From positions 124,001-188,000 of the forward strand of contig JADHOC010000003.1 of NCBI GenBank assembly GCA_016779205.1: 64,000 bases of DNA. The letters are read 5' to 3'. Positions within the stretch are counted from its first letter, which is position 1. Each line of letters opens with the position of its first letter. Source of the stretch: Planctomycetota bacterium. Its GTDB lineage: Bacteria > Planctomycetota > UBA1135 > GCA-002686595. This document shows, one piece after another, positions 1 through 64,000 of this stretch. The translations under genes and the position numbers were made by a program. The notes beneath the pieces are model-generated. The model saw only the letters and a list, made by a program, of their open reading frames with translations. It was not told the DNA's origin and searched no databases.

Positions 1-2
1 AC

Positions 3-1289
3 CTCGACGCCGAGGTCCGCGTGGAGGCCGATGTGGACGCCGAGTCCCACCTCGTCCAGATGGAGATCTCCGTGGAGCCCGGCCCCCACGTGACCATCCG
101 CGAGGTCCGCTTCGAGAGCGACGGGCGGACCCGGGAGAGCTTCCTCCGCTCGCGGCTGCAGCTGCGGCCCGGGGACGAGTTCAGCACGCGGGACGTGCGC
201 GCGAGCGTCCGCGCCCTGTATCGCACGGGCCTCTTCTCGGAGGTGCGCTCCCGGGTCGAGGGCGAGGGCAACGAGAGGACCCTCGTGGTCCAGCTCGTGG
301 AGCAGGAGTCCCTCGAGGTGTACTTCGAGCCGGGCTTCGGGAGCTACGAGCTCTTCCGCGGCACGGTCGGCGCGCGGGACCGGAACCTCTTCCGGTCAGG
401 CATCGACGGCTCCGCCGAGGTGATGGTGGCCGTCCGGGCCCTCCGGGCGAGCGTGCGCCTCTCGGACCCGTGGTTCCTCAACGAGCAGGTCATCGGCGAC
501 ATCCAGCTGGACTTCGAGCGCCGCCAGGAGCCCTCCTTCCTGAGGGAGAACCGCGGCATCGGGGCCTACGTCACGAAGGAGTGGAGCGGCGTCATGGCCA
601 CGACCTTCGGGTATCAGTTCGGCCGCTCCGAGGCCAAGGACGTCAAGGTCGTGGACGACGACGTGGCGGACGCCCAGAACATCGTCAACGTGGCGGGCCT
701 GACGCTCTCCCAGCGCTTCGACGACCGAGACGCCCTCTTCGCCCCCACCCGCGGGCTGTTCATGAACGCCTCGGTGGAGCTCGCCGCCGAGGGGCTGGGC
801 TCCGAGCTCGAGTTCTTCCGCGGCAAGCTCTCCAGCTCCTGGTTCCGACGCCTGAACCCGGACACCGTGCTCGGCCTCAACCTCCGCGCGGGCCTGATCG
901 CCCCGGCCTACGACGAGGAGTCCATCCCCATCCAGGAGCGTTTCTTCGCGGGCGGCGGGAACTCCGTCCGGTCCTTCCAGGAGAGCGAGCTCGGACCGAA
1001 GGACGTGAACGGAGAGCCCCTCGGGGGCGAGGTGTTCTCCACGGCGAGCATCGAGCTGCGCTACGAGATGGTCGGCGCCCTCCAGTCCGCGGCCTTCGTG
1101 GACGCGGGCTTCGTGGAGCGCCAGGCCGCGGACTTCTTCGACGTGGACGACGTCCGCCTCGGGATCGGGGTCGGGCTGCGTTACCTCCTCCCCATCGGTC
1201 CCCTCCGCCTGGACGGCGCGGTCAACCCCGACCCGCGCCCGGGCGAGGACGACTGGGTGATCCACTTCAGCATCGGCATGCCGTTCTGA
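3..1289 (+). CDS. Omp85-family outer-membrane assembly protein (BamA/TamA-like), 5' truncated
   Basis: The frame is open from the window edge, so the true start lies upstream; the first visible start-like codon is a GTG at 21. The visible part begins with a POTRA-like module (GPHVTIREVRFESDG, then RPGDEFSTRDVRASVRALYR, followed by TGLFSEV), typical of the last POTRA before the barrel. About 300 residues of alternating beta strands follow. The family L6-loop region is present near residue 315 as GGGNSVRSFQ, where the usual motif is VRGY or VRGF. The protein ends in phenylalanine, as Omp85 barrels do. The family folds or inserts outer-membrane proteins. BamA and TamA cannot be told apart without the N-terminus; the short visible POTRA part and the divergent loop slightly favour TamA. 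Confidence 0.85.
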   Translation, partial: LDAEVRVEADVDAESHLVQMEISVEPGPHVTIREVRFESDGRTRESFLRSRLQLRPGDEFSTRDVRASVRALYRTGLFSEVRSRVEGEGNERTLVVQLVEQESLEVYFEPGFGSYELFRGTVGARDRNLFRSGIDGSAEVMVAVRALRASVRLSDPWFLNEQVIGDIQLDFERRQEPSFLRENRGIGAYVTKEWSGVMATTFGYQFGRSEAKDVKVVDDDVADAQNIVNVAGLTLSQRFDDRDALFAPTRGLFMNASVELAAEGLGSELEFFRGKLSSSWFRRLNPDTVLGLNLRAGLIAPAYDEESIPIQERFFAGGGNSVRSFQESELGPKDVNGEPLGGEVFSTASIELRYEMVGALQSAAFVDAGFVERQAADFFDVDDVRLGIGVGLRYLLPIGPLRLDGAVNPDPRPGEDDWVIHFSIGMPF

Positions 1290-1361
1290 TCGGGCGTCCC
1301 CCCCCCCGGCGCAGTCAGCGCTCAAGGGGGAGGCGGCTTGGGGTCGAGCCCGCGCGCGCCG

Positions 1362-1367
1362 TAGGCT
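1362..1367 (+). promoter_or_regulatory. -10-like hexamer TAGGCT for the TRAP permease genes
   Basis: TAGGCT ends 6 bases before the GTG at 1374. A start site about 7 bases downstream of the hexamer would fall on that GTG, giving a leaderless message. No convincing -35 was seen. Confidence 0.4.
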
Positions 1368-1373
1368 GTGCGT

Positions 1374-1889
1374 GTGAAGTTCATCGACGGGATCGATCGC
1401 CTCAACACCCTCGTGGGGCGTACCGCGGCCTGGTCCGTGCTCCTGATGGCGCTGATCGGCGCCCTGAACGCGCTGGCGAGCTACCTCGAGCCCCTGGCTG
1501 GCCGGCGCCTCGCGTCCGTGGCCCTCGATGAGCTGCAGTGGTACCTGTTCAGCGCCCTCTTCCTGCTCGCCGCCCCGTGGGCGCTCCGGGAGAACGCCCA
1601 CGTGCGCGTGGACGTGACGTACGGCCGCCTCGGGCCCCGAGGCAAGGCCTGGACAGACCTCCTGGGCGGCGCGCTGCTGCTGCTCCCGTTCTGCATCTAC
1701 GCGCTGATCGTCAGCTTCCCCGCAGCCGCAGAGTCCCTGCGCACCGGCGAGGTCTCGCCCGACCCCGGCGGCCTCCCCAGGTGGCCGATCAAGGCGGTCC
1801 TCCCGGTGGCGTTCGTCCTACTCGCGCTGCAGGGCCTCGCGAACACCCTGCGCGCCGCCCAAGAGCTCCGGCGAGGGGGGGCGTCGTGA
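1374..1889 (+). CDS. dctQ: TRAP transporter small permease (DctQ family)
   Basis: This is the small membrane subunit of a tripartite ATP-independent periplasmic transporter, which with DctM drives uptake of carboxylate-like substrates using an ion gradient. The 171-residue product has four hydrophobic segments (about residues 18-37, 55-72, 100-120 and 136-158) and the conserved region around WYLFSALFLLAAPWALRENAHVRVDV. A GTG at 1368 in the same frame is an alternative start; 1374 is preferred because a -10-like TAGGCT sits 6 bases before it. The stop overlaps the GTG of the large permease, so the two are translationally coupled. The matching receptor may be the DctP gene 6 kb downstream on the other strand. 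Confidence 0.9.
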   Translation: MKFIDGIDRLNTLVGRTAAWSVLLMALIGALNALASYLEPLAGRRLASVALDELQWYLFSALFLLAAPWALRENAHVRVDVTYGRLGPRGKAWTDLLGGALLLLPFCIYALIVSFPAAAESLRTGEVSPDPGGLPRWPIKAVLPVAFVLLALQGLANTLRAAQELRRGGAS

Positions 1890-3211
1890 ACGACTGGCTC
1901 GGCCCCCTGATGTTCGGCGTCGTGATGGCGCTGATCTTCGCCGGCTTCCCGGTGGCCTTCACCCTGGGAGGCGCGGCGCTGATCTTCGGCGCCATCGGCA
2001 TCGCGCTCGGGTTCTTCGACTGGATCTACCTCGCCAACTTCCCCGAGCGGGTGTTCGGGATCATGGAGAACCAGGTGCTCCTCGCGGTGCCCTTCTTCGT
2101 GCTCATGGGGACGATCCTCCAGCGCTCCCGCCTGGCCGAGGACCTGCTGCACTCCATCGGCATGCTCTTCGGGGCCCGGCGGGGCGGCCTCGCCCTGGCG
2201 GTGGTGTTCGTCGGCGCCCTCCTCGCGGCGGCCACCGGGGTGGTCGGCGCCTCGGTCGTCGCCATGGGGATGATCTCCCTGCCCGTGATGCTGCGCTACG
2301 GCTACAGCAAGGAGCTGGCCACGGGCACGATCTGCGCCGCTGGCACCCTGGGCCAGCTCATCCCGCCGAGCATCGTGCTGATCGTCCTGGGGGACCAGCT
2401 GGAGGTGAGCGCCGGCAAGCTCTTCCGGGGCGCCTTCGTCCCCGGGCTCATGCTGGCCGGCTTCTACGCCGTCTACGTGGCGGTGGTCGCCTGGCGGCAC
2501 CCGGGCCGCGCCCCCGCCCTCCCCCCCGAGGAGCGCAACGTCACGGGCGCCGCGCTGCTCGTGCTCGTGCTCAAGGTGCTCATCCCGCCCCTGGCGCTCA
2601 TCCTGATCGTCCTGGGGAGCATCTTCCTCGGCGTCGCCACCCCCACCAAGGCCGGCGCCCTCGGGGCCCTGGGCGCGCTCGCCCTGGCCGCGTCCCGGCG
2701 GCGGATCTCCTTCGCGAAGCTGCGGGAGAGCGTCGAGGAGACGGCCAAGCTCACCACCATGGTGATCTTCCTGCTCATCGGCTCGACCGCCTTCACCCTG
2801 GTCTTCCGCGGGGTCTACGGCGACGTGTGGATCGAGGACATGCTCACCGGCCTGCCCGGCGGCAAGATCGGCCTGCTGGTGGTGGCGAACCTCGTGGTCT
2901 TCGGCCTCGGCTTCTTCATCGACTTCTTCGAGATCGCCTTCATCGTGCTGCCCCTCATCGTGCCCGCGGCCGCGAGCCTGGGGATCGAGGGGGACGCCAT
3001 GATCTGGTTCGGCGTGATGATCGCCATGAACCTGCAGACGTCGTTCCTGACGCCGCCCTTCGGGTTCGCCCTCTTCTACCTGCGCGGCGTCGCCCCCCCC
3101 GAGGTCCGCACGGGCGACATCTACCGCGGGGTCCTGCCGTTCATCGGCATTCAGGCCCTGGGGCTCGTTCTGGTGATCATCTTCCCGGAACTGGTCACGT
3201 CGCTGATCTGA
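1886..3211 (+). CDS. dctM: TRAP transporter large permease (DctM family)
   Basis: This is the large, substrate-translocating membrane subunit of the TRAP transporter. The product is 441 residues with about 11-12 hydrophobic helices. It carries the DctM signature GTICAAGTLGQLIPPSI near residues 144-160 and, in the second half, DFFEIAFIVLPLIVP and NLQTSFLTPPFGFALFYLRG, both typical of the family. The frame is open far upstream, but the GTG at 1886 was chosen because it begins the conserved N-terminus (VNDWLGPLMFG), overlaps the DctQ stop, and follows a G-rich Shine-Dalgarno-like run at 1871-1880. The substrate is not evident from sequence. Confidence 0.92.
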   Translation: MNDWLGPLMFGVVMALIFAGFPVAFTLGGAALIFGAIGIALGFFDWIYLANFPERVFGIMENQVLLAVPFFVLMGTILQRSRLAEDLLHSIGMLFGARRGGLALAVVFVGALLAAATGVVGASVVAMGMISLPVMLRYGYSKELATGTICAAGTLGQLIPPSIVLIVLGDQLEVSAGKLFRGAFVPGLMLAGFYAVYVAVVAWRHPGRAPALPPEERNVTGAALLVLVLKVLIPPLALILIVLGSIFLGVATPTKAGALGALGALALAASRRRISFAKLRESVEETAKLTTMVIFLLIGSTAFTLVFRGVYGDVWIEDMLTGLPGGKIGLLVVANLVVFGLGFFIDFFEIAFIVLPLIVPAAASLGIEGDAMIWFGVMIAMNLQTSFLTPPFGFALFYLRGVAPPEVRTGDIYRGVLPFIGIQALGLVLVIIFPELVTSLI

Positions 3212-3268
3212 TTCACCTCTTACCCCGGCATGGGGTCCCGATACCTCGTCGGATCGAGGGGAGCCACT

Positions 3269-3274
3269 TAGCAT
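3269..3274 (+). promoter_or_regulatory. -10-like hexamer TAGCAT before the S9 peptidase
   Basis: The hexamer lies 46 bases before the ATG at 3321 in the gap after dctM, which predicts a leader of about 40 bases ending in a pyrimidine-rich stretch with no Shine-Dalgarno. Confidence 0.3.
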
Positions 3275-3320
3275 CGGAGGGTCGCAACGCGGAGCCTGTA
3301 GCCCGCGGCGGCCCTCTCCC

Positions 3321-5858
3321 ATGACGCAACTCCTCGCTCTCTGCTGCTCCCTCCCCCTCGTCGCGCTCGCCCCCAACGCCAGCGGCCTCCCCCTGCAGGA
3401 CGCCGCGGACGCCACCGAGACGGAATCCACCAAGACGGACAAGGTCAAGTTCGACCTGGAGACGATCTTCGACGAGGGCGGGCTGTTCGGCCCCTCCGCG
3501 AGCGCTCCCGCCTTCTCCGCCAGCGGACGCTACGCGGCGTACCTCTACCGCCCGTATCCGGAGCGGCGCCACGGGAGCGACCTGTGGCTGGTCACCCTCG
3601 AGACCGGAGAGGCCCGCCGCCTGACCTCGGTGTCGGTGATGGCCCCGTTCCAGGCGAGCACCCAGGAGGTCGGCGAGGACCGGATCAAGCGGGCGAAGAA
3701 GGCCGGCGGGAGCTCCAAGGAGGAGCCGTCTGGCGCGGACGATGACCGCTTCGGTGGCGGGAGCTGGTCCGACCTCCAGGAGCTCGCGCGGAACGGGCAG
3801 GCGCGAGGAGACGGCGGCGCGGATGAGCACTCCGACGAGGAGCGCCAGCTGATGGACACCGTCGACGACGGCGACGCCGAAGAGAAGAAGGCGCCGCGCT
3901 ACCGCGGGATCTCCTCATTCACCTGGGCCCCCGAGGCGGATGAGTTCCTGATGAGCTCAGGCGGCGACATCTACCGCTGGGTCATCGGAGAGGACCGCCC
4001 GGTCCGCCTGACCAAGACCCGTCAGTCCGAGCGGTCTGTCCAGTACCTGCCGGACGGGGGCGGCTACACGGCGCTCCTGGGGGACGCGCTCGTGCGGGTC
4101 CGCTTCGGCGATCACTTCGTGGACCAGCTGGACCCCAAGCTCCCCGGCGGCATGACCATGCGGGAGTACAAGATCAGCCCCGATGGCAAGCGGGTGGCCT
4201 TCGTGGCCTCCAACGGCTCCCGGGACCGGAGCGGCGGCCGCACGGTGGACATCGCCACCTACAACGACCGCTTCATGAAGGTCCGCACGGTCCCGCGGAC
4301 CGTCTCGGACGACCCCATCAGCAAGCGCACCACGGCGGTGTTCCTGCACGAGCTCCCCGCCCCGGACCGCGAGGACGGTGCGCTGGTGAAGGTCTACGAG
4401 CGGGAGACCTCAGGCCCCCGGGACGTCCTGCGGGTGCCCGACTGGGCGCCGGACTCGAGCCGCGTGGTCTTCGCCGCCTTCGACCAGGCCAGCGAGGAGG
4501 TGCACGTGCTCGAGGCCCTCGCCGAGGCGCCATCGGACGGCTCGAACGGAGCGGAGACCGCCAGCGAGGGCCAGGAGGAGCCGGCGAGCGACCGGCCCGC
4601 GCGGGTCACCCAGCGCTTCCTGCACACGGGCGGGCCGAACACCCCGCGCATGATCGAACCCCGCTACCTCGCGGACAGCCGGCGGATCATGCTCATCACC
4701 GAGCAGACCGGCTTCCGACACCTGCACGTGCTCGACCCGGTCTACGAGACCCTGGAGCCCGTGACCCGCGGTCGCTTCGAGGTCTATCCGATCGGCGCCC
4801 CGAAGGACCGCTCGTGCGCGTGGGTGGCCGCGACCCGCGAGGACTCCGCCTGCCAGGACGTCTACCGCGTGGACCTGGACACCGCCGAGATGACGCGACT
4901 CACCGGGCGCCGCGGGCAGTACGCCGGCGCGGCCGTCAGCCCCGACGGCCAGCACGTCCTCGCCACCTTCTCGGCCTTCGGTTCCCCCCGTGAGCTCGTC
5001 CACGTGGACGTGGCTGGCGACGAGGAGACCGCGCTCACCGACTCTCACCCCGCTGCGACCCGCGAGCTGACCTCGGTCACGCCCGAGTTCTTCGAGTTCG
5101 AGAACCGTCACGGTCAGGGGATCCGCGGGCTCATGTTCGAGCCGGAGCGCGAGGCCGACGAGAAGCGGCCCCTCCTGATCTACGTATACGGCGGCCCCCT
5201 CGGCACACGGAAGCAGGTCACCGAGGGTAACTTCGGCTCCGACGGTTACTTCTTCGCCAGGTACATGGCGGAGCAACACGGCTGGGTCACCTGTACCATC
5301 GACCCGCGCGGGATGTCGGGCTACGGCGCCCTGTTCGAGAAGGCGAACTTCGAGCAGGTCGGCGTCCCCCAGGTCGAGGACCTGACCGACGGCGTGCGCT
5401 TCCTCGTCGAGCAGCACGGCGTGGACCCCGATCGCGTCGCGATCCACGGCTGGAGCTTCGGCGGCTTCCAGACCCAGATGTGCCTGTACACCGAGCCCGA
5501 GGTCTTCCGCTGCGGCATCGCCGGCGCCGGGCCCACCGAGTGGGAGAACTACAACTCCTGGTACTCCACGGGAACCATCGGCAACAGCCGCGAGGGTGAG
5601 ACGGACCTCAAGGCCTTCTCCCTGCTGCCCCTGGCCAAGAACCTCCAGAGCAAGCTCCTGCTGGTCCACGGCATGGAGGACTCCAACGTCCTCTACCAGG
5701 ACACGGTGCGGGTGTACGCTGAGCTCTTGGACGCGGGCAAGGAAACCCTCGTGGAGCTCTTCGTGGACCCCAGCGGCGGGCACGGGCTTGGCGGGCACGT
5801 CAAGCGCCTCGCACGCTTCCGCAAGTACGAGGAGTTCCTGCTCCGCGCCAACCAGTGA
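3321..5858 (+). CDS. Secreted S9-family serine peptidase (prolyl oligopeptidase / dipeptidyl peptidase IV-like)
   Basis: The protein has 845 residues and an N-terminal signal-like segment (LLALCCSLPLVALA), so it probably acts in the periplasm or outside, cutting peptides after particular residues. A beta-propeller-like region with WD/TolB-style repeats covers roughly residues 50-570. The alpha/beta hydrolase domain follows from about 590, marked by LLIYVYGGPLG and TIDPRGMSGYG. The catalytic triad is visible: Ser712 in GWSFGGFQ, Asp787 in HGMEDSN and His821 in SGGHGLGG. An acidic, Gly-rich insert at about residues 120-190 separates early propeller blades. The ATG follows CTCTCCC with no Shine-Dalgarno. 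The next gene starts 19 bases after its stop and may be co-transcribed. Confidence 0.92.
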   Translation: MTQLLALCCSLPLVALAPNASGLPLQDAADATETESTKTDKVKFDLETIFDEGGLFGPSASAPAFSASGRYAAYLYRPYPERRHGSDLWLVTLETGEARRLTSVSVMAPFQASTQEVGEDRIKRAKKAGGSSKEEPSGADDDRFGGGSWSDLQELARNGQARGDGGADEHSDEERQLMDTVDDGDAEEKKAPRYRGISSFTWAPEADEFLMSSGGDIYRWVIGEDRPVRLTKTRQSERSVQYLPDGGGYTALLGDALVRVRFGDHFVDQLDPKLPGGMTMREYKISPDGKRVAFVASNGSRDRSGGRTVDIATYNDRFMKVRTVPRTVSDDPISKRTTAVFLHELPAPDREDGALVKVYERETSGPRDVLRVPDWAPDSSRVVFAAFDQASEEVHVLEALAEAPSDGSNGAETASEGQEEPASDRPARVTQRFLHTGGPNTPRMIEPRYLADSRRIMLITEQTGFRHLHVLDPVYETLEPVTRGRFEVYPIGAPKDRSCAWVAATREDSACQDVYRVDLDTAEMTRLTGRRGQYAGAAVSPDGQHVLATFSAFGSPRELVHVDVAGDEETALTDSHPAATRELTSVTPEFFEFENRHGQGIRGLMFEPEREADEKRPLLIYVYGGPLGTRKQVTEGNFGSDGYFFARYMAEQHGWVTCTIDPRGMSGYGALFEKANFEQVGVPQVEDLTDGVRFLVEQHGVDPDRVAIHGWSFGGFQTQMCLYTEPEVFRCGIAGAGPTEWENYNSWYSTGTIGNSREGETDLKAFSLLPLAKNLQSKLLLVHGMEDSNVLYQDTVRVYAELLDAGKETLVELFVDPSGGHGLGGHVKRLARFRKYEEFLLRANQ

Positions 5859-5877
5859 CCCCGAGCCCCCTTCCCCC

Positions 5878-7038
5878 ATGAAGCTCCGAACCCTCTCCGC
5901 CCTCTCCCTCGCCCTCTGCTCCACGGCCGCTGCGCAGGCCGACCTGATTCAGTGGGGCCCGGTCCAGAACGTGATGGCGGCCAGCGAGGTCAGCACCAAC
6001 GGCACCCTGGTCACCGCACGGAACTGCTGGGCGCAGACCTTCGCCGCGCCCACGGTCAACGGCGTCCCCTTCACCGCCTACGCGCCCCCGGGCTGGACCA
6101 ACGGCGGGTGGGTCCTCACCGTCGACTCGACCACCTGGGACGCCGAGTACGACGCCCTGCTCGATTCGGCCCGCGTCACCAGCGGCGGGAGCGCAGGGAA
6201 CCCCACCGGCTTCGGCGCGATCAACCTCGACAACCTCGGCACGCTCACGATCGGGAGCACCTACGAGATCCAGGTCTGGTTCTGCGACCAGCGTGAGGGC
6301 ACCCCCACCAACGTGCTCAACGACCGCATCATGACCATGAGCTCGGCGCTCGGCGCCGTGGTCGCGACCGGAGGGTTGGCCACCAACCTCAGCAACGTGA
6401 CCCAGGGTCCGCTCTCGGGTCCCCTGGATGCGGACCCCAACAACCAGTCCGGCACGTCGGACATGATCGTGGGCTCCTACTGCATCGGGACCTTCACGCG
6501 GACGACCAGCGACCCGCTCTGGTTGCTCGTCGAGGGCTCGCACCCGCTCCCGGGCAACGTGCTCCGGCCCCACCTGAACGCCTTCCAGATCCGCGACATC
6601 ACGGGCTCGAGCCTCGGGACGAACTACTGCACCGCCAACGTCAACTCCACCGGCGCCACGGCGGTCTTGGGCGCCTCCGGTAGCGCGGTCGCCGCCTCCA
6701 ACGACCTGACCCTCGAGGCCACGGCGCTGCCCCCGAACTCGTTCTGCTTCTTCCTCACGAGCCAGACCCAGGGGTTCGTCCAGAACCCCGGCGGCAGCCA
6801 GGGCAACCTGTGCCTGGGCGGCGCCATCGGCCGCTTCGTGGGCCCAGGGCAGATCGTCAACTCCGGCGCCGGCGGGGTCGCCTCCCTGGCCATCGACCTC
6901 ACCCAGCAGCCGACCCCCACCGGCCCGGTGACGGTCACGGCCGGCGAGTCCTGGAGCTTCACGACCTGGTACCGGGACAGCGCCGGCGGCGCCCCCACCT
7001 CCAACTTCTCCGACGGGCTGGAGATCCAGTTCAACTGA
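5878..7038 (+). CDS. Secreted protein of unknown function with the 138-residue C-terminal domain (copy 1)
   Basis: The 386-residue product starts with a clear signal peptide (MKLRTLSALSLALCSTAAAQA). Residues 22-248 resemble no family I can name; they are rich in Thr, Asn and Gly and look like a beta-sandwich, with TYEIQVWFCDQRE near the middle. Residues 249-386 are a domain found again, without gaps, at the C-termini of the proteins at 37851-39467 and 46585-47787. It opens with NYCTANVNSTGAT, has a central GNLCLGGAIGRF, and closes with WSFTTW and DGLEIQFN; Cys3 and Cys64 of the domain are shared by all three. The start at 5878 gives the signal peptide; the frame is open upstream only by chance. 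There is no Shine-Dalgarno, only a C-rich leader. Confidence 0.85.
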   Translation: MKLRTLSALSLALCSTAAAQADLIQWGPVQNVMAASEVSTNGTLVTARNCWAQTFAAPTVNGVPFTAYAPPGWTNGGWVLTVDSTTWDAEYDALLDSARVTSGGSAGNPTGFGAINLDNLGTLTIGSTYEIQVWFCDQREGTPTNVLNDRIMTMSSALGAVVATGGLATNLSNVTQGPLSGPLDADPNNQSGTSDMIVGSYCIGTFTRTTSDPLWLLVEGSHPLPGNVLRPHLNAFQIRDITGSSLGTNYCTANVNSTGATAVLGASGSAVAASNDLTLEATALPPNSFCFFLTSQTQGFVQNPGGSQGNLCLGGAIGRFVGPGQIVNSGAGGVASLAIDLTQQPTPTGPVTVTAGESWSFTTWYRDSAGGAPTSNFSDGLEIQFN

Positions 7039-7057
7039 CCCCGGCCCGGGCTCGGGC

Positions 7058-7930
7058 TCAGCGTCGCCGGATCACGGCGCCGACGAAGCGGTGGTCGCTG
7101 GGGTACTGCCCCTCGACCTCCGTCCAGTCGATCCAGGCCTCGGCGGTCTCGAGGCGGCGGTCGACCAGGACGTGATCGATCATCGCGCCCCGGCGGCCGC
7201 CCCGGAACCCGTGGCCGGTCTTGACCTCGGTGGCGTCGGGGTTGGTGTCGCGGAAGGTGTCGCGGAAGCCGGCCTCGGCGAGGGCCTTGAGCGGCGCGCT
7301 CTGCTCCCCGGCGTTGAAGTCCCCGAGGACCACCGTGGGGAGCTCGGCCCGGCTCGCCGCGAAGCGCCCGATGAGCCGCGCGCTCTCCAGGCGGGCCTGC
7401 TTGCCGATGTGGTCGAAGTGGGTGTTGATGACGCGGATGACCCGCCCTTCGTCCTCGCGGTCCGCCAGCTCGGCCCAGGTCGCGATACGGGTGAGCGCCG
7501 CGTCCTAGCCCACCGCCCCGAGCTTGTCCTCCGGCGCCAGCCGGAACGTGCCCGCGGCGCGGACCGTGAAGCGCCGCCCGTCCACGAGCAGCGCGGTCCA
7601 CTCACCGCGGTCGCCCCCATCTCGACCCTCGCCGATCACCAGGTGGTGCGGGAAGCGCGCGCGCACCTCGTCCACCTGGAAGCGGAGCGCCTCCTGGAGC
7701 CCGAGGACATCGGGCCGGGCGGCCTCGAGGGTGCTGAGCGCGAGCTCGCGGCGCAGCGGCCAGGCGTGGGCGCCGTCCCGCGCCGTCCCGTAGCGGACGT
7801 TGGCCGTCAGCGTCCGGATCGCCGGAGGCGCCGGCTCCGGGTCGTCCCCGGCGGCGAGGGGGGCGAGGAGGGAGGCGAGCGCCAGCAGCACGAGGCCGCG
7901 GAGCACGGTGGTGATCCTGAAGGTCGTCAT
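7058..7930 (-). pseudogene. Endonuclease/exonuclease/phosphatase (EEP) family hydrolase interrupted by one in-frame TAG
   Basis: Read through, the frame encodes 290 residues with a signal peptide (LRGLVLLALASLLAPLAAG) and all the usual EEP motifs: TANVRYGT, LGLQEALRFQV (metal-binding Glu), NTHFDHIG, VVLGDFNAG, MIDHVLV and PSDHRF (catalytic His). A single TAG at 7505-7507 breaks it after ...KLGAVG; the following residues (DAALTRIATWAEL) continue the same frame. The family normally has Gly-Trp at this place, so one transition in TGG would explain the stop. It starts 1 base after the DctP stop on the same strand, so the two form an operon. It may be a recent pseudogene, a sequencing or assembly error, or a read-through gene; codon use on both sides of the stop looks intact. 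Confidence 0.85.
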
Positions 7931-7931
7931 C

Positions 7932-9056
7932 TCAGCGCCCGGGGAAGGCGAAGTTGGCGTAGGCGAGCTCGGCGGAACCGAACCACCCGAAGCTCTCGTC
8001 GCGGAACTTCCGCCAGTGGGCCAGGAGCTTGCCGTACGCCGCGTCCCCGGCCGCCGCGTCCGAGAGCAGCTGCTCGGAGGCGTCGCGGGCCGCCGTCATG
8101 ATCGAGTCGGCGAAGGGCCGGATGGTGATGTCCCTGGCCATGAGCTCGGCGAGGGCGCCGGGGTTCCGGGCGTCATAGCGGGTCTGCATGGTCCGCGCGG
8201 CCTCCTTGGAGGCCGCCCCGAGCACCGCCCGGTACGACTCCGGCAGGCCCTCCCACTGGTCCTTGTTCACGTAGAACGAGAGGTGCGGACCCGGCTCCCA
8301 CCAGCCCGGGAAGTAATAGTTCTTGGCCACCTCGTAGAAGCCGAGCTTCTGGTCGTCGTAGGGGCCGACCCACTCGGTGGCGTCGATGGCGCCGCGCTCG
8401 AGCGCCTGATAGATCTCCCCACCCGGCAGGCTCTTGACCGAGACGCCCAGCTCCGCCATCACCTTCCCGCCGAGGCCAGGGATGCGCATCTTCAGCCCCT
8501 GGAGGTCCTGGACCGAGCTGACCTCCTTGCGGAACCAGCCCCCCATCTGCGTGCCGGTGTTGCCCCCCGCGAGGGCGACGCAGTTGAAGTCCGCGAGGAC
8601 CTCACCGATGAGCTCGGCGCCCCCGGCCTCGTCGAGCCACGCCGACTGCTGCCGCGCGTTGAGGCCGAAGGGGACGCAGGTCTCGAAGGCCAGCATCGGC
8701 GCCTTGCCGATGTAGTAGTAGCCGGCGGTCTGGCCCATGTGGACGGAGCCCTTCTGGACCGCGTCCAGCACCTCGAGCCCCGGCACGATCTCGCCAGCCT
8801 GGTAGGGGCGGATCCGGAAACGCCCGTCGGTCATGGCGGCGACCTGGTCGCAGAAAACCTCAGCCGACCCGAACATGGCGTCCAGCGTGCTAGGGAAGCT
8901 CGACTGCATGCGCCACTGGATGCGCTTGCCGCCGGTGTGCACGGCCGGACCACCCTCGCTCCCGCCGCAGGACGCGAGCGCGGCGCCCGCCGCTGCGCCG
9001 CCGATCAGGTCACGGCGCCGGAGGGTGGACGCGCGGTCTTGGTTGGTTGAGCTCAT
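7932..9056 (-). CDS. dctP: TRAP transporter substrate-binding lipoprotein (DctP/TakP-like)
   Basis: This is the extracytoplasmic receptor of a TRAP transporter. The 374-residue product has a Tat-like signal (RRRDLIGG at 13-20) ending in a lipobox with Cys30 (LASC), so it is probably a Tat-exported lipoprotein. Family motifs include MRIPGLGGKVMAELGVS, GGEIYQALERGAIDATEWVGPYDD and the Trp/Tyr-rich YYFPGWWEPGPHL, closest to the TakP type that binds 2-oxo acids. That substrate is inference. DctQ and DctM lie at 1374-3211 on the opposite strand. A TATGCT hexamer ends 6 bases before the ATG, predicting a leaderless message. The EEP gene follows after 1 base. Confidence 0.92.
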   Translation of the reverse strand: MSSTNQDRASTLRRRDLIGGAAAGAALASCGGSEGGPAVHTGGKRIQWRMQSSFPSTLDAMFGSAEVFCDQVAAMTDGRFRIRPYQAGEIVPGLEVLDAVQKGSVHMGQTAGYYYIGKAPMLAFETCVPFGLNARQQSAWLDEAGGAELIGEVLADFNCVALAGGNTGTQMGGWFRKEVSSVQDLQGLKMRIPGLGGKVMAELGVSVKSLPGGEIYQALERGAIDATEWVGPYDDQKLGFYEVAKNYYFPGWWEPGPHLSFYVNKDQWEGLPESYRAVLGAASKEAARTMQTRYDARNPGALAELMARDITIRPFADSIMTAARDASEQLLSDAAAGDAAYGKLLAHWRKFRDESFGWFGSAELAYANFAFPGR

Positions 9057-9062
9057 GGGCAG

Positions 9063-9068
9063 AGCATA
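9063..9068 (-). promoter_or_regulatory. -10-like hexamer TATGCT for dctP
   Basis: On the minus strand TATGCT is followed by six bases and then the ATG of dctP, the spacing expected for leaderless transcription. Confidence 0.45.
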
Positions 9069-9151
9069 CGCCAGCGGCGCACGCTCGCCCCCGCTCGCTT
9101 CCCCACGGCGGGGAGGAGGTCAGGAGCCCAGGGAGCGGAGCCCCCTCGCGC

Positions 9152-10795
9152 TCACTCCACCGTCATGACGAAGCGCTCCGAGCGGGCGACCCCGCCCGGC
9201 GCGGCCGCGTCACGGACCCACCACTGGCCCTCGAGCTTCAGCCCCAGGAGCTCGGGGGTCGTGGTCAGGGGGAAGCTCCAGGTGGCGTACCCCTCGCCAG
9301 GTCCCACGCCGTCCAGGACGATGGGTCCACCGGGGAGCGGGAGGGTGCGGACCCCAAGAGCAGCGGGGAAGCCGCCCAGGTCCAGCACCCGCAGGCGCAT
9401 GGCGCCGAAGGCCCCGCCGAGGCCGCCGGTGACGCCGACCCGGAAGTTCCCGGAGCCCAGGAAGGGCGCGGGCGTCAGGATCAGCTCGGGGGCCGTCCCG
9501 CCGCTGCCAGCCACCGCCCCGAGGCCCGTGGGCTCGGGGTTGGGGACCGCGCGCTCGAAGCGCAGCGTCGGCCGGTCGAAGGGGTAGGTCTCCGCGGCGA
9601 CCCGGGGGTCGGTGAGCGCGTGGAGGAACTCGGTGATGTCGTCGACCTCGGCCGGCGGGATGATCAGCCCGTTGAGCACCGGGTCGAGGTTGTCGAAGCC
9701 GCCGCCGACCCCGGTGCCGTAGATCGCCACCGTGTCGCGCAGGTCCTGCATCTGGGGGGCGCCGTTGTGGAACCAGTGGTTCCGCAGCGCCACGTTGCGC
9801 AGGGAGGGCGTCTTGAACTTGCCCTCGTCCCAGGGGTACCCGGTGACCGCCGCCCGGCCGATGTCCTCGGACGAGGGACGGAGCGCGAGCGCGTGGTAGT
9901 TGTTGTTCGCGAACAGGGGCGGCGTGTGGCAGACCGCACAGGCGGCCGTGGTCTCGAAGGCCACCATGCCGCGCTGCTGCTGGGCCGTCAGCGCGCCGGG
10001 GACGCCGCGCTGGAAGTCGTCCCAGGGGGTCTGGTCCGCGACGAGGGTTCGCTGGTAGGTCGCCAGCGCGAAGGCGATGCGCACGGGCGTGATGTCCGCC
10101 GTCCCGAAGGCCTGGGTGAAGAGGTCGGGATAGGTGGGGTGGGACTGGAGGGCGACCTGGACGTCCTGGGGCAGGTCGGTGGCGAGGGCCAGGGGTCGCG
10201 CGTCGGCGATCCGCGCCGAGAGGTCAGCGAAGCCCCGGGCGGGCTCGGCCATCTCCACGTCGGAGAGCAGCGGCCCCAGGGACTGCGACTCGAGGGCGCC
10301 CCCGGAGGCGATGGCCGTCGCGCCCGTCAGCGGATCCGTGAACTTGCTCGTCGCCCGCCCGTCCCAGAACAGATCCTGGAAGTAGCCCGCGGTGATGGGG
10401 CTCGGCGCGTAGCGGCCGGTGACCTGGGGCTCCAGGCCGAAGAGAGCGGAGGGCTCGAAGTGGCCGAAGCCGTCCGTGTTGACCACGCCCGGCGATCCGA
10501 ACCCGTCGTCGGCGGTGCCGAACACACCGTCGGGCCCGGGGAAGCGGGTCGCCGGCCCGGAGCGCAGCTCGGCCCCTCCCACGGACGGGATGTGGCAGGT
10601 GCCGCAGGCCATGGAGCCGTCGCTGGAGAGCTGCTCGTCCCAGAACAGGATCTTGCCGAGGACCGCCTTCTCCGCGGTCACCGGGTTCTCGGGCGGGGCG
10701 ACGGGGGGCGTCAGGTACCCCTGGGCCGAGGCCGCGCTGGCCAGCGCGGTACCGAGTAGAAGCGAGACGAGGGGCGTGCGAACGGCGTGGTTCAT
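9152..10795 (-). CDS. Secreted di-haem cytochrome c peroxidase-like protein with an extra C-terminal domain
   Basis: The 547-residue protein has a signal peptide cleaved near ASAQ (residue 25). Two c-type haem sites are visible: CGTCH at 64-68 and CAVCH at 286-290, within a CcpA/MauG-type fold (FWDGRATSKF, KTPSLRNVALRNHWFHNGAPQ). Such enzymes reduce peroxide or oxidise a protein or peptide substrate in the periplasm. After the peroxidase part ends (about residue 420) comes a roughly 115-residue Gly/Pro-rich beta domain (from LGAVAGSGGTAPEL to FVMTVE), not found in standard CcpA. It may be a sorting or binding module; it is not the 138-residue domain described elsewhere in this window. TAGAAT ends 6 bases before the ATG, so the message may be leaderless. 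Confidence 0.9.
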   Translation of the reverse strand: MNHAVRTPLVSLLLGTALASAASAQGYLTPPVAPPENPVTAEKAVLGKILFWDEQLSSDGSMACGTCHIPSVGGAELRSGPATRFPGPDGVFGTADDGFGSPGVVNTDGFGHFEPSALFGLEPQVTGRYAPSPITAGYFQDLFWDGRATSKFTDPLTGATAIASGGALESQSLGPLLSDVEMAEPARGFADLSARIADARPLALATDLPQDVQVALQSHPTYPDLFTQAFGTADITPVRIAFALATYQRTLVADQTPWDDFQRGVPGALTAQQQRGMVAFETTAACAVCHTPPLFANNNYHALALRPSSEDIGRAAVTGYPWDEGKFKTPSLRNVALRNHWFHNGAPQMQDLRDTVAIYGTGVGGGFDNLDPVLNGLIIPPAEVDDITEFLHALTDPRVAAETYPFDRPTLRFERAVPNPEPTGLGAVAGSGGTAPELILTPAPFLGSGNFRVGVTGGLGGAFGAMRLRVLDLGGFPAALGVRTLPLPGGPIVLDGVGPGEGYATWSFPLTTTPELLGLKLEGQWWVRDAAAPGGVARSERFVMTVE

Positions 10796-10801
10796 GACGG
10801 A

Positions 10802-10807
10802 ATTCTA
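10802..10807 (-). promoter_or_regulatory. -10-like hexamer TAGAAT for the di-haem peroxidase
   Basis: TAGAAT followed by six bases and the ATG at 10795. It is one of the closest matches to the TATAAT consensus in the window. Confidence 0.45.
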
Positions 10808-10987
10808 CCGGGGTCTCCAGGTGGGGAGGAGGCCGCCATGATTCCGGAGGGCAGGGAGCCCGCTTCGGTTCCCGGAGATTGCGGGGGGGTCCTCAATACG
10901 GGCCAATGCGGCTGAGTCGCAGTATCGCCGCGGCCGGGCGCCACACCCCCGGGGAGGTCGAAGGGGGCCGCCCCTCGCCCTCACCGA

Positions 10988-12058
10988 TCAGTCGGGCGGG
11001 GAGGTGTTCGGCAGGGGGAGTCGGGCTCCCCCACTTCGAGAGAATCTGAGGGAGGGCCGCTCGACGAGGGCGTAGCTGAGGCCTCCGAAGAGGACGGAGA
11101 GGCCGACCCCCAAGGGGCCAATCCAGCCCCGCTGGCCGCCTGGCAGGTATGCGGCGACGAGGGCGAGGGCCATGGCGTGGTAGAGGTAGACGCTGTAGCT
11201 GATCCGCCCCAACGCGGTCAGGGGTCGCCATGAGAGGCCCGCCCGGAGGCGCGCCCCCGACGGGACGATGCACCCCATCAGGAGGAGGGCCCAGAGCGCC
11301 GATTGCCCGAGGAACCAGAGGTGGAAGCGGCGGTGCGGGACCGGCTCACCGAGCACCAACGACGCCACGCTCGGCGTGAGCAGGAGCATGCCGGCGGCGC
11401 CCACCGCGCCGGCCCAGGCGAGGGCCTGCCCTCCCCTCCCCCGGAGCGACGAGAGGCGGGGCCCGAGGACCGCCAGCAGGGAACCGGTCAGGAAGATCGG
11501 CATGAACGGCAGGACGTTGGGCGTGAAGTCCGGCGCCCTGGCTGGGTAGTCAGGCGGGAAGACCCATGAGAAGCCGGCGATGCCAGCGACCAGCACGAGG
11601 GCCCTCGCCGGCCACCCCGGGAGCGCCGAGAGGACCAGGCCCAGGGCGGGGAGCGAGAGGTAGAACAGCACCTCGACCGGGACCGTCCAGAAGTGCGCCT
11701 CCCCCCGCAGGAAGACCAGGTGCTGGAGGGCGACCTTCGGGGAGAACTCGCCCAGCGCCACGTAGACGCCGAGGCACACGGCGAAGGCGGGGGCGACCCG
11801 CATGAGCCGCCGCACGGCGAAGCGGCCCCAGCCCACCCCCTCGCCCGAGTCCGCCCGCTCGAGGACCTGGGAGGTGAGGAGGAAGCTCGAGAGGATGAAG
11901 AAGAGGAAGACCCCGCCGCGACCGATTCCCCCGGCGTCGAGGCCCGGGAGCACGTCATGGCCGCCGTTGCTGGCGTGGGACAGCAGCACCATCAGCACGG
12001 CGATTCCGCGGAGTCCGTCGAGCGGTTCGGAGCGCTTCACGGCGGTCAGGGTACGCAT
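10988..12058 (-). CDS. Acyltransferase 3 family membrane protein (OafA/YrhL-like)
   Basis: This is an integral membrane O-acyltransferase of the kind that adds acyl groups to cell-surface sugars. The 356-residue product has about ten hydrophobic helices. Family features are LDGLRGIAVLMVLLSHA near residues 13-29, with the conserved His; FFILSSFLLTSQVLE; GRISYSVYLYHAMALALVAA near the end; and the closing YALVERPSLRF. The frame runs further upstream, but the ATG at 12058 was chosen because the conserved N-terminus starts there and it avoids overlap with the divergent glnS. About 50 bases separate the two start codons. The substrate is unknown. Confidence 0.88.
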   Translation of the reverse strand: MRTLTAVKRSEPLDGLRGIAVLMVLLSHASNGGHDVLPGLDAGGIGRGGVFLFFILSSFLLTSQVLERADSGEGVGWGRFAVRRLMRVAPAFAVCLGVYVALGEFSPKVALQHLVFLRGEAHFWTVPVEVLFYLSLPALGLVLSALPGWPARALVLVAGIAGFSWVFPPDYPARAPDFTPNVLPFMPIFLTGSLLAVLGPRLSSLRGRGGQALAWAGAVGAAGMLLLTPSVASLVLGEPVPHRRFHLWFLGQSALWALLLMGCIVPSGARLRAGLSWRPLTALGRISYSVYLYHAMALALVAAYLPGGQRGWIGPLGVGLSVLFGGLSYALVERPSLRFSRSGGARLPLPNTSPPD

Positions 12059-12073
12059 GAGGCGGCGCCTGCG

Positions 12074-12079
12074 TACACT
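12074..12079 (+). promoter_or_regulatory. -10-like hexamer TACACT for glnS
   Basis: Located 29 bases before the glnS ATG, predicting a leader of about 23 bases without a Shine-Dalgarno. Confidence 0.35.
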
Positions 12080-12108
12080 CCTGCGCTCCAGAGCGCCCCC
12101 AGACCACC

Positions 12109-13812
<1,704 letters not shown>

Positions 13813-13849
13813 GGGGCGACGAAGCCGGGAACGGATGGCCCGTCGGGAC

Positions 13850-13855
13850 TACAGT
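13850..13855 (+). promoter_or_regulatory. -10-like hexamer TACAGT for the FixH-like/MbnH-like/PepSY operon
   Basis: TACAGT ends 6 bases before the ATG at 13862, consistent with a leaderless start of the three-gene operon. Confidence 0.4.
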
Positions 13856-13861
13856 GTCCCC

Positions 13862-14338
13862 ATGGGTCCCCGGCGCCGCCTCTCTCTCCCGCTCCTCCCG
13901 CTGCTGCTCATCGGCTGCGCCGGTGGTGAGGGCGACGCCGCGCCGGCGAGCTCCGGGGAGACCCAGCCCGCCCCCCACGTCCTCCAGGTCCCCGCGCCCC
14001 GGGAGCTCACCACCCGCGATGGCCGGTTCCTCATCTCCTGGGCGCCGGTCGGCGGCGAGGTGCCGGTCAACGAGCACTTCGAGGCGGAGGTGACGGTGCG
14101 ACGCGCGGCCTCGGCTGGAGCAGAGGGCGAGCTGGTCGAGGACGCCGTGGTCTCGATGACCTGCTTCATGCCGGACCACGGACACGGGATGCTGCGCGAG
14201 CCGAGGACGGAACCCCTCGGGACGGGGGCCTACCGCGTCCGCGGGCTGCTCCTCCACATGGGCGGCGACTGGTCGATCTCCATCAGCGCCTCCATCGACG
14301 GGCTCGCCTCCACCGCCGACGACTCCATCTCGCTGTGA
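13862..14338 (+). CDS. FixH/YtkA-like lipoprotein
   Basis: The 158-residue product has a lipoprotein signal (PLLPLLLIGC, Cys19) and one beta-sandwich domain at about residues 60-155. The motif MTCFMPDHGHGM, followed by GAYRVRGLLLHMGGDWSISI, matches FixH or YtkA-like domains, whose Met and His residues are good copper-ligand candidates. Its role is inferred from context: it is the first gene of an operon with a di-haem enzyme and a PepSY protein, so metal handling or redox maturation of a periplasmic substrate is plausible. An upstream in-frame GTG (13835) is less likely because ATG 13862 begins the lipoprotein signal and has a well-placed -10 hexamer. Its stop overlaps the next ATG by one base. 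Confidence 0.75.
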   Translation: MGPRRRLSLPLLPLLLIGCAGGEGDAAPASSGETQPAPHVLQVPAPRELTTRDGRFLISWAPVGGEVPVNEHFEAEVTVRRAASAGAEGELVEDAVVSMTCFMPDHGHGMLREPRTEPLGTGAYRVRGLLLHMGGDWSISISASIDGLASTADDSISL

Positions 14339-15762
14339 TGCCGAAGGCTCACCCTGCCGCCCGCCAACTCGCCGCGCCCATGGCCACTCTGGTCGCCGCG
14401 GGGATGCTGGCGTTGACGGCCTGCCGCCGGGAGGCGCCCCCGTCCTCCGGAGCCGAGCTGACCTTCGAGGCGCCCGTGAGCGAGGCGGGGGTGCAGGCGG
14501 CCTTGCGCATGTCGCCCGTGCCGCCGGCGCCGGTGGACCCGACCAACCGGGTCGACGCGGATCCCCGGGCGGCCGAGCTCGGGCGGCTGCTCTTCTATTC
14601 GACCGCGCTCTCCAAGGACGGCGACGTCTCCTGCGCCACGTGCCACCTCCCCGAGGAGGCCTTCGTGGACGGCCGCCGGCTCGCCCTCGGCGTGCTGCCC
14701 CTCGAGCGACACACCATGTCCCTCTGGAACCTGGCGCACCAGCGCTGGTTCTTCTGGGATGGCCGCGCCGATAGCCTCTGGTCCCAGTCCCTCGTGCCTA
14801 TCGAGGACCCGCTGGAGCACGCCTTCACCCGGGCGGGGGTGGCCCATGCGGTCCACGGGGACGACGCGCTCCGGCAGGGCTACGAGGCTCTCTTCGGGCC
14901 GCTGCCCCCCCTCGAGGACGGCGACCGCTTCCCGGCCGTGGCCCGACCCGTCCCCGCCAACGACCGCGCCCACCAGCTCGCGGACGAGCACGCACGCGCC
15001 GCCAGCGAGGGAGACGAGCATCACACGCACCTCTTCGGCAGCGGCTTCAGGCACCCCCACCAGCGCGCCTGGGACGCCATGGCTGCCGAGGACCAGGCGG
15101 CGGTCACGGGGGTCTTCGTCAACGTGGGCAAGGCCCTGGCCGCGTTCCAGCGCCAGATCGAGTCCAGGGACGCGCCCTTCGACCGCTTCGTCGAGGGGCT
15201 CCGGGAGCAGGACGCCGACAAGCTGGCGAGCCTGGACCCCGCCGCCGCGCGTGGCTTCGAGCTGTTCATCGGGGAGGCCCGCTGCATCTCGTGCCACGGC
15301 GGCCCGCTCTTCACCGACCTCGAGTTCCACGACACCGGCGTCCCCGAGGTCCCGGGGGCTCCCGTGGACGACCCGGGCCGCTCGCGCGGGCTGGAGGCCC
15401 TGCGGGCCTCGGAGTTCGGCGTCCGCTCGGCCTGGTCCGACGACCCCGAGGGGCCCGCCGGCGTGAAGGTGGACTTCCTGCCGAGCACGGGCCACGGCCA
15501 CGGCCCGGGGGAGTTCAAGACGCCCTCCCTGCGCAGCGTCGCCACGACCGCCCCCTACATGCACAACGGCGCCTTCCAGACCCTGGAGGAAGTCGTGTCG
15601 TTCTACGTCACCCGGGAGGGGGCACGGCAGACGGGGACGACGGAGAAGATCCTCGTGCCGCTCGACCTGACCGCGGAGGACGAGGCAGACCTGGTGGCCT
15701 TCCTCCGCTCGCTCACCGGATCCCCCCCTGACCTCGCGCGCCTCGGCGCGCCGAACCGATGA
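14338..15762 (+). CDS. Di-haem c-type cytochrome enzyme, MbnH/MauG-like
   Basis: The product is a 474-residue lipoprotein (Cys29 in LALTAC) with haem sites CATCH at 99-103 and CISCH at 316-320. The stretch RHTMSLWNLAHQRWFFWDGR, then ADSLWSQSLVPIEDPLEH, and EDQAAVTGVFVNVGKALAAFQR are the strongest hints to the MbnH branch of the MauG/CcpA family, which oxidises a partner protein or peptide in the periplasm. A His-rich insert (about residues 211-242, around DEHHTHLFGSGFRHPHQ) is a possible extra metal site. The ATG overlaps the stop of the FixH-like gene, and its own stop overlaps the PepSY gene start. No MbnP-type partner is visible; the FixH-like lipoprotein may take that place (inference). 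Confidence 0.85.
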   Translation: MPKAHPAARQLAAPMATLVAAGMLALTACRREAPPSSGAELTFEAPVSEAGVQAALRMSPVPPAPVDPTNRVDADPRAAELGRLLFYSTALSKDGDVSCATCHLPEEAFVDGRRLALGVLPLERHTMSLWNLAHQRWFFWDGRADSLWSQSLVPIEDPLEHAFTRAGVAHAVHGDDALRQGYEALFGPLPPLEDGDRFPAVARPVPANDRAHQLADEHARAASEGDEHHTHLFGSGFRHPHQRAWDAMAAEDQAAVTGVFVNVGKALAAFQRQIESRDAPFDRFVEGLREQDADKLASLDPAAARGFELFIGEARCISCHGGPLFTDLEFHDTGVPEVPGAPVDDPGRSRGLEALRASEFGVRSAWSDDPEGPAGVKVDFLPSTGHGHGPGEFKTPSLRSVATTAPYMHNGAFQTLEEVVSFYVTREGARQTGTTEKILVPLDLTAEDEADLVAFLRSLTGSPPDLARLGAPNR

Positions 15763-16349
15763 CCGTCGACGAGGACCCCGCCCGCCGAGACGCTCCGGCG
15801 GCCGACACGGCGGCGCGATCGCCGAAGAAAAGGGCGCCGAGGAGCAGGGCGCCGAAGCTGAACCGCCGGCTCCATCGCATCGGCGCCCTCGTGTCCGCTC
15901 TGCCGGTCCTGGTCGTCGTGGTGAGCGGCCTCTTCCTGCAGCTGAAGAAGGACTGGGCCTTCGTCCAGCCCCCCACCACGCGAGGATCGAGCGCCGGGCT
16001 GGAGGTCGACTGGGACACCATCCTCGCCGGCGCTGCGAGCGTCGAGGAGGCGGGTATCAGGACCTGGGATGACGTGGACCGGCTCGACGTCCGCCCCGCC
16101 AAGGGCATGCTCAAGGTCCGCGGGAAGAACCGCTGGGAGGTGCAGCTCGACGCCGTCACTGGCGAGGTGCTCCAGGCCAGCTATCGGCGGTCGGACCTGA
16201 TCGAGTCCATCCACGACGGCTCCTTCTTCTCGGAGGGAGCCAAGCTCTGGGTCTTCCTCCCCGCGGCCGTGATCCTGCTCGGCCTGTGGATCTCAGGCGT
16301 CTACCTGTGGCTGCTACCGCACCTGGTCAGGCGCCGACGCCGAGCTTGA
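15759..16349 (+). CDS. PepSY-associated membrane protein
   Basis: The 196-residue protein has a basic N-terminal tail, one membrane helix (about 41-64, IGALVSALPVLVVVVSGLFLQL), a periplasmic PepSY-like region (KLNRRLHRIGALV at the start; RGKNRWEVQLDAVTGEVLQ in the middle), and a second helix (about 166-189) ending in Arg-rich residues. PepSY transmembrane proteins often accompany iron or copper reduction and uptake systems. The ATG overlaps the stop of the di-haem gene (ATGA), so it is the last gene of the operon. Its 3' end overlaps the convergent sulfotransferase-like gene by 23 bases. Confidence 0.8.
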   Translation: MTVDEDPARRDAPAADTAARSPKKRAPRSRAPKLNRRLHRIGALVSALPVLVVVVSGLFLQLKKDWAFVQPPTTRGSSAGLEVDWDTILAGAASVEEAGIRTWDDVDRLDVRPAKGMLKVRGKNRWEVQLDAVTGEVLQASYRRSDLIESIHDGSFFSEGAKLWVFLPAAVILLGLWISGVYLWLLPHLVRRRRRA

Positions 16350-16998
16350 CGGACTCGCCGTAGCCGTACCGGCTGGCCGCAGCCATCATCTCGTCGCGCA
16401 GGTTGCCGGCGGGGAGCCGGTCCCAGTCTGCTCCGTGGGCATCGAGCACCTCGTCCTTGCCGGGGGTCGACGCGAGGACGCGCTGAACCGTGGAGCGGTC
16501 TCGGACGAGGCCCAGGAGGGCGACGATCTCGCTGACCCGGTCCCCCTCGAACTCCTCGGCGAGGAACCGGTGGTAGATCAGGTCGTCGTAGTCGCCGGCG
16601 CCCTCGGCCATTCGGTTCCACTCGAGCCAGAAGCGCATGCAGCGGACCAGCGGTCCGCCCAGCTTCGTCTCGGGCAGGAAGTCCTGGACGAAGGAGCGGC
16701 GCGCCGAAGGCTGCTGGAAGAAGCCCGAGCTGTAGAGGCCGTGGACCGTCGCCAGCGGGTGGCGGACCTGGTGGAAGATGACCGAGCGCTCCGGCAGCTT
16801 GCCCAGCACCGGCGCGGCGAGCCAGGATGCGTCCCCCGCGAGGCGGGAAGGCCAGAAGATGGTGCCGCTGCGCTGGAAGCTCTCGAGACTCAGCACGTCC
16901 TCGTGCCCACAGGGCGCCCCGAGGGCCGTCAGGGACTGCGAGGTGAAGCGGAGCCCGGAGCGGGCGCAACCAGTGAGGACGAACAGGCGTGAAGGCAT
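16327..16998 (-). CDS. Sulfotransferase-like P-loop protein
   Basis: The 223-residue product begins with LFVLTGCARSGLRFTS, a variant of the sulfotransferase PAPS-binding loop (usually GxxRSGTT), and later has FHQVRHPLATVHGLYSS, matching the 3'-phosphate-binding RxPxxxxxS region. Sulfotransferases move a sulfuryl group from PAPS to sugars, peptides or small molecules. The conserved Thr after the Gly is replaced (GLR rather than GTT), so activity should be checked. A purine-rich GGAGTGAG precedes the ATG. The gene converges on, and overlaps, the PepSY gene. Confidence 0.7.
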   Translation of the reverse strand: MPSRLFVLTGCARSGLRFTSQSLTALGAPCGHEDVLSLESFQRSGTIFWPSRLAGDASWLAAPVLGKLPERSVIFHQVRHPLATVHGLYSSGFFQQPSARRSFVQDFLPETKLGGPLVRCMRFWLEWNRMAEGAGDYDDLIYHRFLAEEFEGDRVSEIVALLGLVRDRSTVQRVLASTPGKDEVLDAHGADWDRLPAGNLRDEMMAAASRYGYGESVKLGVGA

Positions 16999-17095
16999 CT
17001 CACTCCGTTCTTCGGCCCCTCTGGCCCCCCATCTGGAATCGAACCTGGCATCTGGAAAGGGAAGCCGGGGGGCTGGGCGCCCGCGCTCGGGGGGC

Positions 17096-17101
17096 TAGAT
17101 T
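17096..17101 (+). promoter_or_regulatory. -10-like hexamer TAGATT for the LOG-family gene
   Basis: TAGATT ends 8 bases before the ATG at 17110, predicting a leader of zero to two bases. Confidence 0.4.
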
Positions 17102-17109
17102 GGCGCCCC

Positions 17110-17724
17110 ATGAGCACCCGCCCCTCCGACGGCAGCCCCTCCCCGCGCCGCATCTGCGTCTTCTGCGCCTCCTCCACCGGCTCGAGCCCCGAGTACGCCG
17201 AGCTGGCCACGCGGGTGGGGCGCTCCCTGGTGGAGCGCGGCTACGGCGTCGTCTACGGCGGGGCCAACCGCGGCCTGATGGGCCGGGTGGCCGACGCCGC
17301 CCTCGAGGCCGGAGGCGAGGTCCTGGGGGTGCTCCCCTTCGGACTTCAGGCCATGGAGGTGGCCCACGAGGGCCTGACTCAGCTGGAGATCGTGGACACC
17401 CTGCACGAGCGCAAGGCCCGCATGATGGAGCTCTCCAGCGGCTTCCTCGTCCTCCCCGGGGGCCACGGCACCCTGGAGGAGTTCTTCGAGGTGCTCACCT
17501 GGCTCCAGCTCGCGATCCACGATCACCCCGTCGGGGTCCTCAACCACGGCGGCTTCTACGACCACATCCTGGCCCACCTGGATCACGTGGTGACCCAGGG
17601 GCTGTTGCGCTCCGAGCACCGGGACCTCCTCCTCGCAGATCCCTCCCTGGACGGGATCCTCGACGCCATGGAGCGCTACCAGGCCCCCCCTCGCCCCACC
17701 TGGGCCACGCGCCCCCGTCCGTAG
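17110..17724 (+). CDS. LOG-family protein (nucleoside 5'-monophosphate phosphoribohydrolase)
   Basis: The 204-residue Rossmann-fold protein matches the LOG (Lonely guy, TIGR00730) family: VFCASSTGSSPEY near the start, GYGVVYGGANRGLMG, the ERKARMMELSSGFLVLPGG region, and the signature PGGHGTLEEFFE. Family members split cytokinin riboside 5'-monophosphate or related nucleotides (AMP, GMP) into base and ribose 5-phosphate. In bacteria without cytokinin biology the physiological substrate is often unclear. The stop lies 3 bases from the stop of the convergent RNase Z-like gene. Confidence 0.92.
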   Translation: MSTRPSDGSPSPRRICVFCASSTGSSPEYAELATRVGRSLVERGYGVVYGGANRGLMGRVADAALEAGGEVLGVLPFGLQAMEVAHEGLTQLEIVDTLHERKARMMELSSGFLVLPGGHGTLEEFFEVLTWLQLAIHDHPVGVLNHGGFYDHILAHLDHVVTQGLLRSEHRDLLLADPSLDGILDAMERYQAPPRPTWATRPRP

Positions 17725-17727
17725 CCC

Positions 17728-18567
17728 TCAGCCCGCGCTGGGGCGGATGCGGGACACCATGACCTGGGTGCGCGCGGCGAGCTCCGCGGGCAGGCGCTCC
17801 TCCACGAGGCGGCGGGCCTCGGAGGGGCTGTGGCGGGCGGAGACGTGGTTGATCAGCAGGTGCTCGCAGGTGAGGCGGTCGGCGAGCGCGGCCAGCTCGT
17901 CGAGATGAATGTGGCCGAAGGCCGCGGCGCGCTCCGGCGTCACGCGGTCGTCGAGGAAGGTCGCCTCCACCACCAGGCGCGGCGCGGCCATCACCTCGGG
18001 GTGGGCGACGAGCCCGTCGATGGAGGTGTCGCCGGTGATCGCGAGGATGGGCTCCCGTGTGGCCTGGTGGATGAGTTCTCCGGCCTCCCGTCGCGCCTTG
18101 ATCTCCGCCCGATTCGCGCCCGCGAGTGAGTCGGAGAGGCGCTTGCAGACGCGCTCGAAGAGGTAGCCCTGGCTGGGTACCCGGTGGGCGGTCTGGAAGG
18201 GCGTGACCTGGAGGTCCGGCCGGAGCGACAGGGGCTCGCCGGGCGGCAGGGGCCGGATGTTGGCCGCGAGCTCGCCGCCGTCGAGCCGGCGCCACACCTC
18301 GAGCAGCGCCTCCACGTCCTCCTCGATCCCCGGCGGGACGACGTAGGTGGCGGGCGGCATCCCGCGCAGGCCCCGCTGGGCCACGTGCTGGACGAGGGAG
18401 CCCAGGTGGTCCGCGTGAGCGTGGGTGATCAACACCACATCCCTCGCCACGGTCCGATCGAGGATGACGCCGACGTCGACGCAGACCTTGAGCGCGGGGA
18501 GGTCAATGCAGGACGCGACCCCTCCGACGGAGACGCCGCTCACCTCCAGTCCGTCGAGTTCAAACAC
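17728..18567 (-). CDS. Metallo-beta-lactamase-fold hydrolase, RNase Z-like
   Basis: The 279-residue protein has the metal-binding motif THAHADHLG near residue 50, then FQTAHRVPSQGYLF, AITGDTSIDGL (bridging Asp) and NHVSARHS (final His). This arrangement is closest to ribonuclease Z, which trims tRNA 3' ends, and to related predicted Zn-dependent hydrolases of the short plant type. No long exosite arm like that of typical bacterial RNase Z is evident, so a different phosphodiesterase role is possible. The start is a GTG preceded by GGAGGAG. The gene lies 46 bases downstream of the PilZ gene on the same strand and may be co-transcribed with it. Confidence 0.85.
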   Translation of the reverse strand: MFELDGLEVSGVSVGGVASCIDLPALKVCVDVGVILDRTVARDVVLITHAHADHLGSLVQHVAQRGLRGMPPATYVVPPGIEEDVEALLEVWRRLDGGELAANIRPLPPGEPLSLRPDLQVTPFQTAHRVPSQGYLFERVCKRLSDSLAGANRAEIKARREAGELIHQATREPILAITGDTSIDGLVAHPEVMAAPRLVVEATFLDDRVTPERAAAFGHIHLDELAALADRLTCEHLLINHVSARHSPSEARRLVEERLPAELAARTQVMVSRIRPSAG

Positions 18568-18613
18568 CAGCAGCTCCTCCGGATCGCCCGGCGCGACCTG
18601 CGGCCATTGGACC

Positions 18614-19366
18614 CTATTCGAAGGCGCTGTTGTAGCGCTCCATGTCGGTCACGCGGCGCTCGATGTAGTCGGCGAGGGCCGCCTGCGCCCGATCGAGGTT
18701 GCGCTTGGTGTCCGACCCCTGCACCACCGTCGTGGCGACTCCCACGCGGGTGCCCATGGCGTCGGCGCTGACACTCTTCACCTCTGCAAGGCAGACGATC
18801 TTGTGGCTGGACCTGGGGATCAAGACCCGGAACTCGAACTCGGAACCCACCGCCAGTCCCAGGTCGGAGGGCACACGGATGCAGGCCCCGCCCATCGAGA
18901 TGTCATGGAGGCTGACGTCGTAGGAGACGCCGTGAACGATGATCTTTCCGCCCAGTCGCTCGTCGAGGCCCGGCCGCGCGCGGCGGTCTCGGCGACGGTT
19001 GAAGAGCCGCAGGAAGCCAGCGTGCTGCTCCCGGTCGAGCTCCACCTCATCCACGAACTGGAACCCGTAACGGTTGGGCTCCTCCGGCGTGGGGAGGGAA
19101 CGGACGATGGACTCGACGCGGAGCGGGCTCGAGTTGAGAGAGGAGAAGGTGATGGTCCGGACAGCGCCCAACACGAGGTCCTTCTCCACGCCCTCGTCGA
19201 ATTCGATGGCAGCCCCGCCGGCCGACATATCGATCAGCCTTCCGGAGACCGGGAGCCCATCACCCGACACCATCTGGACCCCGACCCCGTCCGACCTGGA
19301 CGGCGCAGACCTGTAGTGGCTCCGGTCGGGGATAGCCTTTGCCTTGCTGAAGAGTCGCCAGAGCAT
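18614..19366 (-). CDS. Tandem PilZ-domain protein
   Basis: The 250-residue protein contains two PilZ-like beta-barrel domains, about residues 18-115 and 125-235. The first has RSHYRSAPSR followed by DMSAGGAAIEF; the second has RRRDRRARPG followed by DISMGGACIRVP. These match the RxxxR and (D/N)xSxxG motifs that bind cyclic di-GMP. No catalytic or output domain is fused. It probably senses c-di-GMP and acts through a partner. The gene just upstream encodes a MshEN-type protein, also a known c-di-GMP-binding module, which suggests a shared pathway (motility, surface or secretion; inference). Confidence 0.8.
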   Translation of the reverse strand: MLWRLFSKAKAIPDRSHYRSAPSRSDGVGVQMVSGDGLPVSGRLIDMSAGGAAIEFDEGVEKDLVLGAVRTITFSSLNSSPLRVESIVRSLPTPEEPNRYGFQFVDEVELDREQHAGFLRLFNRRRDRRARPGLDERLGGKIIVHGVSYDVSLHDISMGGACIRVPSDLGLAVGSEFEFRVLIPRSSHKIVCLAEVKSVSADAMGTRVGVATTVVQGSDTKRNLDRAQAALADYIERRVTDMERYNSAFE

Positions 19367-19402
19367 GGTCAGGAGGTCATGGGTCTTTGGGGGCGGCTGG
19401 CG

Positions 19403-20146
19403 TCAGCTCGAACGACGGCCCTTCTGCTCCCGGCGGTCGACGGGCTTGCGGTCCCAGAAGTCACGTGCTTCATCAGGGGACTCCTCCACCGGGGCCGCGG
19501 GCTTGAACTGCTCGTTCGCGGGGAGGGGCGGGATCACGGTGTCGCCCGCGGTCTGGTCGAAGAAGTCGATCTTCCGCTGGGGCAGCGGCGTCTCGGCCCG
19601 CGTGGGCGTACGGCGTGACTCCTCGAGGCGTGTCTCCTTGCGCTGCTCCTCGAGCACGAGGTCAAGCGTGCGTTGGTCAATGACGTTCATCGCGACCAGG
19701 ACCTCACCGACGCGCCGCCCCTTACGGACTCGCTGCAGCACGAGGGCCTTGTCGAGGTCTCCCTTGGTGACGAGGCCCATGCTCAACAGGTGGTCTCCAA
19801 TCCGCTGGCTGTTGACCACGTGGAACACGCCGCCGGGCTCCGCGTTGCCCGCCGCCACCCGATCCTCCGCGATCTGGCGCTCGACGAACTCCATGATCTC
19901 CCGGACGAACTCCACGGCACGGACGTCCGTCAGCCCGCGCTCCATCAGCACCACGCCGATGAGGCGGCTCGCGAGCTGGCAGAGATCAGCGAGGGGCGAC
20001 CAGCCCTCGGACTCGACCGAGGACGCGAGCGAACTCAGCGCATCCCGGGAGCCATAGAGGCGGTCCTGGTCACCGTTCTCGAAGGCGATGAACGAGCGCT
20101 CAAGTTCACGGAGTTGCTCGCGAAGTGATTGATGGGTTTCGGACAT
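19403..20146 (-). CDS. MshEN-domain protein with N-terminal helical region
   Basis: The 247-residue protein has a mostly helical N-terminus (residues 1-95). It then has two MshEN-type helical motifs, RIGDHLLSMGLVTKGDLDKA at 115-134 and RVGEVLVAMNVIDQRTLDLV at 145-164, each ending in a Gln-containing helix. The last 75 residues are charged and Pro-rich, with no fold evident. MshEN modules occur at the N-terminus of PilB/GspE/MshE ATPases and bind c-di-GMP; here no ATPase domain follows, so it is a stand-alone reader or adaptor. It lies 36 bases upstream of the PilZ gene on the same strand. No Shine-Dalgarno is visible before the ATG. Confidence 0.65.
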   Translation of the reverse strand: MSETHQSLREQLRELERSFIAFENGDQDRLYGSRDALSSLASSVESEGWSPLADLCQLASRLIGVVLMERGLTDVRAVEFVREIMEFVERQIAEDRVAAGNAEPGGVFHVVNSQRIGDHLLSMGLVTKGDLDKALVLQRVRKGRRVGEVLVAMNVIDQRTLDLVLEEQRKETRLEESRRTPTRAETPLPQRKIDFFDQTAGDTVIPPLPANEQFKPAAPVEESPDEARDFWDRKPVDRREQKGRRSS

Positions 20147-20321
20147 AGGGAACGGCAGGATCAGGGGCGAACTGGCGCCGGAGCGCCTCCCAGGTGAGGG
20201 GAACTATCGACTTGCCCCCGTTCATCGCTGGAGCCGTTAGGTGAATTCCCCTCACGTCCATCCAGGGGCCCGGCTGAATGGGCTCCCTGGGGCCGTTTCT
20301 CGGCCTCCGCACGCCCTCTTC

Positions 20322-20885
20322 TCAGAATGAGGCGTGCAGCCCCACCGCTAGCCAGGAGAGCCGCATCTCGCTCAGCGCATCCAGCAGAGGATCCTCCTGG
20401 GCTCTCGCGAGGGCGGCCGTGCCATGGACTCCAAAGGGTCCTGAGAGCGGCTCCCGCCAGGTGAAGCGGATGATGCTGCTCGAGAAGCCTGCCTGGCCCA
20501 AGGGCGATCCATCCACGGGGTGCATCCCATCGTCGTATGGGAATTCTCCCGCGCCCAGGTCCACCTCAAGGGGCCACCCCTGGCTGACCCACGCCTGACG
20601 CTCGTCCGATGCGGGCTCGTCCCACGCCAGCGGAGCGGCCGCGCCGGGCTGCAGCGGATGCCGGTCCGTGGCCCCCTCCGTCCCGGACGTCGAGTGGAAG
20701 GACCCGTCGGCGACCTCGTTGAAGTCAGAGATCGAGAAGGCACCCGCGTTGGTCCGCGCCGCCGAGAGGACCTCGTACCCGTGGATTCGAGGGCTGACAT
20801 CGGGGACCGCCCGAACCCCGGGTGAGCTGCAGCCGCAGAGGGCCCCGAGCAACGCGGCCATGATCATTCCAGAGCGGATCTCCAT
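20322..20885 (-). CDS. Putative lipoprotein of unknown function
   Basis: The 187-residue product has a short lipoprotein signal (MIMAALLGALCGC, Cys19 from this start). The rest resembles no family I know. The C-terminus (LSWLAVGLHASF) is amphipathic and ends in phenylalanine, like an outer-membrane beta protein, so a small or truncated outer-membrane lipoprotein is possible. The ATG at 20885 was preferred over one 18 bases upstream because it begins the signal. Codon use is less GC-biased than in most neighbours, so the call is moderate. Confidence 0.55.
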   Translation of the reverse strand: MEIRSGMIMAALLGALCGCSSPGVRAVPDVSPRIHGYEVLSAARTNAGAFSISDFNEVADGSFHSTSGTEGATDRHPLQPGAAAPLAWDEPASDERQAWVSQGWPLEVDLGAGEFPYDDGMHPVDGSPLGQAGFSSSIIRFTWREPLSGPFGVHGTAALARAQEDPLLDALSEMRLSWLAVGLHASF

Positions 20886-21073
20886 CGTGCGCCGGCCGCG
20901 CACGGGCGGTCCGGGCTCGATGGATCGTCATTTGACCTTGGACCACTCGTGCCCCAATGGGAGCGACGCAGCCGCGGTCTCAAATGGGGCGCCAGACCGA
21001 GGTGGCGGTCCCAGGATGGCGCACCCATCGGGCGGCGTGCCTGCAGCGGCCGCGACCCCGCGACGGTAGAGGC

Positions 21074-22585
21074 CTAGCTCGCGGCCCCGTCCAGCTGGGC
21101 ACGGAGGCGCCAGCCGACCTGCCGCATCACCTGGTGGGCGATCGCGGACGCGACCAGGGGACCGGGGAGTCGCACGAACGCGAACTTCAGCTCGAGGCAC
21201 CGCTCCTTGAACGCGTTGTATTCCTCCGGCTCGAGCCGTACACCGAGGAGGAAGAGCTTGGTGCCCTCACCCTCGAGCGCGGCTTCAAGGACCGCGTCGC
21301 GCTCTGCCTTCAAGCCGTCCACGTCCACCTCCTGGAAGTCGAACGTACTGGCGCCGAGCTCTTCCGCGAGGCCATCCGCATCCACGGAGCTCGACGGCGG
21401 AGCGAACAGCACCACGTCCATCGAGGAGAGGAGCTGACGGGCCTCCGCCATCGACTTGGCAAGCCGCTCCTCGTTCTCGGCGGTGTCCACCGCTGGCTGC
21501 GACGCTCGATCACTGCCGAGGAATCCCCGCAGGACCTCCGCGACCTCCAGGTCCAGCCCGCCAAGGCGCCCCCGTAGCCCCTGGAGGGCCTCCGAGAGGC
21601 CCCTATCGGACCGATCGAGGCCGGCCACGGCCCAGCCCTTGAGCGCCTCACCGAGGGACTCGGCCTCCGCCCGGGTGGCGCCGCGCTCGTCGAGCAGCTT
21701 GCCCACGTGGTACCGGACCTTGCCCAGGAGATGACCCCGCTGCCGCCGGTCCTTGCGGTCGCGCGTGAGCTCGTCACAGAGCTTCTTGATCCGTCCCCGG
21801 AGGTCCGCGGATTGGGAGCAGTCGGCGAGGTCGTCCAGCCGCATGTGGCGGTCGACGTAGATGCGGAAGCGGGTCGTCTGCTCCTTGAGCCAGAGGAAGA
21901 CCTCCCGCTGATCGCTGTCGCTCCGGACCGGAGCTTCCACGATCGACGCGAGGAGAGCCGACTGCGCCTCGGCGAGCAGGTACAGGAACGCCCGCGGCGG
22001 ACCGTCCTGGAAGAGGCCCGCGTCCTCGAGCTCCCGCGCCTTCTCAACGGCGAAGCAGAGCGTCTCGTAACACTCCGCCACGACCGCCAGCTTCGCCGCG
22101 GACTCGTCCGGAACGTCGAAGGCCTCGCTCTGATTGGCGCGGATCCCGAAGGGCTGATCGAGCATCCACGGGATGGTGTCGCGGAGCCCCCGCAGGGACT
22201 CTCGCAGGGCGCGCTCCTGGTTCGCCAGCTGGGCCTCAGCGGCGCTTCGCTCGCCGCCTTCGAGGTGCCGGAGTCCCTGACGCTCCACGGAGACCCGGCA
22301 GGCGGCAGCCTTCCACCTCGTCCTCTTCAGGACCGTGTCGAGACCGCCGGTGAGCGGCTCCCCGTCGGACGGTGCAGTCGCCGAGGCTCGCCCGCGAGCC
22401 GCCGGAGTGAGGACCCCATGGGAGGTCGCCTTTCCGCTCCCCATCGCCTCCAGCTCATTGGCCAGCCACTCCTGCAACACACCCAGCGCCTCCCGCGTCT
22501 CGCGACTCGAGGCGGCGTCCCTCAAGCAGACCTTGAGGAGGTGGATCAGGGCTCCAGCGGAGCGCTCGTTCGATTGGTGCGGCAA
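21074..22585 (-). CDS. Large protein of unknown function with long helical region and Rossmann-like C-terminus
   Basis: The 503-residue product has no signal peptide or membrane helix. Residues 1-370 are predicted mostly helical and charged, with many Leu/Arg/Glu heptad-like stretches (for example LANQERALRESLRGLRD and GRIKKLCDELTRDRKDRR). The last 120 residues alternate beta and alpha (MDVVLFAPPSSSVDADGLAEEL ... TKLFLLGVRL ... FAFVRLPGP), like a small Rossmann or DUF2325-type fold, but I cannot assign it. The start is a TTG at 22585, the only start codon before the conserved-looking N-terminus, so the true start is uncertain. It lies in a minus-strand stretch with the lipoprotein, MshEN and PilZ genes. 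Function unknown. Confidence 0.65.
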   Translation of the reverse strand: MPHQSNERSAGALIHLLKVCLRDAASSRETREALGVLQEWLANELEAMGSGKATSHGVLTPAARGRASATAPSDGEPLTGGLDTVLKRTRWKAAACRVSVERQGLRHLEGGERSAAEAQLANQERALRESLRGLRDTIPWMLDQPFGIRANQSEAFDVPDESAAKLAVVAECYETLCFAVEKARELEDAGLFQDGPPRAFLYLLAEAQSALLASIVEAPVRSDSDQREVFLWLKEQTTRFRIYVDRHMRLDDLADCSQSADLRGRIKKLCDELTRDRKDRRQRGHLLGKVRYHVGKLLDERGATRAEAESLGEALKGWAVAGLDRSDRGLSEALQGLRGRLGGLDLEVAEVLRGFLGSDRASQPAVDTAENEERLAKSMAEARQLLSSMDVVLFAPPSSSVDADGLAEELGASTFDFQEVDVDGLKAERDAVLEAALEGEGTKLFLLGVRLEPEEYNAFKERCLELKFAFVRLPGPLVASAIAHQVMRQVGWRLRAQLDGAAS

Positions 22586-22690
22586 GGGTGACCCCGGGGG
22601 TTCAGCTTCGGAGTATGGAGACCCTTTGCGACGAATTGAAGCGACACATTTCGGTTACCCATTACGTACGCCGCTCGACCCGCACCGCCT

Positions 22691-25555
22691 TCAATCCGAC
22701 GCGCCGCCGCCGAGCACCACGGCGTTCCCCAGGAGCCGGCCCGTGGAGCGCCAAGACCCTCGGTAGACAGGTGATACGACGAAGCTGATGACTCGGCCGT
22801 CCCCGAGGGTCTCCGAGGTCAACCACGCGCTGTCGGCGATCCGCGTCCGCGCCTCGGGCCAGAGGAGCCCACCAAGTCGCAAACGAGGGGCCGTGGTCAG
22901 CCGGATCGCGGGACGGGAGGCGCTCATCAGCACGCTGGATCCAGAGAACAGGACGGCCAACTCCTCTCCCCGAAGGCCAACCGTGAGCCAGGACTCCGGG
23001 TTGACCTCGGCTCGCAGGATGACGCCCGCGGGTGAGAAGCGGCGGCGCCAGCGATCCAGCGCCTCGGGCGTAGCGGATTCTTCCTCAACACCGGCCGGCT
23101 CGGACGCCGCCGCGGCCTCCCCTTCAGGAGCCACTGCGGCGGGGTCCGGCGCCCCGTCGGAGGTCTCCTGCGGCGCGCCGTAGAGCTCCTCGACGTCCAC
23201 CTCGACGCGCATGGATCCCCGCTCCCGCGCCGCGCGCCAGGCGTATTCCTCAAGCCCGTCCAGGACATCGCGGCGCAGGCGGTTCCCGGAGAGCCCGAGC
23301 TCCGGGTCCGCCAACGCCGTGCTCGAACTCCCGATGGCGATCAGGGTCCCCCCGGCGCGGGTCCAACGGGCGAGATCCTCGGCGCGCTCGCGGGCGAACC
23401 CGCCCGCGCCCGGCGGCAGGATGAAGACGCTGTACTCGTCGAGGTCCACGCTCCCGGGCCGCTGGGCGTCTACCAGAGTGACCGGCATCCCAAGGTCCTC
23501 ATCCAGGTAGCGCCAGACGTGCCCGAAGTCGGTGGTGGACACCGGCGAGTTGGAGAGGAGGGCGACCCGCGGGGCCTCGAGGAGCCTGAAGTGACCACCG
23601 CCCAGGTCCGGGCCGTCCTCGATCGCGCGCCCGCTCACGACCGAGTGCACCACCGCCGTCGACTCGGTCGCGGCCTGGCGCACGAGCTCGTCCACATCCT
23701 CGGGGTTCTCGTGGCGCCTGAGCAGGAGGGAGCCACGGGCCAGGGAGACGCGCTCCGGAGCGCCGCCGGCGCCACGCACTCGGGCCTCGAATTCCCGGTC
23801 CGAAACGTGCACCTGGAGGCCAAGCTCCATGGCCCGCGCGGCAAAACGCAGGGAGCGTCGGTCGTCACCGTCCACGACCCAGGCGTACGCGCCGGCCGTG
23901 TCGCCCACCGGCCCAGCAGGCGCCTGGACCGGACCCGCGGGCGTGCGCTCCACGTCCGGCATCGACGCCCAGTAACCCTGGACCCCGAGCTGGCGGCCCA
24001 GGCACCACGCGGTCACGTCGTAGACCTTGGAGCCTTTTCCGCGCTCGATGGACTCACGCTCCTTCTGAAGGAACTCCGCGTCGAGGCGGGGGTCGAACTC
24101 CAGGTAGGCGCGCATCATCGCGCCCTGCGGTTGGGCGGAGGGCACGACCCAGGTGCCCTTCGGGAACGCCCGGTTCTCCTCGGTGTCCCCAAGCGGACCG
24201 GTGACCTCCGACGCCTCGAAGGCCTCGGACGCACGGAAGACCTCGATGCCCTGGGAGAGCAGGGCGCGCAGCAGCCGGGCGTCGACCTCGACGTCCGCGG
24301 ACGGGACCACGAGGTAGGCGCCCTTCCCGGGCTCGGGGACCGGCTCACAGGCGGCCCGGCGGTGGGCGAGGTAGTCGCGCAGGATCGCCTCCCGGTTCGC
24401 CGCGAACGTCTCGAGGTTGGCGAGGCTCGCCGCCACCTGACCGTGCACGGTCTCGCGGTAGGAGACGATCTCTCCGGACTCCCGCTTGAGCGGTGCGCCG
24501 ATGGTGCGGCCCTGCTCGTACAGCATCCCGATGGCCCCTGTGAGGCTCCCCCACGCGTCCGAGTATCCCGGGTAGAGGGCGTCCGCCCATTCGCGGGTGT
24601 AGTACCCCCAGCCATATCCGTCGAAGACGCGCGCCGCGTCATCCGCGAGGACCCCCTGCCAGTGGAGGAGCCGCTCGGGGAGGTGCGCGTTACGGGGCGC
24701 GCTCTGGGGGTAGAAGAGGAAGGTGTCCAGCCCGCTCATCTCGTGGGCGTCGACGAAGAGCTGGGGCGGGAGGTCCAGGAGGCGCGCCCAGCGACCGCGC
24801 GTCTCCGGCGCCTCCCCCGCCATCCAGTCCCGGTTCATGTCGAACAGGTAGTGGTTGCCCCGACCGTTGGGCCAGCGACCGCGCTGCATCGCGCCGTCGT
24901 CGAGGTTGGCCCGATAGCCCGCGGTCTGCAGCACCATCGACCGGATACGCTCCCGACCGTCGGGGTTGAGGCAGGGGTCGAGGACCACGACGGTCTCCTC
25001 GAGCATCGCCGAGACCTTCTCATCCGTGCACGCCGCCAGGTGGTAGGCCACCGGCAGCGCCGCCTCGGACGCGGACGTCTCGTCTCCGTGGATCCCGTAC
25101 CCCATCCAGGCCACCGCGGGCTGATCCGCGAGGGCGGCGTCAAGGCCCTCGCCTTCCCCGCGCGGGTCCCAGAGCCGACGGGCGGTGGCGCGGATCCCGT
25201 CCATGCGCGCGTGGTTCTCCGGGGACGTGATCACCAGCGTCACCAGGGGCCTGCCCTCGTAGGTCTGGCCGTACCGCTCCATGGTCACCCGGTCACTGGA
25301 CGCCGCGATCGCGCGGAGGATCCGCAGCATCTCGTCGTGGCTCGCGAGCCGGCTCCCGACGGGCTGGCCCAGGAAGTCCTCGGGCCGGGCCACCGACCCG
25401 TCGTAGGTCGCTCCGGGGAAGAACGGCTCCGTCCACTCGTTGGCGGCGTCGTCACCGAGGCGGATGGGCGCGTGATCGCGGAGGACGTCCTGCCCCGGGG
25501 CTGCACCCTGGGGGATCGCGAACGCAGAGAGGATGGCGAGGGGAGCGAGGAGCAT
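22691..25555 (-). CDS. Secreted M14-family zinc carboxypeptidase
   Basis: The 954-residue protein starts with a signal peptide (MLLAPLAILSAFAIPQGAAPG). The M14 domain covers about residues 70-400: the first two zinc ligands are His156 and Glu159 in GIHGDE, the third is His271 in DAHEMSG, and the family NPDGRERIR and NRDWM motifs lie between. The remaining 550 residues include a Rossmann-like or glutamine-amidotransferase-like region (DYGHVWRYLDE-type start, then FILPPGAGGF), as in many large secreted M14 proteins of Bacteroidota and Planctomycetota. It probably trims peptides outside the cytoplasm. The ATG at 25555 avoids overlap with the divergent FHA-protease gene. TACACT about 50 bases upstream is a possible -10. 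Confidence 0.9.
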   Translation of the reverse strand: MLLAPLAILSAFAIPQGAAPGQDVLRDHAPIRLGDDAANEWTEPFFPGATYDGSVARPEDFLGQPVGSRLASHDEMLRILRAIAASSDRVTMERYGQTYEGRPLVTLVITSPENHARMDGIRATARRLWDPRGEGEGLDAALADQPAVAWMGYGIHGDETSASEAALPVAYHLAACTDEKVSAMLEETVVVLDPCLNPDGRERIRSMVLQTAGYRANLDDGAMQRGRWPNGRGNHYLFDMNRDWMAGEAPETRGRWARLLDLPPQLFVDAHEMSGLDTFLFYPQSAPRNAHLPERLLHWQGVLADDAARVFDGYGWGYYTREWADALYPGYSDAWGSLTGAIGMLYEQGRTIGAPLKRESGEIVSYRETVHGQVAASLANLETFAANREAILRDYLAHRRAACEPVPEPGKGAYLVVPSADVEVDARLLRALLSQGIEVFRASEAFEASEVTGPLGDTEENRAFPKGTWVVPSAQPQGAMMRAYLEFDPRLDAEFLQKERESIERGKGSKVYDVTAWCLGRQLGVQGYWASMPDVERTPAGPVQAPAGPVGDTAGAYAWVVDGDDRRSLRFAARAMELGLQVHVSDREFEARVRGAGGAPERVSLARGSLLLRRHENPEDVDELVRQAATESTAVVHSVVSGRAIEDGPDLGGGHFRLLEAPRVALLSNSPVSTTDFGHVWRYLDEDLGMPVTLVDAQRPGSVDLDEYSVFILPPGAGGFARERAEDLARWTRAGGTLIAIGSSSTALADPELGLSGNRLRRDVLDGLEEYAWRAARERGSMRVEVDVEELYGAPQETSDGAPDPAAVAPEGEAAAASEPAGVEEESATPEALDRWRRRFSPAGVILRAEVNPESWLTVGLRGEELAVLFSGSSVLMSASRPAIRLTTAPRLRLGGLLWPEARTRIADSAWLTSETLGDGRVISFVVSPVYRGSWRSTGRLLGNAVVLGGGASD

Positions 25556-25602
25556 GGCTTTGGGGCGAGAGCGGCGGAGAAGAGAACGGGGCGAGTGTAT
25601 CG

Positions 25603-25608
25603 CGCCCG
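25603..25608 (-). promoter_or_regulatory. -10-like hexamer TACACT for the M14 carboxypeptidase
   Basis: On the minus strand TACACT lies 47 bases before the ATG at 25555, in the divergent gap with the FHA-protease gene; the leader would be pyrimidine-rich. Confidence 0.3.
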
Positions 25609-25638
25609 CGCGGAGGACTCGGCAAGCTCTGGAGGCCG

Positions 25639-27312
25639 ATGAAGGACCCCTTCGCACCCGCTGGCGCCCTGCGCCTCAAGCCCGTGGACGTGATCGGGTA
25701 CCCCGCCCCCATGGATCTGCGGCAGGACCGCGGCGGGGACGCCGACGCGGGCCTGACGGCGGGGAGGGCGGAGGACAACGACATCGCGCTGGTGGAGGGC
25801 CGCTACCCCTCGGTCTCCGCCCACCACTGCCGCTTCGAGCGGCGCGGGGGCGTGCTCACGGTCGAGGACCTCGGCTCCAGCAACGGCACCCTCGTGAATG
25901 GCCAGCCGATCCAGGCCGCGGTGGAGCTGGCGGTGGGTGACCTCGTCCGGCTCGGGAGCGTGGGGCCGAAGTTTCTGGTGGTCGGCGGCCGCGAGCTGAA
26001 CGACACGGTGTTCGTCCGCCGCGAGGAGCTGCGCCCGAACACGGGCGAGGTCGAGGAGATCGTCGAGCGGGGCCAGCGCGGCAGCCGGCTGCGGCTCTCC
26101 ATCCTCGTCACCCTGCTGCTCGGCGCCTTCGCCTGGCTCGCCTGGGAGTCCCGGCGCAGCGCGAGCGACATGAAGGAGCAGCTCGACGCCCGCTCGGTCG
26201 AGTACGAGGAGCGCCTGGCTGACGCCTACGCCCAGATCGCCGCCCTCGACCAGCGGGAGCGTGACCGCGCCGCAGAGGAGACCGATCGGTCCGAGTCACG
26301 CCTCGCCACCCTGCGCTCGCTCGAGGGGGACCTGCTCCGGCGGGCGGAGACGCTGGAGGCCTCGGTCAAGTCCCGCGCCGCCGAGGAGGCCCGCCTGCGC
26401 GAGCGGGTGGTGGAGCTCGAGCGGAGCGGCAGCGAGAAGGGCGTGCTCGACCGGGTCGTCCGGGACCTGGAGGCCGCGCGCGCGGACCTGGACACCACGC
26501 GCAGCGAGCTCCGCGACGCCCGGCAGAAGGTCGACCTGCTCGACCCCGTCAACCTGGCCCAGGCCCGGGTGAGCGGCGTGGCCGACGTCCGACGCTCGGT
26601 GGTGCTCATCGAGAACAAGGTCAGGATTCGAAACGTCGAGACGGGCGAGCTGCTCTTTCTCGACGGAGTGGGCCCCGCCGCGGAGCCCAACTTCGAGGGG
26701 CGCGGCACCGAGTTCGTGCTCGAGTCCACGGGCTCCGGCTTCTGCATCGACGAGGACGGCTGGATCTTCACCAACGCCCACGTGGTGGGACCGCCGGACA
26801 ACGAGCTCCTGCGCGCGATCCGCGGCACGCCGCTGCTCGAGCAGATCGTGGAGCTCACGGTCGTGTTCTCCGACCAGTCCAAGCGGCACGTCGCCGCGGT
26901 TCACTCCACCAGCAGCAAGGGCGTTGACCTGGCGCTGCTGAAGATCGAGCCGTTCGCGGGCATGCCGGTCCACGCGGCCTTCTCCACGGAGGTCCCCCTC
27001 CCCGAGCCGGGGAGCGACATCTTCCTGGTCGGCTTCCCGCTGGGGTTCCTCGCGGTCCAGGACGGAGAGACCGTCATCTCCTCCATCTTCCGCGGGATCC
27101 TGTCGCGCAAGGTCGGGGACCAGATCCAGGTGGACGCGGGCGTGCACCCGGGGAACAGCGGCGGACCCATCACCGACACCGCAGGCCGCGTGGTCGGGGT
27201 CGTCGTCAGCGTCCAGGCGCTCCCCGACCAGACGGCGGTCTACACCATCGGCTACGGCATCCCGATCCACCTCGCCGCCGAGCTCTGGCCCCCCGCCGCG
27301 GGCTCGGAGTGA
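25639..27312 (+). CDS. FHA domain - membrane helix - coiled coil - trypsin-like serine protease fusion
   Basis: Four parts are visible in 557 residues. An FHA domain (about 38-110) has GRAEDND, SAHHCRF and EDLGSSNGTLVNG, the phosphothreonine-binding loops. One membrane helix lies at about 155-172. A long coiled coil (about 175-310, rich in Glu, Arg, Ala and Leu) follows. The trypsin-like domain (about 320-550) has the triad His381 (TNAHVV), Asp430 (GVDLALL) and Ser507 (GNSGGP). With a cytoplasmic FHA and a periplasmic HtrA-like protease, the protein could connect phosphorylation state inside to proteolysis outside (inference). No PDZ domain follows. The ATG has a good GGAGG. birA follows after 10 bases. 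Confidence 0.9.
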   Translation: MKDPFAPAGALRLKPVDVIGYPAPMDLRQDRGGDADAGLTAGRAEDNDIALVEGRYPSVSAHHCRFERRGGVLTVEDLGSSNGTLVNGQPIQAAVELAVGDLVRLGSVGPKFLVVGGRELNDTVFVRREELRPNTGEVEEIVERGQRGSRLRLSILVTLLLGAFAWLAWESRRSASDMKEQLDARSVEYEERLADAYAQIAALDQRERDRAAEETDRSESRLATLRSLEGDLLRRAETLEASVKSRAAEEARLRERVVELERSGSEKGVLDRVVRDLEAARADLDTTRSELRDARQKVDLLDPVNLAQARVSGVADVRRSVVLIENKVRIRNVETGELLFLDGVGPAAEPNFEGRGTEFVLESTGSGFCIDEDGWIFTNAHVVGPPDNELLRAIRGTPLLEQIVELTVVFSDQSKRHVAAVHSTSSKGVDLALLKIEPFAGMPVHAAFSTEVPLPEPGSDIFLVGFPLGFLAVQDGETVISSIFRGILSRKVGDQIQVDAGVHPGNSGGPITDTAGRVVGVVVSVQALPDQTAVYTIGYGIPIHLAAELWPPAAGSE

Positions 27313-27322
27313 CCTGAGCCCC

Positions 27323-28072
27323 ATGCCCCCTCCCCCCTGGAGACGCTTCCGGCACGGGGTCGTCGCCTCCACGAACGACCTGGCCTTCGCCGCCATCGAG
27401 GCCGGTGAGGCTCAGCACGGTGACGCGTTCATCGCCGAGGCCCAGACCGCGGGGCGCGGGACCAGGGGCCGGCGATGGGAGAGCGAGGTCGGCGGCCTGT
27501 ACCTCAGCGTGGTCCTGCTTTCGGAGACGATGCCGCCCCCCGGCGCGTGGACCTGCGCGGGAGCGCTGGCGGTGCACGACCTCGCCGCGTCGGGCGGCGC
27601 CGACGTCGTGATCAAGTGGCCCAACGACGTGACCACGACCGCGGGCGCGAAGATCGCCGGGGTCCTCGCGGAGTCCCGAGGCCTGCGGGCCGACGGGCCT
27701 GCCACCTTCGTCCTGGGGATCGGGCTCAACGTCTGTGGCCGCGGCCCCTCGTCGGCGCTCCGTGCGGAGCGCCCCGTGGCCTCGCTCGGCGAGGTGGCCC
27801 CGGGCCTCGAGCTCGCCGACGCGGAGGAGGGGCTCTTGGCCGCGCTCGAGCGTCGGGCAGCGGAGGTGATCCGGGGCCCCGGCGGGCTCTACGGCGAGTT
27901 CTTCGACCGCTGCGCCCTCGGGGGCGAGCGCGTGCTCGTCGAGGGCGCGGAGCAGCAGGTCACCGGCACCTGGACCGGCCTTGACCCGTTCCTGGGCCTC
28001 CGGATCGAGGAGGGGGGCCGCGCCCGCCACCTCCCGGTGGCCCACGTGCGCAGCGTCCAGTCCGCCCCCTGA
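27323..28072 (+). CDS. birA: Biotin--[acetyl-CoA-carboxylase] ligase
   Basis: This enzyme attaches biotin to the carboxyl-carrier protein of biotin-dependent carboxylases. The 249-residue protein has the biotinyl-AMP loop GRGTRGRRW near residue 45, VVIKWPNDV and KIAGVLAES, then VLGIGLNV and a small C-terminal SH3-like domain. It lacks the N-terminal DNA-binding helix-turn-helix of bifunctional BirA, so it is a ligase only. It starts 10 bases after the FHA-protease stop with no Shine-Dalgarno (GAGCCCCATG). Confidence 0.93.
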
Positions 28073-28157
28073 GAGCGCGCGTCTGGGGCCGGCGTCCCCG
28101 GTCGCGACGGCGCGGGGTTGCTGGACCTTCCAGGACCCACCCTGGAGCCCCCTTCAC

Positions 28158-28163
28158 TACACT
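28158..28163 (+). promoter_or_regulatory. -10-like hexamer TACACT for rph
   Basis: Lies 51 bases before the rph ATG; the leader would be strongly pyrimidine-rich with a small CTCGA/TCGAG inverted repeat. Confidence 0.35.
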
Positions 28164-28214
28164 CTTCGCCCTCGATTCGAGGCCTGTTCCCCTCCCCCAC
28201 GCCCCTCGATTCCC

Positions 28215-28931
28215 ATGCAGCGCAGCGACGGCCGCACCCCTGAAGAGCTCCGACCGATCACCTTCCAGCGCGGCTTCACCAACCACGCCCAGGGCTCTGT
28301 GCTGACCTGCTTCGGCGAGACCCGGGTGCTCTGCACCGCCTTCGTCCAGGAGAGCGTTCCGCACTTCCTCAAGGGGAAGGGCGGCGGCTGGGTCACCGCG
28401 GAATACTCGATGCTCCCCAGCTCGACCCACGACCGTAAGTCCCGGGACAAGGGCGGGCGGGTGGACGGCCGCTCGGTGGAGATCCAGCGCCTGATCGGTC
28501 GAGCGCTGCGCGCGGTGGTCGACCTCAAGGCCCTCACGGAGCGGACCATCTGGGTCGACTGCGACGTGCTGCAGGCGGACGGGGGCACGCGCACGGCGGC
28601 CATCAGCGGCGCCTACGTCGCGTTGCACGACGCGCTCACGCGCCTCGACGAGCAACGGAAGCTCCGCAGCTGGCCCCTGGTGTCCCAGCTCGGCGCCGTC
28701 TCGGTCGGGGTCGTGGGCGGGACGCCCATGGCGGACCTCTGCTACAAGGAGGACAGCAAGGCCGAGAGCGACATGAACCTCGTCATGACCGGCGAGGGGA
28801 AGTTCGTGGAGGTGCAGGGCGCCGCGGAGGGCGCGCCCTTCGACCGCGCCGAGCTGAACCAGCTGATCGACCTGGGCGAGTCGGGGATCCGGCGGATCTT
28901 CGAGCTCCAGAACGAGGCGCTGAAGGGCTGA
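28215..28931 (+). CDS. rph: Ribonuclease PH
   Basis: This phosphorolytic exoribonuclease trims tRNA 3' ends in the cytoplasm. The 238-residue length and the motifs [63 protein letters not shown], and the C-terminal [20 protein letters not shown] are those of the family. The frame is open 234 bases further upstream, but the family N-terminus begins at 28215. rdgB follows after 1 base; this rph-rdgB pairing is common in bacteria. Confidence 0.97.
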
Positions 28932-28932
28932 C

Positions 28933-29553
28933 ATGAAGCTCCTCCTCGCCTCCGGGAACCGCAAGAAGCTCATCGAGCTGCAGCGGATCACCGCGCCCCT
29001 GGGGGTGGAGGTGGTCCAGCCTGCGGACATCGGCGGGCTGCCCGAGTGCGTCGAGGACGGGGACACCTTCGCAGCCAACGCGGCGAAGAAGGCCCGTGAG
29101 GGCGCCCAGCACTCCGGCCTCTGGACCCTGGCCGATGACTCCGGGCTGGAGGTCGACGCCCTCGGCGGGGCCCCGGGCGTGTACTCGGCCCGGTACGCCG
29201 GGACCCACGGGGACGACGAGGCCAACAACGCCAAGCTGCTGCGGGAGCTTGTGGAGGTCCCGGACGGGGACCGCAAGGCCTCCTTCGTGTGCGCCCTGGC
29301 GCTCGCCCGGCCCGACACCGGCGAGATCGCACACGAGGCCATCGGTCGCACGCACGGGAGGATCCTCCGGGAGCCGCAGGGCGAGGGCGGATTCGGATAC
29401 GATCCGCTCTTCGAGTTCTCCGAGGAAGGGTTCCCGGTCACAGGGCTGGTGTTCGCGACCCTCTCGGGCGATGAGAAGGCCTCGGTGAGTCACCGGGGCC
29501 GAGCGCTCCGGGAGCTCGAACCCGCGCTCTCCCGACTCCTCAAGGACAGCTGA
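28933..29553 (+). CDS. rdgB: XTP/dITP diphosphatase (RdgB/HAM1 family)
   Basis: This enzyme hydrolyses deaminated purine nucleotides (dITP, XTP) to keep them out of DNA and RNA. The 206-residue protein has the family start LLLASGNRKKLIEL, EDGDTFAANAAKKAREGA, LADDSGLEVDALGGAPGVYSARYAG and, near the end, GEGGFGYDPLFEF and SHRGRALREL. It is coupled to rph by a 1-base gap and is followed 25 bases later by lepA, so the three probably form one transcript. Confidence 0.96.
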   Translation: MKLLLASGNRKKLIELQRITAPLGVEVVQPADIGGLPECVEDGDTFAANAAKKAREGAQHSGLWTLADDSGLEVDALGGAPGVYSARYAGTHGDDEANNAKLLRELVEVPDGDRKASFVCALALARPDTGEIAHEAIGRTHGRILREPQGEGGFGYDPLFEFSEEGFPVTGLVFATLSGDEKASVSHRGRALRELEPALSRLLKDS

Positions 29554-29578
29554 ACAAGGCGCGCTGCGTCTCAGACGA

Positions 29579-31372
29579 GTGGACCCCAAGTACATCCGCA
29601 ACTTCTCGATCATCGCGCACATCGACCACGGGAAATCCACCCTGGCCGATCGAATCCTCGAACTGACGGGGACCGTGCAGAAGCGCGACATGAAGGCCCA
29701 GCTCCTGGACGACATGGAGCTGGAGCGCGAGCGCGGCATCACCATCAAGGCGCGCGCCGTGACGGCTGTCCACGAGAAGGACGGGCACAAGTACGTGCTC
29801 AATCTGATCGACACCCCCGGCCACGTGGACTTCAACTACGAGGTCGAGAAGTCCATGCAGGCGTGTGAGGGCGCGATCCTCCTGGTGGACGCCAGCCAGG
29901 GCGTCGAGGCCCAGACCGTGGCGAACGCCTACCTCGCCATCGAGGCCGATCTGGAGATCATCACGGTCCTCAACAAGGTCGACCTGGGACACGCCCGCCC
30001 CGACGAGATCGCCGAGGAGATCGAGAACAGCCTCGCGATCGAGGCCACCGACGCCTGCCGGATCTCTGCGAAGACCGGGGTCGGCGTGGACGACGTCCTC
30101 GACCGGATCGTCGAGAGCTTCCCCGCCCCCCAGGGGGATCCGGACGCCCCCCTGCGCGCCCTGATCTTCGACGCTGTGTACGACGAGTACCGCGGCGTCA
30201 TCGTCTACCTGCGGATCATGGACGGGACCCTCAACAAGAGGGACAGGGTCCTCATGAAGGGCACCGACAAGAAGTTCGAGGCCGTCGACATCGGGATCTT
30301 CAGCCCGAAGATGGAGTCTCGCGGCTCGCTGTCCGTGGGCGAGGTGGGGTACTTCGTGTCCAACATCAAGGCACTCGGCGACGTGCGGATCGGGGACACG
30401 ATGACCCTCGACAAGACGCCCGATGTGGAGATGCTCCCCGGGTACCGCGAGCCCCGGCACATGGTGTTCGCGGACTTCTACCCGACGAACCCCAAGGACT
30501 ACGAGACCATGCGAGAGGCGCTCGACACGCTCTCGCTCTCCGACAGCTCCTTCTCCTACGAGGCGGTCACCTCGGAGGCCCTGGGCTTCGGCTACCGGTG
30601 CGGCTTCCTGGGCCTGCTGCACATGGAGATCATCCAGCAGCGCCTCGAGCGGGAGCACGACCTGGACATGATCCAGACGGCCCCGTCGGTGACCTACAAG
30701 GTCCAGCTCAAGGACGGGACCGAGGAGATCATCCACTCCCCCGGCGCGCTCCCGAGCCCTGACCGCTTCGACGAGGTGCTCGAGCCCATCGTGCGCGTGT
30801 CGATGATCGTGCCCGCCGAGTTCATCGGCGTGACGATGACGATCTCCAACGACCACCGGGGCATCTTCGTCCGCCAGGAGCACCTCTCCCCCACCCGCGT
30901 CCAGCTCGTCTACGACGTGCCGCTCGCGGAGATCATGTACGACTTCTACGACAAGCTGAAGTCGGCTACCCGGGGCTTCGGGACGCTCAACTACGACCTC
31001 AAGGGGTACGAGCCTGCGGACCTCGTCAAGCTGTCGATCCTCGTCAACGGGGACGAGGTCGACGCCCTCTGCGCCATCGTCCACCGCTCCTTCGCCGACC
31101 CCCGCGGGCGCGCGATCCTCAAGAAGCTGCGCAAGGAGATCCCCCGGCACATGTTCGAGGTGCGCCTCCAGGCGGCCATCGGGTCCCGCATCATCGCCCG
31201 CGAGAGCATCGCGGCGCTGCGCAAGGACGTCACCGCCAAGTGCTACGGCGGCGACATCACCCGGAAGCGCAAGCTGCTCGAGAAGCAGAAGGCCGGCAAG
31301 CGGCGGATGCGGCAGGTGGGCAGCGTGGACATCCCCCAGAAGGCGTTCCTCAGCGTCCTGGGCTCGGAGTGA
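29579..31372 (+). CDS. lepA: Elongation factor 4 (LepA)
   Basis: This is a ribosome-associated translational GTPase. The 597-residue length is standard. G1 is AHIDHGKST, followed by DTPGHVDF (G3) and NKVDL (G4); the LepA-specific C-terminus is present (KCYGGDITRKRKLLEKQ ... GKRRMRQVGSVDIPQKAF), which separates it from TypA/BipA and EF-G. The start is GTG, and the conserved N-terminus (MDPKYIRNFSIIAHIDHG) begins right there. It is last in the rph-rdgB-lepA unit. Confidence 0.98.
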   Translation: MDPKYIRNFSIIAHIDHGKSTLADRILELTGTVQKRDMKAQLLDDMELERERGITIKARAVTAVHEKDGHKYVLNLIDTPGHVDFNYEVEKSMQACEGAILLVDASQGVEAQTVANAYLAIEADLEIITVLNKVDLGHARPDEIAEEIENSLAIEATDACRISAKTGVGVDDVLDRIVESFPAPQGDPDAPLRALIFDAVYDEYRGVIVYLRIMDGTLNKRDRVLMKGTDKKFEAVDIGIFSPKMESRGSLSVGEVGYFVSNIKALGDVRIGDTMTLDKTPDVEMLPGYREPRHMVFADFYPTNPKDYETMREALDTLSLSDSSFSYEAVTSEALGFGYRCGFLGLLHMEIIQQRLEREHDLDMIQTAPSVTYKVQLKDGTEEIIHSPGALPSPDRFDEVLEPIVRVSMIVPAEFIGVTMTISNDHRGIFVRQEHLSPTRVQLVYDVPLAEIMYDFYDKLKSATRGFGTLNYDLKGYEPADLVKLSILVNGDEVDALCAIVHRSFADPRGRAILKKLRKEIPRHMFEVRLQAAIGSRIIARESIAALRKDVTAKCYGGDITRKRKLLEKQKAGKRRMRQVGSVDIPQKAFLSVLGSE

Positions 31373-31373
31373 T

Positions 31374-31389
31374 CGCCGGGCGCCCGGCG
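31374..31389. repeat. 16-bp GC palindrome between convergent lepA and M64 peptidase genes
   Basis: A perfect 16-base palindrome one base after the lepA stop. It could form a hairpin acting as a bidirectional terminator, but the stem is only 6-7 bp with no U-tract, so the role is uncertain. Confidence 0.3.
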
Positions 31390-31426
31390 GCGGCGCGGCC
31401 CTGGGGCCGTGTGGCCATGCCTGCGC

Positions 31427-32836
31427 TCACTCGGCCGGGACCCGCACCCACCAGCCGACCTCGCTCTGGAGGAGGCCGCGGTCGTCCTTCAGCACCCAGG
31501 GGTGACGGTCCCCCCGCAGCTTGGCCGGGTCGGTGACGCGGCAGACCACCCGATAGCGGCCGGGCTCGAAGGCGCTGCGCTTGAAGCGGAACTCGTGCTC
31601 GCCGTCCCGCTTGCCCTTGCTCCGCTGGTCCGGCTTGGCCTCGATGGGCGGGAGCTCGACGGGGTTCCGCGTCGACCGCCGGCCTCGCTTCGCGGGGGCC
31701 GCGAACGAGCTATCGCTGACCGTGGACCGGGGCGCGTCGGCCTCGGGGAAGACCCACCATTCCACCTGGAGCATGTGGCTCGCCGGCTGCATGGCGGTCA
31801 CCTCGAGGACCAGCTCCTTGCCCTCCACCACGTGCTCCTCGTCCGACCGGCTCCGGTGAGGCGCCGGCGCCACCCTGTCGATGGGGTCCACCATCGAGTA
31901 GATCAGCTTCACGAGCTGCTCGCGGCAGACCGGGCAATAGAACTCGCCCGCGCCCATGATGCAGCCGTTGGCGGTGGGCCGCCACGCGCCGCGCGCGCGA
32001 CCGTCGGCGCCCTGGTACATGTCCACGCCGGGCACCTTGGCGTCGATGAAGTGCTTCCACGGAGCCCTGTCGGGGTCCGGATTGTCGGTCACGTTGACGT
32101 TGGCCTTGGTGGGCCCGCGCTTGTGGGTCTCGCTGCTGTACTCGTCCGAAAGGCGCCCGAACGAGTGGCCGAACTCATGCAGCGTGGTCTTCATGTTGCG
32201 GCCGCCGATGGTGGCGATCCCGCCGCCCCCCGAGCCGAGGACCCCGAGCTTGGCGAAGACGATCGCCTGCCCGTCGTGGGCCGGCAGCTCGTCCAGCATC
32301 CGGCGCACCTCGCCCCCGTTCACGCCCACGTGCCCGGCGTAGGTCCCCAGGATGTGGCCCCCCAGGGCGGTGTCGTACTCGCGCCCGAAGCCGTCCACGC
32401 CGTTGTCGGCGCTGACCAGGTCCGCTCGGATGAAGTTGAAGTAGCTGTAGTACTCGCCGAGGGTCCGGTTCCTGCGGAAGTAGTCCGGCAGGTCATCTGC
32501 GAGCTTGGCGAAGGCCTTCATCTCCTTGAGCTGATAGCCCTCCCCCATGAGCACGATGTCCACGCGGTTGGACGAATCGCCGTGCCGGACGATGTCGGCG
32601 GCCCCGAGGAAGGCGCTGGGCTTGGACCGGCGCTCGCCGATCCGGCCCTCCGGGGTCCCGGCGAAGTCCTCGGCGAGCTTCTTGTAGAGGCGCTGCGCCT
32701 CGCGGTACTTCCCGCTCTCGGCCCGCGACTCGGCCTTCTCCAGGAGGGCCGCGGCGTCCCCATCGACCAGGGCCGGCCGGGGCGCGGAGGGAGGGAGGAG
32801 CCAGAGCAACAACGGCAGCGCGAGCAGGGCCTTCAT
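31427..32836 (-). CDS. Secreted M64-family metallopeptidase (IgA-peptidase M64-like)
   Basis: The 469-residue protein has a signal peptide (MKALLALPLLLWLLPPSAP), a short TPR-like stretch (residues 28-60), and an M64 catalytic domain: VDIVLMGEGYQ near residue 92, the zinc site HEFGHSFGRLSDEY with His220, Glu221 and His224, and a downstream CPVCREQL. M64 proteins are zinc peptidases first known from cleavage of IgA; in environmental bacteria the substrate is unknown. The C-terminal 100 residues form a beta-rich region. TATCCT ends 6 bases before the ATG, indicating a leaderless message. Confidence 0.88.
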   Translation of the reverse strand: MKALLALPLLLWLLPPSAPRPALVDGDAAALLEKAESRAESGKYREAQRLYKKLAEDFAGTPEGRIGERRSKPSAFLGAADIVRHGDSSNRVDIVLMGEGYQLKEMKAFAKLADDLPDYFRRNRTLGEYYSYFNFIRADLVSADNGVDGFGREYDTALGGHILGTYAGHVGVNGGEVRRMLDELPAHDGQAIVFAKLGVLGSGGGGIATIGGRNMKTTLHEFGHSFGRLSDEYSSETHKRGPTKANVNVTDNPDPDRAPWKHFIDAKVPGVDMYQGADGRARGAWRPTANGCIMGAGEFYCPVCREQLVKLIYSMVDPIDRVAPAPHRSRSDEEHVVEGKELVLEVTAMQPASHMLQVEWWVFPEADAPRSTVSDSSFAAPAKRGRRSTRNPVELPPIEAKPDQRSKGKRDGEHEFRFKRSAFEPGRYRVVCRVTDPAKLRGDRHPWVLKDDRGLLQSEVGWWVRVPAE

Positions 32837-32842
32837 GCCCCG

Positions 32843-32848
32843 AGGATA
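32843..32848 (-). promoter_or_regulatory. -10-like hexamer TATCCT for the M64 peptidase
   Basis: On the minus strand TATCCT is followed by six bases and the ATG at 32836. The same hexamer precedes the tRNA-Val gene, etfB and the ABC exporter. Confidence 0.45.
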
Positions 32849-32912
32849 GGGGCTTTGGCTCCCCCTCGCTCCGCAGCCGGCCGCGAAGCCCGCCCCATGG
32901 CGCCCGGGGCCG

Positions 32913-33233
32913 TCAGTCCACCACGTAGGCCGCGGCGACCTCCCGATCCACCTGCTCCATGAGCGCCGCGGTCTGCGGAGCGAGGGGCCTGGCGGGGTCG
33001 AAGGGCAGGTCGACGCTCCAGGGCGTCACCCCGTATCCATCACCGCGCACTCGGACGATGAGCCCGACCTCGTCTCCGTACACATCGACGGGGAAGCCCC
33101 GCCCGAACCGCTCCCGGAGCCGGCGCTTGATCTCCGTCGCCACCAGGTCGCAGGCGTCATACCAGCTGGTGGAGCCCGCCCGCGGCGGCGTGGCCGTCCT
33201 GAGGAGCTCCTCGGCTTCGTGGAATTCGAACAT
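32913..33233 (-). CDS. Small protein of unknown function (106 residues)
   Basis: A charged cytoplasmic-looking protein with no signal or membrane helix. It has WYDACDLVATEIKRRLRERFGRG followed by DVYGDEVGLIVRVRGDGYG, suggesting an alpha-beta fold, but I recognise no family. Codon use fits the neighbouring genes. It lies between the M64 peptidase and divergent lepB. GGATGGGG precedes the ATG and may serve as a Shine-Dalgarno. Confidence 0.65.
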   Translation of the reverse strand: MFEFHEAEELLRTATPPRAGSTSWYDACDLVATEIKRRLRERFGRGFPVDVYGDEVGLIVRVRGDGYGVTPWSVDLPFDPARPLAPQTAALMEQVDREVAAAYVVD

Positions 33234-33375
33234 GGCCCCATCCTGCCGAAGCGGCTCACCTCGATTCCAGCGGGGCCGACGGAACGCGGGGCGGCCGCGG
33301 CCTGGACCCCGCCGGCGGCCCGTGGAGCGCCCACCGGGATCCGCCAGTTGGCGGGCACCCGGGCGCTCCCTCGGC

Positions 33376-33381
33376 TATTCT
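33376..33381 (+). promoter_or_regulatory. -10-like hexamer TATTCT for lepB
   Basis: TATTCT ends 7 bases before the GTG start at 33389, which puts the predicted transcription start on or next to the start codon. Confidence 0.45.
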
Positions 33382-33388
33382 CTCCCGC

Positions 33389-34921
33389 GTGTCTGACCCC
33401 GAGCCGAACCAAGACAAGCCCTTCGTCTCCTCTGCACCCACGACGGGGGCGATGTCGAAGGTGGCCGCGTCCGAGCCTGCGAGCAAGCAGAAGAGCCACC
33501 CCTGGCGAGACAACATCGAGGCGGTGGCCGTCGCGATCGCCACGATCGTCCTCTTCAAGTACTTCGTGGTCGAGGCCTACAAGATCCCCACGGGGTCGAT
33601 GCAGCCGACCCTGATGGGCAACGCCGAGACGGGGATCTTCGACCGCGTCATCGTCGACAAGTTCTCCTATCACTTCAGGGACCCCGAGCGCTTCGAGATC
33701 GCCGTCTTCAACTACCCGCTGGACAGCTCGAAGAACTTCATCAAGCGCATCATCGGGATGCCCGGTGAGGAGCTCGAGATCCGCGGCGGGGACCCCTGGA
33801 TCCGTCCGGAGGGTCAGGAGGACTTCACGATCCTCCGCCGCCCCCGCTCGATCCAGGATGCCCAGCTCCGGCGCCTCGACACCGAGGGTGAGTGGAAGAT
33901 GTCCATGGGGACCGCGGGCCGCTGGAGGATCAAGCCCAGCTCGTCGGGCGACGAGTTCTCGGCGACGGGCCGCGGCGAGGCCACGTTCCCAAGGACCTAC
34001 GAGTCCATCCGCGACAACTACGTCGACGGCTACCCCGAGGGGATCAAGGACAAGATCATCACGCTCAAGAAGGGGTCCAACTTCAACGACGTCTCGGACC
34101 TCCGCGCGCGCTGTGAGGTCCGGGCGGACGCTGGCTGCCGTGAGGTCGCGATCGAGCTGCACGAGGGCCGGCGCCGCTTCAAGTTCATCCTGCCCGGCCC
34201 CGCCGCGCCGGCGAGCGAACGCGCGCGGATCATCGCGACCGGGCTCGACTCGGACGACCTGGAGGTCGTGGCGACCGAGATGCCGGACGGCGAACCCGCC
34301 CGCCTCACCACCGGGGACCGCTACGAGGTCGAGGTGGAGAACCTCAACGACCGGCTGGCACTGCGGATCGACGGGGACGAGGTCGCCGCCGCGGAGATCC
34401 CCCCCGCGCCGGATCGGGCGCGCTCCAAGGTGACCCTCCGGATCGAGGCGCCCCAGGGGTCGACCACCACGGTCGACGACATGAAGGTCTGGCGCGACAT
34501 CTACTACACCTTCGACCCCACCCGCCAGAAGGTGAGTCGCTGGAACATCCCCCCGGGCAACTACGTGGTGCTGGGGGACAACAGCCAGGACTCCTCCGAC
34601 GGCCGGGACTGGACGCTCGTTCAGTTCCAGATCGAGGAGGGCGAGCGGGCCGGAGAGACCGTGAGCGGCAACCTCCGGGAGAGCAGCTCGCCGCGGCCGG
34701 ACGCCAACCCGCTGTACCTCCCCAGCAAGCGCAAGTGGGAGCAGCTGGTGCTCCGCGACACCCTCGGGGAGCGGCACGTCTTCGAGCGAGGTGAGGCGAC
34801 GCGCCTGTCCGACGAGGTGGCGCCGCTCGTCTCCCGGGACCTGATCCGCGGCCGAGCCGTGGCGGTCGTCTGGCCCCTGGCGCCGCAGCACGACGTCTAT
34901 CGCTGGAAGTGGGTCCGCTGA
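33389..34921 (+). CDS. lepB: Signal peptidase I with a large inserted lectin-like domain
   Basis: This enzyme cleaves signal peptides of exported proteins at the outer face of the inner membrane. At 510 residues it is about twice the usual length. One N-terminal membrane helix (about 45-63) is followed by the catalytic Ser70 in IPTGSMQPTL and Lys119 in NFIKRIIGMPGE; the last box, GDNSQDSSDGR, lies near residues 394-404. Between them, about residues 225-372 form a beta-rich insert (SDLRARCEVRADAGC ... RYEVEVENLNDRLALRIDGDEV ... TTTVDDMKVWRDI) that resembles concanavalin/laminin-G-type domains. A short second insert (RESSSPRPDAN to VSRDLIRG) follows the GDN box. The start is GTG with a TATTCT hexamer 7 bases upstream. 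Confidence 0.92.
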   Translation: MSDPEPNQDKPFVSSAPTTGAMSKVAASEPASKQKSHPWRDNIEAVAVAIATIVLFKYFVVEAYKIPTGSMQPTLMGNAETGIFDRVIVDKFSYHFRDPERFEIAVFNYPLDSSKNFIKRIIGMPGEELEIRGGDPWIRPEGQEDFTILRRPRSIQDAQLRRLDTEGEWKMSMGTAGRWRIKPSSSGDEFSATGRGEATFPRTYESIRDNYVDGYPEGIKDKIITLKKGSNFNDVSDLRARCEVRADAGCREVAIELHEGRRRFKFILPGPAAPASERARIIATGLDSDDLEVVATEMPDGEPARLTTGDRYEVEVENLNDRLALRIDGDEVAAAEIPPAPDRARSKVTLRIEAPQGSTTTVDDMKVWRDIYYTFDPTRQKVSRWNIPPGNYVVLGDNSQDSSDGRDWTLVQFQIEEGERAGETVSGNLRESSSPRPDANPLYLPSKRKWEQLVLRDTLGERHVFERGEATRLSDEVAPLVSRDLIRGRAVAVVWPLAPQHDVYRWKWVR

Positions 34922-34994
34922 GGCGGCATCCTTCCACGCCCAACCTGGCGGATCCTGCGCCGCCTGAGCTCTCAGGCGACCCGCCCGAATACCC

Positions 34995-35780
34995 ATGTCC
35001 AACGCTGACCAGCCCCCCCTCCATGTCGAGGGTCTGATCAAGGCCTACCGCGGCCGCAGGGTCGTGGACGGAGTGGGCTTCCACGTGGAGCCCGGCGAGA
35101 TCGTCGGGCTGCTCGGCCCCAACGGCGCCGGGAAGACCACGAGCTTCAGGATGACCGTCGGGGTCGTCGAGCCCGACGCTGGCTCGGTCCAGCTGGGCGG
35201 GAAGGACTGCACCCGACTCCCCATGTTCCGCCGGGCCCGGCTCGGCATGGGCTACCTCCCCCAGGAGTCGAGCGTCTTCCGCCAGATGACCCTGGAGGAC
35301 AACGTCCTGGCCGTGCTGGAGGCCCTCCCCATCAGCCGCAAGGAGCGCCGCTCCGAGGCCGCCCGGCTCCTCTCGGAGCTCGAGCTCAGCCACCTCGCCA
35401 AGAGCGGCGCGGACACCCTCTCGGGCGGTGAGCGCCGGCGCCTCGAGCTCGCGCGGTCCCTGGCGACCCGCCCCTCGATCCTGCTCCTCGATGAGCCCTT
35501 CGCGGGCGTGGACCCCATCAACGTCGAGGAGATCCAGGTCCTGATTCACCGTCTCCGGGACCAGGGGATCGGAATCCTGATCACCGATCACAGCGTCCGG
35601 GAGACCCTCCAGAGCACCGACCGGGCGTACATCATCCACCAGGGCCAGATCCTGCGGGAGGGCACCGCCACGGAGCTCATCAACGACCGGCGGGTGCGCG
35701 AGGTCTACCTGGGCAAGAACTTCGAGACCACCGCCCCGAAGGGGGTCTCGGCCCAGGAAGAGCGGGAACTCATCGACTAG
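34995..35780 (+). CDS. lptB: LPS export ABC transporter ATP-binding protein
   Basis: This cytoplasmic ATPase powers lipopolysaccharide transport from the inner to the outer membrane. The 261-residue protein has Walker A GPNGAGKTT, the LptB-typical GMGYLPQESSVFRQMTLEDN, the signature DTLSGGERRRLELAR, Walker B LLLDEPFAGVDPI and TDHSVRETL. Together they distinguish LptB from branched-chain amino-acid ABC ATPases. It supports a diderm envelope with LPS-like lipid, in line with the Omp85 gene at the window start. No other lpt gene is next to it. No Shine-Dalgarno is seen (GAATACCCATG). Confidence 0.93.
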   Translation: MSNADQPPLHVEGLIKAYRGRRVVDGVGFHVEPGEIVGLLGPNGAGKTTSFRMTVGVVEPDAGSVQLGGKDCTRLPMFRRARLGMGYLPQESSVFRQMTLEDNVLAVLEALPISRKERRSEAARLLSELELSHLAKSGADTLSGGERRRLELARSLATRPSILLLDEPFAGVDPINVEEIQVLIHRLRDQGIGILITDHSVRETLQSTDRAYIIHQGQILREGTATELINDRRVREVYLGKNFETTAPKGVSAQEERELID

Positions 35781-35830
35781 TCGCGGGCGGGAAGGGCGTT
35801 TCTGGGGTCCCAAGGGGTACGGGCGGCGGC

Positions 35831-35836
35831 TATCCT
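35831..35836 (+). promoter_or_regulatory. -10-like hexamer TATCCT for etfBA
   Basis: Lies 43 bases before the etfB ATG. The predicted leader ends in a pyrimidine-rich tract. Confidence 0.4.
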
Positions 35837-35879
35837 GCTTGCCGAAAAACCTGTTCAGAGCCCCCTCCCCCGCCCAGAC

Positions 35880-36635
35880 ATGAACATCGTCGCTTGCGTG
35901 AAGCGCGTACCCACGACCGAGGCCGTCGCCAAGCCGGCCGCCGACGGCAAGGGTCTCGACGCCTCCGAGTTCCAGTACATGATCTCGTTCTACGACAAGA
36001 TCGCCGTCGAACAGGCCGTCCAGACCAAGGAGGCCGCTGGCTCCGGTGAGGTCACGGTCCTCACGCTCGGCCCCTCCTCGGGGACCAAGGAGATCCGCGA
36101 GTGCCTCGCCAAGGGTGGCGACAAGGCCGTCGTCCTCACCGACGACGACTGGCAGAGCCGCGACGCGCGCTCCACGGCCAAGGCCCTGGTCGCGCAGCTC
36201 TCCTCCATGAACGCCGACGTCGTCTTCATGGGGCGCGTCGCCACCGACCGCGACAACGCGGCGGTGGGCCCGATGGTCGCAACCTACCTCGGCTGGCCCT
36301 GCGTGACGGACGTCATCGGGCTCGAGATCGCAGACGGCAAGGGCAGCGCGAAGGTCGAGACCGACGCTGGCATCGAGACCGTCGAGTTTCAGCTGCCCGC
36401 GGTGATCACCTGCCAGAAGGGCCTCAACGAGCCGCGCACCGCGGGGCTCAAGGGGATCATGGCCGCCAAGAAGAAGCCCCTCGAGGAGCTCGCCCCGGAG
36501 GTTGTGGAGAACCAGTCCGACGTGGTCGAGGTTGCGCTCCCGCCTGCCCGCAAGGAGGGTCGCATCGTCGGCGAAGGCGCGGCCGCCGTGCCCGCGCTGA
36601 TCGACGCCCTCCAGAACGAAGCCCAGGTCCTCTGA
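35880..36635 (+). CDS. etfB: Electron transfer flavoprotein beta subunit
   Basis: EtfB, with EtfA, carries electrons from acyl-CoA and other dehydrogenases to the quinone pool. The 251-residue protein has the family start MNIVACVKRVPTTEA, the MISFYDKIAVEQA region, VVFMGRVATDRDNAAVGPMVA (nucleotide-binding loop) and QLPAVITCQKGLNEPR. etfA follows after 33 bases in the same direction. A TATCCT hexamer lies 43 bases upstream. Confidence 0.96.
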   Translation: MNIVACVKRVPTTEAVAKPAADGKGLDASEFQYMISFYDKIAVEQAVQTKEAAGSGEVTVLTLGPSSGTKEIRECLAKGGDKAVVLTDDDWQSRDARSTAKALVAQLSSMNADVVFMGRVATDRDNAAVGPMVATYLGWPCVTDVIGLEIADGKGSAKVETDAGIETVEFQLPAVITCQKGLNEPRTAGLKGIMAAKKKPLEELAPEVVENQSDVVEVALPPARKEGRIVGEGAAAVPALIDALQNEAQVL

Positions 36636-36668
36636 GACGCTGACCCGAAGATCCAAGGAGCAACAGCC

Positions 36669-37619
<951 letters not shown>

Positions 37620-37642
37620 ACCGGGCCAGACCGTGATTGCGG

Positions 37643-37674
37643 GGAGCGGGCTGATCTGGCGATCAGCCCGCTCC
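37643..37674 (+). terminator. Hairpin terminator after etfA
   Basis: A perfect 14-bp stem with a 4-base loop begins 23 bases after the etfA stop and is followed by TCTCGTTTC, a weak T-containing tail. Confidence 0.65.
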
Positions 37675-37850
37675 TCTCGTTTCGGGGCCTGGGTCTGCAA
37701 CGATCCCATGCCGATGGTCGATCGACGCCGCAGCTTGCGAGAATTTGCAGAGCCGCTGTGATCCAGTGTGACCCCGCTGCGCGAAGTGCCTATTGGTGAT
37801 GACGCGGCCAAACCGCGGTCTCCTCGCTCGCTCACCAACTTCCCACCGGC

Positions 37851-39467
37851 ATGAACCTCCCCGTCACCCGACGCCTCCTCATCGCAGCTGCGCTCTGCTC
37901 GATCGGATCCGCCCAGACCGTCTCCGAGTCCTATCGGATCGCCAACCCGGCTCCCGACCCCTTCGGAAACACCTTCGGCTGGAGCATCGCGACCGACGGC
38001 GGCCGCTCCATCATCTCGAACCTCGATCGGTCGACCTGGATCATCGACACCGCGACCGGGACGCCGCTCCTGGAGCTGCCCAACCCGAACGCCAACGATC
38101 CCTCCGACATCGTGTATTACGGCTGGGACGTGGCGCTCGACGGCGACCTGGCGATCGTGGGCGCGCCTTACCTCGACACCAACCCGATCTCCACCGTCAT
38201 CACGGATGACATCGGCGGCGCCTGGCTCATGGACTCCGCCACAGGGCAGATCATTGACTTCCTCTCGGGCTCCGTCCCCATCGCGAACGATAATCAGGGG
38301 AAGGCGGTCGCCCTCCACAAGGACTACATCCTCATCGGCTCGCCGAGAATCGACGTCTCCTTCTTCGAAGGGGACCGCGGCGCGGTTCACATCTTCGATC
38401 GGGTGACCCGGCAGGAGCTCGAGATCCTCCAGCCGTTCGACGTGGAGGACAATGACAACTTCGCCTCGGACATCGCGGTGGAGGGGAACCTCATGCTGGT
38501 CGGCGCACCGGGCGACGACAGTGAGCGAGGTTCAGTCTACGTCTACGACCTGTCGTCCCCGGGCTTCCCGTTCCTGCGCAAGCTGACGGCGCTCGACCGG
38601 CAGCCCGGTGATCGATTCGGCGAGGTGGTCTCCCTGAGCGGTGACCGCGCCGTCATCGGAGCGCCGGCTGATTCGTTCAACGGCGTCGCCAGGGCTGGCT
38701 CCGCTTACGTCTTCGAGGTCTCGACCGCGCAGCAGCTCCGCAAGCTCACAGCACCCAGCCCCTCCGAGGACTCCTTGTTCGGCAATGCCGTCGCCCTCTC
38801 CGGTGAGGTCGCCGTGGTCGGCGCCCCCTTCTCGGGACCCAACTTCCAAGGAGCGGCGTTCGAGTTCAACGCCGCGACCGGCGCGCTGGTCGGTCGCTTG
38901 GCCTCTTCGGCGCCTCAGGCGAGCGCCTGCTTCGGTCTCGCCGTGGCAACGGACGGCGTTCAGTCCCTGATCACCGAGACCGGATACCCCGTCGGCAACA
39001 CGCCCTTCGACGGCGCAGTCTGCGCGTTCGGCTTCCCGGCCCTGGGTACGAACTACTGCACCGCCAACCTGAACTCCGCGGGGCGGTTCGGCTCCCTCGG
39101 AGCCGTCGGTTCGACGGAGGTGGCGCAAGACGATATCACCCTCGCGGCATCCAACCTGCCCCTGGGCGTCTTTGGGTTCTTCCTTGTGTCCAGGACCCAG
39201 GGCTTCGTGACGAATCCGTTTGGCAGCGCGGGGAACCTGTGCCTCGGTGGCGCCATCGGCCGATATGTGGCGCCTGGGCAGATCAAGAACTCCGGACCGG
39301 ACGGCCTGATCACCCTCGGCTTGGACCTCGGGAACGTCCCGCAGCCAAGCGGGCACGTCGGCATCCAGCCGGGAGAGAGCTGGAGCTTCCAGCTCTGGCA
39401 CCGCGAGAACTTCGGCGGTGCCGGCAACTCCAATTACACCGACGGCTACGAGATCGTCTTCGAGTGA
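37851..39467 (+). CDS. Secreted FG-GAP repeat protein with the 138-residue C-terminal domain (copy 2)
   Basis: The 538-residue protein starts with a signal peptide (RLLIAAALCSIGSAQ). Residues 40-395 carry five or more integrin-like FG-GAP repeats, each with a GxxAxVGAP-type core (GDLAIVGAP, KDYILIGSP, GNLMLVGAP, GDRAVIGAP, GEVAVVGAP), predicting a beta-propeller. Residues 401-538 are the 138-residue domain shared with the proteins at 5878-7038 and 46585-47787: NYCTANLNSAG at the start, GNLCLGGAIGRYV in the middle, and DGYEIVFE at the end. The propeller probably binds other proteins or polysaccharide outside the cell. No Shine-Dalgarno precedes the ATG. A hairpin follows 32 bases after the stop. 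Confidence 0.88.
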   Translation: MNLPVTRRLLIAAALCSIGSAQTVSESYRIANPAPDPFGNTFGWSIATDGGRSIISNLDRSTWIIDTATGTPLLELPNPNANDPSDIVYYGWDVALDGDLAIVGAPYLDTNPISTVITDDIGGAWLMDSATGQIIDFLSGSVPIANDNQGKAVALHKDYILIGSPRIDVSFFEGDRGAVHIFDRVTRQELEILQPFDVEDNDNFASDIAVEGNLMLVGAPGDDSERGSVYVYDLSSPGFPFLRKLTALDRQPGDRFGEVVSLSGDRAVIGAPADSFNGVARAGSAYVFEVSTAQQLRKLTAPSPSEDSLFGNAVALSGEVAVVGAPFSGPNFQGAAFEFNAATGALVGRLASSAPQASACFGLAVATDGVQSLITETGYPVGNTPFDGAVCAFGFPALGTNYCTANLNSAGRFGSLGAVGSTEVAQDDITLAASNLPLGVFGFFLVSRTQGFVTNPFGSAGNLCLGGAIGRYVAPGQIKNSGPDGLITLGLDLGNVPQPSGHVGIQPGESWSFQLWHRENFGGAGNSNYTDGYEIVFE

Positions 39468-39499
39468 GGCGCCGAGGCAGCAGTGGCTCCCCACCACCA

Positions 39500-39530
39500 C
39501 GGCCCGCCCCGAATCACTCGGGGCGGGCCG
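39500..39530 (+). terminator. Hairpin terminator after the FG-GAP protein gene
   Basis: A perfect 13-bp GC stem with a 5-base loop, followed by CGTTCGTTG; no long T-run. It lies between convergent genes and could serve both. Confidence 0.6.
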
Positions 39531-39592
39531 CGTTCGTTGCGCAGCACCCGGCGAGTATGCGCCTCTGCGAACCGATCAGTCCGGTGCCAGGG

Positions 39593-41017
39593 TCATGGCC
39601 TTCGGGAGGTCATGAGCGACACGGCGACGATCACCGCCGTGTTGACGACGAGGCCCGGGAGGCCGGGGTGGAGGTCGGAGGGCGGCATCAGATGGGGCCA
39701 CGCCAGCGTGGTCGCTGAGCCGAGGAGCAGACCGAGGAGCGCGGCGATCCCCGTGGCCCGCTTCCAGAACAGCGCCGCGAGCACCGGGGGCGCGAGCTGG
39801 CCCATCGGGCCGTAGGCGTAGGAGAGCAGGCCGACCAGGTCCTCGTGGAACGAGACCGCGGTGACGTACGAGATCACCAGGATCGGGAGCAGCATCCAGC
39901 GCACGGCGCGCCGCTCCGCCTCGGGGCTGAGCGACCGCCTGGCGCCGACGATCCACCCGTCGCGGACGAGGATGGACGCGGCGGAGTGCAGGATCGCGTC
40001 GCCGCTGGACATGGACGCAGCGAGGGCGCCGGCGCAGAAGAGGCCGATCAGGAGCGCCGGGAGGTCCAGCTGGAGCAGGAGGTGTGGGAGCACCTGGTCC
40101 GCCTGCTCCGGCGCGGGCGTGAAGCCCACGGCCGCGAAGCCGATGAGCAGGATGGGTAGCAGGAAGAGCTGGAACGTGGGGTAGAGCACCACCGTGCGGC
40201 GGATCACGCCCTCGCTGCGCGCCGCGAAGGCCTTCTGGAAAAGGTGCGGCCAGAAGGAGAAGCCGGCGGCCATGACGAAGACCGAGCTGCCGTAGCCGAG
40301 CCACGACCAGCGGCCGCCGTCGCCCTTGCCCGCCCCCGGGAGCCGGAGGAACTCCGGGTCGATGGTCTGGAACATCTCCCCCACGCCGCCGTGCAGCGCG
40401 CGCGGCAGGTAGAGCCCGAGGGACCAGGCCATGACCATCATGAAGAGGCCCTGCAGGGTGTTGGTCCAGCCGACCCCCATCACGCCGCTGTGCCACACGT
40501 AGAGGAGCACAACGCCGTAGACCACCGCGGCGCCGACCTCCACGGACATGGCCCCGGAGGTGAGGACCTCGAGCACGTGACCCGCGCCGCGCATCTGGAG
40601 CGCGAGGTAGGGCACGAAGGCGAGCAGGCTGACCACCGCCATGACGGGCGCGAGCGGCCGGAAGCTGAGCTCCCCCGCGACGAGCTCCGCCTGGGTGATG
40701 TAACCCTTGCGCCGCCCGAGCCGCGCCGCCGCCGGCCCGGTCCAGTAGAAGGGCAGGAAGCCCAGCACGCCGAAGGCGAGGATGTGGAACGCGGCGGCGC
40801 CGGTGGAGTACGCGCGGCCCGGCGCCCCGAGGAACGCGAAGGCGCTGAAGATCGTGGCGCCGGTGACAAAGTACATGAGCACGGGGCCCATGGAGCGATC
40901 GCCCGCGACGAAGCCGGTGGCGCTGTCGCTCGCCGTGCGGGCCGCGCGCCAGCCGACGAAGAGGCTCAGCGCGAGGTAGGCGCCGACCACCAGGAGGATC
41001 TGGGCCTCGTCGCTCAT
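39593..41017 (-). CDS. Sodium:solute symporter (SSS family)
   Basis: The 474-residue protein has 12-13 hydrophobic helices and SSS features: DSATGFVAGDRSMGPVLMYFVTGATIFSAFAFLG near the N-terminus, YITQAELVAGE, GALAASMSSGDAILHSAASILVRDGWI (the Na+-site helix region) and YAYGPMGQLAPPVLAALFWKRAT. It probably couples Na+ entry to uptake of a small organic solute. The frame extends 60 bases upstream, but the ATG at 41017 overlaps the stop of the small membrane protein gene and has GGAGGGGAAGAGG just before it. The pair resembles symporters encoded with a DUF3311-like small subunit. Confidence 0.92.
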   Translation of the reverse strand: MSDEAQILLVVGAYLALSLFVGWRAARTASDSATGFVAGDRSMGPVLMYFVTGATIFSAFAFLGAPGRAYSTGAAAFHILAFGVLGFLPFYWTGPAAARLGRRKGYITQAELVAGELSFRPLAPVMAVVSLLAFVPYLALQMRGAGHVLEVLTSGAMSVEVGAAVVYGVVLLYVWHSGVMGVGWTNTLQGLFMMVMAWSLGLYLPRALHGGVGEMFQTIDPEFLRLPGAGKGDGGRWSWLGYGSSVFVMAAGFSFWPHLFQKAFAARSEGVIRRTVVLYPTFQLFLLPILLIGFAAVGFTPAPEQADQVLPHLLLQLDLPALLIGLFCAGALAASMSSGDAILHSAASILVRDGWIVGARRSLSPEAERRAVRWMLLPILVISYVTAVSFHEDLVGLLSYAYGPMGQLAPPVLAALFWKRATGIAALLGLLLGSATTLAWPHLMPPSDLHPGLPGLVVNTAVIVAVSLMTSRRP

Positions 41018-41241
41018 GCCTCTTCCCCTCCTTCCGCGGCGCCCGACTCCCCGGGCTCGGTGGCCATGTAGGCCCACATGACCAGGGGCGTCAGCGCGGC
41101 CCAGCCTGTGACCCAGGCCAGCCCCACCGGCAACCCGAGGATCAGCCCGTCCGCGGTCGAGAGGTCACGGAAGAGGAGCCCGGTGAGGCTCAGCACCGCG
41201 AGGGAGAGGTAGATCAGGAGGAGTAGATGTCGCAGGGCCAT
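41014..41241 (-). CDS. Small two-helix membrane protein, DUF3311-like partner of the symporter
   Basis: The 75-residue protein has two membrane helices (about 4-23 and 32-58) and an acidic, Gly-rich tail. Small proteins of this kind, often annotated DUF3311, are commonly encoded just before an SSS symporter. Its stop overlaps the symporter ATG, so translation is coupled. A TACCGT hexamer ends 6 bases before the ATG. Confidence 0.75.
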   Translation of the reverse strand: MALRHLLLLIYLSLAVLSLTGLLFRDLSTADGLILGLPVGLAWVTGWAALTPLVMWAYMATEPGESGAAEGGEEA

Positions 41242-41247
41242 GGCCTC

Positions 41248-41253
41248 ACGGTA
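41248..41253 (-). promoter_or_regulatory. -10-like hexamer TACCGT for the symporter operon
   Basis: On the minus strand TACCGT is followed by six bases and the ATG at 41241, predicting a leaderless message. Confidence 0.4.
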
Positions 41254-41336
41254 GCGCGCCGCCCCGTTCGCCGTCGTCCCATCGTCGCGCCTCCGTATCG
41301 CAGCGCCTCCCAGGGCCCGGAGGCGCTATGCTCTTC

Positions 41337-41342
41337 GCTCGT
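41337..41342 (+). promoter_or_regulatory. -10-like hexamer TATGCT for the parvulin gene
   Basis: Lies 32 bases before the ATG at 41375; the leader contains AGGAG, one of the clearer Shine-Dalgarno sites in the window. Confidence 0.4.
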
Positions 41343-41374
41343 TTTTCAGGGAAACCAACCACAGGAGCAACCCC

Positions 41375-41653
41375 ATGGCCCGCGCATCCGCACGCCACAT
41401 CCTCGTCGACACGGAAGAGAAGTGCCTCAAGCTGAAGGAGGAGATCGCCGGCGGCGCCGACTTCGCCGACCTCGCCAAGCAGCACTCCTCCTGCCCCTCC
41501 GGCAAGAGCGGCGGCAACCTCGGTGAGTTCGGACCCGGCCAGATGGTCAAGGAGTTCGACACCGTGGTCTTCAACGAGGCCGTCGGTGAGGTCCACGGTC
41601 CGGTCAAGACCCAGTTCGGCTACCACCTCCTCGAGGTCACGAGCCGCTCGTGA
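41375..41653 (+). CDS. ppiC: Parvulin-type peptidyl-prolyl cis-trans isomerase
   Basis: The 92-residue protein is a single rotamase domain with no signal peptide, so it acts in the cytoplasm on protein folding. Family motifs are ARHILVDTEEKC at the start, ADFADLAKQHSSCPSG, GGNLGEFGPGQMVKEFD and, at the end, VKTQFGYHLLEV. Its size matches E. coli PpiC. AGGAG lies at a good distance before the ATG. It is monocistronic between two minus-strand genes. Confidence 0.95.
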   Translation: MARASARHILVDTEEKCLKLKEEIAGGADFADLAKQHSSCPSGKSGGNLGEFGPGQMVKEFDTVVFNEAVGEVHGPVKTQFGYHLLEVTSRS

Positions 41654-41739
41654 GCACCCCCGCTCCGCCGATCCTCGAGGCGAGGACCGGCGGGGCGTGA
41701 TCGCCGCTCCCCGCGAGGGGCTCCGGCCCCACCGGGGGG

Positions 41740-43470
41740 CTACCGGCCGAGGCCCAAGGCCGCGAGGAGCACGCGCACGAGGCGCGTCACCGTGGGCCGG
41801 GCCGCCAGCGCGGTCATGTGGCGCCCCACCGCCGGCCCCGAGCGGCTCCGCGTGAACCAGGCCGGCCGCGGGAAGATGCGGAACGGCGCACGGAGCACCG
41901 TCTTCTGCGGGCGATCGAAGAGGAACGTGTTGTGGACCGTCCCGATGCCGCTGCCTGCGTCGTCGAGGGAGTTTCCGGGGAAGGCGCCCCAGGTGGTCCC
42001 CCCGAGCGGGAACGAGGCGGCGGCCCAGAGGTTGACCGCCACAGTGCCGTACCGGAGGTCGGTGATGGCGCGCTCCACGGCTCGGGCGACAGCGGGGTCG
42101 CGGAGCGAGGCGGGGTGAACAAGGAGGGTCACGTTCAGGCTCCCAGCGATCACCTCGTTGGCGAACCGCACCGCCTTGCGGATGAACTCGGCGGGGTCCG
42201 CCGCCGGGACCGGCGCCTCCGCCATGGCCCCGCACCAGAACTCGTGCTGGAAGCAGGGGTCGAGGCGCTCGGCGGGATCGAGGCCAGCGGCGAGGAGCCA
42301 AGGGGTCTCGCTGTCTCCCACCTGGGTCGCGTCCGGATGAGCGTCGAGGAAGGCCGCTCGCTGCTCCTTTTGCCCGGGATAGTAGGCCGGCCGCGGCTCG
42401 GTCTCACCGAGGGCCTCGCGGAGGGCGCCGAGAAGCTCGTCCCGCTGCGCCCAGCCCCCGTGGGTCAGGATCACCCGCGTCGCGTTGCAGTTGAAGCCCG
42501 CGTTGGTGGTGAGTGAGCTGGCGAGGTTCTCCCCGTGGTACCGGAGGTCCCCCTTCGACCAAGGTCCAGGGACGACGATCACGGGGCTCACGTTGCCCAG
42601 CTCGCTCGTCACCGGCCGGTCATTGCGAGGCGTCCCGGCGCGCTTGCGCTCCAGCGCCTCTTCGCCCTCTCCCCAGACGACCCGGTCGTGGGTCGCGAGG
42701 GACCCGGTGACGTGGATCGAGTCGATCCCCCCGTGCTGACAGAGCCGCTCCCCCACCTCGGCGCCCCCGTACAGGAGCCGCAGCAGGTCGGCGTCGATCA
42801 GCGGCGAGAGCGCCTCCTCGAGGGCGGGACCCGCCGCCTGGTTCACGGGGTTCATCTTCAGGACCGCGCACTCCCCCTCGGAGAAGAGCTTGTGCAGCAC
42901 GTCCATGGGCCCGATGGAGGTCACGTTGCCCGCCCCGAGCACGAGGCCCACCCGCGCACGCCGCGCCCCCCCGCGGTGGGCACCGGCCATGTTGTCCTTC
43001 ACCTCGCCCAGGGCCACCTCGGGGTCGAGCCACACCTCCGCGCTGATCCCCCTCAGGAGGATCCGATCCAGGGGATCCGCCGGGAAGACCGGCGCGGCCA
43101 CCTGGCCCCCTGGGAGCGCCCTCACCACGCCGGGGAGGGCCGGTGCGCCGCGCTCGCCGAGGTCCTTCAGCGAACGGATCAGCTGCCGGACCGCGCGCAG
43201 GACGGTGTAGGGCCCGCCGAGCCACTCCTCGGCCTCGGCGTGCGCCCCGCGGGCGACGCCCTTCAGGGCGCAGCCCGCGGCGACCCAGCGGTCCGCCGCA
43301 GCCTCGATGGAGAGGACGAGCGTCTCGAGCAGCCGGACCTGCTCCGCCGGCGTCGTCGTTCGCCACCGCTCCGCGCCTGCTCGCAGGGCGGCGATCGCCG
43401 CGTCCTGTTCGGCCGGGGTCGAGGGCGAGGGCGCCGCCGCCGGGCCGCTGGATCCGGTCTCGTTCATCAT
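41740..43470 (-). CDS. Divergent aldehyde dehydrogenase superfamily protein
   Basis: The 576-residue product has an ALDH fold: a Rossmann region VGLVLGAGNVTSIGPMDVLHKLF, a cofactor region SIHVTGSLATHDRVVW, SELGNVSPVIVVPG (the usual ELGGKSP box) and the catalytic Cys328 in TTNAGFNCNATRV. It is longer than common ALDHs, with an extra N-terminal segment (residues 1-95) and a basic C-terminal tail (from PAWFTRSRSG). It resembles poorly studied ALDH-like proteins that act on acyl or bulky aldehydes; the substrate is unknown. TACCCT ends 8 bases before the first ATG. Confidence 0.85.
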   Translation of the reverse strand: MMNETGSSGPAAAPSPSTPAEQDAAIAALRAGAERWRTTTPAEQVRLLETLVLSIEAAADRWVAAGCALKGVARGAHAEAEEWLGGPYTVLRAVRQLIRSLKDLGERGAPALPGVVRALPGGQVAAPVFPADPLDRILLRGISAEVWLDPEVALGEVKDNMAGAHRGGARRARVGLVLGAGNVTSIGPMDVLHKLFSEGECAVLKMNPVNQAAGPALEEALSPLIDADLLRLLYGGAEVGERLCQHGGIDSIHVTGSLATHDRVVWGEGEEALERKRAGTPRNDRPVTSELGNVSPVIVVPGPWSKGDLRYHGENLASSLTTNAGFNCNATRVILTHGGWAQRDELLGALREALGETEPRPAYYPGQKEQRAAFLDAHPDATQVGDSETPWLLAAGLDPAERLDPCFQHEFWCGAMAEAPVPAADPAEFIRKAVRFANEVIAGSLNVTLLVHPASLRDPAVARAVERAITDLRYGTVAVNLWAAASFPLGGTTWGAFPGNSLDDAGSGIGTVHNTFLFDRPQKTVLRAPFRIFPRPAWFTRSRSGPAVGRHMTALAARPTVTRLVRVLLAALGLGR

Positions 43471-43478
43471 CGGGGTCG

Positions 43479-43484
43479 AGGGTA
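43479..43484 (-). promoter_or_regulatory. -10-like hexamer TACCCT for the aldehyde dehydrogenase-like gene
   Basis: Followed by eight bases and the ATG at 43470; leader of about one or two bases. Confidence 0.35.
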
Positions 43485-43525
43485 ACCGCGCTGCAGGGGC
43501 CGCGCCGACGACCGCGCCGTGGCGG

Positions 43526-43939
43526 TCAATCCAACCGCCCCGGGTCGGCGACGACCGCCGCCTCGATGAGGGCGACCGTCTCGGGAAAGGGGAGCATGGC
43601 GCCGACCTCGGAGACGGGCACCCAGGCGCGGTCGCGGGGCTCCTGCGCGCCCACCTCGGCCCCGAACTCCATGGCGTAGAACCCGCAGATCACCCGCGCC
43701 TCACCCAGCACGAAGTCCACCGCTCCCGCCCAGCGCGGCGTGGAGCCGACGACTCCGGCCTCCTCCTCCACCTCGCGGAGCGCCGCCGCTTCGGCCGCCT
43801 CGCCTGGCTCGATGTGCCCCTTCGGGAGCACCCAGGGCGCCTCCGGACGGGCGAGCGGCCGGACCAGCAGGACCTCCCTGTGGCCGCGCTCGCCGCGCAG
43901 CACGATGCCTCCCGCGTGAGTGAGTGATTCCCGCTCCAT
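43526..43939 (-). CDS. Nudix hydrolase
   Basis: The 137-residue single-domain protein has the full Nudix box GHIEPGEAAEAAALREVEEEAGV (Gx5Ex7REUxEExGU), after PWVLPKG. The length and PWVLPKGH context are like Ap4A hydrolase or diphosphoinositol-type Nudix enzymes; the exact nucleotide substrate cannot be named. The ATG at 43939 follows GGAGG at a good distance, so the longer upstream frame is not used. It is divergent from the ABC exporter; the two start codons are 67 bases apart. Confidence 0.88.
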   Translation of the reverse strand: MERESLTHAGGIVLRGERGHREVLLVRPLARPEAPWVLPKGHIEPGEAAEAAALREVEEEAGVVGSTPRWAGAVDFVLGEARVICGFYAMEFGAEVGAQEPRDRAWVPVSEVGAMLPFPETVALIEAAVVADPGRLD

Positions 43940-43949
43940 CAGGCCTCCG

Positions 43950-43955
43950 AGCGTA
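43950..43955 (-). promoter_or_regulatory. -10-like hexamer TACGCT for the Nudix gene
   Basis: On the minus strand TACGCT lies 10 bases before the ATG at 43939 and overlaps the start of the Shine-Dalgarno-containing segment, so the leader would be very short. Confidence 0.3.
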
Positions 43956-43989
43956 GCCCATTGGGCACCCGGACCCACAGGGGTGCGGC

Positions 43990-43995
43990 TATCCT
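43990..43995 (+). promoter_or_regulatory. -10-like hexamer TATCCT for the ABC exporter
   Basis: Ends 11 bases before the ATG at 44007; leader about 4-6 bases, all C and G. Confidence 0.4.
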
Positions 43996-44006
43996 CTTCG
44001 CGCCCC

Positions 44007-45796
<1,790 letters not shown>

Positions 45797-45800
<4 letters not shown>

Positions 45801-46384
45801 CCGACCCGATCAGCGAGACCGTGAGGGCGGCCATCCGGCGGCTCGACGGGTCGGGGGAGGTCCCCACGGCGAGCGCCCGGCGGGCGGCCGTCGCGCTGCT
45901 CCTCAGGGGGGAGTCCGCCGGGGACCTCGAGGTGCTCCTGATGCGGCGCGCCCACCGGCCAGGGGATCGATGGTCCGGCCAGATCGGTCTCCCCGGAGGT
46001 CACGCGGAGGCGGCGGACGAGAGCCTCGTGGCCACCGCGCGACGCGAGTCCGTGGAGGAGGTCGGCGTGGATCCGGGCGCTGGCGCAGGGCGGCTGATCG
46101 GAGAGCTGCCCTCCGTTCAGGCCAGGGCGCGGGGGGAACGCCTCGATCTGTTCATCACCCCCTTCGTCTTCCACCACCCCGCGCCCGCCTCGCCGGTGCT
46201 TGGACCCGAGGCGTCCGAGGCGTTCTGGCTCCCGCTCGCGCCCGCGATCTCCGGCGACTTCGACGAGACCTACCGCTACCAGCACGGCGAGGTGATCCAC
46301 CGCCTTCCGTCCTGGCGATTCGAGGGCAGGACGATCTGGGGCATGACCCACGGCATCGTCAGCCGCTTCGGATCCGCCCTGTAG
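45797..46384 (+). CDS. Nudix hydrolase, CoA pyrophosphatase-like
   Basis: The 195-residue protein has RWSGQIGLPGGHAEAADESL and the Nudix box continuing to RRESVEEVGV. It also carries the flanking features of the NudL/coenzyme A diphosphatase group: AVALLLRG at the start, and VFHHPAPASPV and RLPSWRFEGRTIWGMT near the end. Members cleave CoA to 3',5'-ADP and phosphopantetheine. The ATG overlaps the stop of the ABC exporter, so the two are co-translated. A longer frame upstream is unlikely. Confidence 0.88.
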
Positions 46385-46584
46385 GTGATCTGGAGGGGTT
46401 CAGTGCATCGTTCTGAATCACCCGGGCGGTGATCCGACGCACCCACTCGCGGCTTTTTGTCTCACCCCGCCCGAAGCGCCTGGTTCCCCCGTGTGGGACT
46501 GGTTTTTCCGTGGGAGACTCGTAAACGGTAGGCGTCCCGAGCGGGGCGCCACGTCTAGCAACACCACCTCTCTTCCCCCTCAAA

Positions 46585-47787
46585 ATGCTCCGTTCTCTCT
46601 CCCTCTCGGTCGTCGCACTCGGTCTCGCGGCGACAGCCTCCGCCCAGGTGACCACCATCGCCACCGAGTCGTTCGAATACCCCGTCCCGGGCCTGCTCTA
46701 CCAGCAAGCCGGCGGAACCGGCTGGTCGAACGCCTGGTGGGTCAGCGGTGGGGCCAACGACGAGCTGGTCATGTTCGACCAGACCATCCAGCCCCCCTTC
46801 GCCGCTGCCGACTCCCTCGGTGGCTACGCTGGCCAGACCGGCGTCTTTGGCGCCGCGTACCGTCAGTTCGACCTCGGTGCGCACCCCGAGCTCATCGACC
46901 CGAACACCGGCCGCTGGGGCGCTGACGGTGAGACCATCTGGATCTCCTTCAGCACCGTCAACTTCCAGGGCCAGCCGCAGGACCACTACGGCGGCCTTTC
47001 TCTTTGGCGCGCCGGTCAGAACCCGGCCGAGTCGCTGTTCCTCGGGGCCCCGTGGAATGCCCAGGGCTGGGGCATCGACGACGAGGGAGACCTCGCCGGC
47101 TCGGCACCCGCCTCCATCATCCCCGGCACCAACGACCAGGTGGCCAGCCGCCTTGTGGTGCGCATGGACTACATGTCCGGGCAGAACCGCTGCCGCATGT
47201 GGGTCGATCCCACCACGGACTATCCGACGGGCACCGCTGACCTCGACGAGATGGTCACCGGCGGCGACTTCGACGAGATCCGCCTCTCCTCGGGAGGTAA
47301 CAACGGTGACCTGTTCTTCTGGGACAACATCGTGGTCGCCAAGGGTGTCCCCACGGGCGGCCTCGGCGTGAACTACTGCACGGCCAACGTGAACTCCACG
47401 GGCGCCACCGGCAGCATCTCCGCCACCGGCTCCGACCAGGTCGCGAACAACAACCTGACGCTCACCGCGGGTGACCTGCCGCCCAACTCCTTCGGCTTCT
47501 TCCTCACGAGCCAGACCCAGGCCCAGGTCGCCAACCCCGGCGGCAGCGCCGGCAACCTGTGCCTCGGCGGCGCCATCGGCCGCTACGTGGGCCCGGGTCA
47601 GGTCCTGAACTCCGGCAGCGCCGGCGCGTTCTCCCTCGCCCTCGACCTCACCAACACCCCCCAGCCCACGGGCGGGGTCTCGGTGCAGGCAGGCGAGACC
47701 TGGAGCTTCACCACCTGGCACCGTGACGCCGTCGGCGGCACCACCACGTCCAACTTCACGGACGGCCTCGAGATCACCTTCAACTGA
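46585..47787 (+). CDS. Secreted protein with the 138-residue C-terminal domain (copy 3)
   Basis: The 400-residue protein has a signal peptide (MLRSLSLSVVALGLAATASAQ). Residues 25-255 look like a beta-sandwich, perhaps concanavalin-like: ESFEYPVPGLLYQQAGGTGW, then TIWISFSTVNFQGQPQDHYGG and FFWDNIVVAKG. Residues 263-400 are the 138-residue domain, 138 residues long as in the other two copies: NYCTANVNSTGATGS at the start, GNLCLGGAIGRYVGPGQ in the middle, and SNFTDGLEITFN at the end. It is most like copy 1. A 200-base AT-richer gap precedes it and a very strong hairpin follows it, so it is monocistronic. Confidence 0.87.
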   Translation: MLRSLSLSVVALGLAATASAQVTTIATESFEYPVPGLLYQQAGGTGWSNAWWVSGGANDELVMFDQTIQPPFAAADSLGGYAGQTGVFGAAYRQFDLGAHPELIDPNTGRWGADGETIWISFSTVNFQGQPQDHYGGLSLWRAGQNPAESLFLGAPWNAQGWGIDDEGDLAGSAPASIIPGTNDQVASRLVVRMDYMSGQNRCRMWVDPTTDYPTGTADLDEMVTGGDFDEIRLSSGGNNGDLFFWDNIVVAKGVPTGGLGVNYCTANVNSTGATGSISATGSDQVANNNLTLTAGDLPPNSFGFFLTSQTQAQVANPGGSAGNLCLGGAIGRYVGPGQVLNSGSAGAFSLALDLTNTPQPTGGVSVQAGETWSFTTWHRDAVGGTTTSNFTDGLEITFN

Positions 47788-47841
47788 TCTCCGGGCGAGC
47801 CGGGCGGCGAGGCCTCGCCTCCGTCGCACGGCGCGCCATGA

Positions 47842-47884
47842 CGAGCGGCCCCGGAGTTCCTGCCTGGAACTCCGGGGCCGCTCG
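47842..47884 (+). terminator. Very stable hairpin after copy 3 of the 138-residue-domain gene
   Basis: A perfect 19-bp stem with a 5-base loop, starting 55 bases after the stop. There is no U-tract, so it may act with a termination factor or protect the RNA 3' end. Confidence 0.7.
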
Positions 47885-47926
47885 CGTTGGGGCGGCCTCA
47901 CCGGTGCGCGCCCCAGCCCAAGGGGG

Positions 47927-49372
47927 TCACTCGTCCCCGCCGCCCGCGTAGCCGTTGGCCGCGAGTGAACGCTGGATGCTGGCCGGGACATCCGCGGCGG
48001 CGGCGCCTGCGGGCGCCCGCTCGATCCCGGAGATGATCTCCTCGGCCGCCTCGTCGTAGAGCCGCTTCAGGCCGGGGCCTGCTCCCTCGGCCGACAGCGC
48101 GAGCGGCTGCAGCTCGCCCGGGTCCTGGGCGAGGTCGAACCAGGCGCTGCCTCCGTTGTCATGGTTGACCACGAACTTGCCGCCGGTGGTCCGCAGGCTC
48201 CGAAGGTTGCGCCCCACGCTCATGAGTTCGGACACGGCCGGGAGGTCCGGTCCGCCAGCGAGGTTTCCCCGCAGGTAGGGCGCGAGGGACTCCCCCATGG
48301 TCGTCGCCACGGCGGGCAGACCCGCCAGGTCCCGCAGGGTCGGCCCGAGGTCGATCATCCGCGTCTGCCCCCCGAAGCGGGCAGGTCCGACAACGCCGGG
48401 ATAGTGGACGATCAGCGGGATGTGAATCTGCTCGTCGTACAGGGTGGTCCGGTGCCCCTTCCCGCCATGATCGAAGAGCTCGGTGCCGTGGTCCGCCGTG
48501 ATCACGAGGATGGTGTCCTCGAGCAGGCCCGCCGCGCCGAGGTCGTGGCGGATGCGACCCACGATCTCGTCGGTCCAGGCGATCTCCCCGTCGTAGAGGG
48601 CGACGATGTGCTCCTGGTCCCGGCGGGGGATCGCCGCGTTGATCGCGGGGTCGTAGAAGAAGTCACGCCCGGTGAAGGGCCCGTCGTAGTCGGGGTCGAA
48701 GAGCGTGTCGTAGGGCGGCGGCGGCGTGAAGTCGAAGTGCACGTCCCACAGGTGCACGAAGGCGAAGAAGGGCTCGTCCTCCCTCGAGGCACCGGAGAAG
48801 AACCGCTGCCACTCGCCGTAGACCTTGTCGTTGGTCACGCCGTGGTGCGAAGCCCTCAGGACAGGGTCCCGCATGGACCACTCGTTGTCGGCGTCCACCT
48901 CTCCGTCCGGGACCGTCTGGACGCAATCGACGTAGCGGTCGAAGCCCTGTCCGAGGCCGAAGGCGGGGTGCAGATACGGCCCGGCGAAGAACCCAGCGGT
49001 CGAGTAGCCCGCCGACTGGAAGGACTCTGGAAGGGTCTCGAAGTCCTCGGAGAGCCGGAACTTCACCGCGTCCACGACGCCGTGCACGCTGTCGGGGACC
49101 GAGGTGAACATCGCCGCGTGCGCAGGCAGGGTCCAGGGGGCGCTGCTGATGTGCTGTTCGAAGAGCCCGCCCTGGGCCGCGATCGCGTCGATGTTGGGCG
49201 AGGTGGGCCGCCCGTAGCCGTAGCACCCCAGGTGATCGGGGCGCAGGGTGTCGATGGAGATGAGGACGACGTTGGGGCGGTCGGCCGCCTCTCCCCCCCC
49301 ACAGCCGACCAAGAGCCCAAGCAGCGGCGCCGCCAGGAGCGAGGGTCGGGCTGGGGCGCTGGGGAAGATCAT
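47927..49372 (-). CDS. Sulfatase-like lipoprotein lacking the formylglycine motif
   Basis: The 481-residue lipoprotein (Cys24 in LLVGC) belongs to the alkaline phosphatase/sulfatase superfamily: NVVLISIDTLRPDHLGCYGY (metal-binding Asp41), SSAPWTLPAHAAMFTS where sulfatases have C/S-X-P-X-R, LVITADHGTELFDHGG (metal-binding Asp and His) and GHRTTLYDEQIHIPL. The nucleophile position is Thr81 or a nearby Ser and the following Arg is absent, so a classical formylglycine sulfatase is unlikely; a phosphodiesterase or phosphotransferase is more plausible. The ATG overlaps the stop of the upstream membrane protein gene, which suggests a joint envelope role. Confidence 0.85.
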   Translation of the reverse strand: MIFPSAPARPSLLAAPLLGLLVGCGGGEAADRPNVVLISIDTLRPDHLGCYGYGRPTSPNIDAIAAQGGLFEQHISSAPWTLPAHAAMFTSVPDSVHGVVDAVKFRLSEDFETLPESFQSAGYSTAGFFAGPYLHPAFGLGQGFDRYVDCVQTVPDGEVDADNEWSMRDPVLRASHHGVTNDKVYGEWQRFFSGASREDEPFFAFVHLWDVHFDFTPPPPYDTLFDPDYDGPFTGRDFFYDPAINAAIPRRDQEHIVALYDGEIAWTDEIVGRIRHDLGAAGLLEDTILVITADHGTELFDHGGKGHRTTLYDEQIHIPLIVHYPGVVGPARFGGQTRMIDLGPTLRDLAGLPAVATTMGESLAPYLRGNLAGGPDLPAVSELMSVGRNLRSLRTTGGKFVVNHDNGGSAWFDLAQDPGELQPLALSAEGAGPGLKRLYDEAAEEIISGIERAPAGAAAADVPASIQRSLAANGYAGGGDE

Positions 49373-51336
49373 CTCTCTGGACTCATCGGCTGTGTGTACG
49401 GCGACCCGGAGCGATAAAGCTGGAGCCGGGCCTCGATCTCGGTACGGAGTGGGTCCCCCTCCGTGAGCGCGGAGGCGGCCCGCTCCGCGTCCTCCACGGC
49501 CCCCTCGAAGTCACCCGCCCTCGCGCGGGCCGCCGCACGCACGTCGAGCCGCTCGGGATCGGCCCCCAGGTCCCCCACCAGGCCCTGGGCCAGCGTAAGG
49601 GCCCGCGCCCCATCCCTCGCCGCGGGGTCGGCGCTGGTGGCGAGGGTCCAGGCCAGCAGGGTCCTGGGGCCAGCGAGCTCTCGGACCGAGGCGGGGGCCC
49701 CGGTGAGGGTCTCCATCGCCTCCGCGTCGCGACCGAGCATCAGCAGGAGCATGACGACCCGGCTCGTCGCCTCGGGGTCGGCGGGGGCGAGGGCGAGGTC
49801 CTGTCGCAGGAACCGCAGCCCCTGGTCGTGCCGGTCCAACCGGCCGAAGGCCGCCGCCATCCGGGCGGCGTGGCGCCGCTCGTGGAGCTCGTGCTGGTCG
49901 AAGCCCACGGCCGTGTTGATCCCGCTGAAGAGGGCACCGGCGGCCAGCGCCACCAGCGCGGGCCAGGCCCGCCCACGGTCGCGCACGGCCACCCCGATGG
50001 CCAACGCGGCGAGGGGCAGGAGCCCCGCGCTCGCGGGGAGCCGGTAGCGCGGCGTGTACCAGAACACGATGCAGACCATCAGCGGGACGGCCACGATGAG
50101 CAGGTACGGTCCGGCGCTCCGAAGACCCCGGCGTCGGGCCAGGGCGACCAGAGCCCAGAGGCCAGCGGGGATCACCCATGCGAGGGAGAGGGGCGCGAGC
50201 CAGAGCCGCGTCGCCACGCCGTCCCGCCGCTCCATCCAGGGCTGATAGACGTCGCCATATCGCCGCCCGGTCAGGGTGTACCAGGCCTTGATCGCGCCCA
50301 CCTTGAGCGCCTGGCCAGGCTCGTTCTTCCACCACTCCAGCCCCTGGCCCAGCCAGTAGCGGCTGGCCTCGTTCCACCCAGCCTCCCCATCGCCGAGGGC
50401 AGCCCGCGCCTTCAGGAGGGAGTCGAGCGCCTGCTCCTCCTTGCTGTTCACGACCCCCACGGCGGCCAGGGTCCCGTCGGCCGCCGGGTTGTTGCCGTGA
50501 TAGAAGGTCAGGCCCGCCTGGGAGCTGATGGGGATGAACTCTCCAGAGGCCCGGTGGTTGTGCACCGTGGCGGGGGCGATCGTCAGGAGGCTCAAGGCCG
50601 CGGCGATGAGCGCGGCGCGCTGACCGCCGACGCCGCTGGCGAAGAGCCAGAGCGGCACGAGGGGAAGCAACACGAGATAGGGCGGGAAGGCGAGGCAGCA
50701 CAGGCCCGTCAGCACGCCGATCAGCCCGGCCCTGAAGGGCGACGCGCTCCGGCCTGTCTGCCACTCGATCCCGGTCAGCGCGTCGAGGAGGCCGGCGGTC
50801 AGCGCCAGCTGAAGCGAGCCAGCGAGGACCCTGCTGGTGGCCGCCGCCGGCTCGTCCAGCGCGAGGAAGAGCCCGGCCCCCAGCCAACCGACCCAGGTCG
50901 CGAAGCCCGGCGAGCCGACCGAGGAGGCGAGCCGACGGCTGAGGCGGCCGATGAAGACGAGGGTCAGGAGGTGGAGCAGCGTCTGCGCCGCCGCCAACGC
51001 GCCGAGCCCGCCTCCGAGCGCTCGAACCAGGGCGGCCCACCAGAGCATGAGCGGCGCCGTCTCGAAGGGGGCGTCGTCCACGAGCGCCCCCCCGGCGATC
51101 TCTCCCGCGTGGGACCAGACCACGGCGGCGTCCACCTGCGGGACGAGCACCATGGGGTTCCCGCTGAAGGCCTCCGAGGCGATCAGCACCTGGGAGGCCG
51201 CCGCCAGCGCGAGGAGCAAGAGCAGCCCGCGGTGGAAGCGGCGGAGCGCGGCGGCCGGGTCCACGCCAGGGAGCCTGGCGTCGCGCGCCGGCGCGGCACC
51301 GGCGGCGCTGGGTGCTGAGGATCGGGCCGGAACCAT
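49369..51336 (-). CDS. Polytopic membrane protein, glycosyltransferase-39-like, with C-terminal TPR-like region
   Basis: The 655-residue protein has 10-11 membrane helices in the first 430 residues. The acidic loop PQVDAAVVWSHAGEIAGGALVDDAPFETAP after helix 1 recalls the catalytic loop of PMT/ArnT-like lipid-linked sugar transferases. Later, FWYTPRYRLPASAGLLPLAALA is typical of this group. The last 200 residues are helical TPR-like repeats (LDRHDQGLRFLRQDLALAPAD, GRDAEAMETLTGA, AGDFEGAVEDAERAA). It probably modifies envelope proteins or glycans with a sugar from a polyprenyl carrier. The ATG at 51336 follows TAGGCT by 8 bases; its stop overlaps the sulfatase-like gene. Confidence 0.8.
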   Translation of the reverse strand: MVPARSSAPSAAGAAPARDARLPGVDPAAALRRFHRGLLLLLALAAASQVLIASEAFSGNPMVLVPQVDAAVVWSHAGEIAGGALVDDAPFETAPLMLWWAALVRALGGGLGALAAAQTLLHLLTLVFIGRLSRRLASSVGSPGFATWVGWLGAGLFLALDEPAAATSRVLAGSLQLALTAGLLDALTGIEWQTGRSASPFRAGLIGVLTGLCCLAFPPYLVLLPLVPLWLFASGVGGQRAALIAAALSLLTIAPATVHNHRASGEFIPISSQAGLTFYHGNNPAADGTLAAVGVVNSKEEQALDSLLKARAALGDGEAGWNEASRYWLGQGLEWWKNEPGQALKVGAIKAWYTLTGRRYGDVYQPWMERRDGVATRLWLAPLSLAWVIPAGLWALVALARRRGLRSAGPYLLIVAVPLMVCIVFWYTPRYRLPASAGLLPLAALAIGVAVRDRGRAWPALVALAAGALFSGINTAVGFDQHELHERRHAARMAAAFGRLDRHDQGLRFLRQDLALAPADPEATSRVVMLLLMLGRDAEAMETLTGAPASVRELAGPRTLLAWTLATSADPAARDGARALTLAQGLVGDLGADPERLDVRAAARARAGDFEGAVEDAERAASALTEGDPLRTEIEARLQLYRSGSPYTQPMSPER

Positions 51337-51344
51337 GGCCGTCG

Positions 51345-51350
51345 AGCCTA
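51345..51350 (-). promoter_or_regulatory. -10-like hexamer TAGGCT for the membrane glycosyltransferase-like gene
   Basis: Eight bases separate it from the ATG at 51336; overlaps the 3' end of xdhC. Confidence 0.35.
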
Positions 51351-52154
51351 GCCCCTGCTGCCTCCAGCCAGGCGCGCCGAGACCTCGACGATCTCCGCGG
51401 CCACGGAGAGCGCGATCTTGCGCGGCTCCTTGGACCCCTTGGAGACCCCGATCGGGCAGGTCACGGACTCGAGCGCCTCGGCGGTCACGCCCCGCTGCTC
51501 GAGCCGCCGCTTGAAGCGCGCCCACTTTCGGTCCGAGCCGATCAGACCGACGTAGGGGAAGGTGCCCCTGCCAAGGGCGCGCGCGATGACCTCCTGGTCG
51601 ATGGCGTGGCTGTGGGTCATCACCAGGAGGAGCGAGTCGGCGGGGATGGTGTCGACCTCCTCCTCCGGCGCGTCGATGAAGAGGACCTCGTAGGGGGGCG
51701 ACGCAGGGAGCGGCGGCTCCACCTCCTCGGCAGAGCGCGAGTCGATGAGCTGCACGTCGAGGTCCATGTAGTCCGCGAGGCCGGCGATGGCCTGGGCGAC
51801 GTGGCCGCAGCCGAAAATGACCAGCCGACGCCGTGTCCAGCAGAATGACTCCAGGAAGAGGCTGACCTCGCCCCCACAGCACTGGCCCGCCTTCTCCGAG
51901 AGCGGCACGGACTCGGTCACCGTCTCCGCCCGTCCGCCCTCGAGCAGCTCGCTGGCTCGCTGAATGGCGAGGTGCTCCAGCTGCCCGCCGCCGATGGTGC
52001 CCCAGGCCAGCTTGCCGTCGGCGACGATCATGCGCGCCCCCACCTCACGCGGCGCGGAGCCCTTCACGCCCGTCACCACGACCTGACAGCAGGAGCGACC
52101 CTCGTCCCGGAATCTGGCGAGGGCCTCGAGCCACTCCTGTTGATTCACGGTCAT
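51348..52154 (-). CDS. xdhC: XdhC/CoxF-family molybdoenzyme maturation protein
   Basis: XdhC proteins bind and sulfurate the molybdenum cofactor for xanthine dehydrogenase-type enzymes. The 268-residue protein has CCQVVVTGVKGSAPREVGARM, GTIGGGQLEH, QCCGGEVSLFLE and the Rossmann half VIFGCGHVAQAI, then MTHSHAIDQEVIARAL and PYVGLIGSDRKWARFKRRL. The ATG at 52154 was preferred to one 21 bases upstream because GAGGAA lies 7 bases before it. No molybdenum hydroxylase genes are in this window. tRNA-Val lies upstream on the same strand. Confidence 0.92.
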   Translation of the reverse strand: MTVNQQEWLEALARFRDEGRSCCQVVVTGVKGSAPREVGARMIVADGKLAWGTIGGGQLEHLAIQRASELLEGGRAETVTESVPLSEKAGQCCGGEVSLFLESFCWTRRRLVIFGCGHVAQAIAGLADYMDLDVQLIDSRSAEEVEPPLPASPPYEVLFIDAPEEEVDTIPADSLLLVMTHSHAIDQEVIARALGRGTFPYVGLIGSDRKWARFKRRLEQRGVTAEALESVTCPIGVSKGSKEPRKIALSVAAEIVEVSARLAGGSRG

Positions 52155-52234
52155 GCTGCGTTCCTCGCCGCGCATCCGCGGCCGTCAAATCCCACGTCGC
52201 GCCCCCCGGGTGAGCGGGGAGGGGAGGGGAAGAG

Positions 52235-52310
52235 TGGTGGGCCAAGCTGGGCTCGAACCAGCGACTTCCACGCTGTGAACATGGCACTCTACCAACTGAG
52301 TTATTGGCCC
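52235..52310 (-). tRNA. tRNA-Val (anticodon CAC)
   Basis: The minus strand folds into a full cloverleaf: a 7-bp acceptor stem, a 4-bp D stem, a 5-bp anticodon stem with loop TTCACAG (anticodon CAC, reading GTG), a 5-base variable region, and a T stem with loop TTCGAGC. The 3' CCA is encoded (52235-52237). A TATCCT hexamer lies 16 bases upstream of the mature 5' end. Confidence 0.96.
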
Positions 52311-52732
52311 ACGCAGCGAGGCGGAGAGGATAGCGAGGCGTGGGCCCCTTGGGAACCCGTCGTTCCATCTCCGGTGGAGAGAAGCAGCAGCGGGCCGGGC
52401 TTCGACGCCCCCCGGAGCCCGGCGGTCGCCAAGGTCCGCGTGTTCGGCGTCCGAGCATGCCCCTGGTCTCCCGCTGGCCCCTCCAGCGCTGCGGCCGCTG
52501 GGGGGAAAATTGCCAGGCAGGCACGCCCCCGGGGGCTGTGGGTAAACCACTAACCCGCGGAAGGCTGGATGGACGGCCGTGTCCGATAACGGATCGCATC
52601 CAGCGACCGTTGTGCAACAGAACAACCTTTCTGGCATCAAGACGGCCCCATTTTGCCCGTTCTGCTAGGTTGATTTTCGCTTTCAACCGGCGCTTTCCCG
52701 CCGGCTCGCTCCTTACCCCATCCAACGCCCCC
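52311..52732. other. 422-base gap between tRNA-Val and the M12B metalloprotease gene
   Basis: No gene is supported here: the plus-strand frame is open from 52340 but the residues before the ATG at 52733 look non-coding. It contains the tRNA promoter hexamer (TATCCT at 52327-52332, minus strand) and an AT-richer stretch (52610-52690) with TAGGTT at 52666-52671, a possible -10 for the metalloprotease with a leader of about 55 bases. Confidence 0.5.
52327..52332 (-). promoter_or_regulatory. -10-like hexamer TATCCT for tRNA-Val
   Basis: Spaced 16 bases upstream of the mature tRNA 5' end, which would leave a normal short 5' precursor. It supports TATCCT as a good -10 in this genome. Confidence 0.5.
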
Positions 52733-55258
<2,526 letters not shown>

Positions 55259-55280
55259 CTCCCAACCGATGCCACGAGTC

Positions 55281-55320
55281 GCGGAGGGCGGCGCGGGGAG
55301 TCCCCCGCGCCGCCCTCCGC
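55281..55320 (+). terminator. Hairpin terminator after the M12B metalloprotease gene
   Basis: A perfect 18-bp GC-rich stem with a 4-base loop, 22 bases after the stop, followed by CATTTGTC; no true U-tract. Confidence 0.7.
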
Positions 55321-55486
55321 CATTTGTCTCCCCGCGGGTACGGTCGGAGTAGCCCCGAGCATGGCTCCCTCCAGGCTCGAGAGCTCGCTGCCCCGGTCGT
55401 TGACAGGGTCGCCTGCGGGGCGGCGCGACGACGGGGCAGATGGCGAAGCCGAGAGCCCGAGGGCCCCCGCCGGTCCGCGCTCAGCC

Positions 55487-56131
55487 TCAGTCCTCGCCCA
55501 GCGTCGAGCGCAGCTTGTCCCCCAGCTTGGACTCGGCCCGTCGGAGCATCATCCGCACGGCGTCCTCGCTCTTCCCGCCCATGCGCTCGCCCGCCTGGCG
55601 AAGGGGGAGGCCCTCGAAGAAGACCAGGGAGATGGCCTTTCGGTGCTCGGGGGACAGCTCGGTCAACGACTCCCTCAGGAGGTCGAAGTTCTCATCACGC
55701 TGGACCACCTTGGTGACAGAGAGGTCGCTACTCACGAACTCCATCGGAGTGGGTGCCTCGCCCCCATCGGAGGCGCCGGCGTCCATCGCCCGCTCCTTGG
55801 AGAGATCTCGCTTGCCCGCCGAGTAGAACTCGGCCTTGTCGCGGATCTTGTTCTGCAGGATCTGGACCAGCCAGCGCAGGAGCGACCCCTGGCCCTGGTA
55901 CTGGTACCGGCTGAAGTCCCGGGTCGCCTCACGGAACGTGGTCTGCGCGAGGTCGTCCGGGTCCTCCTTCAGGCGGAGCCGCGGACCGAGCTTGCGCCGG
56001 GCCACCTCGACCATGGTCTGGTGATAACGAGCGAACAGGTCGTTCAACGCATCCGCGTCGCCCTCGTGCGCCGCGTCGACCAGCTTCCTGACCTCGTCGT
56101 CGCCGCCCTCGTTCTTTGTCTCGTCCGCCAT
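55487..56131 (-). CDS. ECF-type RNA polymerase sigma factor (internal start within the ligA frame)
   Basis: The 214-residue protein from ATG 56131 has sigma region 2 (ALNDLFARYHQTMVEVARRKLG ... DPDDLAQTTFREATRDF) and region 4 (ESLTELSPEHRKAISLVFFEGLPLRQAGERMG ... DAVRMMLRRAESKL), with a short linker, like the ECF sigma factors abundant in Planctomycetota. It has no anti-sigma gene next to it. The sequence GAGGGGCGAGG before the ATG could act as a weak ribosome site. Because there is no stop between ligA and this gene, the factor may be made both alone and as a LigA fusion, or the ligA stop has been lost. Target promoters are unknown. Confidence 0.75.
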   Translation of the reverse strand: MADETKNEGGDDEVRKLVDAAHEGDADALNDLFARYHQTMVEVARRKLGPRLRLKEDPDDLAQTTFREATRDFSRYQYQGQGSLLRWLVQILQNKIRDKAEFYSAGKRDLSKERAMDAGASDGGEAPTPMEFVSSDLSVTKVVQRDENFDLLRESLTELSPEHRKAISLVFFEGLPLRQAGERMGGKSEDAVRMMLRRAESKLGDKLRSTLGED

Positions 56132-58450
56132 GGCAGGTCCAGAGTCTAGCCTCGCCCCTCGGGGAGTGCCCCGGTGGAGACCGGACTCCGGCTCACGGAC
56201 TTTTTCGTCCGCTCCACTCCGCTCGGCGCGGTCAAATCCCCACTTCTCTCCGCCCCTGTCCCCGTCCGAGCCGTCGGCGCCGCCCGAACCGCCGTCGGCC
56301 TCCACGGGGGACGCTCCCTGCCCCGCCAGCCGGCCGAGGAAGTCCGCCTCGAGCAGGACCGTGACGCCCAGCGCCTCGGCCTTCTTCGCCTTCGAGCCGG
56401 GCTTGCCCCCGACCACGAGGAACGTGGTCTTGGCGCTCACCGAGGAGGCCACGCGCCCCCCCTGGGACTCCACCGCCTTCTTGGCCTCGAACCGGCTCAT
56501 GCCCTCGAGGGTGCCGGTGAAGACCACCGTCGTCCCGTCGAAGGCGGACCCGCCTGAGGAGGCGTCCTCGGCCTCGATCTCGACCCCGCTCGCGAGCAAC
56601 GCCTCGATGAGCTCGAGGTTCCTGGGCTCGGCGAACCACGCCACGATCCGGGCCCCGACCTCCTCGCCGATCCCATCCACCACGATCAGCTGCTCGAGGG
56701 TGGCCCCCTGGACCTGATCCAGCTCATGGAAGTGACGGGCCAGGAGGCGCGCGGTGGCGCCGCCGACCTCGGGGATGGAGAGGGCCGCCAGGAATCGATC
56801 CAGGGGTGCCTTCCGCGCCTCGTCGAGCTCGCGCTTCAGGTTGTCCACGGACTTCTGCCCCCACCGATCGAGGGCCACGAGCTCCGGGTCCGGCACCTCC
56901 CTCAGGGCGAAGAGGCCGGCGGGCGACACCAGCAGCTCGGCGTCGAAGAGCTGCACGATCATCTTCTCGCCCAGGGAGTCGATCTCGAATCCGCTCCGGC
57001 CCGCCATGTGCACGGTCCGTCCGATCACCTGGGGGCGACATCCGTAGACGTTGGGGCAGCGCACGTACTTGCCCTCTCGGACGACCTTGGCGCCGCAGGC
57101 AGGGCACACCTCGGGCATGGCGAACGCCTCGCGGTGCTCCACGATGACGCCGGCCCGACGGGCGCCCTCCGCGTCCAGCAGGCTCTCCGGGATAGCCTCG
57201 GCCCAACCGGCCGGCGCCCGGTCGGGGCCCGCCTTGGAGACGCCGGTGATCTGCGGGATCACGTCCCCCGCACGCTTCACCAGCACCCGGTCACCGGGCC
57301 TCGCGCCCAGGGTCAGGACGTAGTCCTCGTTGTGCAGGGTCGCGTGCCGGACGGTGACCCCGAGCACCTCGACGGGGTCCACGTGGGCCCGCGGGGTGAG
57401 GCGACCGTTGACCCCCACCTGGATCTCGATCGCCCGCAGGATCGTGGTGGCCTCCACGGGCGCAAACTTGTGGGCGTACTGCCACTTGGTGGCGCGGGCC
57501 GTGCTCCCCAGGCGATCCCGGAGCTCCACGTCGTCCAGCTTGGCCACGATCCCGTCCATCTCGAAGGGGATCTCGTCGCGCCGCTCCTCCATGGAGGCGT
57601 GGTACTGCAGGCAGCCCTCGATCCCCTGCACCGTGGCGTCCTCGCTCGGCGGCGAGAAGCCCCACTCGGTCAGCAGGGCCAGCCGCGCCGCATGGGAGGC
57701 GGGCAGGTCCACACCCTCGCAGCGCACGATCGCGTAGGGGTGGAACTCCAGCGGGTATCGACGCACCTCCGAGGGGTCGCTGCGGCGCAGGGCGCCGGCC
57801 GTTGCGTTGCGCGCGTTGGCCAGGGTGGGCTGCCCGCGCTCCTCCCGGTACACGTTGAAGCGGTCGAACCGATCGCGCGCGATGAGTACCTCCCCGCGCA
57901 CCTCGAGCAGCGCAGGGGGCGCGTCGAGGCCGAGGCGCACGGGGACGTCCCGCACGGTCCGCAGGTTGGCGGTGATGTCCTCGCCCGTGGTGCCGTCCCC
58001 CCGGGTCAGGCCCTGGACGAAGACCCCGTCCCGGTAGATGAGCGCCGCGGAGACCCCGTCGAACTTCGGCTCCACGTGCCACGTGAGCTCCTCCCCTTCC
58101 TCGAGCCCGAGGAATCGGTGCACCTTGGTGGCGAAGTCCCGCGCCTCCTCGGCGCTCCGCAGGCTCTCGATGGACAGCATCGAGACCGCGTGTCGGACCT
58201 TGTCGAAGCTGTCCCCCTCGGGCAGCGGCGCCCCCACCCTCTGGGACGGGCTCTCGGGCGTGATGAGCTTGGGGTGCTCCCCTTCCAGCTCCTTGAGCTC
58301 GCGGAAGAGCGCGTCGTATTCGGCGTCCGAGATCTCGATGCGCCCCTCGTTGTAGTAGAGCTGGTCGTGCCGGAGGATCTCCCCGCGCAGCCAGTCGAGG
58401 CGCTCTGCGGGCCCCGCACCCTTGGACGGCGCGGGCGTCACCGGGTCCAC
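55487..58450 (-). CDS. ligA: NAD-dependent DNA ligase whose frame continues without a stop into an ECF sigma factor
   Basis: The first part (to about residue 715) is a complete LigA, which seals nicks in DNA using NAD+: an Ia-like start (LRGEILRHDQLYYNEGRIEISD), adenylation-site Lys in EPKFDGVSA, an OB-fold, a zinc finger (CPACGAKV ... CPNVYGC), helix-hairpin-helix repeats, and a BRCT domain (TVVFTGTLEGMSRFEAKKAV). The expected end is soon after LLEADFLGRLAGQG. Instead the frame stays open through about 60 low-complexity residues and runs into the sigma factor at 56131. In another frame a TGA lies near 56232, so one base change or indel could have joined them. The start is probably GTG 58450, near the family N-terminus; ATG 58594 is an alternative. 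Confidence 0.88.
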   Translation of the reverse strand: MDPVTPAPSKGAGPAERLDWLRGEILRHDQLYYNEGRIEISDAEYDALFRELKELEGEHPKLITPESPSQRVGAPLPEGDSFDKVRHAVSMLSIESLRSAEEARDFATKVHRFLGLEEGEELTWHVEPKFDGVSAALIYRDGVFVQGLTRGDGTTGEDITANLRTVRDVPVRLGLDAPPALLEVRGEVLIARDRFDRFNVYREERGQPTLANARNATAGALRRSDPSEVRRYPLEFHPYAIVRCEGVDLPASHAARLALLTEWGFSPPSEDATVQGIEGCLQYHASMEERRDEIPFEMDGIVAKLDDVELRDRLGSTARATKWQYAHKFAPVEATTILRAIEIQVGVNGRLTPRAHVDPVEVLGVTVRHATLHNEDYVLTLGARPGDRVLVKRAGDVIPQITGVSKAGPDRAPAGWAEAIPESLLDAEGARRAGVIVEHREAFAMPEVCPACGAKVVREGKYVRCPNVYGCRPQVIGRTVHMAGRSGFEIDSLGEKMIVQLFDAELLVSPAGLFALREVPDPELVALDRWGQKSVDNLKRELDEARKAPLDRFLAALSIPEVGGATARLLARHFHELDQVQGATLEQLIVVDGIGEEVGARIVAWFAEPRNLELIEALLASGVEIEAEDASSGGSAFDGTTVVFTGTLEGMSRFEAKKAVESQGGRVASSVSAKTTFLVVGGKPGSKAKKAEALGVTVLLEADFLGRLAGQGASPVEADGGSGGADGSDGDRGGEKWGFDRAERSGADEKVREPESGLHRGTPRGARLDSGPAMADETKNEGGDDEVRKLVDAAHEGDADALNDLFARYHQTMVEVARRKLGPRLRLKEDPDDLAQTTFREATRDFSRYQYQGQGSLLRWLVQILQNKIRDKAEFYSAGKRDLSKERAMDAGASDGGEAPTPMEFVSSDLSVTKVVQRDENFDLLRESLTELSPEHRKAISLVFFEGLPLRQAGERMGGKSEDAVRMMLRRAESKLGDKLRSTLGED

Positions 58451-58867
58451 TCCATCGAAAGGGCGGGGGTCGGACGCCGGAGGTCCGCTCCAGCCCCTCG
58501 CCGGGTCTGCCGCCCCGCCTGCCGCTCCTGTCCGCGCCCCTCGCGGCCGGTGCTCCCCGAGGCCCCCGCGCGCTCCTCCTGCTGCCGTCGCCATTCCATG
58601 GGCGAGAGTGTCCCGCACCGAGGGGGCGGAGTCCATGCAGGAGCCCGCGACCAGGACCAGGATCCCCGCTCCCCCTCGGAGCACGCCGTCCCCGGCCCTT
58701 AGCCAAGGGGGCGCCTGCACCCCGGGCGCCACCGGCCCCTTGCGTAGGGGTCCCCCGCCTGCGGCCCCCTCGCTCGCCCATCGAGTCGTCCCCTGCTCCC
58801 TCGGTCCCATGCAGCAGGGACGGGCCGCGGGGGCATCGGTGACCGCCTGGCGGAGATTCTGCGCCGA
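58451..58867. other. 417-base gap between cdd and ligA with no supported gene
   Basis: The ligA frame is open upstream across most of this region, but its translation is low-complexity (Gly/Ala/Arg/Pro) and looks non-coding. I see small GC inverted repeats (for example GGCGCC arms near 58710-58730) but no clear promoter. If ATG 58594 is the real ligA start, about 145 bases of it are coding. Confidence 0.5.
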
Positions 58868-59326
58868 TCAGTCCGCCAGCTGATCGCCCCGGAAGGCGTC
58901 CGGCAGCAGCTCGTCCACGGACCACCGGGCGGTGGTGCCATCCGCGGCCTCGGCCACCACGGTCGCGTGGGGCGCGAACTCCGCGAGCCACTGGCGACAG
59001 GCGCCGCAAGGCGCCGTGGGGGTGTCCGCGTCCGTCCGGATGGCGACCACGGTGATCGGCGGGCCGAGGGCGGCTCCCTCAGCGTCAGGACCCGCGGCCC
59101 TGAGCGTGGCCAGCCGCGTGGAGAGGGCGTTGCGCTCCGCGCACAGGGTCAGGCCGAAGCTCGCGCTCTCCACGTTGCAGCCGCTGAAGAGGGCCCCCTC
59201 TGCGTCGAGCACCGCCGCTCCCACCCTGAAGCGTGAGTAGGGCGCGTACGCAGCATCCTTCACGGAGCGGGCCGCCTCGAGGGCCCGCGCGACGGCGGCG
59301 TCATGGGGTTCGGGGGACTGGGACAC
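58868..59326 (-). CDS. cdd: Cytidine deaminase
   Basis: This enzyme deaminates cytidine and deoxycytidine for pyrimidine salvage. The catalytic core is complete: AAYAPYSRFRVGAAV, GCNVESASFGLTLCAERNAL (zinc Cys and catalytic Glu) and PCGACRQWLAEF (two more zinc Cys). The start is uncertain. GTG 59326 gives 152 residues and fits the family N-terminus; ATG 59395 overlaps the stop of the upstream DUF669-like gene (TAATG) but adds 23 residues with non-coding-like codons. Either way it follows the DUF669-like gene closely and may be co-transcribed. Confidence 0.92.
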   Translation of the reverse strand: MSQSPEPHDAAVARALEAARSVKDAAYAPYSRFRVGAAVLDAEGALFSGCNVESASFGLTLCAERNALSTRLATLRAAGPDAEGAALGPPITVVAIRTDADTPTAPCGACRQWLAEFAPHATVVAEAADGTTARWSVDELLPDAFRGDQLAD

Positions 59327-59394
59327 CCCGTGAGCTTCACGCCCTTGGCCCCCGTGTTCAAGCCCCCCGGGCCGTTCCCAGGCGGGCTGCGGCA

Positions 59395-59820
59395 TTACCC
59401 GAGGAGCCCGGCGACCTCCCGCTCGGAGCGGATCGCCCCCCAGCCGTCGTAGGCCACGCGGCTCCGCCGAAGGAGGCGGCCGTCGCTCTCCCGCCGGGAC
59501 TCCTGGGTGGCGATCCGCACCATGGCCTCCCGGCCCAGGAGCTCCTCGGGCTCCACATCCATGGACACGGTCACGTCGAAGCCCAGGGCCGCCAGCACCA
59601 TGCGCACCCGCCGCAGGCCACGGTCGGTGAAGTTCAGCCAATCGAGCACCGCGGTCCGACCCGCCAGGTCGCCACCCACCAGCTCCATGCGGAGCATCCA
59701 GGCCGCCCGGCCGGCCGCCCCCTCCACCGGTCGCACCTCGCCGACGCGCATCCGGTACTCGCCGTCCTCCACGACGACGAAGTCGTCCACGTCCGCTCCC
59801 TCACTGGCCTCAATCCGCAT
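59395..59820 (-). CDS. DUF669-like protein (phage-type single-strand DNA-binding-related)
   Basis: The 141-residue protein resembles DUF669 proteins: DGEYRMRVGEVRPVEGAAG ... WMLRMELVGGDLAGRTAVLDWLNFTDRGLRRVRMVLAALG ... PEELLGREAMVRIATQESR. Such proteins are usually in phage recombination or replication modules and have an OB-like fold. Here it sits alone among chromosomal genes with normal codon use, and is followed by cdd. GGAG lies about 9 bases before the ATG. The function is probably nucleic-acid binding (inference). Confidence 0.65.
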   Translation of the reverse strand: MRIEASEGADVDDFVVVEDGEYRMRVGEVRPVEGAAGRAAWMLRMELVGGDLAGRTAVLDWLNFTDRGLRRVRMVLAALGFDVTVSMDVEPEELLGREAMVRIATQESRRESDGRLLRRSRVAYDGWGAIRSEREVAGLLG

Positions 59821-59913
59821 CGCACAAACTCCGTTCAGGGGGTCCTGGGTCGGGCCCCTTCGCCCGTCCTCTGGAACGGAGACGATCCTGTGCCCCGGAG
59901 GTTGCAGGGCGGC

Positions 59914-60822
59914 TCAGCCCCCGTCCGCTGCGAGCGCGCGCGCCACCCGGTACGTCCCCGCATAGGCCGACACGGACGCCTCCACCGGGTCCGCGTAGCC
60001 GCCGCCGAGGGTCAACGCCACCGGGAGCCCATCGCGGCGGAAGCGCGAGAGCGCGCGCCGGTCACGCTCCTCCACGCCCTCCACGCTGAGCGCCATCCGC
60101 CCGAGGCGATCCACCGCCAGCACATCGACCCCGCCCTGGTAGAGCACGAGGTCCGGGCGCGAGCGCTCCATGGCCTCGTCCAGCGCGGCGTCGAGGGCGT
60201 CGAGGTAGGCGTCGTCGCCGGTGTCGTCAGGGAGCGGCACGTCCAGATCGCTCCGCTGCTTGCGGCTCGGGAAGTTGCGCTCCCCGTGGATCGAGCACGT
60301 GAACACCCGCGGGTCCTCCTCGAAGATCGACGCCGTGCCGTCGCCCTGATGGACGTCCACGTCGAACACCAGGACGCGCCGCACGGCGCCACGGTCCAGG
60401 ACCCGGCGCGCCGCAACGGCGAGGTCGTTGAACACGCAGTACCCCGATCCGAAGTCCCGGTAGGCGTGGTGCGTGCCCCCCGCGAGGGTCCCCGAGAGGC
60501 CGTCCTCGAGCGCCGCGTCCACCGCAGCCAGGGTGCTCCCCACGCTCCCCAGGGAACGCATGACCATCTCCTCCGACCAGGGGAAGCCGATGCGCTGCAC
60601 GGCCTTGCGGGGCAGGCTGCCCTCGAGGAAGCCCTGGACATAGTCCGGGTCGTGGACCGCGAAGAGGTCCTCCAGGGGCGCGGTCGCGGCGGGCGTGAGC
60701 GCCCCGCTGTCCACGATCCCCTCGTCCACCAGCCGCTCGCGGAGGAGGCGGTACTTGTGCATGGGGAAGCGGTGCTTGGGGGGCAGCACCACCTCGAAGT
60801 GATCGCAATAGAAGACGCGCAC
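59914..60822 (-). CDS. Histone deacetylase-like (AcuC/HDAC superfamily) hydrolase
   Basis: The 302-residue protein has the zinc amidohydrolase fold of bacterial HDAC-like enzymes: FPMHKYRLLRERL near the start, LAGGTHHAYRDFGSGYCVFND (charge-relay His pair), VLVFDVDVHQGDGTASIF (zinc-binding Asp and His), QGGVDVLAVDRLGRM and a final GGGYAD. It may deacetylate proteins or small amides such as acetylpolyamines. The start is a GTG with TAGACT ending 6 bases before it, so the message is probably leaderless. Confidence 0.92.
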   Translation of the reverse strand: MRVFYCDHFEVVLPPKHRFPMHKYRLLRERLVDEGIVDSGALTPAATAPLEDLFAVHDPDYVQGFLEGSLPRKAVQRIGFPWSEEMVMRSLGSVGSTLAAVDAALEDGLSGTLAGGTHHAYRDFGSGYCVFNDLAVAARRVLDRGAVRRVLVFDVDVHQGDGTASIFEEDPRVFTCSIHGERNFPSRKQRSDLDVPLPDDTGDDAYLDALDAALDEAMERSRPDLVLYQGGVDVLAVDRLGRMALSVEGVEERDRRALSRFRRDGLPVALTLGGGYADPVEASVSAYAGTYRVARALAADGG

Positions 60823-60828
60823 GTGGGC

Positions 60829-60834
60829 AGTCTA
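60829..60834 (-). promoter_or_regulatory. -10-like hexamer TAGACT for the HDAC-like gene
   Basis: Six bases lie between the hexamer and the GTG start at 60822. Confidence 0.45.
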
Positions 60835-60878
60835 TCGGCGCCCTGGCCTCGCCGCGCCGGGCGAGCCGCAGGGAGCGG

Positions 60879-61961
60879 TCACCGCGCCGCAGCCGTCGCG
60901 GTCGCCTCCGCGATGGCGCGCGCCGCGTTGTGGTACGCGACGAGCCCGAGGGTCTCCTGATCCACCCCGCGGCGTCCGAGCACCTCGAGGAGCGCGGGGT
61001 ACCCGCTCGCGTCCTCGAGCCCCGCGGGGCGACGGTCGATGCCATCGAAGTCCGCGCCCAGGGCCACGTGCCGGGGCCCCGCCACCTCGAGGGCGTGCAG
61101 CACGTGATCCGCGACCCGCTCCAGGGGGAAGGGCGGCATCCCCGACTGGATCGCGTCCCCTTCGAGGAGCAGCCGCTCGGTGGCGTTATCTCCTCCGGCG
61201 TTCCGGTACGCCTCGGTCTTGCGGAAGGCCTGCTCCGCTCGCCGCTCATCCTCGTCCAGGAAGGCCGTCGCGAAGGGGATCCCAAGCACGCCGCCGCGCT
61301 GGGCGAGGGCGCGCAGCTGGTCGTCCGTGACGTTCCGCGGGTGGTCGCTCAGGGCGCGGCAGCCGGAGTGGCTCACCATCGGCGGCGCGACGGCGGCCTC
61401 GAGGGCGTCGTAGAAGGTCCGCTCCCCCGCGTGAGAGAGGTCCACGAGCATGCCCAGCTCCCCCATGCGCTCGACCACGCGCACGCCGAAGTCGGAGAGC
61501 CCCTCCGGCACGGCCGCGCCCGCGCCATCGCGGCACGAACGCGCCCACGACAGGTGGTTGTTCCAGGTCAGCGTCATGACCCGCACGCCCCGCCCTGCGT
61601 AGTGGTCGAGCTGGTCGAGGTCGTCCTCGATGGCATGCCCGCCCTCGATCGCGAGCACGCAGGCAAGGCGGCTGGGGTCGGGCTCCAGCAACCTCGCCCC
61701 GTCCACCACCTGACAGAGGCTCTCGGGGTGCCGCGCGAACAGGTCATCGGCGGCGTCGAGGAGGGCGTTGGTCCGCCGCTTGGCGGCGCCCGGCTCCTCG
61801 GCATAGGGCCCGTCGATCCAGGCCGTGAGCACCACCGCTGCCAGGCCCCCCCGACGACCCCGGACGAGGTCCAGGTGCCCGTGGGTCTCCTGTCCCAGGT
61901 CGTGGCCGAGGTCGAGGGCCCTCTGGAGGGCGTCCGCGTGACAATCGAAGACGGGCAGCAT
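60879..61961 (-). CDS. M19-family membrane dipeptidase (renal dipeptidase-like)
   Basis: The 360-residue protein is a zinc TIM-barrel dipeptidase: DCHADAL at residues 6-12, EGGHAIEDDL, TLTWNNHLSWA, VDLSHAGERTFYD, SHSGCRALSDHPRNVTDDQ and GADFDGIDRRP. All expected metal ligands (two His, one Glu, two His) are visible. No signal peptide is present, so it acts in the cytoplasm on dipeptides, possibly including D-residues from cell-wall turnover. TACCGT ends 6 bases before the ATG. Confidence 0.93.
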   Translation of the reverse strand: MLPVFDCHADALQRALDLGHDLGQETHGHLDLVRGRRGGLAAVVLTAWIDGPYAEEPGAAKRRTNALLDAADDLFARHPESLCQVVDGARLLEPDPSRLACVLAIEGGHAIEDDLDQLDHYAGRGVRVMTLTWNNHLSWARSCRDGAGAAVPEGLSDFGVRVVERMGELGMLVDLSHAGERTFYDALEAAVAPPMVSHSGCRALSDHPRNVTDDQLRALAQRGGVLGIPFATAFLDEDERRAEQAFRKTEAYRNAGGDNATERLLLEGDAIQSGMPPFPLERVADHVLHALEVAGPRHVALGADFDGIDRRPAGLEDASGYPALLEVLGRRGVDQETLGLVAYHNAARAIAEATATAAAR

Positions 61962-61967
61962 CCCGCC

Positions 61968-61973
61968 ACGGTA
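61968..61973 (-). promoter_or_regulatory. -10-like hexamer TACCGT for the M19 dipeptidase
   Basis: Six bases separate the hexamer from the ATG at 61961. The same hexamer at the same distance precedes the symporter operon at 41248-41253. Confidence 0.4.
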
Positions 61974-62111
61974 GCGTCAGGCGGGCTCGGTGCCCCGCGC
62001 CGATCGCCCTGCCAGCGTGACAGGATGGGGGGAAGGCCAGGTTCGGCCCTGCCACGTTGGCAGCGGGGAAACCACCCCGGGAGGGCCCAGGGGTGGACTC
62101 CTGGGCCGTCG

Positions 62112-62153
62112 GGGGGCCCGGCGGCCCCGGCCGCTGGCCCGGGGCGGGCCCCC
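62112..62153. repeat. Nested GC inverted repeat upstream of the response regulator
   Basis: Outer 9-bp arms (62112-62120 and 62145-62153) enclose a 6-bp inner hairpin (62121-62134). It lies 43 bases before the response regulator ATG and could be a leader structure or an upstream terminator. Confidence 0.35.
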
Positions 62154-62195
62154 GGTCCAAATGCGGCACGCCGTTTGCTCCCCTGCCGCAGACCC

Positions 62196-62627
62196 ATGGA
62201 CCGCCGAATCCTCATCGCCGACGACGACACCTGTGTGCGACAGGGAGCCGCTGAGCTCCTCGTCGGCTCGGGCCTCACCGTCGTGGAGGCCGGGGACGGT
62301 GAAGAGGCCATGGTCATGGTGGAGCGGTCCTTCCACGTGGGAGAGCCCCTGCACCTGGTGCTCGCCGACGTGCACATGCCGCCCCCCCAGCAGCCCACCG
62401 ACCTGGGGCTCGAGCCTGGCGACGGCGGCCTGGCCCTCTTCAGCCTGCTCCGGGGCCAGCGCCCCGAGCTCCCCTGCATCCTCTGGTCCGGCGCCGCCTC
62501 CGAGGGCGTCGCGGCCTGGGCGCTCGACAAGGGCGCCCGCGCGTTCCTGCGCAAGCCGGTGCAGCCCCTCCAGCTGCGCGAGGAAGTCCAGCGCGTCCTC
62601 GACGAGGTCTGGGGCCGCGCGAGCTAG
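62196..62627 (+). CDS. Stand-alone response regulator (receiver domain only)
   Basis: The 143-residue protein is a CheY-like receiver: acidic pocket at Asp9-Asp10 (LIADDD), phosphoacceptor Asp58 (LADVHMP), Ser98 (LWSG) and Lys120 (LRKP). A 16-residue insert (about 63-78, PPQQPTDLGLEPGDGG) lengthens the loop after the phosphorylation site. There is no output domain, so it works through a partner protein. No histidine kinase is nearby. The frame is open for 1.2 kb upstream but only as antisense of the M19 gene. groES follows after 115 bases. Confidence 0.9.
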   Translation: MDRRILIADDDTCVRQGAAELLVGSGLTVVEAGDGEEAMVMVERSFHVGEPLHLVLADVHMPPPQQPTDLGLEPGDGGLALFSLLRGQRPELPCILWSGAASEGVAAWALDKGARAFLRKPVQPLQLREEVQRVLDEVWGRAS

Positions 62628-62742
62628 ACCCATCCCAAGTTCGACGTCGCGCCGGCCTCCGCCGCGCGGCGCCATCTTCTTTTCATCCCCTCCACTAGAC
62701 CCCCACGAAAGCAATCGGCGCCGTACGCGGCGCGAACCCATC

Positions 62743-63054
62743 ATGGCCACCAAGACCAAGAAGAACGTCGCTATCCGCCCCCTCGGTGACCGCGTCCTCA
62801 TCCAGCGCGTTGAGGCCGAAGAGAAGACCGCCGGCGGCATCCTGCTCCCCGAGAGCGCCAAGGAGAAGCCGAAGGAAGGGATCATCGTCGCCACCGGTGA
62901 CGGCAAGACCCTCGACAGCGGCGACCGGAGCTCCTTCAGCGTCTCCAAGGGCGACCGCGTCCTCTTCACCTCCTACGCCGGCACCGACGTCAAGCACGAC
63001 GGCGCGGAGTACATCATCATGCGCGAGGACGACATCCTCGCGATCATCGGCTGA
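62743..63054 (+). CDS. groES: Co-chaperonin GroES
   Basis: GroES caps the GroEL chaperonin. The 103-residue protein has IRPLGDRVLIQRVEAEEKTAGGI, the mobile-loop region, GDRVLFTSYAGTDVKHDGAEYIIMREDDILAI and a slightly long N-terminus (MATKTKKN). groEL follows after 39 bases. I see no CIRCE element (HrcA operator) in the 115 bases upstream, nor a clear -10 hexamer at the usual place. Confidence 0.96.
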   Translation: MATKTKKNVAIRPLGDRVLIQRVEAEEKTAGGILLPESAKEKPKEGIIVATGDGKTLDSGDRSSFSVSKGDRVLFTSYAGTDVKHDGAEYIIMREDDILAIIG

Positions 63055-63093
63055 TCGAGCTGTTCCCGCTCAACCCCTGACCACCACCATCCC

Positions 63094-64000
<907 letters not shown>

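What the first reader, a model, noticed from the sequence alone, without database searches (positions are those of the whole stretch)
5878..47787. A 138-residue C-terminal domain shared by three otherwise unrelated secreted proteins
Residues 249-386 of the protein at 5878-7038, 401-538 of the protein at 37851-39467, and 263-400 of the protein at 46585-47787 align end to end without a gap, each exactly 138 residues. Shared features are NYCTAN at the start, GNLCLGGAIGR in the middle, PGQ..NSG, GE.WSF..W.R and DG.EI.F at the very end, with two invariant cysteines (domain positions 3 and 64). The N-terminal parts differ (unknown beta-sandwich, FG-GAP propeller, concanavalin-like). A C-terminal module on diverse signal-peptide proteins looks like a sorting, anchoring or secretion tag. 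I know of no named family for it.
Basis: partly seen in the sequence, partly recalled or inferred. Interest (0 to 1): 0.72.

Follow-up and report, generated by a model that had tools for sequence, protein, structure and literature searches.

The report
Widespread C-terminal domain on secreted proteins
Dozens to well over a hundred unrelated exported proteins in each of these planctomycete bacteria (relatives of the shape-shifting Saltatorellus) end in the same unnamed beta-sandwich domain, which most likely places them on the cell surface, although the cell part that would recognise it is not known.

Summary
The three ungapped 138-residue C-terminal domains are real (58-71% identical). The window's 4.3 Mb genome has 88 copies by a profile of the three and 95 by a broader one; 86 of the 88 end 0-2 residues before the stop codon. 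Each protein has one copy, nearly all with a readable start have a Sec signal peptide, and passengers fall into about 43 unrelated groups. The window's genus includes Saltatorellus ferox Poly30, with at least 150 copies. Remote relatives occur in 24 of 119 sampled Planctomycetota genomes, again C-terminal. Pfam, NCBIfam, PHROGs, PADLOC and the PDB (sequence and fold) have no match. AlphaFold2 gives a confident 9-strand beta-sandwich (pLDDT 96.8); Cys3 and Cys64 are kept or lost together, indicating a disulfide. The sorting-tag reading is only partly supported: three small groups carry the domain internally (one, domain then cytochrome c, in all nine genomes of the genus), some distant genomes have a single copy, and no partner was found. 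Best reading: a folded localisation module, secretion signal or surface anchor, analogous to but not a member of the type IX C-terminal domains.

The parts
5878..7038 (+). domain carrier 1, 386 aa: Sec signal peptide (cleavage ...TAAA|Q), passenger without a Pfam family, C-terminal domain
6622..7035 (+). C-terminal domain, copy 1 (residues 249-386)
37851..39467 (+). domain carrier 2, 538 aa: Sec signal peptide (...GSA|Q), FG-GAP propeller, C-terminal domain
39051..39464 (+). C-terminal domain, copy 2 (residues 401-538)
46585..47787 (+). domain carrier 3, 400 aa: Sec signal peptide (...ASA|Q), concanavalin-like passenger, C-terminal domain
47371..47784 (+). C-terminal domain, copy 3 (residues 263-400); the sequence folded with AlphaFold2

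Best explanation
The domain is a folded localisation module for exported proteins. Shown by sequence: almost every carrier with a readable start has a Sec signal peptide, one domain sits (as a rule) at the extreme C-terminus, and the same domain is joined to about 43 unrelated passenger groups. Predicted: after Sec export and signal-peptidase cleavage the domain folds in the periplasm into a 9-strand beta-sandwich closed by a Cys3-Cys64 disulfide. Inferred: a conserved face (NSTG loop, G61-x-L-C-x-G-G-x-x-x-R71, W116-x-R118-D119, N128) binds one common envelope component, so that very different passengers (FG-GAP propellers, lectins, proteases, nucleases, sulfatases) end up on or outside the outer membrane. 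It would act either as a C-terminal sorting signal read by an outer-membrane exporter or as a non-covalent surface anchor; I put these about equal.
For: 88 copies in the window's genome, 86 ending 0-2 residues before the stop; 185 of 201 distinct copies over all loci within 5 residues of the stop and never two in one protein; Sec signal peptides on nearly all own-genome carriers whose start lies inside the fetched DNA. Passengers form 43 BLAST clusters and match 43 Pfam families, mostly extracellular kinds, including GBD_T9SS_assoc, which Pfam names for its link to type IX secretion. Confident fold, pLDDT 96.8. Cys3/Cys64 both present in 98 and both absent in 2 of 100. G61, R71 and R118 invariant in 100 domains. 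In the closest orthologues the domain stays with the same passenger at 84-98% identity, while copies within one genome average 44%, so the copies are old and maintained rather than freshly copied. Window proteins that look periplasmic (DctP, di-haem peroxidases) lack it.
Against: No localisation experiment exists. At least three groups carry the domain internally. Some distant genomes have a single copy (G344), which fits a dedicated machine badly. No partner was found: SprA gave no match (no positive control), the secretin GspD is present in domain-rich and domain-poor genomes alike, exosortase does not track it. Some clearly exported window proteins, such as the reprolysin at 52670-55258, do without it.
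Confidence: 0.55

Rival explanations
1. The domain is specifically a C-terminal secretion signal of an undescribed outer-membrane export system in Planctomycetota, working like the type IX C-terminal domains but with an unrelated translocon (the narrower half of the best explanation).
For: Extreme C-terminal position with 0-2 trailing residues, single copy per protein, unrelated passengers, shared passenger family GBD_T9SS_assoc, strong conservation across paralogues.
Against: Conserved N-terminal or internal copies; single-copy genomes; no candidate translocon found.
Confidence: 0.28
2. The domain is a ligand-binding or stabilising module of extracellular proteins (for example glycan-binding, or a protective end cap) and has nothing to do with sorting.
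For: Disulfide-closed beta-sandwich; portable to internal positions; Foldseek neighbours are generic Ig-like and adhesin domains; carriers are extracellular kinds of protein.
Against: A free binding module would be expected in tandem or at varied positions; here it is never repeated and about 92% terminal. The passengers share no obvious substrate. No match to any carbohydrate-binding family.
Confidence: 0.25
3. The domain is a membrane-processed C-terminal signal of the PEP-CTERM or GlyGly-CTERM type.
For: C-terminal position on many signal-peptide proteins; exosortase occurs in some of these genomes, including Poly30.
Against: No PEP motif, transmembrane helix or basic tail: the proteins end in a beta-strand such as DGLEITFN. 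Exosortase was not found in the window's genome, G002, G007, G012 or G019, all domain-rich, while it is present in domain-poor G016 and G022.
Confidence: 0.02
4. The copies are a duplication artefact: one C-terminal cassette recently spread by recombination, without function.
For: Very large copy number in one lineage.
Against: Own-genome copies average 44% identity (maximum 83%), and close orthologues keep the same domain on the same passenger at 84-98%; the same residues are kept across families of the phylum.
Confidence: 0.02

Closest known systems
Type IX secretion C-terminal domains (RgpB, PorU, PorZ; TIGR04183, PF18962)
   Same: Beta-sandwich at the extreme C-terminus of many unrelated Sec-exported proteins; some of the same passenger kinds (GBD_T9SS_assoc, FG-GAP, metalloproteases, endonuclease I).
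   Different: 138 residues with 9 strands against a compact 3+4 sandwich (PMC11285876); a disulfide; no sequence or profile match; no type IX domain named among the 50 best Foldseek hits; sometimes internal; no SprA match (without a positive control).
PEP-CTERM / exosortase (PMC1569441)
   Same: Many signal-peptide proteins per genome with a homology domain near the C-terminus (87% with fewer than ten further residues there; about 92% within five residues here).
   Different: Not a short PEP-transmembrane-basic tail but a globular domain; exosortase not found in several domain-rich genomes.
Generic Ig-like and adhesin repeat domains (best Foldseek neighbours)
   Same: Ig-like beta-sandwich class.
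   Different: No match at E<=0.001, TM-score at most about 0.45 by query length; not tandemly repeated.

Membership tests
Type IX secretion C-terminal domain | matches the type A/B sorting-domain models | tested here: not met
   100 members scanned against Pfam and NCBIfam: no match to these models
Type IX secretion C-terminal domain | genome encodes the SprA/Sov translocon | tested here: inconclusive
   0 of 37 genomes match PF14349, but no control genome matched either
Type IX secretion C-terminal domain | strictly C-terminal position | tested here: not met
   185 of 201 terminal, but three groups carry it internally
Type IX secretion C-terminal domain | compact seven-strand Ig-like fold as in RgpB/PorZ | tested here: not met
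   AlphaFold2: 9 strands, 138 aa; no PDB fold match at E<=0.001
Type IX secretion C-terminal domain | needed for outer-membrane passage | not testable with these tools
   needs an experiment
PEP-CTERM / exosortase substrate | PEP motif, transmembrane helix, basic tail | tested here: not met
   sequences end in a beta-strand, e.g. DGLEITFN
PEP-CTERM / exosortase substrate | exosortase in the same genome | tested here: not met
   no PF09721 match in G000, G002, G007, G012, G019; a control genome matched
GlyGly-CTERM / rhombosortase substrate | C-terminal Gly-Gly, transmembrane helix, basic residues | tested here: not met
   absent from the sequences
Any Pfam, NCBIfam, PHROGs or PADLOC family | score above the curated cut-off or E<=0.001 | tested here: not met
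Sortase (LPXTG) substrate | LPXTG-like motif and a sortase gene | not tested
   no such motif seen in the aligned domains; the sortase gene was not searched for

The most novel reading that the evidence does not exclude
The domain is the cargo signal of an undescribed secretion or surface-display system of Planctomycetota, convergent with type IX secretion, that carries roughly ninety to several hundred proteins per genome in the shape-shifting Saltatorellus clade and builds their cell surface.
Probability: 0.27. Interest if true: 0.88.

Novelty: new variant of a known kind. Interest (0 to 1): 0.64.

Why it matters
How planctomycetes move proteins to their surface is poorly known (own knowledge), and the Saltatorellus clade is noted for shape-shifting (PMC11481906). 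A single unnamed domain on at least 88 proteins of a 4.3 Mb genome, and at least 150 in the cultured, complete S. ferox Poly30, is a handle on the clade's exported proteome. It would group a large set of unannotated secreted proteins and makes the search for a partner receptor or exporter concrete.

Tried and rejected
A known family: Pfam, NCBIfam, PHROGs, PADLOC and PDB sequence and fold searches gave nothing significant. Type IX machinery: no SprA match, but without a positive control. Exosortase: does not track the domain. A type II secretin as specific partner: GspD-like proteins are in all 23 genomes tested, rich or poor. The idea that domain-poor relatives put a different tag on the same passenger: GBD_T9SS_assoc proteins there show no shared replacement tag in those that could be read (the printout was cut). 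Plasmid carriage: none found. Full-length model of the third window protein: shallow alignment, domain part unreliable; only its passenger fold was used, as a lead.

Full report
Observation. The three proteins and their ungapped 138-residue C-terminal domains are as described. Identities to the first copy are 58% and 71%, and the two cysteines at positions 3 and 64 are invariant. The N-terminal parts are unrelated to each other by BLASTP.

Scale. A profile of the three copies finds 88 places in the window's genome (4.3 Mb, 36 contigs) and a broader profile 95, the last few weak. Relatives in the same GTDB genus, and many of the same family, carry tens to hundreds. G006, whose single contig has the same length as CP036434.1 (7,718,526 bases), is Saltatorellus ferox Poly30: all 150 candidates scored, of 381, matched, so 150 is a lower bound.

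Architecture. In the window's genome 86 of 88 copies end 0-2 residues before the stop; the other two are the cytochrome fusion L063 and a fragment at a contig end (one further partial match, L109, reaches the end with better profiles). Almost all carriers whose start lies within the fetched DNA begin with a Sec signal peptide (a home-made scoring, not SignalP). Masked passengers fall into 43 BLAST clusters, the largest with 20 members, and match 43 Pfam families: FG-GAP, C-type lectin, GSDH, lamin-tail, subtilase, endonuclease I, M14 and reprolysin peptidases, sulfatase and others. Over all loci, 185 of 201 distinct copies lie within 5 residues of the stop and no protein has two. Loci were fetched because they match the domain, so orthologues are counted separately.

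Exceptions. L063 reads signal peptide-domain-CxxCH cytochrome c. The same order, domain then cytochrome part, is present in loci of all nine genomes of the genus, so the arrangement is kept. L053 has the domain before a Calx-beta-like end. L200 and L202 carry a remote version before what looks like the last sub-domain of a sulfatase (that reading rests on my knowledge of sulfatase C-termini). C-terminal position is therefore a strong habit, not a requirement.

Fold and residues. AlphaFold2 with 100 family members gives pLDDT 96.8 and pTM 0.91, essentially all beta. Foldseek finds no PDB or viral match at E<=0.001; the best are Ig-like, neocarzinostatin and adhesin domains at low TM-score. Cys3 and Cys64 are present together in 98 and absent together in 2 of 100 sequences, never singly, as expected of a disulfide. 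G61, R71 and R118 are invariant, and C3, N8, G20, P37, C64, G85, D92, G108, F113, W116, D119 and N128 nearly so.

Evolution. The closest orthologues keep the same domain on the same passenger (84-98% domain identity; lower in more distant species), while copies in one genome average 44%. The family is therefore old and maintained, not a fresh spread. With a broader profile, remote members turn up in 24 of 119 Planctomycetota genomes drawn evenly from the phylum, in 14 GTDB families, including large sets in families f8, f27 and f47 (at most 36 candidates scored per genome, so counts are lower bounds). Profile-profile comparison ties the window's subfamily to these remote ones (E 5e-12 and 8e-11, and 2e-17 between the two remote sets). 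These remote sets also have no Pfam or NCBIfam name. No other phylum was searched systematically.

Mechanism. Three facts point to a common destination: one domain, unrelated extracellular kinds of passenger, and one usual place in the protein. Two facts warn against a dedicated secretion machine: conserved internal copies, and a distant genome with a single copy (G344). No partner was found: SprA no match but no positive control; exosortase not linked; GspD-like secretins everywhere. I therefore commit to a folded localisation module, with secretion signal and surface anchor about equally likely, overall confidence 0.55.

Known work. No paper found here describes the domain (open-licence papers only, so an unseen description is possible). 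Type IX C-terminal domains are the nearest functional analogue; a compact 3+4 sandwich whose C-terminus is essential is described in PMC11285876. Membership was tested and not met on sequence, fold and strict position; the machinery test was inconclusive.

Noticed in passing
signal peptides of domain carriers in the window's genome; also window 9152-10795 (-) and 52670-55258 (+): Signal peptides end A-x-A followed by glutamine: 63 of 71 carriers have [AGS]Q within residues 14-36 although Q is 3.2% of passengers. This resembles the Bacteroidetes Q-rule (pyroglutamate at mature N-termini, PMC5837995), here in Planctomycetota. A glutaminyl cyclase was not searched for.
   Followed up: partly
L063 1669-2490 (-) and loci L176-L183: Domain-cytochrome c (CIICH) fusion with the domain directly after the signal peptide; the same order is present in all nine genomes of the genus.
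   Followed up: yes
L105 (G000:C17:4000-12000): Three neighbouring, mutually similar domain carriers with a longer, divergent form of the domain (about 145 aa).
   Followed up: no
window 52670-55258 (+): Reprolysin-like protease with GBD_T9SS_assoc and fibronectin III domains but without the C-terminal domain: an exported protein of the same kind that lacks the tag.
   Followed up: partly
G105 and G161 (family f47), G043 (family f8): Large numbers of candidates for the remote version of the domain (first look 212, 267 and 147; all 36 scored in each matched): separate large sets outside the Saltatorellus family.
   Followed up: partly
L200 and L202 (genomes G023, G032): Remote version of the domain apparently inserted in a sulfatase-like protein ahead of its last sub-domain.
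   Followed up: partly

Follow-up and report, generated by a model that had tools for sequence, protein, structure and literature searches.

What is an insert of some 250 residues doing inside the catalytic region of a bacterial signal peptidase? The question is raised by lepB in a 64,000-nucleotide stretch of planctomycete DNA (the window), whose product carries such an insert between two of its catalytic boxes. We examined the gene and its product, the predicted fold of the inserted domain, its occurrence in and outside Planctomycetota, and the residues that are conserved within it.

An interrupted type I signal peptidase

The open reading frame starts with GTG at 33389, and its stop codon ends at 34921; the start codons in loci L036, L037, and L041 align with this GTG. 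The product was matched by Pfam Peptidase_S26 (PF10502; E 2.8e-30, 105.9 bits against a curated cut-off of 22.9) and by NCBIfam sigpep_I_bact (TIGR02227; E 2.8e-29, 102.1 bits against a curated cut-off of 47). The insert breaks each match into two segments, the first covering the end of the membrane helix with the Ser and Lys boxes and the second covering the GDN box. The features of the gene are as follows.

33389..34921, forward strand: lepB, type I signal peptidase of 510 amino acids with a GTG start (open reading frame and profile matches)
33515..33571, forward strand: single N-terminal transmembrane helix at residues 43-61 (a hydrophobic segment that is modeled with low confidence)
33593..33613, forward strand: Ser box GSMQPTL, with catalytic S70 (GSM 69-71) (sequence and alignment)
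33740..33766, forward strand: Lys box IKRIIGMPG, with catalytic K119 (sequence and alignment)
33794..34543, forward strand: Lys-GDN insert of ~250 residues, 136-385 (alignment)
34574..34612, forward strand: GDN box GDNSQDSSDGRDW, residues 396-408 (sequence and alignment)
34625..34828, forward strand: second, smaller insert, residues about 413-480, ahead of the last core strand (alignment)
34850..34876, forward strand: conserved C-terminal core strand GRAVAVVWP (alignment)

The dyad and GDN-box residues of S26A enzymes are all present (S70, K119, G396-D397-N398, S402, D404, and R406), so that the original prediction read the three boxes correctly as intact. An N-terminal membrane anchor, also characteristic of S26A, is provided by the helix at residues 43-61, which is modeled with low pLDDT and lies in hydrophobic sequence. 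The catalytic residues are kept in a full-length alignment of the window protein with 31 family relatives and in a second alignment of 32 rows. Judged from its sequence, the lepB product is a type I signal peptidase with intact boxes and is predicted to cleave.

The Lys and GDN motifs of the window protein are 278 residues apart, close to the figure of about 250 first given for this distance, and the insert itself accounts for ~250 of these residues. Among 31 family members, the insert measures 229 to 257 amino acids, and 12 of its positions are invariant in a 32-row insert alignment (A3). In comparisons with L036, L037, and L038, dN/dS was 0.17, 0.27, and 0.25 for residues 232 to 372, the part later modeled as a concanavalin A (ConA)-like fold, and 0.00 to 0.03 for the catalytic core (residues 36 to 135). 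L040 is more distant (57% identity), and its values, 0.64 and 0.34, respectively, are much higher, with synonymous sites partly saturated. By the comparisons with L036 to L038, the ConA part is under purifying selection, yet it is evolving faster than the core. The conserved length and the purifying selection argue that the insert is not a product of chance or of a frameshift.

The ~65-residue second insert, which follows the GDN box, evolves at about the rate of the ConA part and is missing from several other families, including the anammox family f45. The tail that follows the GDN box is 105 to 132 amino acids long in complete members of the window's family and 39 amino acids long in several other families.

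The insert was also placed by comparison with E. coli LepB (PDB 1b12, 1t7d, and 9nlo). The two proteins share a catalytic core (phmmer E 7e-15), matched in an N part and a GDN part; between the matched parts lie 94 residues (82 to 175) in 9nlo and 242 (130 to 371) in the window protein. The splits in the S26 and PDB matches coincide, so that the insertion place corresponds to the slot of E. coli domain II. To our knowledge, E. coli domain II has not been described as ConA-like, which is the fold predicted for the window insert.

Predicted fold of the insert

The original prediction had proposed a compact beta-rich domain of about 150 residues with a concanavalin/laminin-G fold. Structure prediction bears out the fold and the compactness; the domain is larger than proposed, since the structural matches span residues from about 150 to 375.

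33836..34513, forward strand: ConA-like (L-type lectin/laminin-G fold) beta-sandwich, residues about 150-375 (AF2, Foldseek, and VIA-align)

In an AlphaFold model of the whole protein, built from an 8-row alignment, pLDDT averaged over blocks was 81 to 91 across residues 241 to 340; the catalytic core was poorly modeled (mean pLDDT 56.6), and residues 1 to 121 were below 50. An insert-only model (7 rows) had a mean pLDDT of 73.9 and a pTM of 0.78. Foldseek searches of the PDB with both models retrieved galectins, Emp46p/Emp47p, PL7 lyases, CBM66, sialidase lectin domains, and lectin-like domains of toxins, with E values of about 1e-6 to 1e-5 for galectins, PL7 lyases, CBM66, and Emp46p. The insert is thus predicted to be neither disordered nor an extended beta-ribbon. 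The two antiparallel sheets that define the ConA-like sandwich are present in the prediction, which VIA-align superimposed on known structures with Z 13 to 16 over about 140 to 190 residues. The top VIA-align row was the carbohydrate recognition domain (CRD) of ERGIC-53/LMAN1 (Z 15.7, rmsd 2.7, 162 residues aligned), with the next rows within 1 and so effectively tied; legume lectins and 3-keto-glycoside enzymes (3s5q, 3imm, and 9fbe) were also listed. The likeness is one of fold, with identity of about 9 to 12% in the ERGIC-53 rows. Taken together, the ConA-like fold of the insert is well supported by prediction.

Sequence searches recovered the same fold family faintly. Profile A5, built from 52 inserts from across the phylum, matched laminin alpha-1 LG (E 0.0061), SHBG, galectin, agrin, and thrombospondin among PDB sequences, all weakly, and also drew two NBR1 sequences, which we take to lie outside the ConA-like fold family. 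The family-only profile (A3) gave chance-level matches in the same search (best E 0.18). No Pfam or NCBIfam name could be attached to the window insert, with 0 Pfam families at E 10. A Pfam scan of the 52 relatives gave best E values of 0.016 for Laminin_G_3 (two relatives), 0.023 for Gal-bind_lectin, and 0.0024 for PF06439 (one relative).

These searches also bear on where the insert may have come from. In the window's own genome, the best match of A5 beyond two long signal peptidases (E 2.5e-5) is a protein that falls just under the Pfam cut-off for 3-keto-disaccharide hydrolase (25.0 against 26.8). Since this PF06439-like protein is the best non-peptidase match, the insert may plausibly have been drawn from the PF06439/Laminin_G_3 pool. 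The likeness to 3-keto-disaccharide hydrolases (PF06439, DUF1080) and Laminin_G_3 is again one of fold, the weak Pfam matches being confined to relatives of the window protein, and no catalytic motif was identified in the insert.

The structural matches raise the prospect that the domain is a functioning lectin, which would bind peptidoglycan, exported LPS, or glycosylated secretory proteins and so tether the peptidase or select its cargo, much as the L-type lectins of the eukaryotic secretory pathway do. The best matches, cargo-receptor and legume lectin domains (with the ERGIC-53 CRD at the top) and galectins, are what such a function would lead one to expect. ERGIC-53 is a cargo lectin of the eukaryotic secretory pathway and carries no attached protease. 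On the other hand, the window insert has no lectin Pfam match, few of the 52 relatives have even a weak one (the best are those at 0.016 to 0.023), and the ConA fold is very common and frequently occurs without sugar binding. Sugar binding by the domain is possible, with the fold as its one positive support, and we consider a working lectin of this kind unlikely.

Occurrence of the insert and context of the gene

A search with the whole protein in 61 genomes, the window's own included, gave some match in 60 and, as read from the listing, a match spanning the insert in 57 of the 61; G021 had no match, and G028, G052, and G055 matched in the N-terminal part only. At E 1e-3, the family-only insert profile found 192 of 292 Planctomycetota genomes. 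The phylum profile found 288 of the 292, a count that is partly circular because the profile was built from loci of the same phylum and that refers to profile matches, signal peptidase identity having been confirmed for part of them; 12 of the 288 matches were weaker than 1e-12.

Architecture was checked in 102 non-identical frames with Ser, Lys, and GDN motifs, taken from loci fetched for matching the whole protein, the insert, or the S26 family; frames missing a motif were dropped. The Lys-GDN spacing was 244 to 442 residues in 99 of these frames and 59 to 89 in the other three, which are short planctomycete signal peptidases. The family insert profile matched inside 97 of the 99 long frames. 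An S26 search of 29 near-complete genomes likewise found at least one long signal peptidase in every one of them: 28 have an S26 match interrupted on the Lys-GDN side by over 150 additional residues, and in G316, the long form was recognized by an insert match in a 585-residue frame. All detected S26 genes were long in 18 of the 29; five had an additional partial or weak match, and six also had a short signal peptidase.

The insert extends to the anammox bacteria. Hydrazine synthase alpha (PF18582) was found in 5/5 genomes tested from family f45 and in 0/3 from other families. The long gene was the sole S26 gene found in five of seven f45 genomes (G151, G165, G190, G237, and G251), and the other two (G136 and G200) had weak extra S26 matches. 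This agrees with the single signal peptidase I gene (kuste3749) given for Kuenenia in an earlier publication (PMC2881027).

Distances between core sequences and distances between insert sequences were correlated (r 0.80 over 4,950 pairs), with none of 500 permutations reaching as high a value, as expected of one old, vertically inherited insertion. An artefact in which misassembly or a frameshift joined a peptidase to a LamG gene close by, or an oddity of one lineage, is practically out of the question: nothing was found in its favor, and it is refuted by the relatives, with single open frames in 99 non-identical proteins, and by the purifying selection across the insert.

Outside the phylum, signal peptidases look different in this region. 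In each of 49 Verrucomicrobiota genomes, at least one S26 match covered the Lys-GDN half unbroken, as a single piece no longer than 597 bases, and in none of the 49 was a match split there or a large insert found. In 56 signal peptidases located by motif in non-Planctomycetota loci (L044 to L115, mostly Verrucomicrobiota), the Lys-GDN spacing was 60 to 95 residues (median 86), and the Ser-Lys spacing was enlarged to 154 to 198. Verrucomicrobiota signal peptidase I is thus also an enlarged S26 enzyme, but on the Ser-Lys side and not between Lys and GDN. A Ser-Lys spacing of ~153 coexists with the ConA insert in f45 genomes.

Insert-profile searches, for which the window's own genome and the 292-genome Planctomycetota search served as positive controls, found 0/145 genomes in Verrucomicrobiota (the phylum of a Haloferula genome) at E 1e-5 and 0/79 in the phylum to which a Calothrix genome belongs at E 1e-3, empty results that are weak when taken alone. 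A plasmid collection gave no insert match. Among 15 genomes reached through loci, three weak matches were seen at 1e-3 (L236, L237, and L238); the L236 protein is above the cut-offs for PF06439 and Laminin_G_2, and L237 has a LamG/PF06439 match below the cut-off. The chlamydial signal peptidase CT020 is described as greatly diverged in a 2006 paper (PMC1403754).

The neighbors of the gene indicate which signal peptidase carries the insert.

29579..31372, forward strand: lepA (elongation factor 4), recurrent upstream neighbor of lepB (TIGR01393, E 1.3e-267; synteny)
31427..32836, reverse strand: M64 (IgA-peptidase-like) metallopeptidase gene (PF09471, E 1.2e-15)
34995..35780, forward strand: lptB (LPS export ATPase), recurrent downstream neighbor of lepB (TIGR04406, E 1.3e-101; synteny)

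The order in the window is lepA, two reverse-strand genes (the M64-like gene and one encoding 106 amino acids without a family), lepB, lptB, and electron-transfer-flavoprotein-like genes. In L040 and L042, lepA is followed by lepB, with none of the examined gene set between them, and then by lptB. lepA, lptB, or both adjoin the insert-bearing gene in most of the loci fetched across the phylum, where flanks are short; neither is beside it in some loci, such as L147 and L153. In E. coli, too, lepA lies upstream of lepB. The M64 gene between lepA and lepB is present in L036 to L038 and L041 and was not found in L040 or L042. lptB recurs 3′ of insert-bearing lepB in many loci across the phylum; this adjacency would also suit a working lectin, with exported LPS among its conceivable ligands.

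The window's own genome encodes three signal peptidases: the one in the window, a short one (contig 23), and another with a long insert (contig 36; G000, locus L204, 5944-6738, reverse strand), in which Lys and GDN positions are 278 residues apart and which the family-only profile matched at 5.2e-5. The contig 36 enzyme has GDA in place of the GDN box. Tandem pairs of long signal peptidases are common (G017, G029, G032, G036, and G047; also G277, G325, G264, and G147).

Because of the lepA/lptB context and the genomes with only the long form, the insert-bearing enzyme looks like the main (housekeeping) LepB. The possibility that it is an accessory paralogue of a normal LepB was rejected, as the long form is often the sole one detected and as it is the copy beside lepA and lptB. 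In the window's genome, the short signal peptidase on contig 23 could share the housekeeping work.

A substrate filter special to this lineage, as originally suggested, is not supported, the insert being found in nearly the whole phylum (288/292), often in a lepA-lepB-lptB context, and in many genomes in all of the peptidases detected; substrate selection as such is possible. Another reading is that the domain serves as a docking site for an export or envelope protein peculiar to planctomycetes, perhaps one at the Sec translocon, with no direct part in substrate choice. Phylum-wide retention in the apparent main signal peptidase and a surface that evolves faster than the core are consistent with such docking; no partner was found, however, and lepA and lptB may adjoin lepB without any contact between the products. 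We regard docking to a dedicated partner as a tentative explanation, possible but on balance doubtful.

Conserved residues and possible roles of the domain

Conservation within the insert was assessed in an alignment of 100 planctomycete long signal peptidases.

34097..34099, forward strand: D237, Asp in 100/100 aligned planctomycete long signal peptidases
34346..34348, forward strand: N320, a position that is Asp in 90/100 and Asn in 10/100
34493..34507, forward strand: RDIYY motif, residues 369-373, with D370 (Asp in 100/100) and Y373 (Tyr in 98/100)

Arg occupies position 369 in 93 of the 100 sequences and His in the other 7; in the entry segment, 92 have Arg at position 150, and 99 have a basic residue, Lys or Arg, at position 151. 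Because the catalytic motifs were used to choose the rows, the constancy of the catalytic residues is not independent evidence; D237 and D370 played no part in that choice.

In other signal peptidases, domain II differs in size between family members and lacks conserved motifs, according to a study of S. pyogenes SipA (PMC4049620). The planctomycete domain fills the same slot in the chain as domain II, or the cap, of that SipA type; unlike the motif-less domain II described there, it has R-K/R-P, D237, D/N320, and RDIYY across the phylum. In the open-licence literature, we found no account of planctomycete signal peptidases with an inserted domain, lectin-fold or other. Thus, variation of domain II is known, and what appears to be new is a ConA-like, motif-bearing domain II fixed throughout a phylum.

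The positions of these residues in the predicted sandwich are informative. Alternating strand directions place 237, 320, and 369 to 373 at one end, the one through which the chain passes into and out of the sandwich. Strands 238-246 and 361-368 of the full model stop just short of 237 and 369-370; in the insert-only model, longer strands include them. Conservation in at least 60% of the 52 phylum rows was seen at 23 positions, a single one of which, 281, sits mid-strand. A lectin-type site would need conserved residues at the strand centers, and the residues conserved phylum-wide avoid these with that one exception, which counts against a working lectin; no conserved sugar site is seen. Since the conserved residues cluster at the entry/exit end instead, tethering of the enzyme to glycans, the other role originally suggested for the domain, is unsupported beyond the fold. 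Within the family, loops at the opposite end (e.g., 268-281 and 326-331) show fair conservation, and a family-specific ligand site there is possible.

The three acidic positions could alternatively form a metal site. In such a model, the cluster at 237, 320, and 370 would be a calcium- or metal-binding hinge that stiffens the domain, gates the enzyme, and couples its activity to periplasmic calcium. All three positions are Asp or Asn in 100/100 sequences; D237 and D370 fall in the long terminal strands of the insert-only model (its residues 99-113 and 226-242), where they would lie opposite each other if the strands pair; and calcium binding is frequent among LamG and L-type lectin domains. 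However, R369 and R150/K151 are almost equally conserved, and a salt-bridge network therefore explains the acids equally well. A metal-dependent gate seems to us improbable, although a metal site formed by the acids is a serious alternative.

The reading that we favor, with some confidence, is that the gene encodes the main LepB, whose domain II is ConA-like and probably acts as a noncatalytic structural and docking cap. One N-terminal helix would anchor the enzyme, and the usual Ser70/Lys119 dyad would cut signal peptides. The variable periplasmic domain II in the Lys-GDN slot would be replaced by the ConA-like beta-sandwich, whose conserved end (D237, D/N320, D370, R369, Y373, and R150-K/R151) would face the catalytic core, to judge from strand order and antiparallel alternation. 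The charged network at this end may lock the domain to the core and, on the predicted topology, fix the sandwich beside the cleft, leaving the less conserved far end and the faces free for substrates or partner proteins.

A more far-reaching version would make the domain a phylum-wide lectin-fold receptor within the signal peptidase, reading glycans, features of mature proteins, or calcium and thereby gating cleavage and the place where it occurs. We think this rather unlikely; if true, planctomycetes, including the anammox bacteria, would possess a bacterial counterpart of the cargo lectins of the endoplasmic reticulum, fused to the processing enzyme.

Type I signal peptidases have a catalytic core in common; the enzyme is, as a rule, essential and is a drug target. 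Protein targeting to the anammoxosome and cell envelope was called unknown in a 2010 paper (PMC2881027). If the architecture described here is read as favored above, a specific lectin-fold domain II with its own motifs appears to have become fixed in the main signal peptidase of one phylum, anammox bacteria included. The insert offers a concrete part for the study of planctomycete protein export and is a likely marker of the lineage.

Follow-up and report, generated by a model that had tools for sequence, protein, structure and literature searches.

An open reading frame spanning DNA ligase and an ECF sigma factor in a planctomycete draft genome: very probably two separate neighbours joined by one stop-codon base

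Background

The NAD-dependent DNA ligase LigA (TIGR00575 / PRK07956) is essential, and its usual, though not strictly defining, end lies shortly after the BRCT domain. The ligase described here has the full adenylation-OB-HHH-BRCT series and scores above the family cut-offs (641 bits against TIGR00575, for which the curated cut-off is 444), but the usual end is missing in the window, i.e. the whole stretch of 64,000 nucleotides that was analysed, and in the window only. The frame continues into a sigma factor with regions 2 and 4 that belongs to the ECF families TIGR02937 (67.5 bits, cut-off 42.9) and PF07638 (38.6 bits, cut-off 21.1) and is distinctive among them in adjoining ligA directly downstream throughout the bacterial family studied here. 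The nearest named subfamily is the Planctomycetaceae group Sig-70_plancto1 (TIGR02984), of which it is a relative rather than a member, as it scores 106.3 bits and thus falls under the curated cut-off of 183.75.

The orthologous ligA-sigma pair is present, in the same order and on the same strand as in the window, in the complete genome of Planctomycetes bacterium Poly30 (CP036434) and in its relatives. This strain, which we take to be Saltatorellus ferox, is a congener of the organism from which the window comes. In Poly30 and its relatives, unlike in the window, the ligA stop codon separates the two genes. Searching the literature for a planctomycete protein that joins ligase and sigma factor returned no paper matching every term of the search.

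Results and discussion

The window lies on a contig labelled C16 of a planctomycete draft genome (G000; 36 contigs, 90.5% complete), and nearly all of the relatives of this genome are metagenome-assembled. An uninterrupted minus-strand frame leading from LigA through its BRCT domain and a low-complexity segment to a complete ECF sigma factor had been reported in a preliminary description of the sequence. It was recovered here, with a segment of ~64 residues and its end at 55487. The open reading frame extends from 55487 to 58810 (1107 aa counted from the first ATG) without an internal stop, and Pfam places along it the ligase adenylation, OB, HHH and BRCT domains (BRCT at residues 757-820), followed by Sigma70_ECF (residues 906-1101) with both regions 2 and 4. 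The alignment of five congeneric genomes indicates that the conserved ligA start is probably the GTG at 58441 rather than 58450, and counted from this GTG the joined frame comprises 984 residues. The features of the locus are listed in Table 1.

Table 1. Features of the ligA-sigma locus (positions in the window)
Feature	Position	Strand	Basis
ligA, NAD-dependent DNA ligase, from GTG start to the end of a short Gly-rich, acidic tail after BRCT	56243..58441	-	Pfam/NCBIfam matches; start conserved in five congeneric genomes
TGG codon at the ligA stop position (TGA in sister genome G007)	56240..56242	-	Gap-free alignment
Once intergenic stretch of 36 codons (108 nt) in which the ligA frame is open by chance; coding constraint not apparent	56132..56239	-	
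TAGACT, -10-like element, 11 nt 5' of the sigma ATG	56143..56148	-	Same element in G002, G004, G007 and G008
ECF-type sigma factor gene, 214 aa and TGA stop, ATG at 56131	55487..56131	-	Pfam/NCBIfam; orthologue in 75/81 family genomes

The nearest relative is G007 (contig CALJGV010000019.1), whose LigA and sigma factor are 97.6% and 99.5% identical to those of the window. From ligA to the end of the sigma gene, 2925 nt were aligned with zero gaps; at 56242-56240 the window has TGG and G007 has TGA, so that a single A/G difference removes the ligA stop (GAGAAGTGAGGATTTGACC in G007, GAGAAGTGGGGATTTGACC in the window). The 36 codons past this position are open in both genomes until the sigma ATG is reached. 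A frameshift error, one of the origins proposed in the preliminary description, is ruled out as the cause of the joining by the gap-free alignment. The out-of-frame TGA that it had pointed to near 56232 is indeed present, but it is irrelevant to the joining, the codon that matters being the TGG. Its proposal that the stop was lost and the sigma factor has an internal start, on the other hand, is supported by the TGA to TGG substitution and by the retention of the sigma factor's own start. The stop loss is private to the window's genome, which is the single genome of its species in the comparison, so that the change could be fixed in the species. There was no hint of a shift to an altered genetic code, and this explanation was rejected, as TGA, TAG and TAA each terminate ligA in relatives and the sigma gene itself ends with TGA.

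The joining stretch is less GC-rich at third codon positions than either gene, as had been noted before (GC3 of 0.61, compared to 0.95 in ligA and 0.91 in the sigma gene). Between the window's genome and G007 it is 89.8% identical, with a pN of 0.089 and a pS of 0.137, whereas the corresponding values are 0.012 and 0.156 for ligA and 0.002 and 0.163 for the sigma gene. The resulting pN/pS is ~0.65 in the linker, a figure drawn from few sites, compared to 0.08 and 0.01 in ligA and the sigma gene, respectively, and the linker differences are spread evenly over the three codon positions (3, 4 and 4). On this small sample of 11 differences, the stretch drifts as spacer DNA does. Given the base composition of the linker, the probability that 36 codons stay open is ~0.44, and read-through into the sigma gene is therefore unremarkable in the absence of the ligA stop.

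The fusion was found in none of the 60 same-family relatives in which both genes were read. In every one of them ligA lies upstream of the sigma gene on the same strand and stops 1 to 34 codons past the conserved end of BRCT; these separate genes with an in-frame stop after BRCT are the very arrangement that the preliminary description had named as incompatible with a fusion. Between the ligA stop and the sigma match lie 10 to 2935 nt, and the relative frame phases of the two genes (21, 24 and 15 relatives) are near random, as expected without selection on the frame. In eight of these relatives, nothing but one ligA stop lies between the two frames, and one base change thus suffices for joining. 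The tail beyond BRCT also varies within the clade, from 19 to 34 codons among the closest relatives. Long open frames over the sigma gene in G071, G096 and G043 (972-1022 aa) were considered as additional fusions and rejected, since ligA ends there 7 to 17 codons past BRCT and the long frame crosses it out of phase; they are a reminder of how readily long open frames arise. One sigma orthologue (L155, in G085) contains an in-frame TAG.

The window sequence immediately 5' of the sigma ATG is GAGGCTAGACTCTGGACCTGCCATGG. At 44 family loci, TANNNT boxes concentrate 5 to 24 nt 5' of the sigma start (31 boxes), against a background of 0 to 2 boxes per 20-nt stretch beyond 60 nt upstream. With a stricter choice of start, the box is present at 31 of 59 loci and hence is not universal. 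This clustering points to a putative short-leader promoter for the sigma gene. A strict sigma70-type scan of positions 55900-56600 found no -35/-10 pair, so that the proposed promoter role of TAGACT is deduced from its conserved position alone; a terminator scan of the same interval found none. At two other loci (L055, in G010, and L082) the ligA stop is only ~10 nt from the sigma ATG, and its TAG is at the same time the opening triplet of TAGAAT, the -10-like box of the sigma gene.

The order DUF669 - cdd (cytidine deaminase) - ligA - ECF sigma is found family-wide (window 55487-59820, minus strand; loci L072-L106), and an apparent XdhC-like gene, assigned by reading of the sequence, lies further downstream in many loci. 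Of the 61 relatives with enough upstream sequence read, 60 carry the sigma orthologue after ligA. The one-contig genome G093 (L161) is the only genome read in which the 3.5 kb upstream of a sigma orthologue contain no ligA. Among order-level relatives from other families, the sigma gene adjoins ligA in none of the 14 ligA loci read.

We therefore consider it very probable that two ancient, separate neighbours have been joined in one sequence by the change of TGA to TGG and by 36 in-phase codons open by chance, either through a point mutation of very recent date or through a wrong base in the metagenome-derived consensus, and not as a selected fusion. Should the mutation be real, a LigA-sigma read-through product of ~984 aa is predicted from the ligA transcript, and the start and the promoter-like element of the sigma gene would still allow free sigma factor to be produced.

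Contig C16 was compared with the matching parts of G007 over ~94 genes, stop differences being counted on C16 only. Two further genes were found to be cut by single-base G/A stop differences. One codes for an Exo_endo_phos (endonuclease/exonuclease/phosphatase) protein (window 7505-7930, minus strand, continuing to ~7061) and has an in-frame TAG where G007 has TGG; 149 conserved codons lie beyond it, and G002 and G004 are open there. The other, an OPT oligopeptide-transporter gene located outside the window (L192; C16:237030-238925, plus strand), has an in-frame TGA where G007 has TGG, followed by 258 conserved codons, and is open in G002. In G004 a TAG occurs in the same transporter gene. Such G/A differences, which fall on stop or tryptophan codons of undecayed genes, fit either consensus errors or very recent mutations, and with two other conserved genes of C16 cut in this way, the two origins of the lost ligA stop are about equally likely.

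A real and recent stop loss, giving LigA-sigma read-through in some or all cells, has close to an even chance of being the correct explanation. It would be effectively neutral, since an extension at the C-terminus is presumably tolerated by LigA and the start and promoter of the sigma gene are still in place. A single transition is enough to produce it, the length of the tail after BRCT was variable in the clade already, and the sigma gene still has its start and its -10-like box; however, no further case occurs among the 60 relatives, and the sequence data are identical to those expected from an error. A consensus base error, in which the real genome would have TGA and the assembly would be wrong by one base, we rate at slightly below an even chance. 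The two other conserved genes of C16 cut by G/A differences, with undecayed sequence after the stop, argue for it, as do the essential nature of LigA and the lack of stop loss in any relative read, but no indel-type errors stood out among the ~94 genes compared, and real recent mutations could produce the same picture.

A selected, functional fusion, tethering the sigma factor to DNA ligase and coupling repair to transcription as the preliminary description had suggested, is very improbable. In its favour are the open frame and the completeness of both domain sets, but the arrangement is absent from all relatives, the phases of the genes are near random in them, the linker has no visible coding constraint and the sigma gene retains an independent start and a promoter-like element. 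Had a fusion arisen only after the divergence from G007, its linker would itself show little constraint. It is likewise highly doubtful that the stop loss is fixed in the species and yields a functional LigA-sigma protein, with part of the sigma factor tethered to the ligase alongside a free form.

Conclusions

In a GC-rich genome, one base of a stop codon can make conserved neighbours pass convincingly for a fusion of essential proteins, and caution is needed with such apparent fusions, which comparison with relatives settles. The conserved feature of this locus is the family-wide gene order DUF669-cdd-ligA-sigma. As a by-product, the ligA-linked ECF sigma factor found in 75 of 81 genomes of this planctomycete family provides a modest lead on an uncharacterised, housekeeping-like sigma factor.
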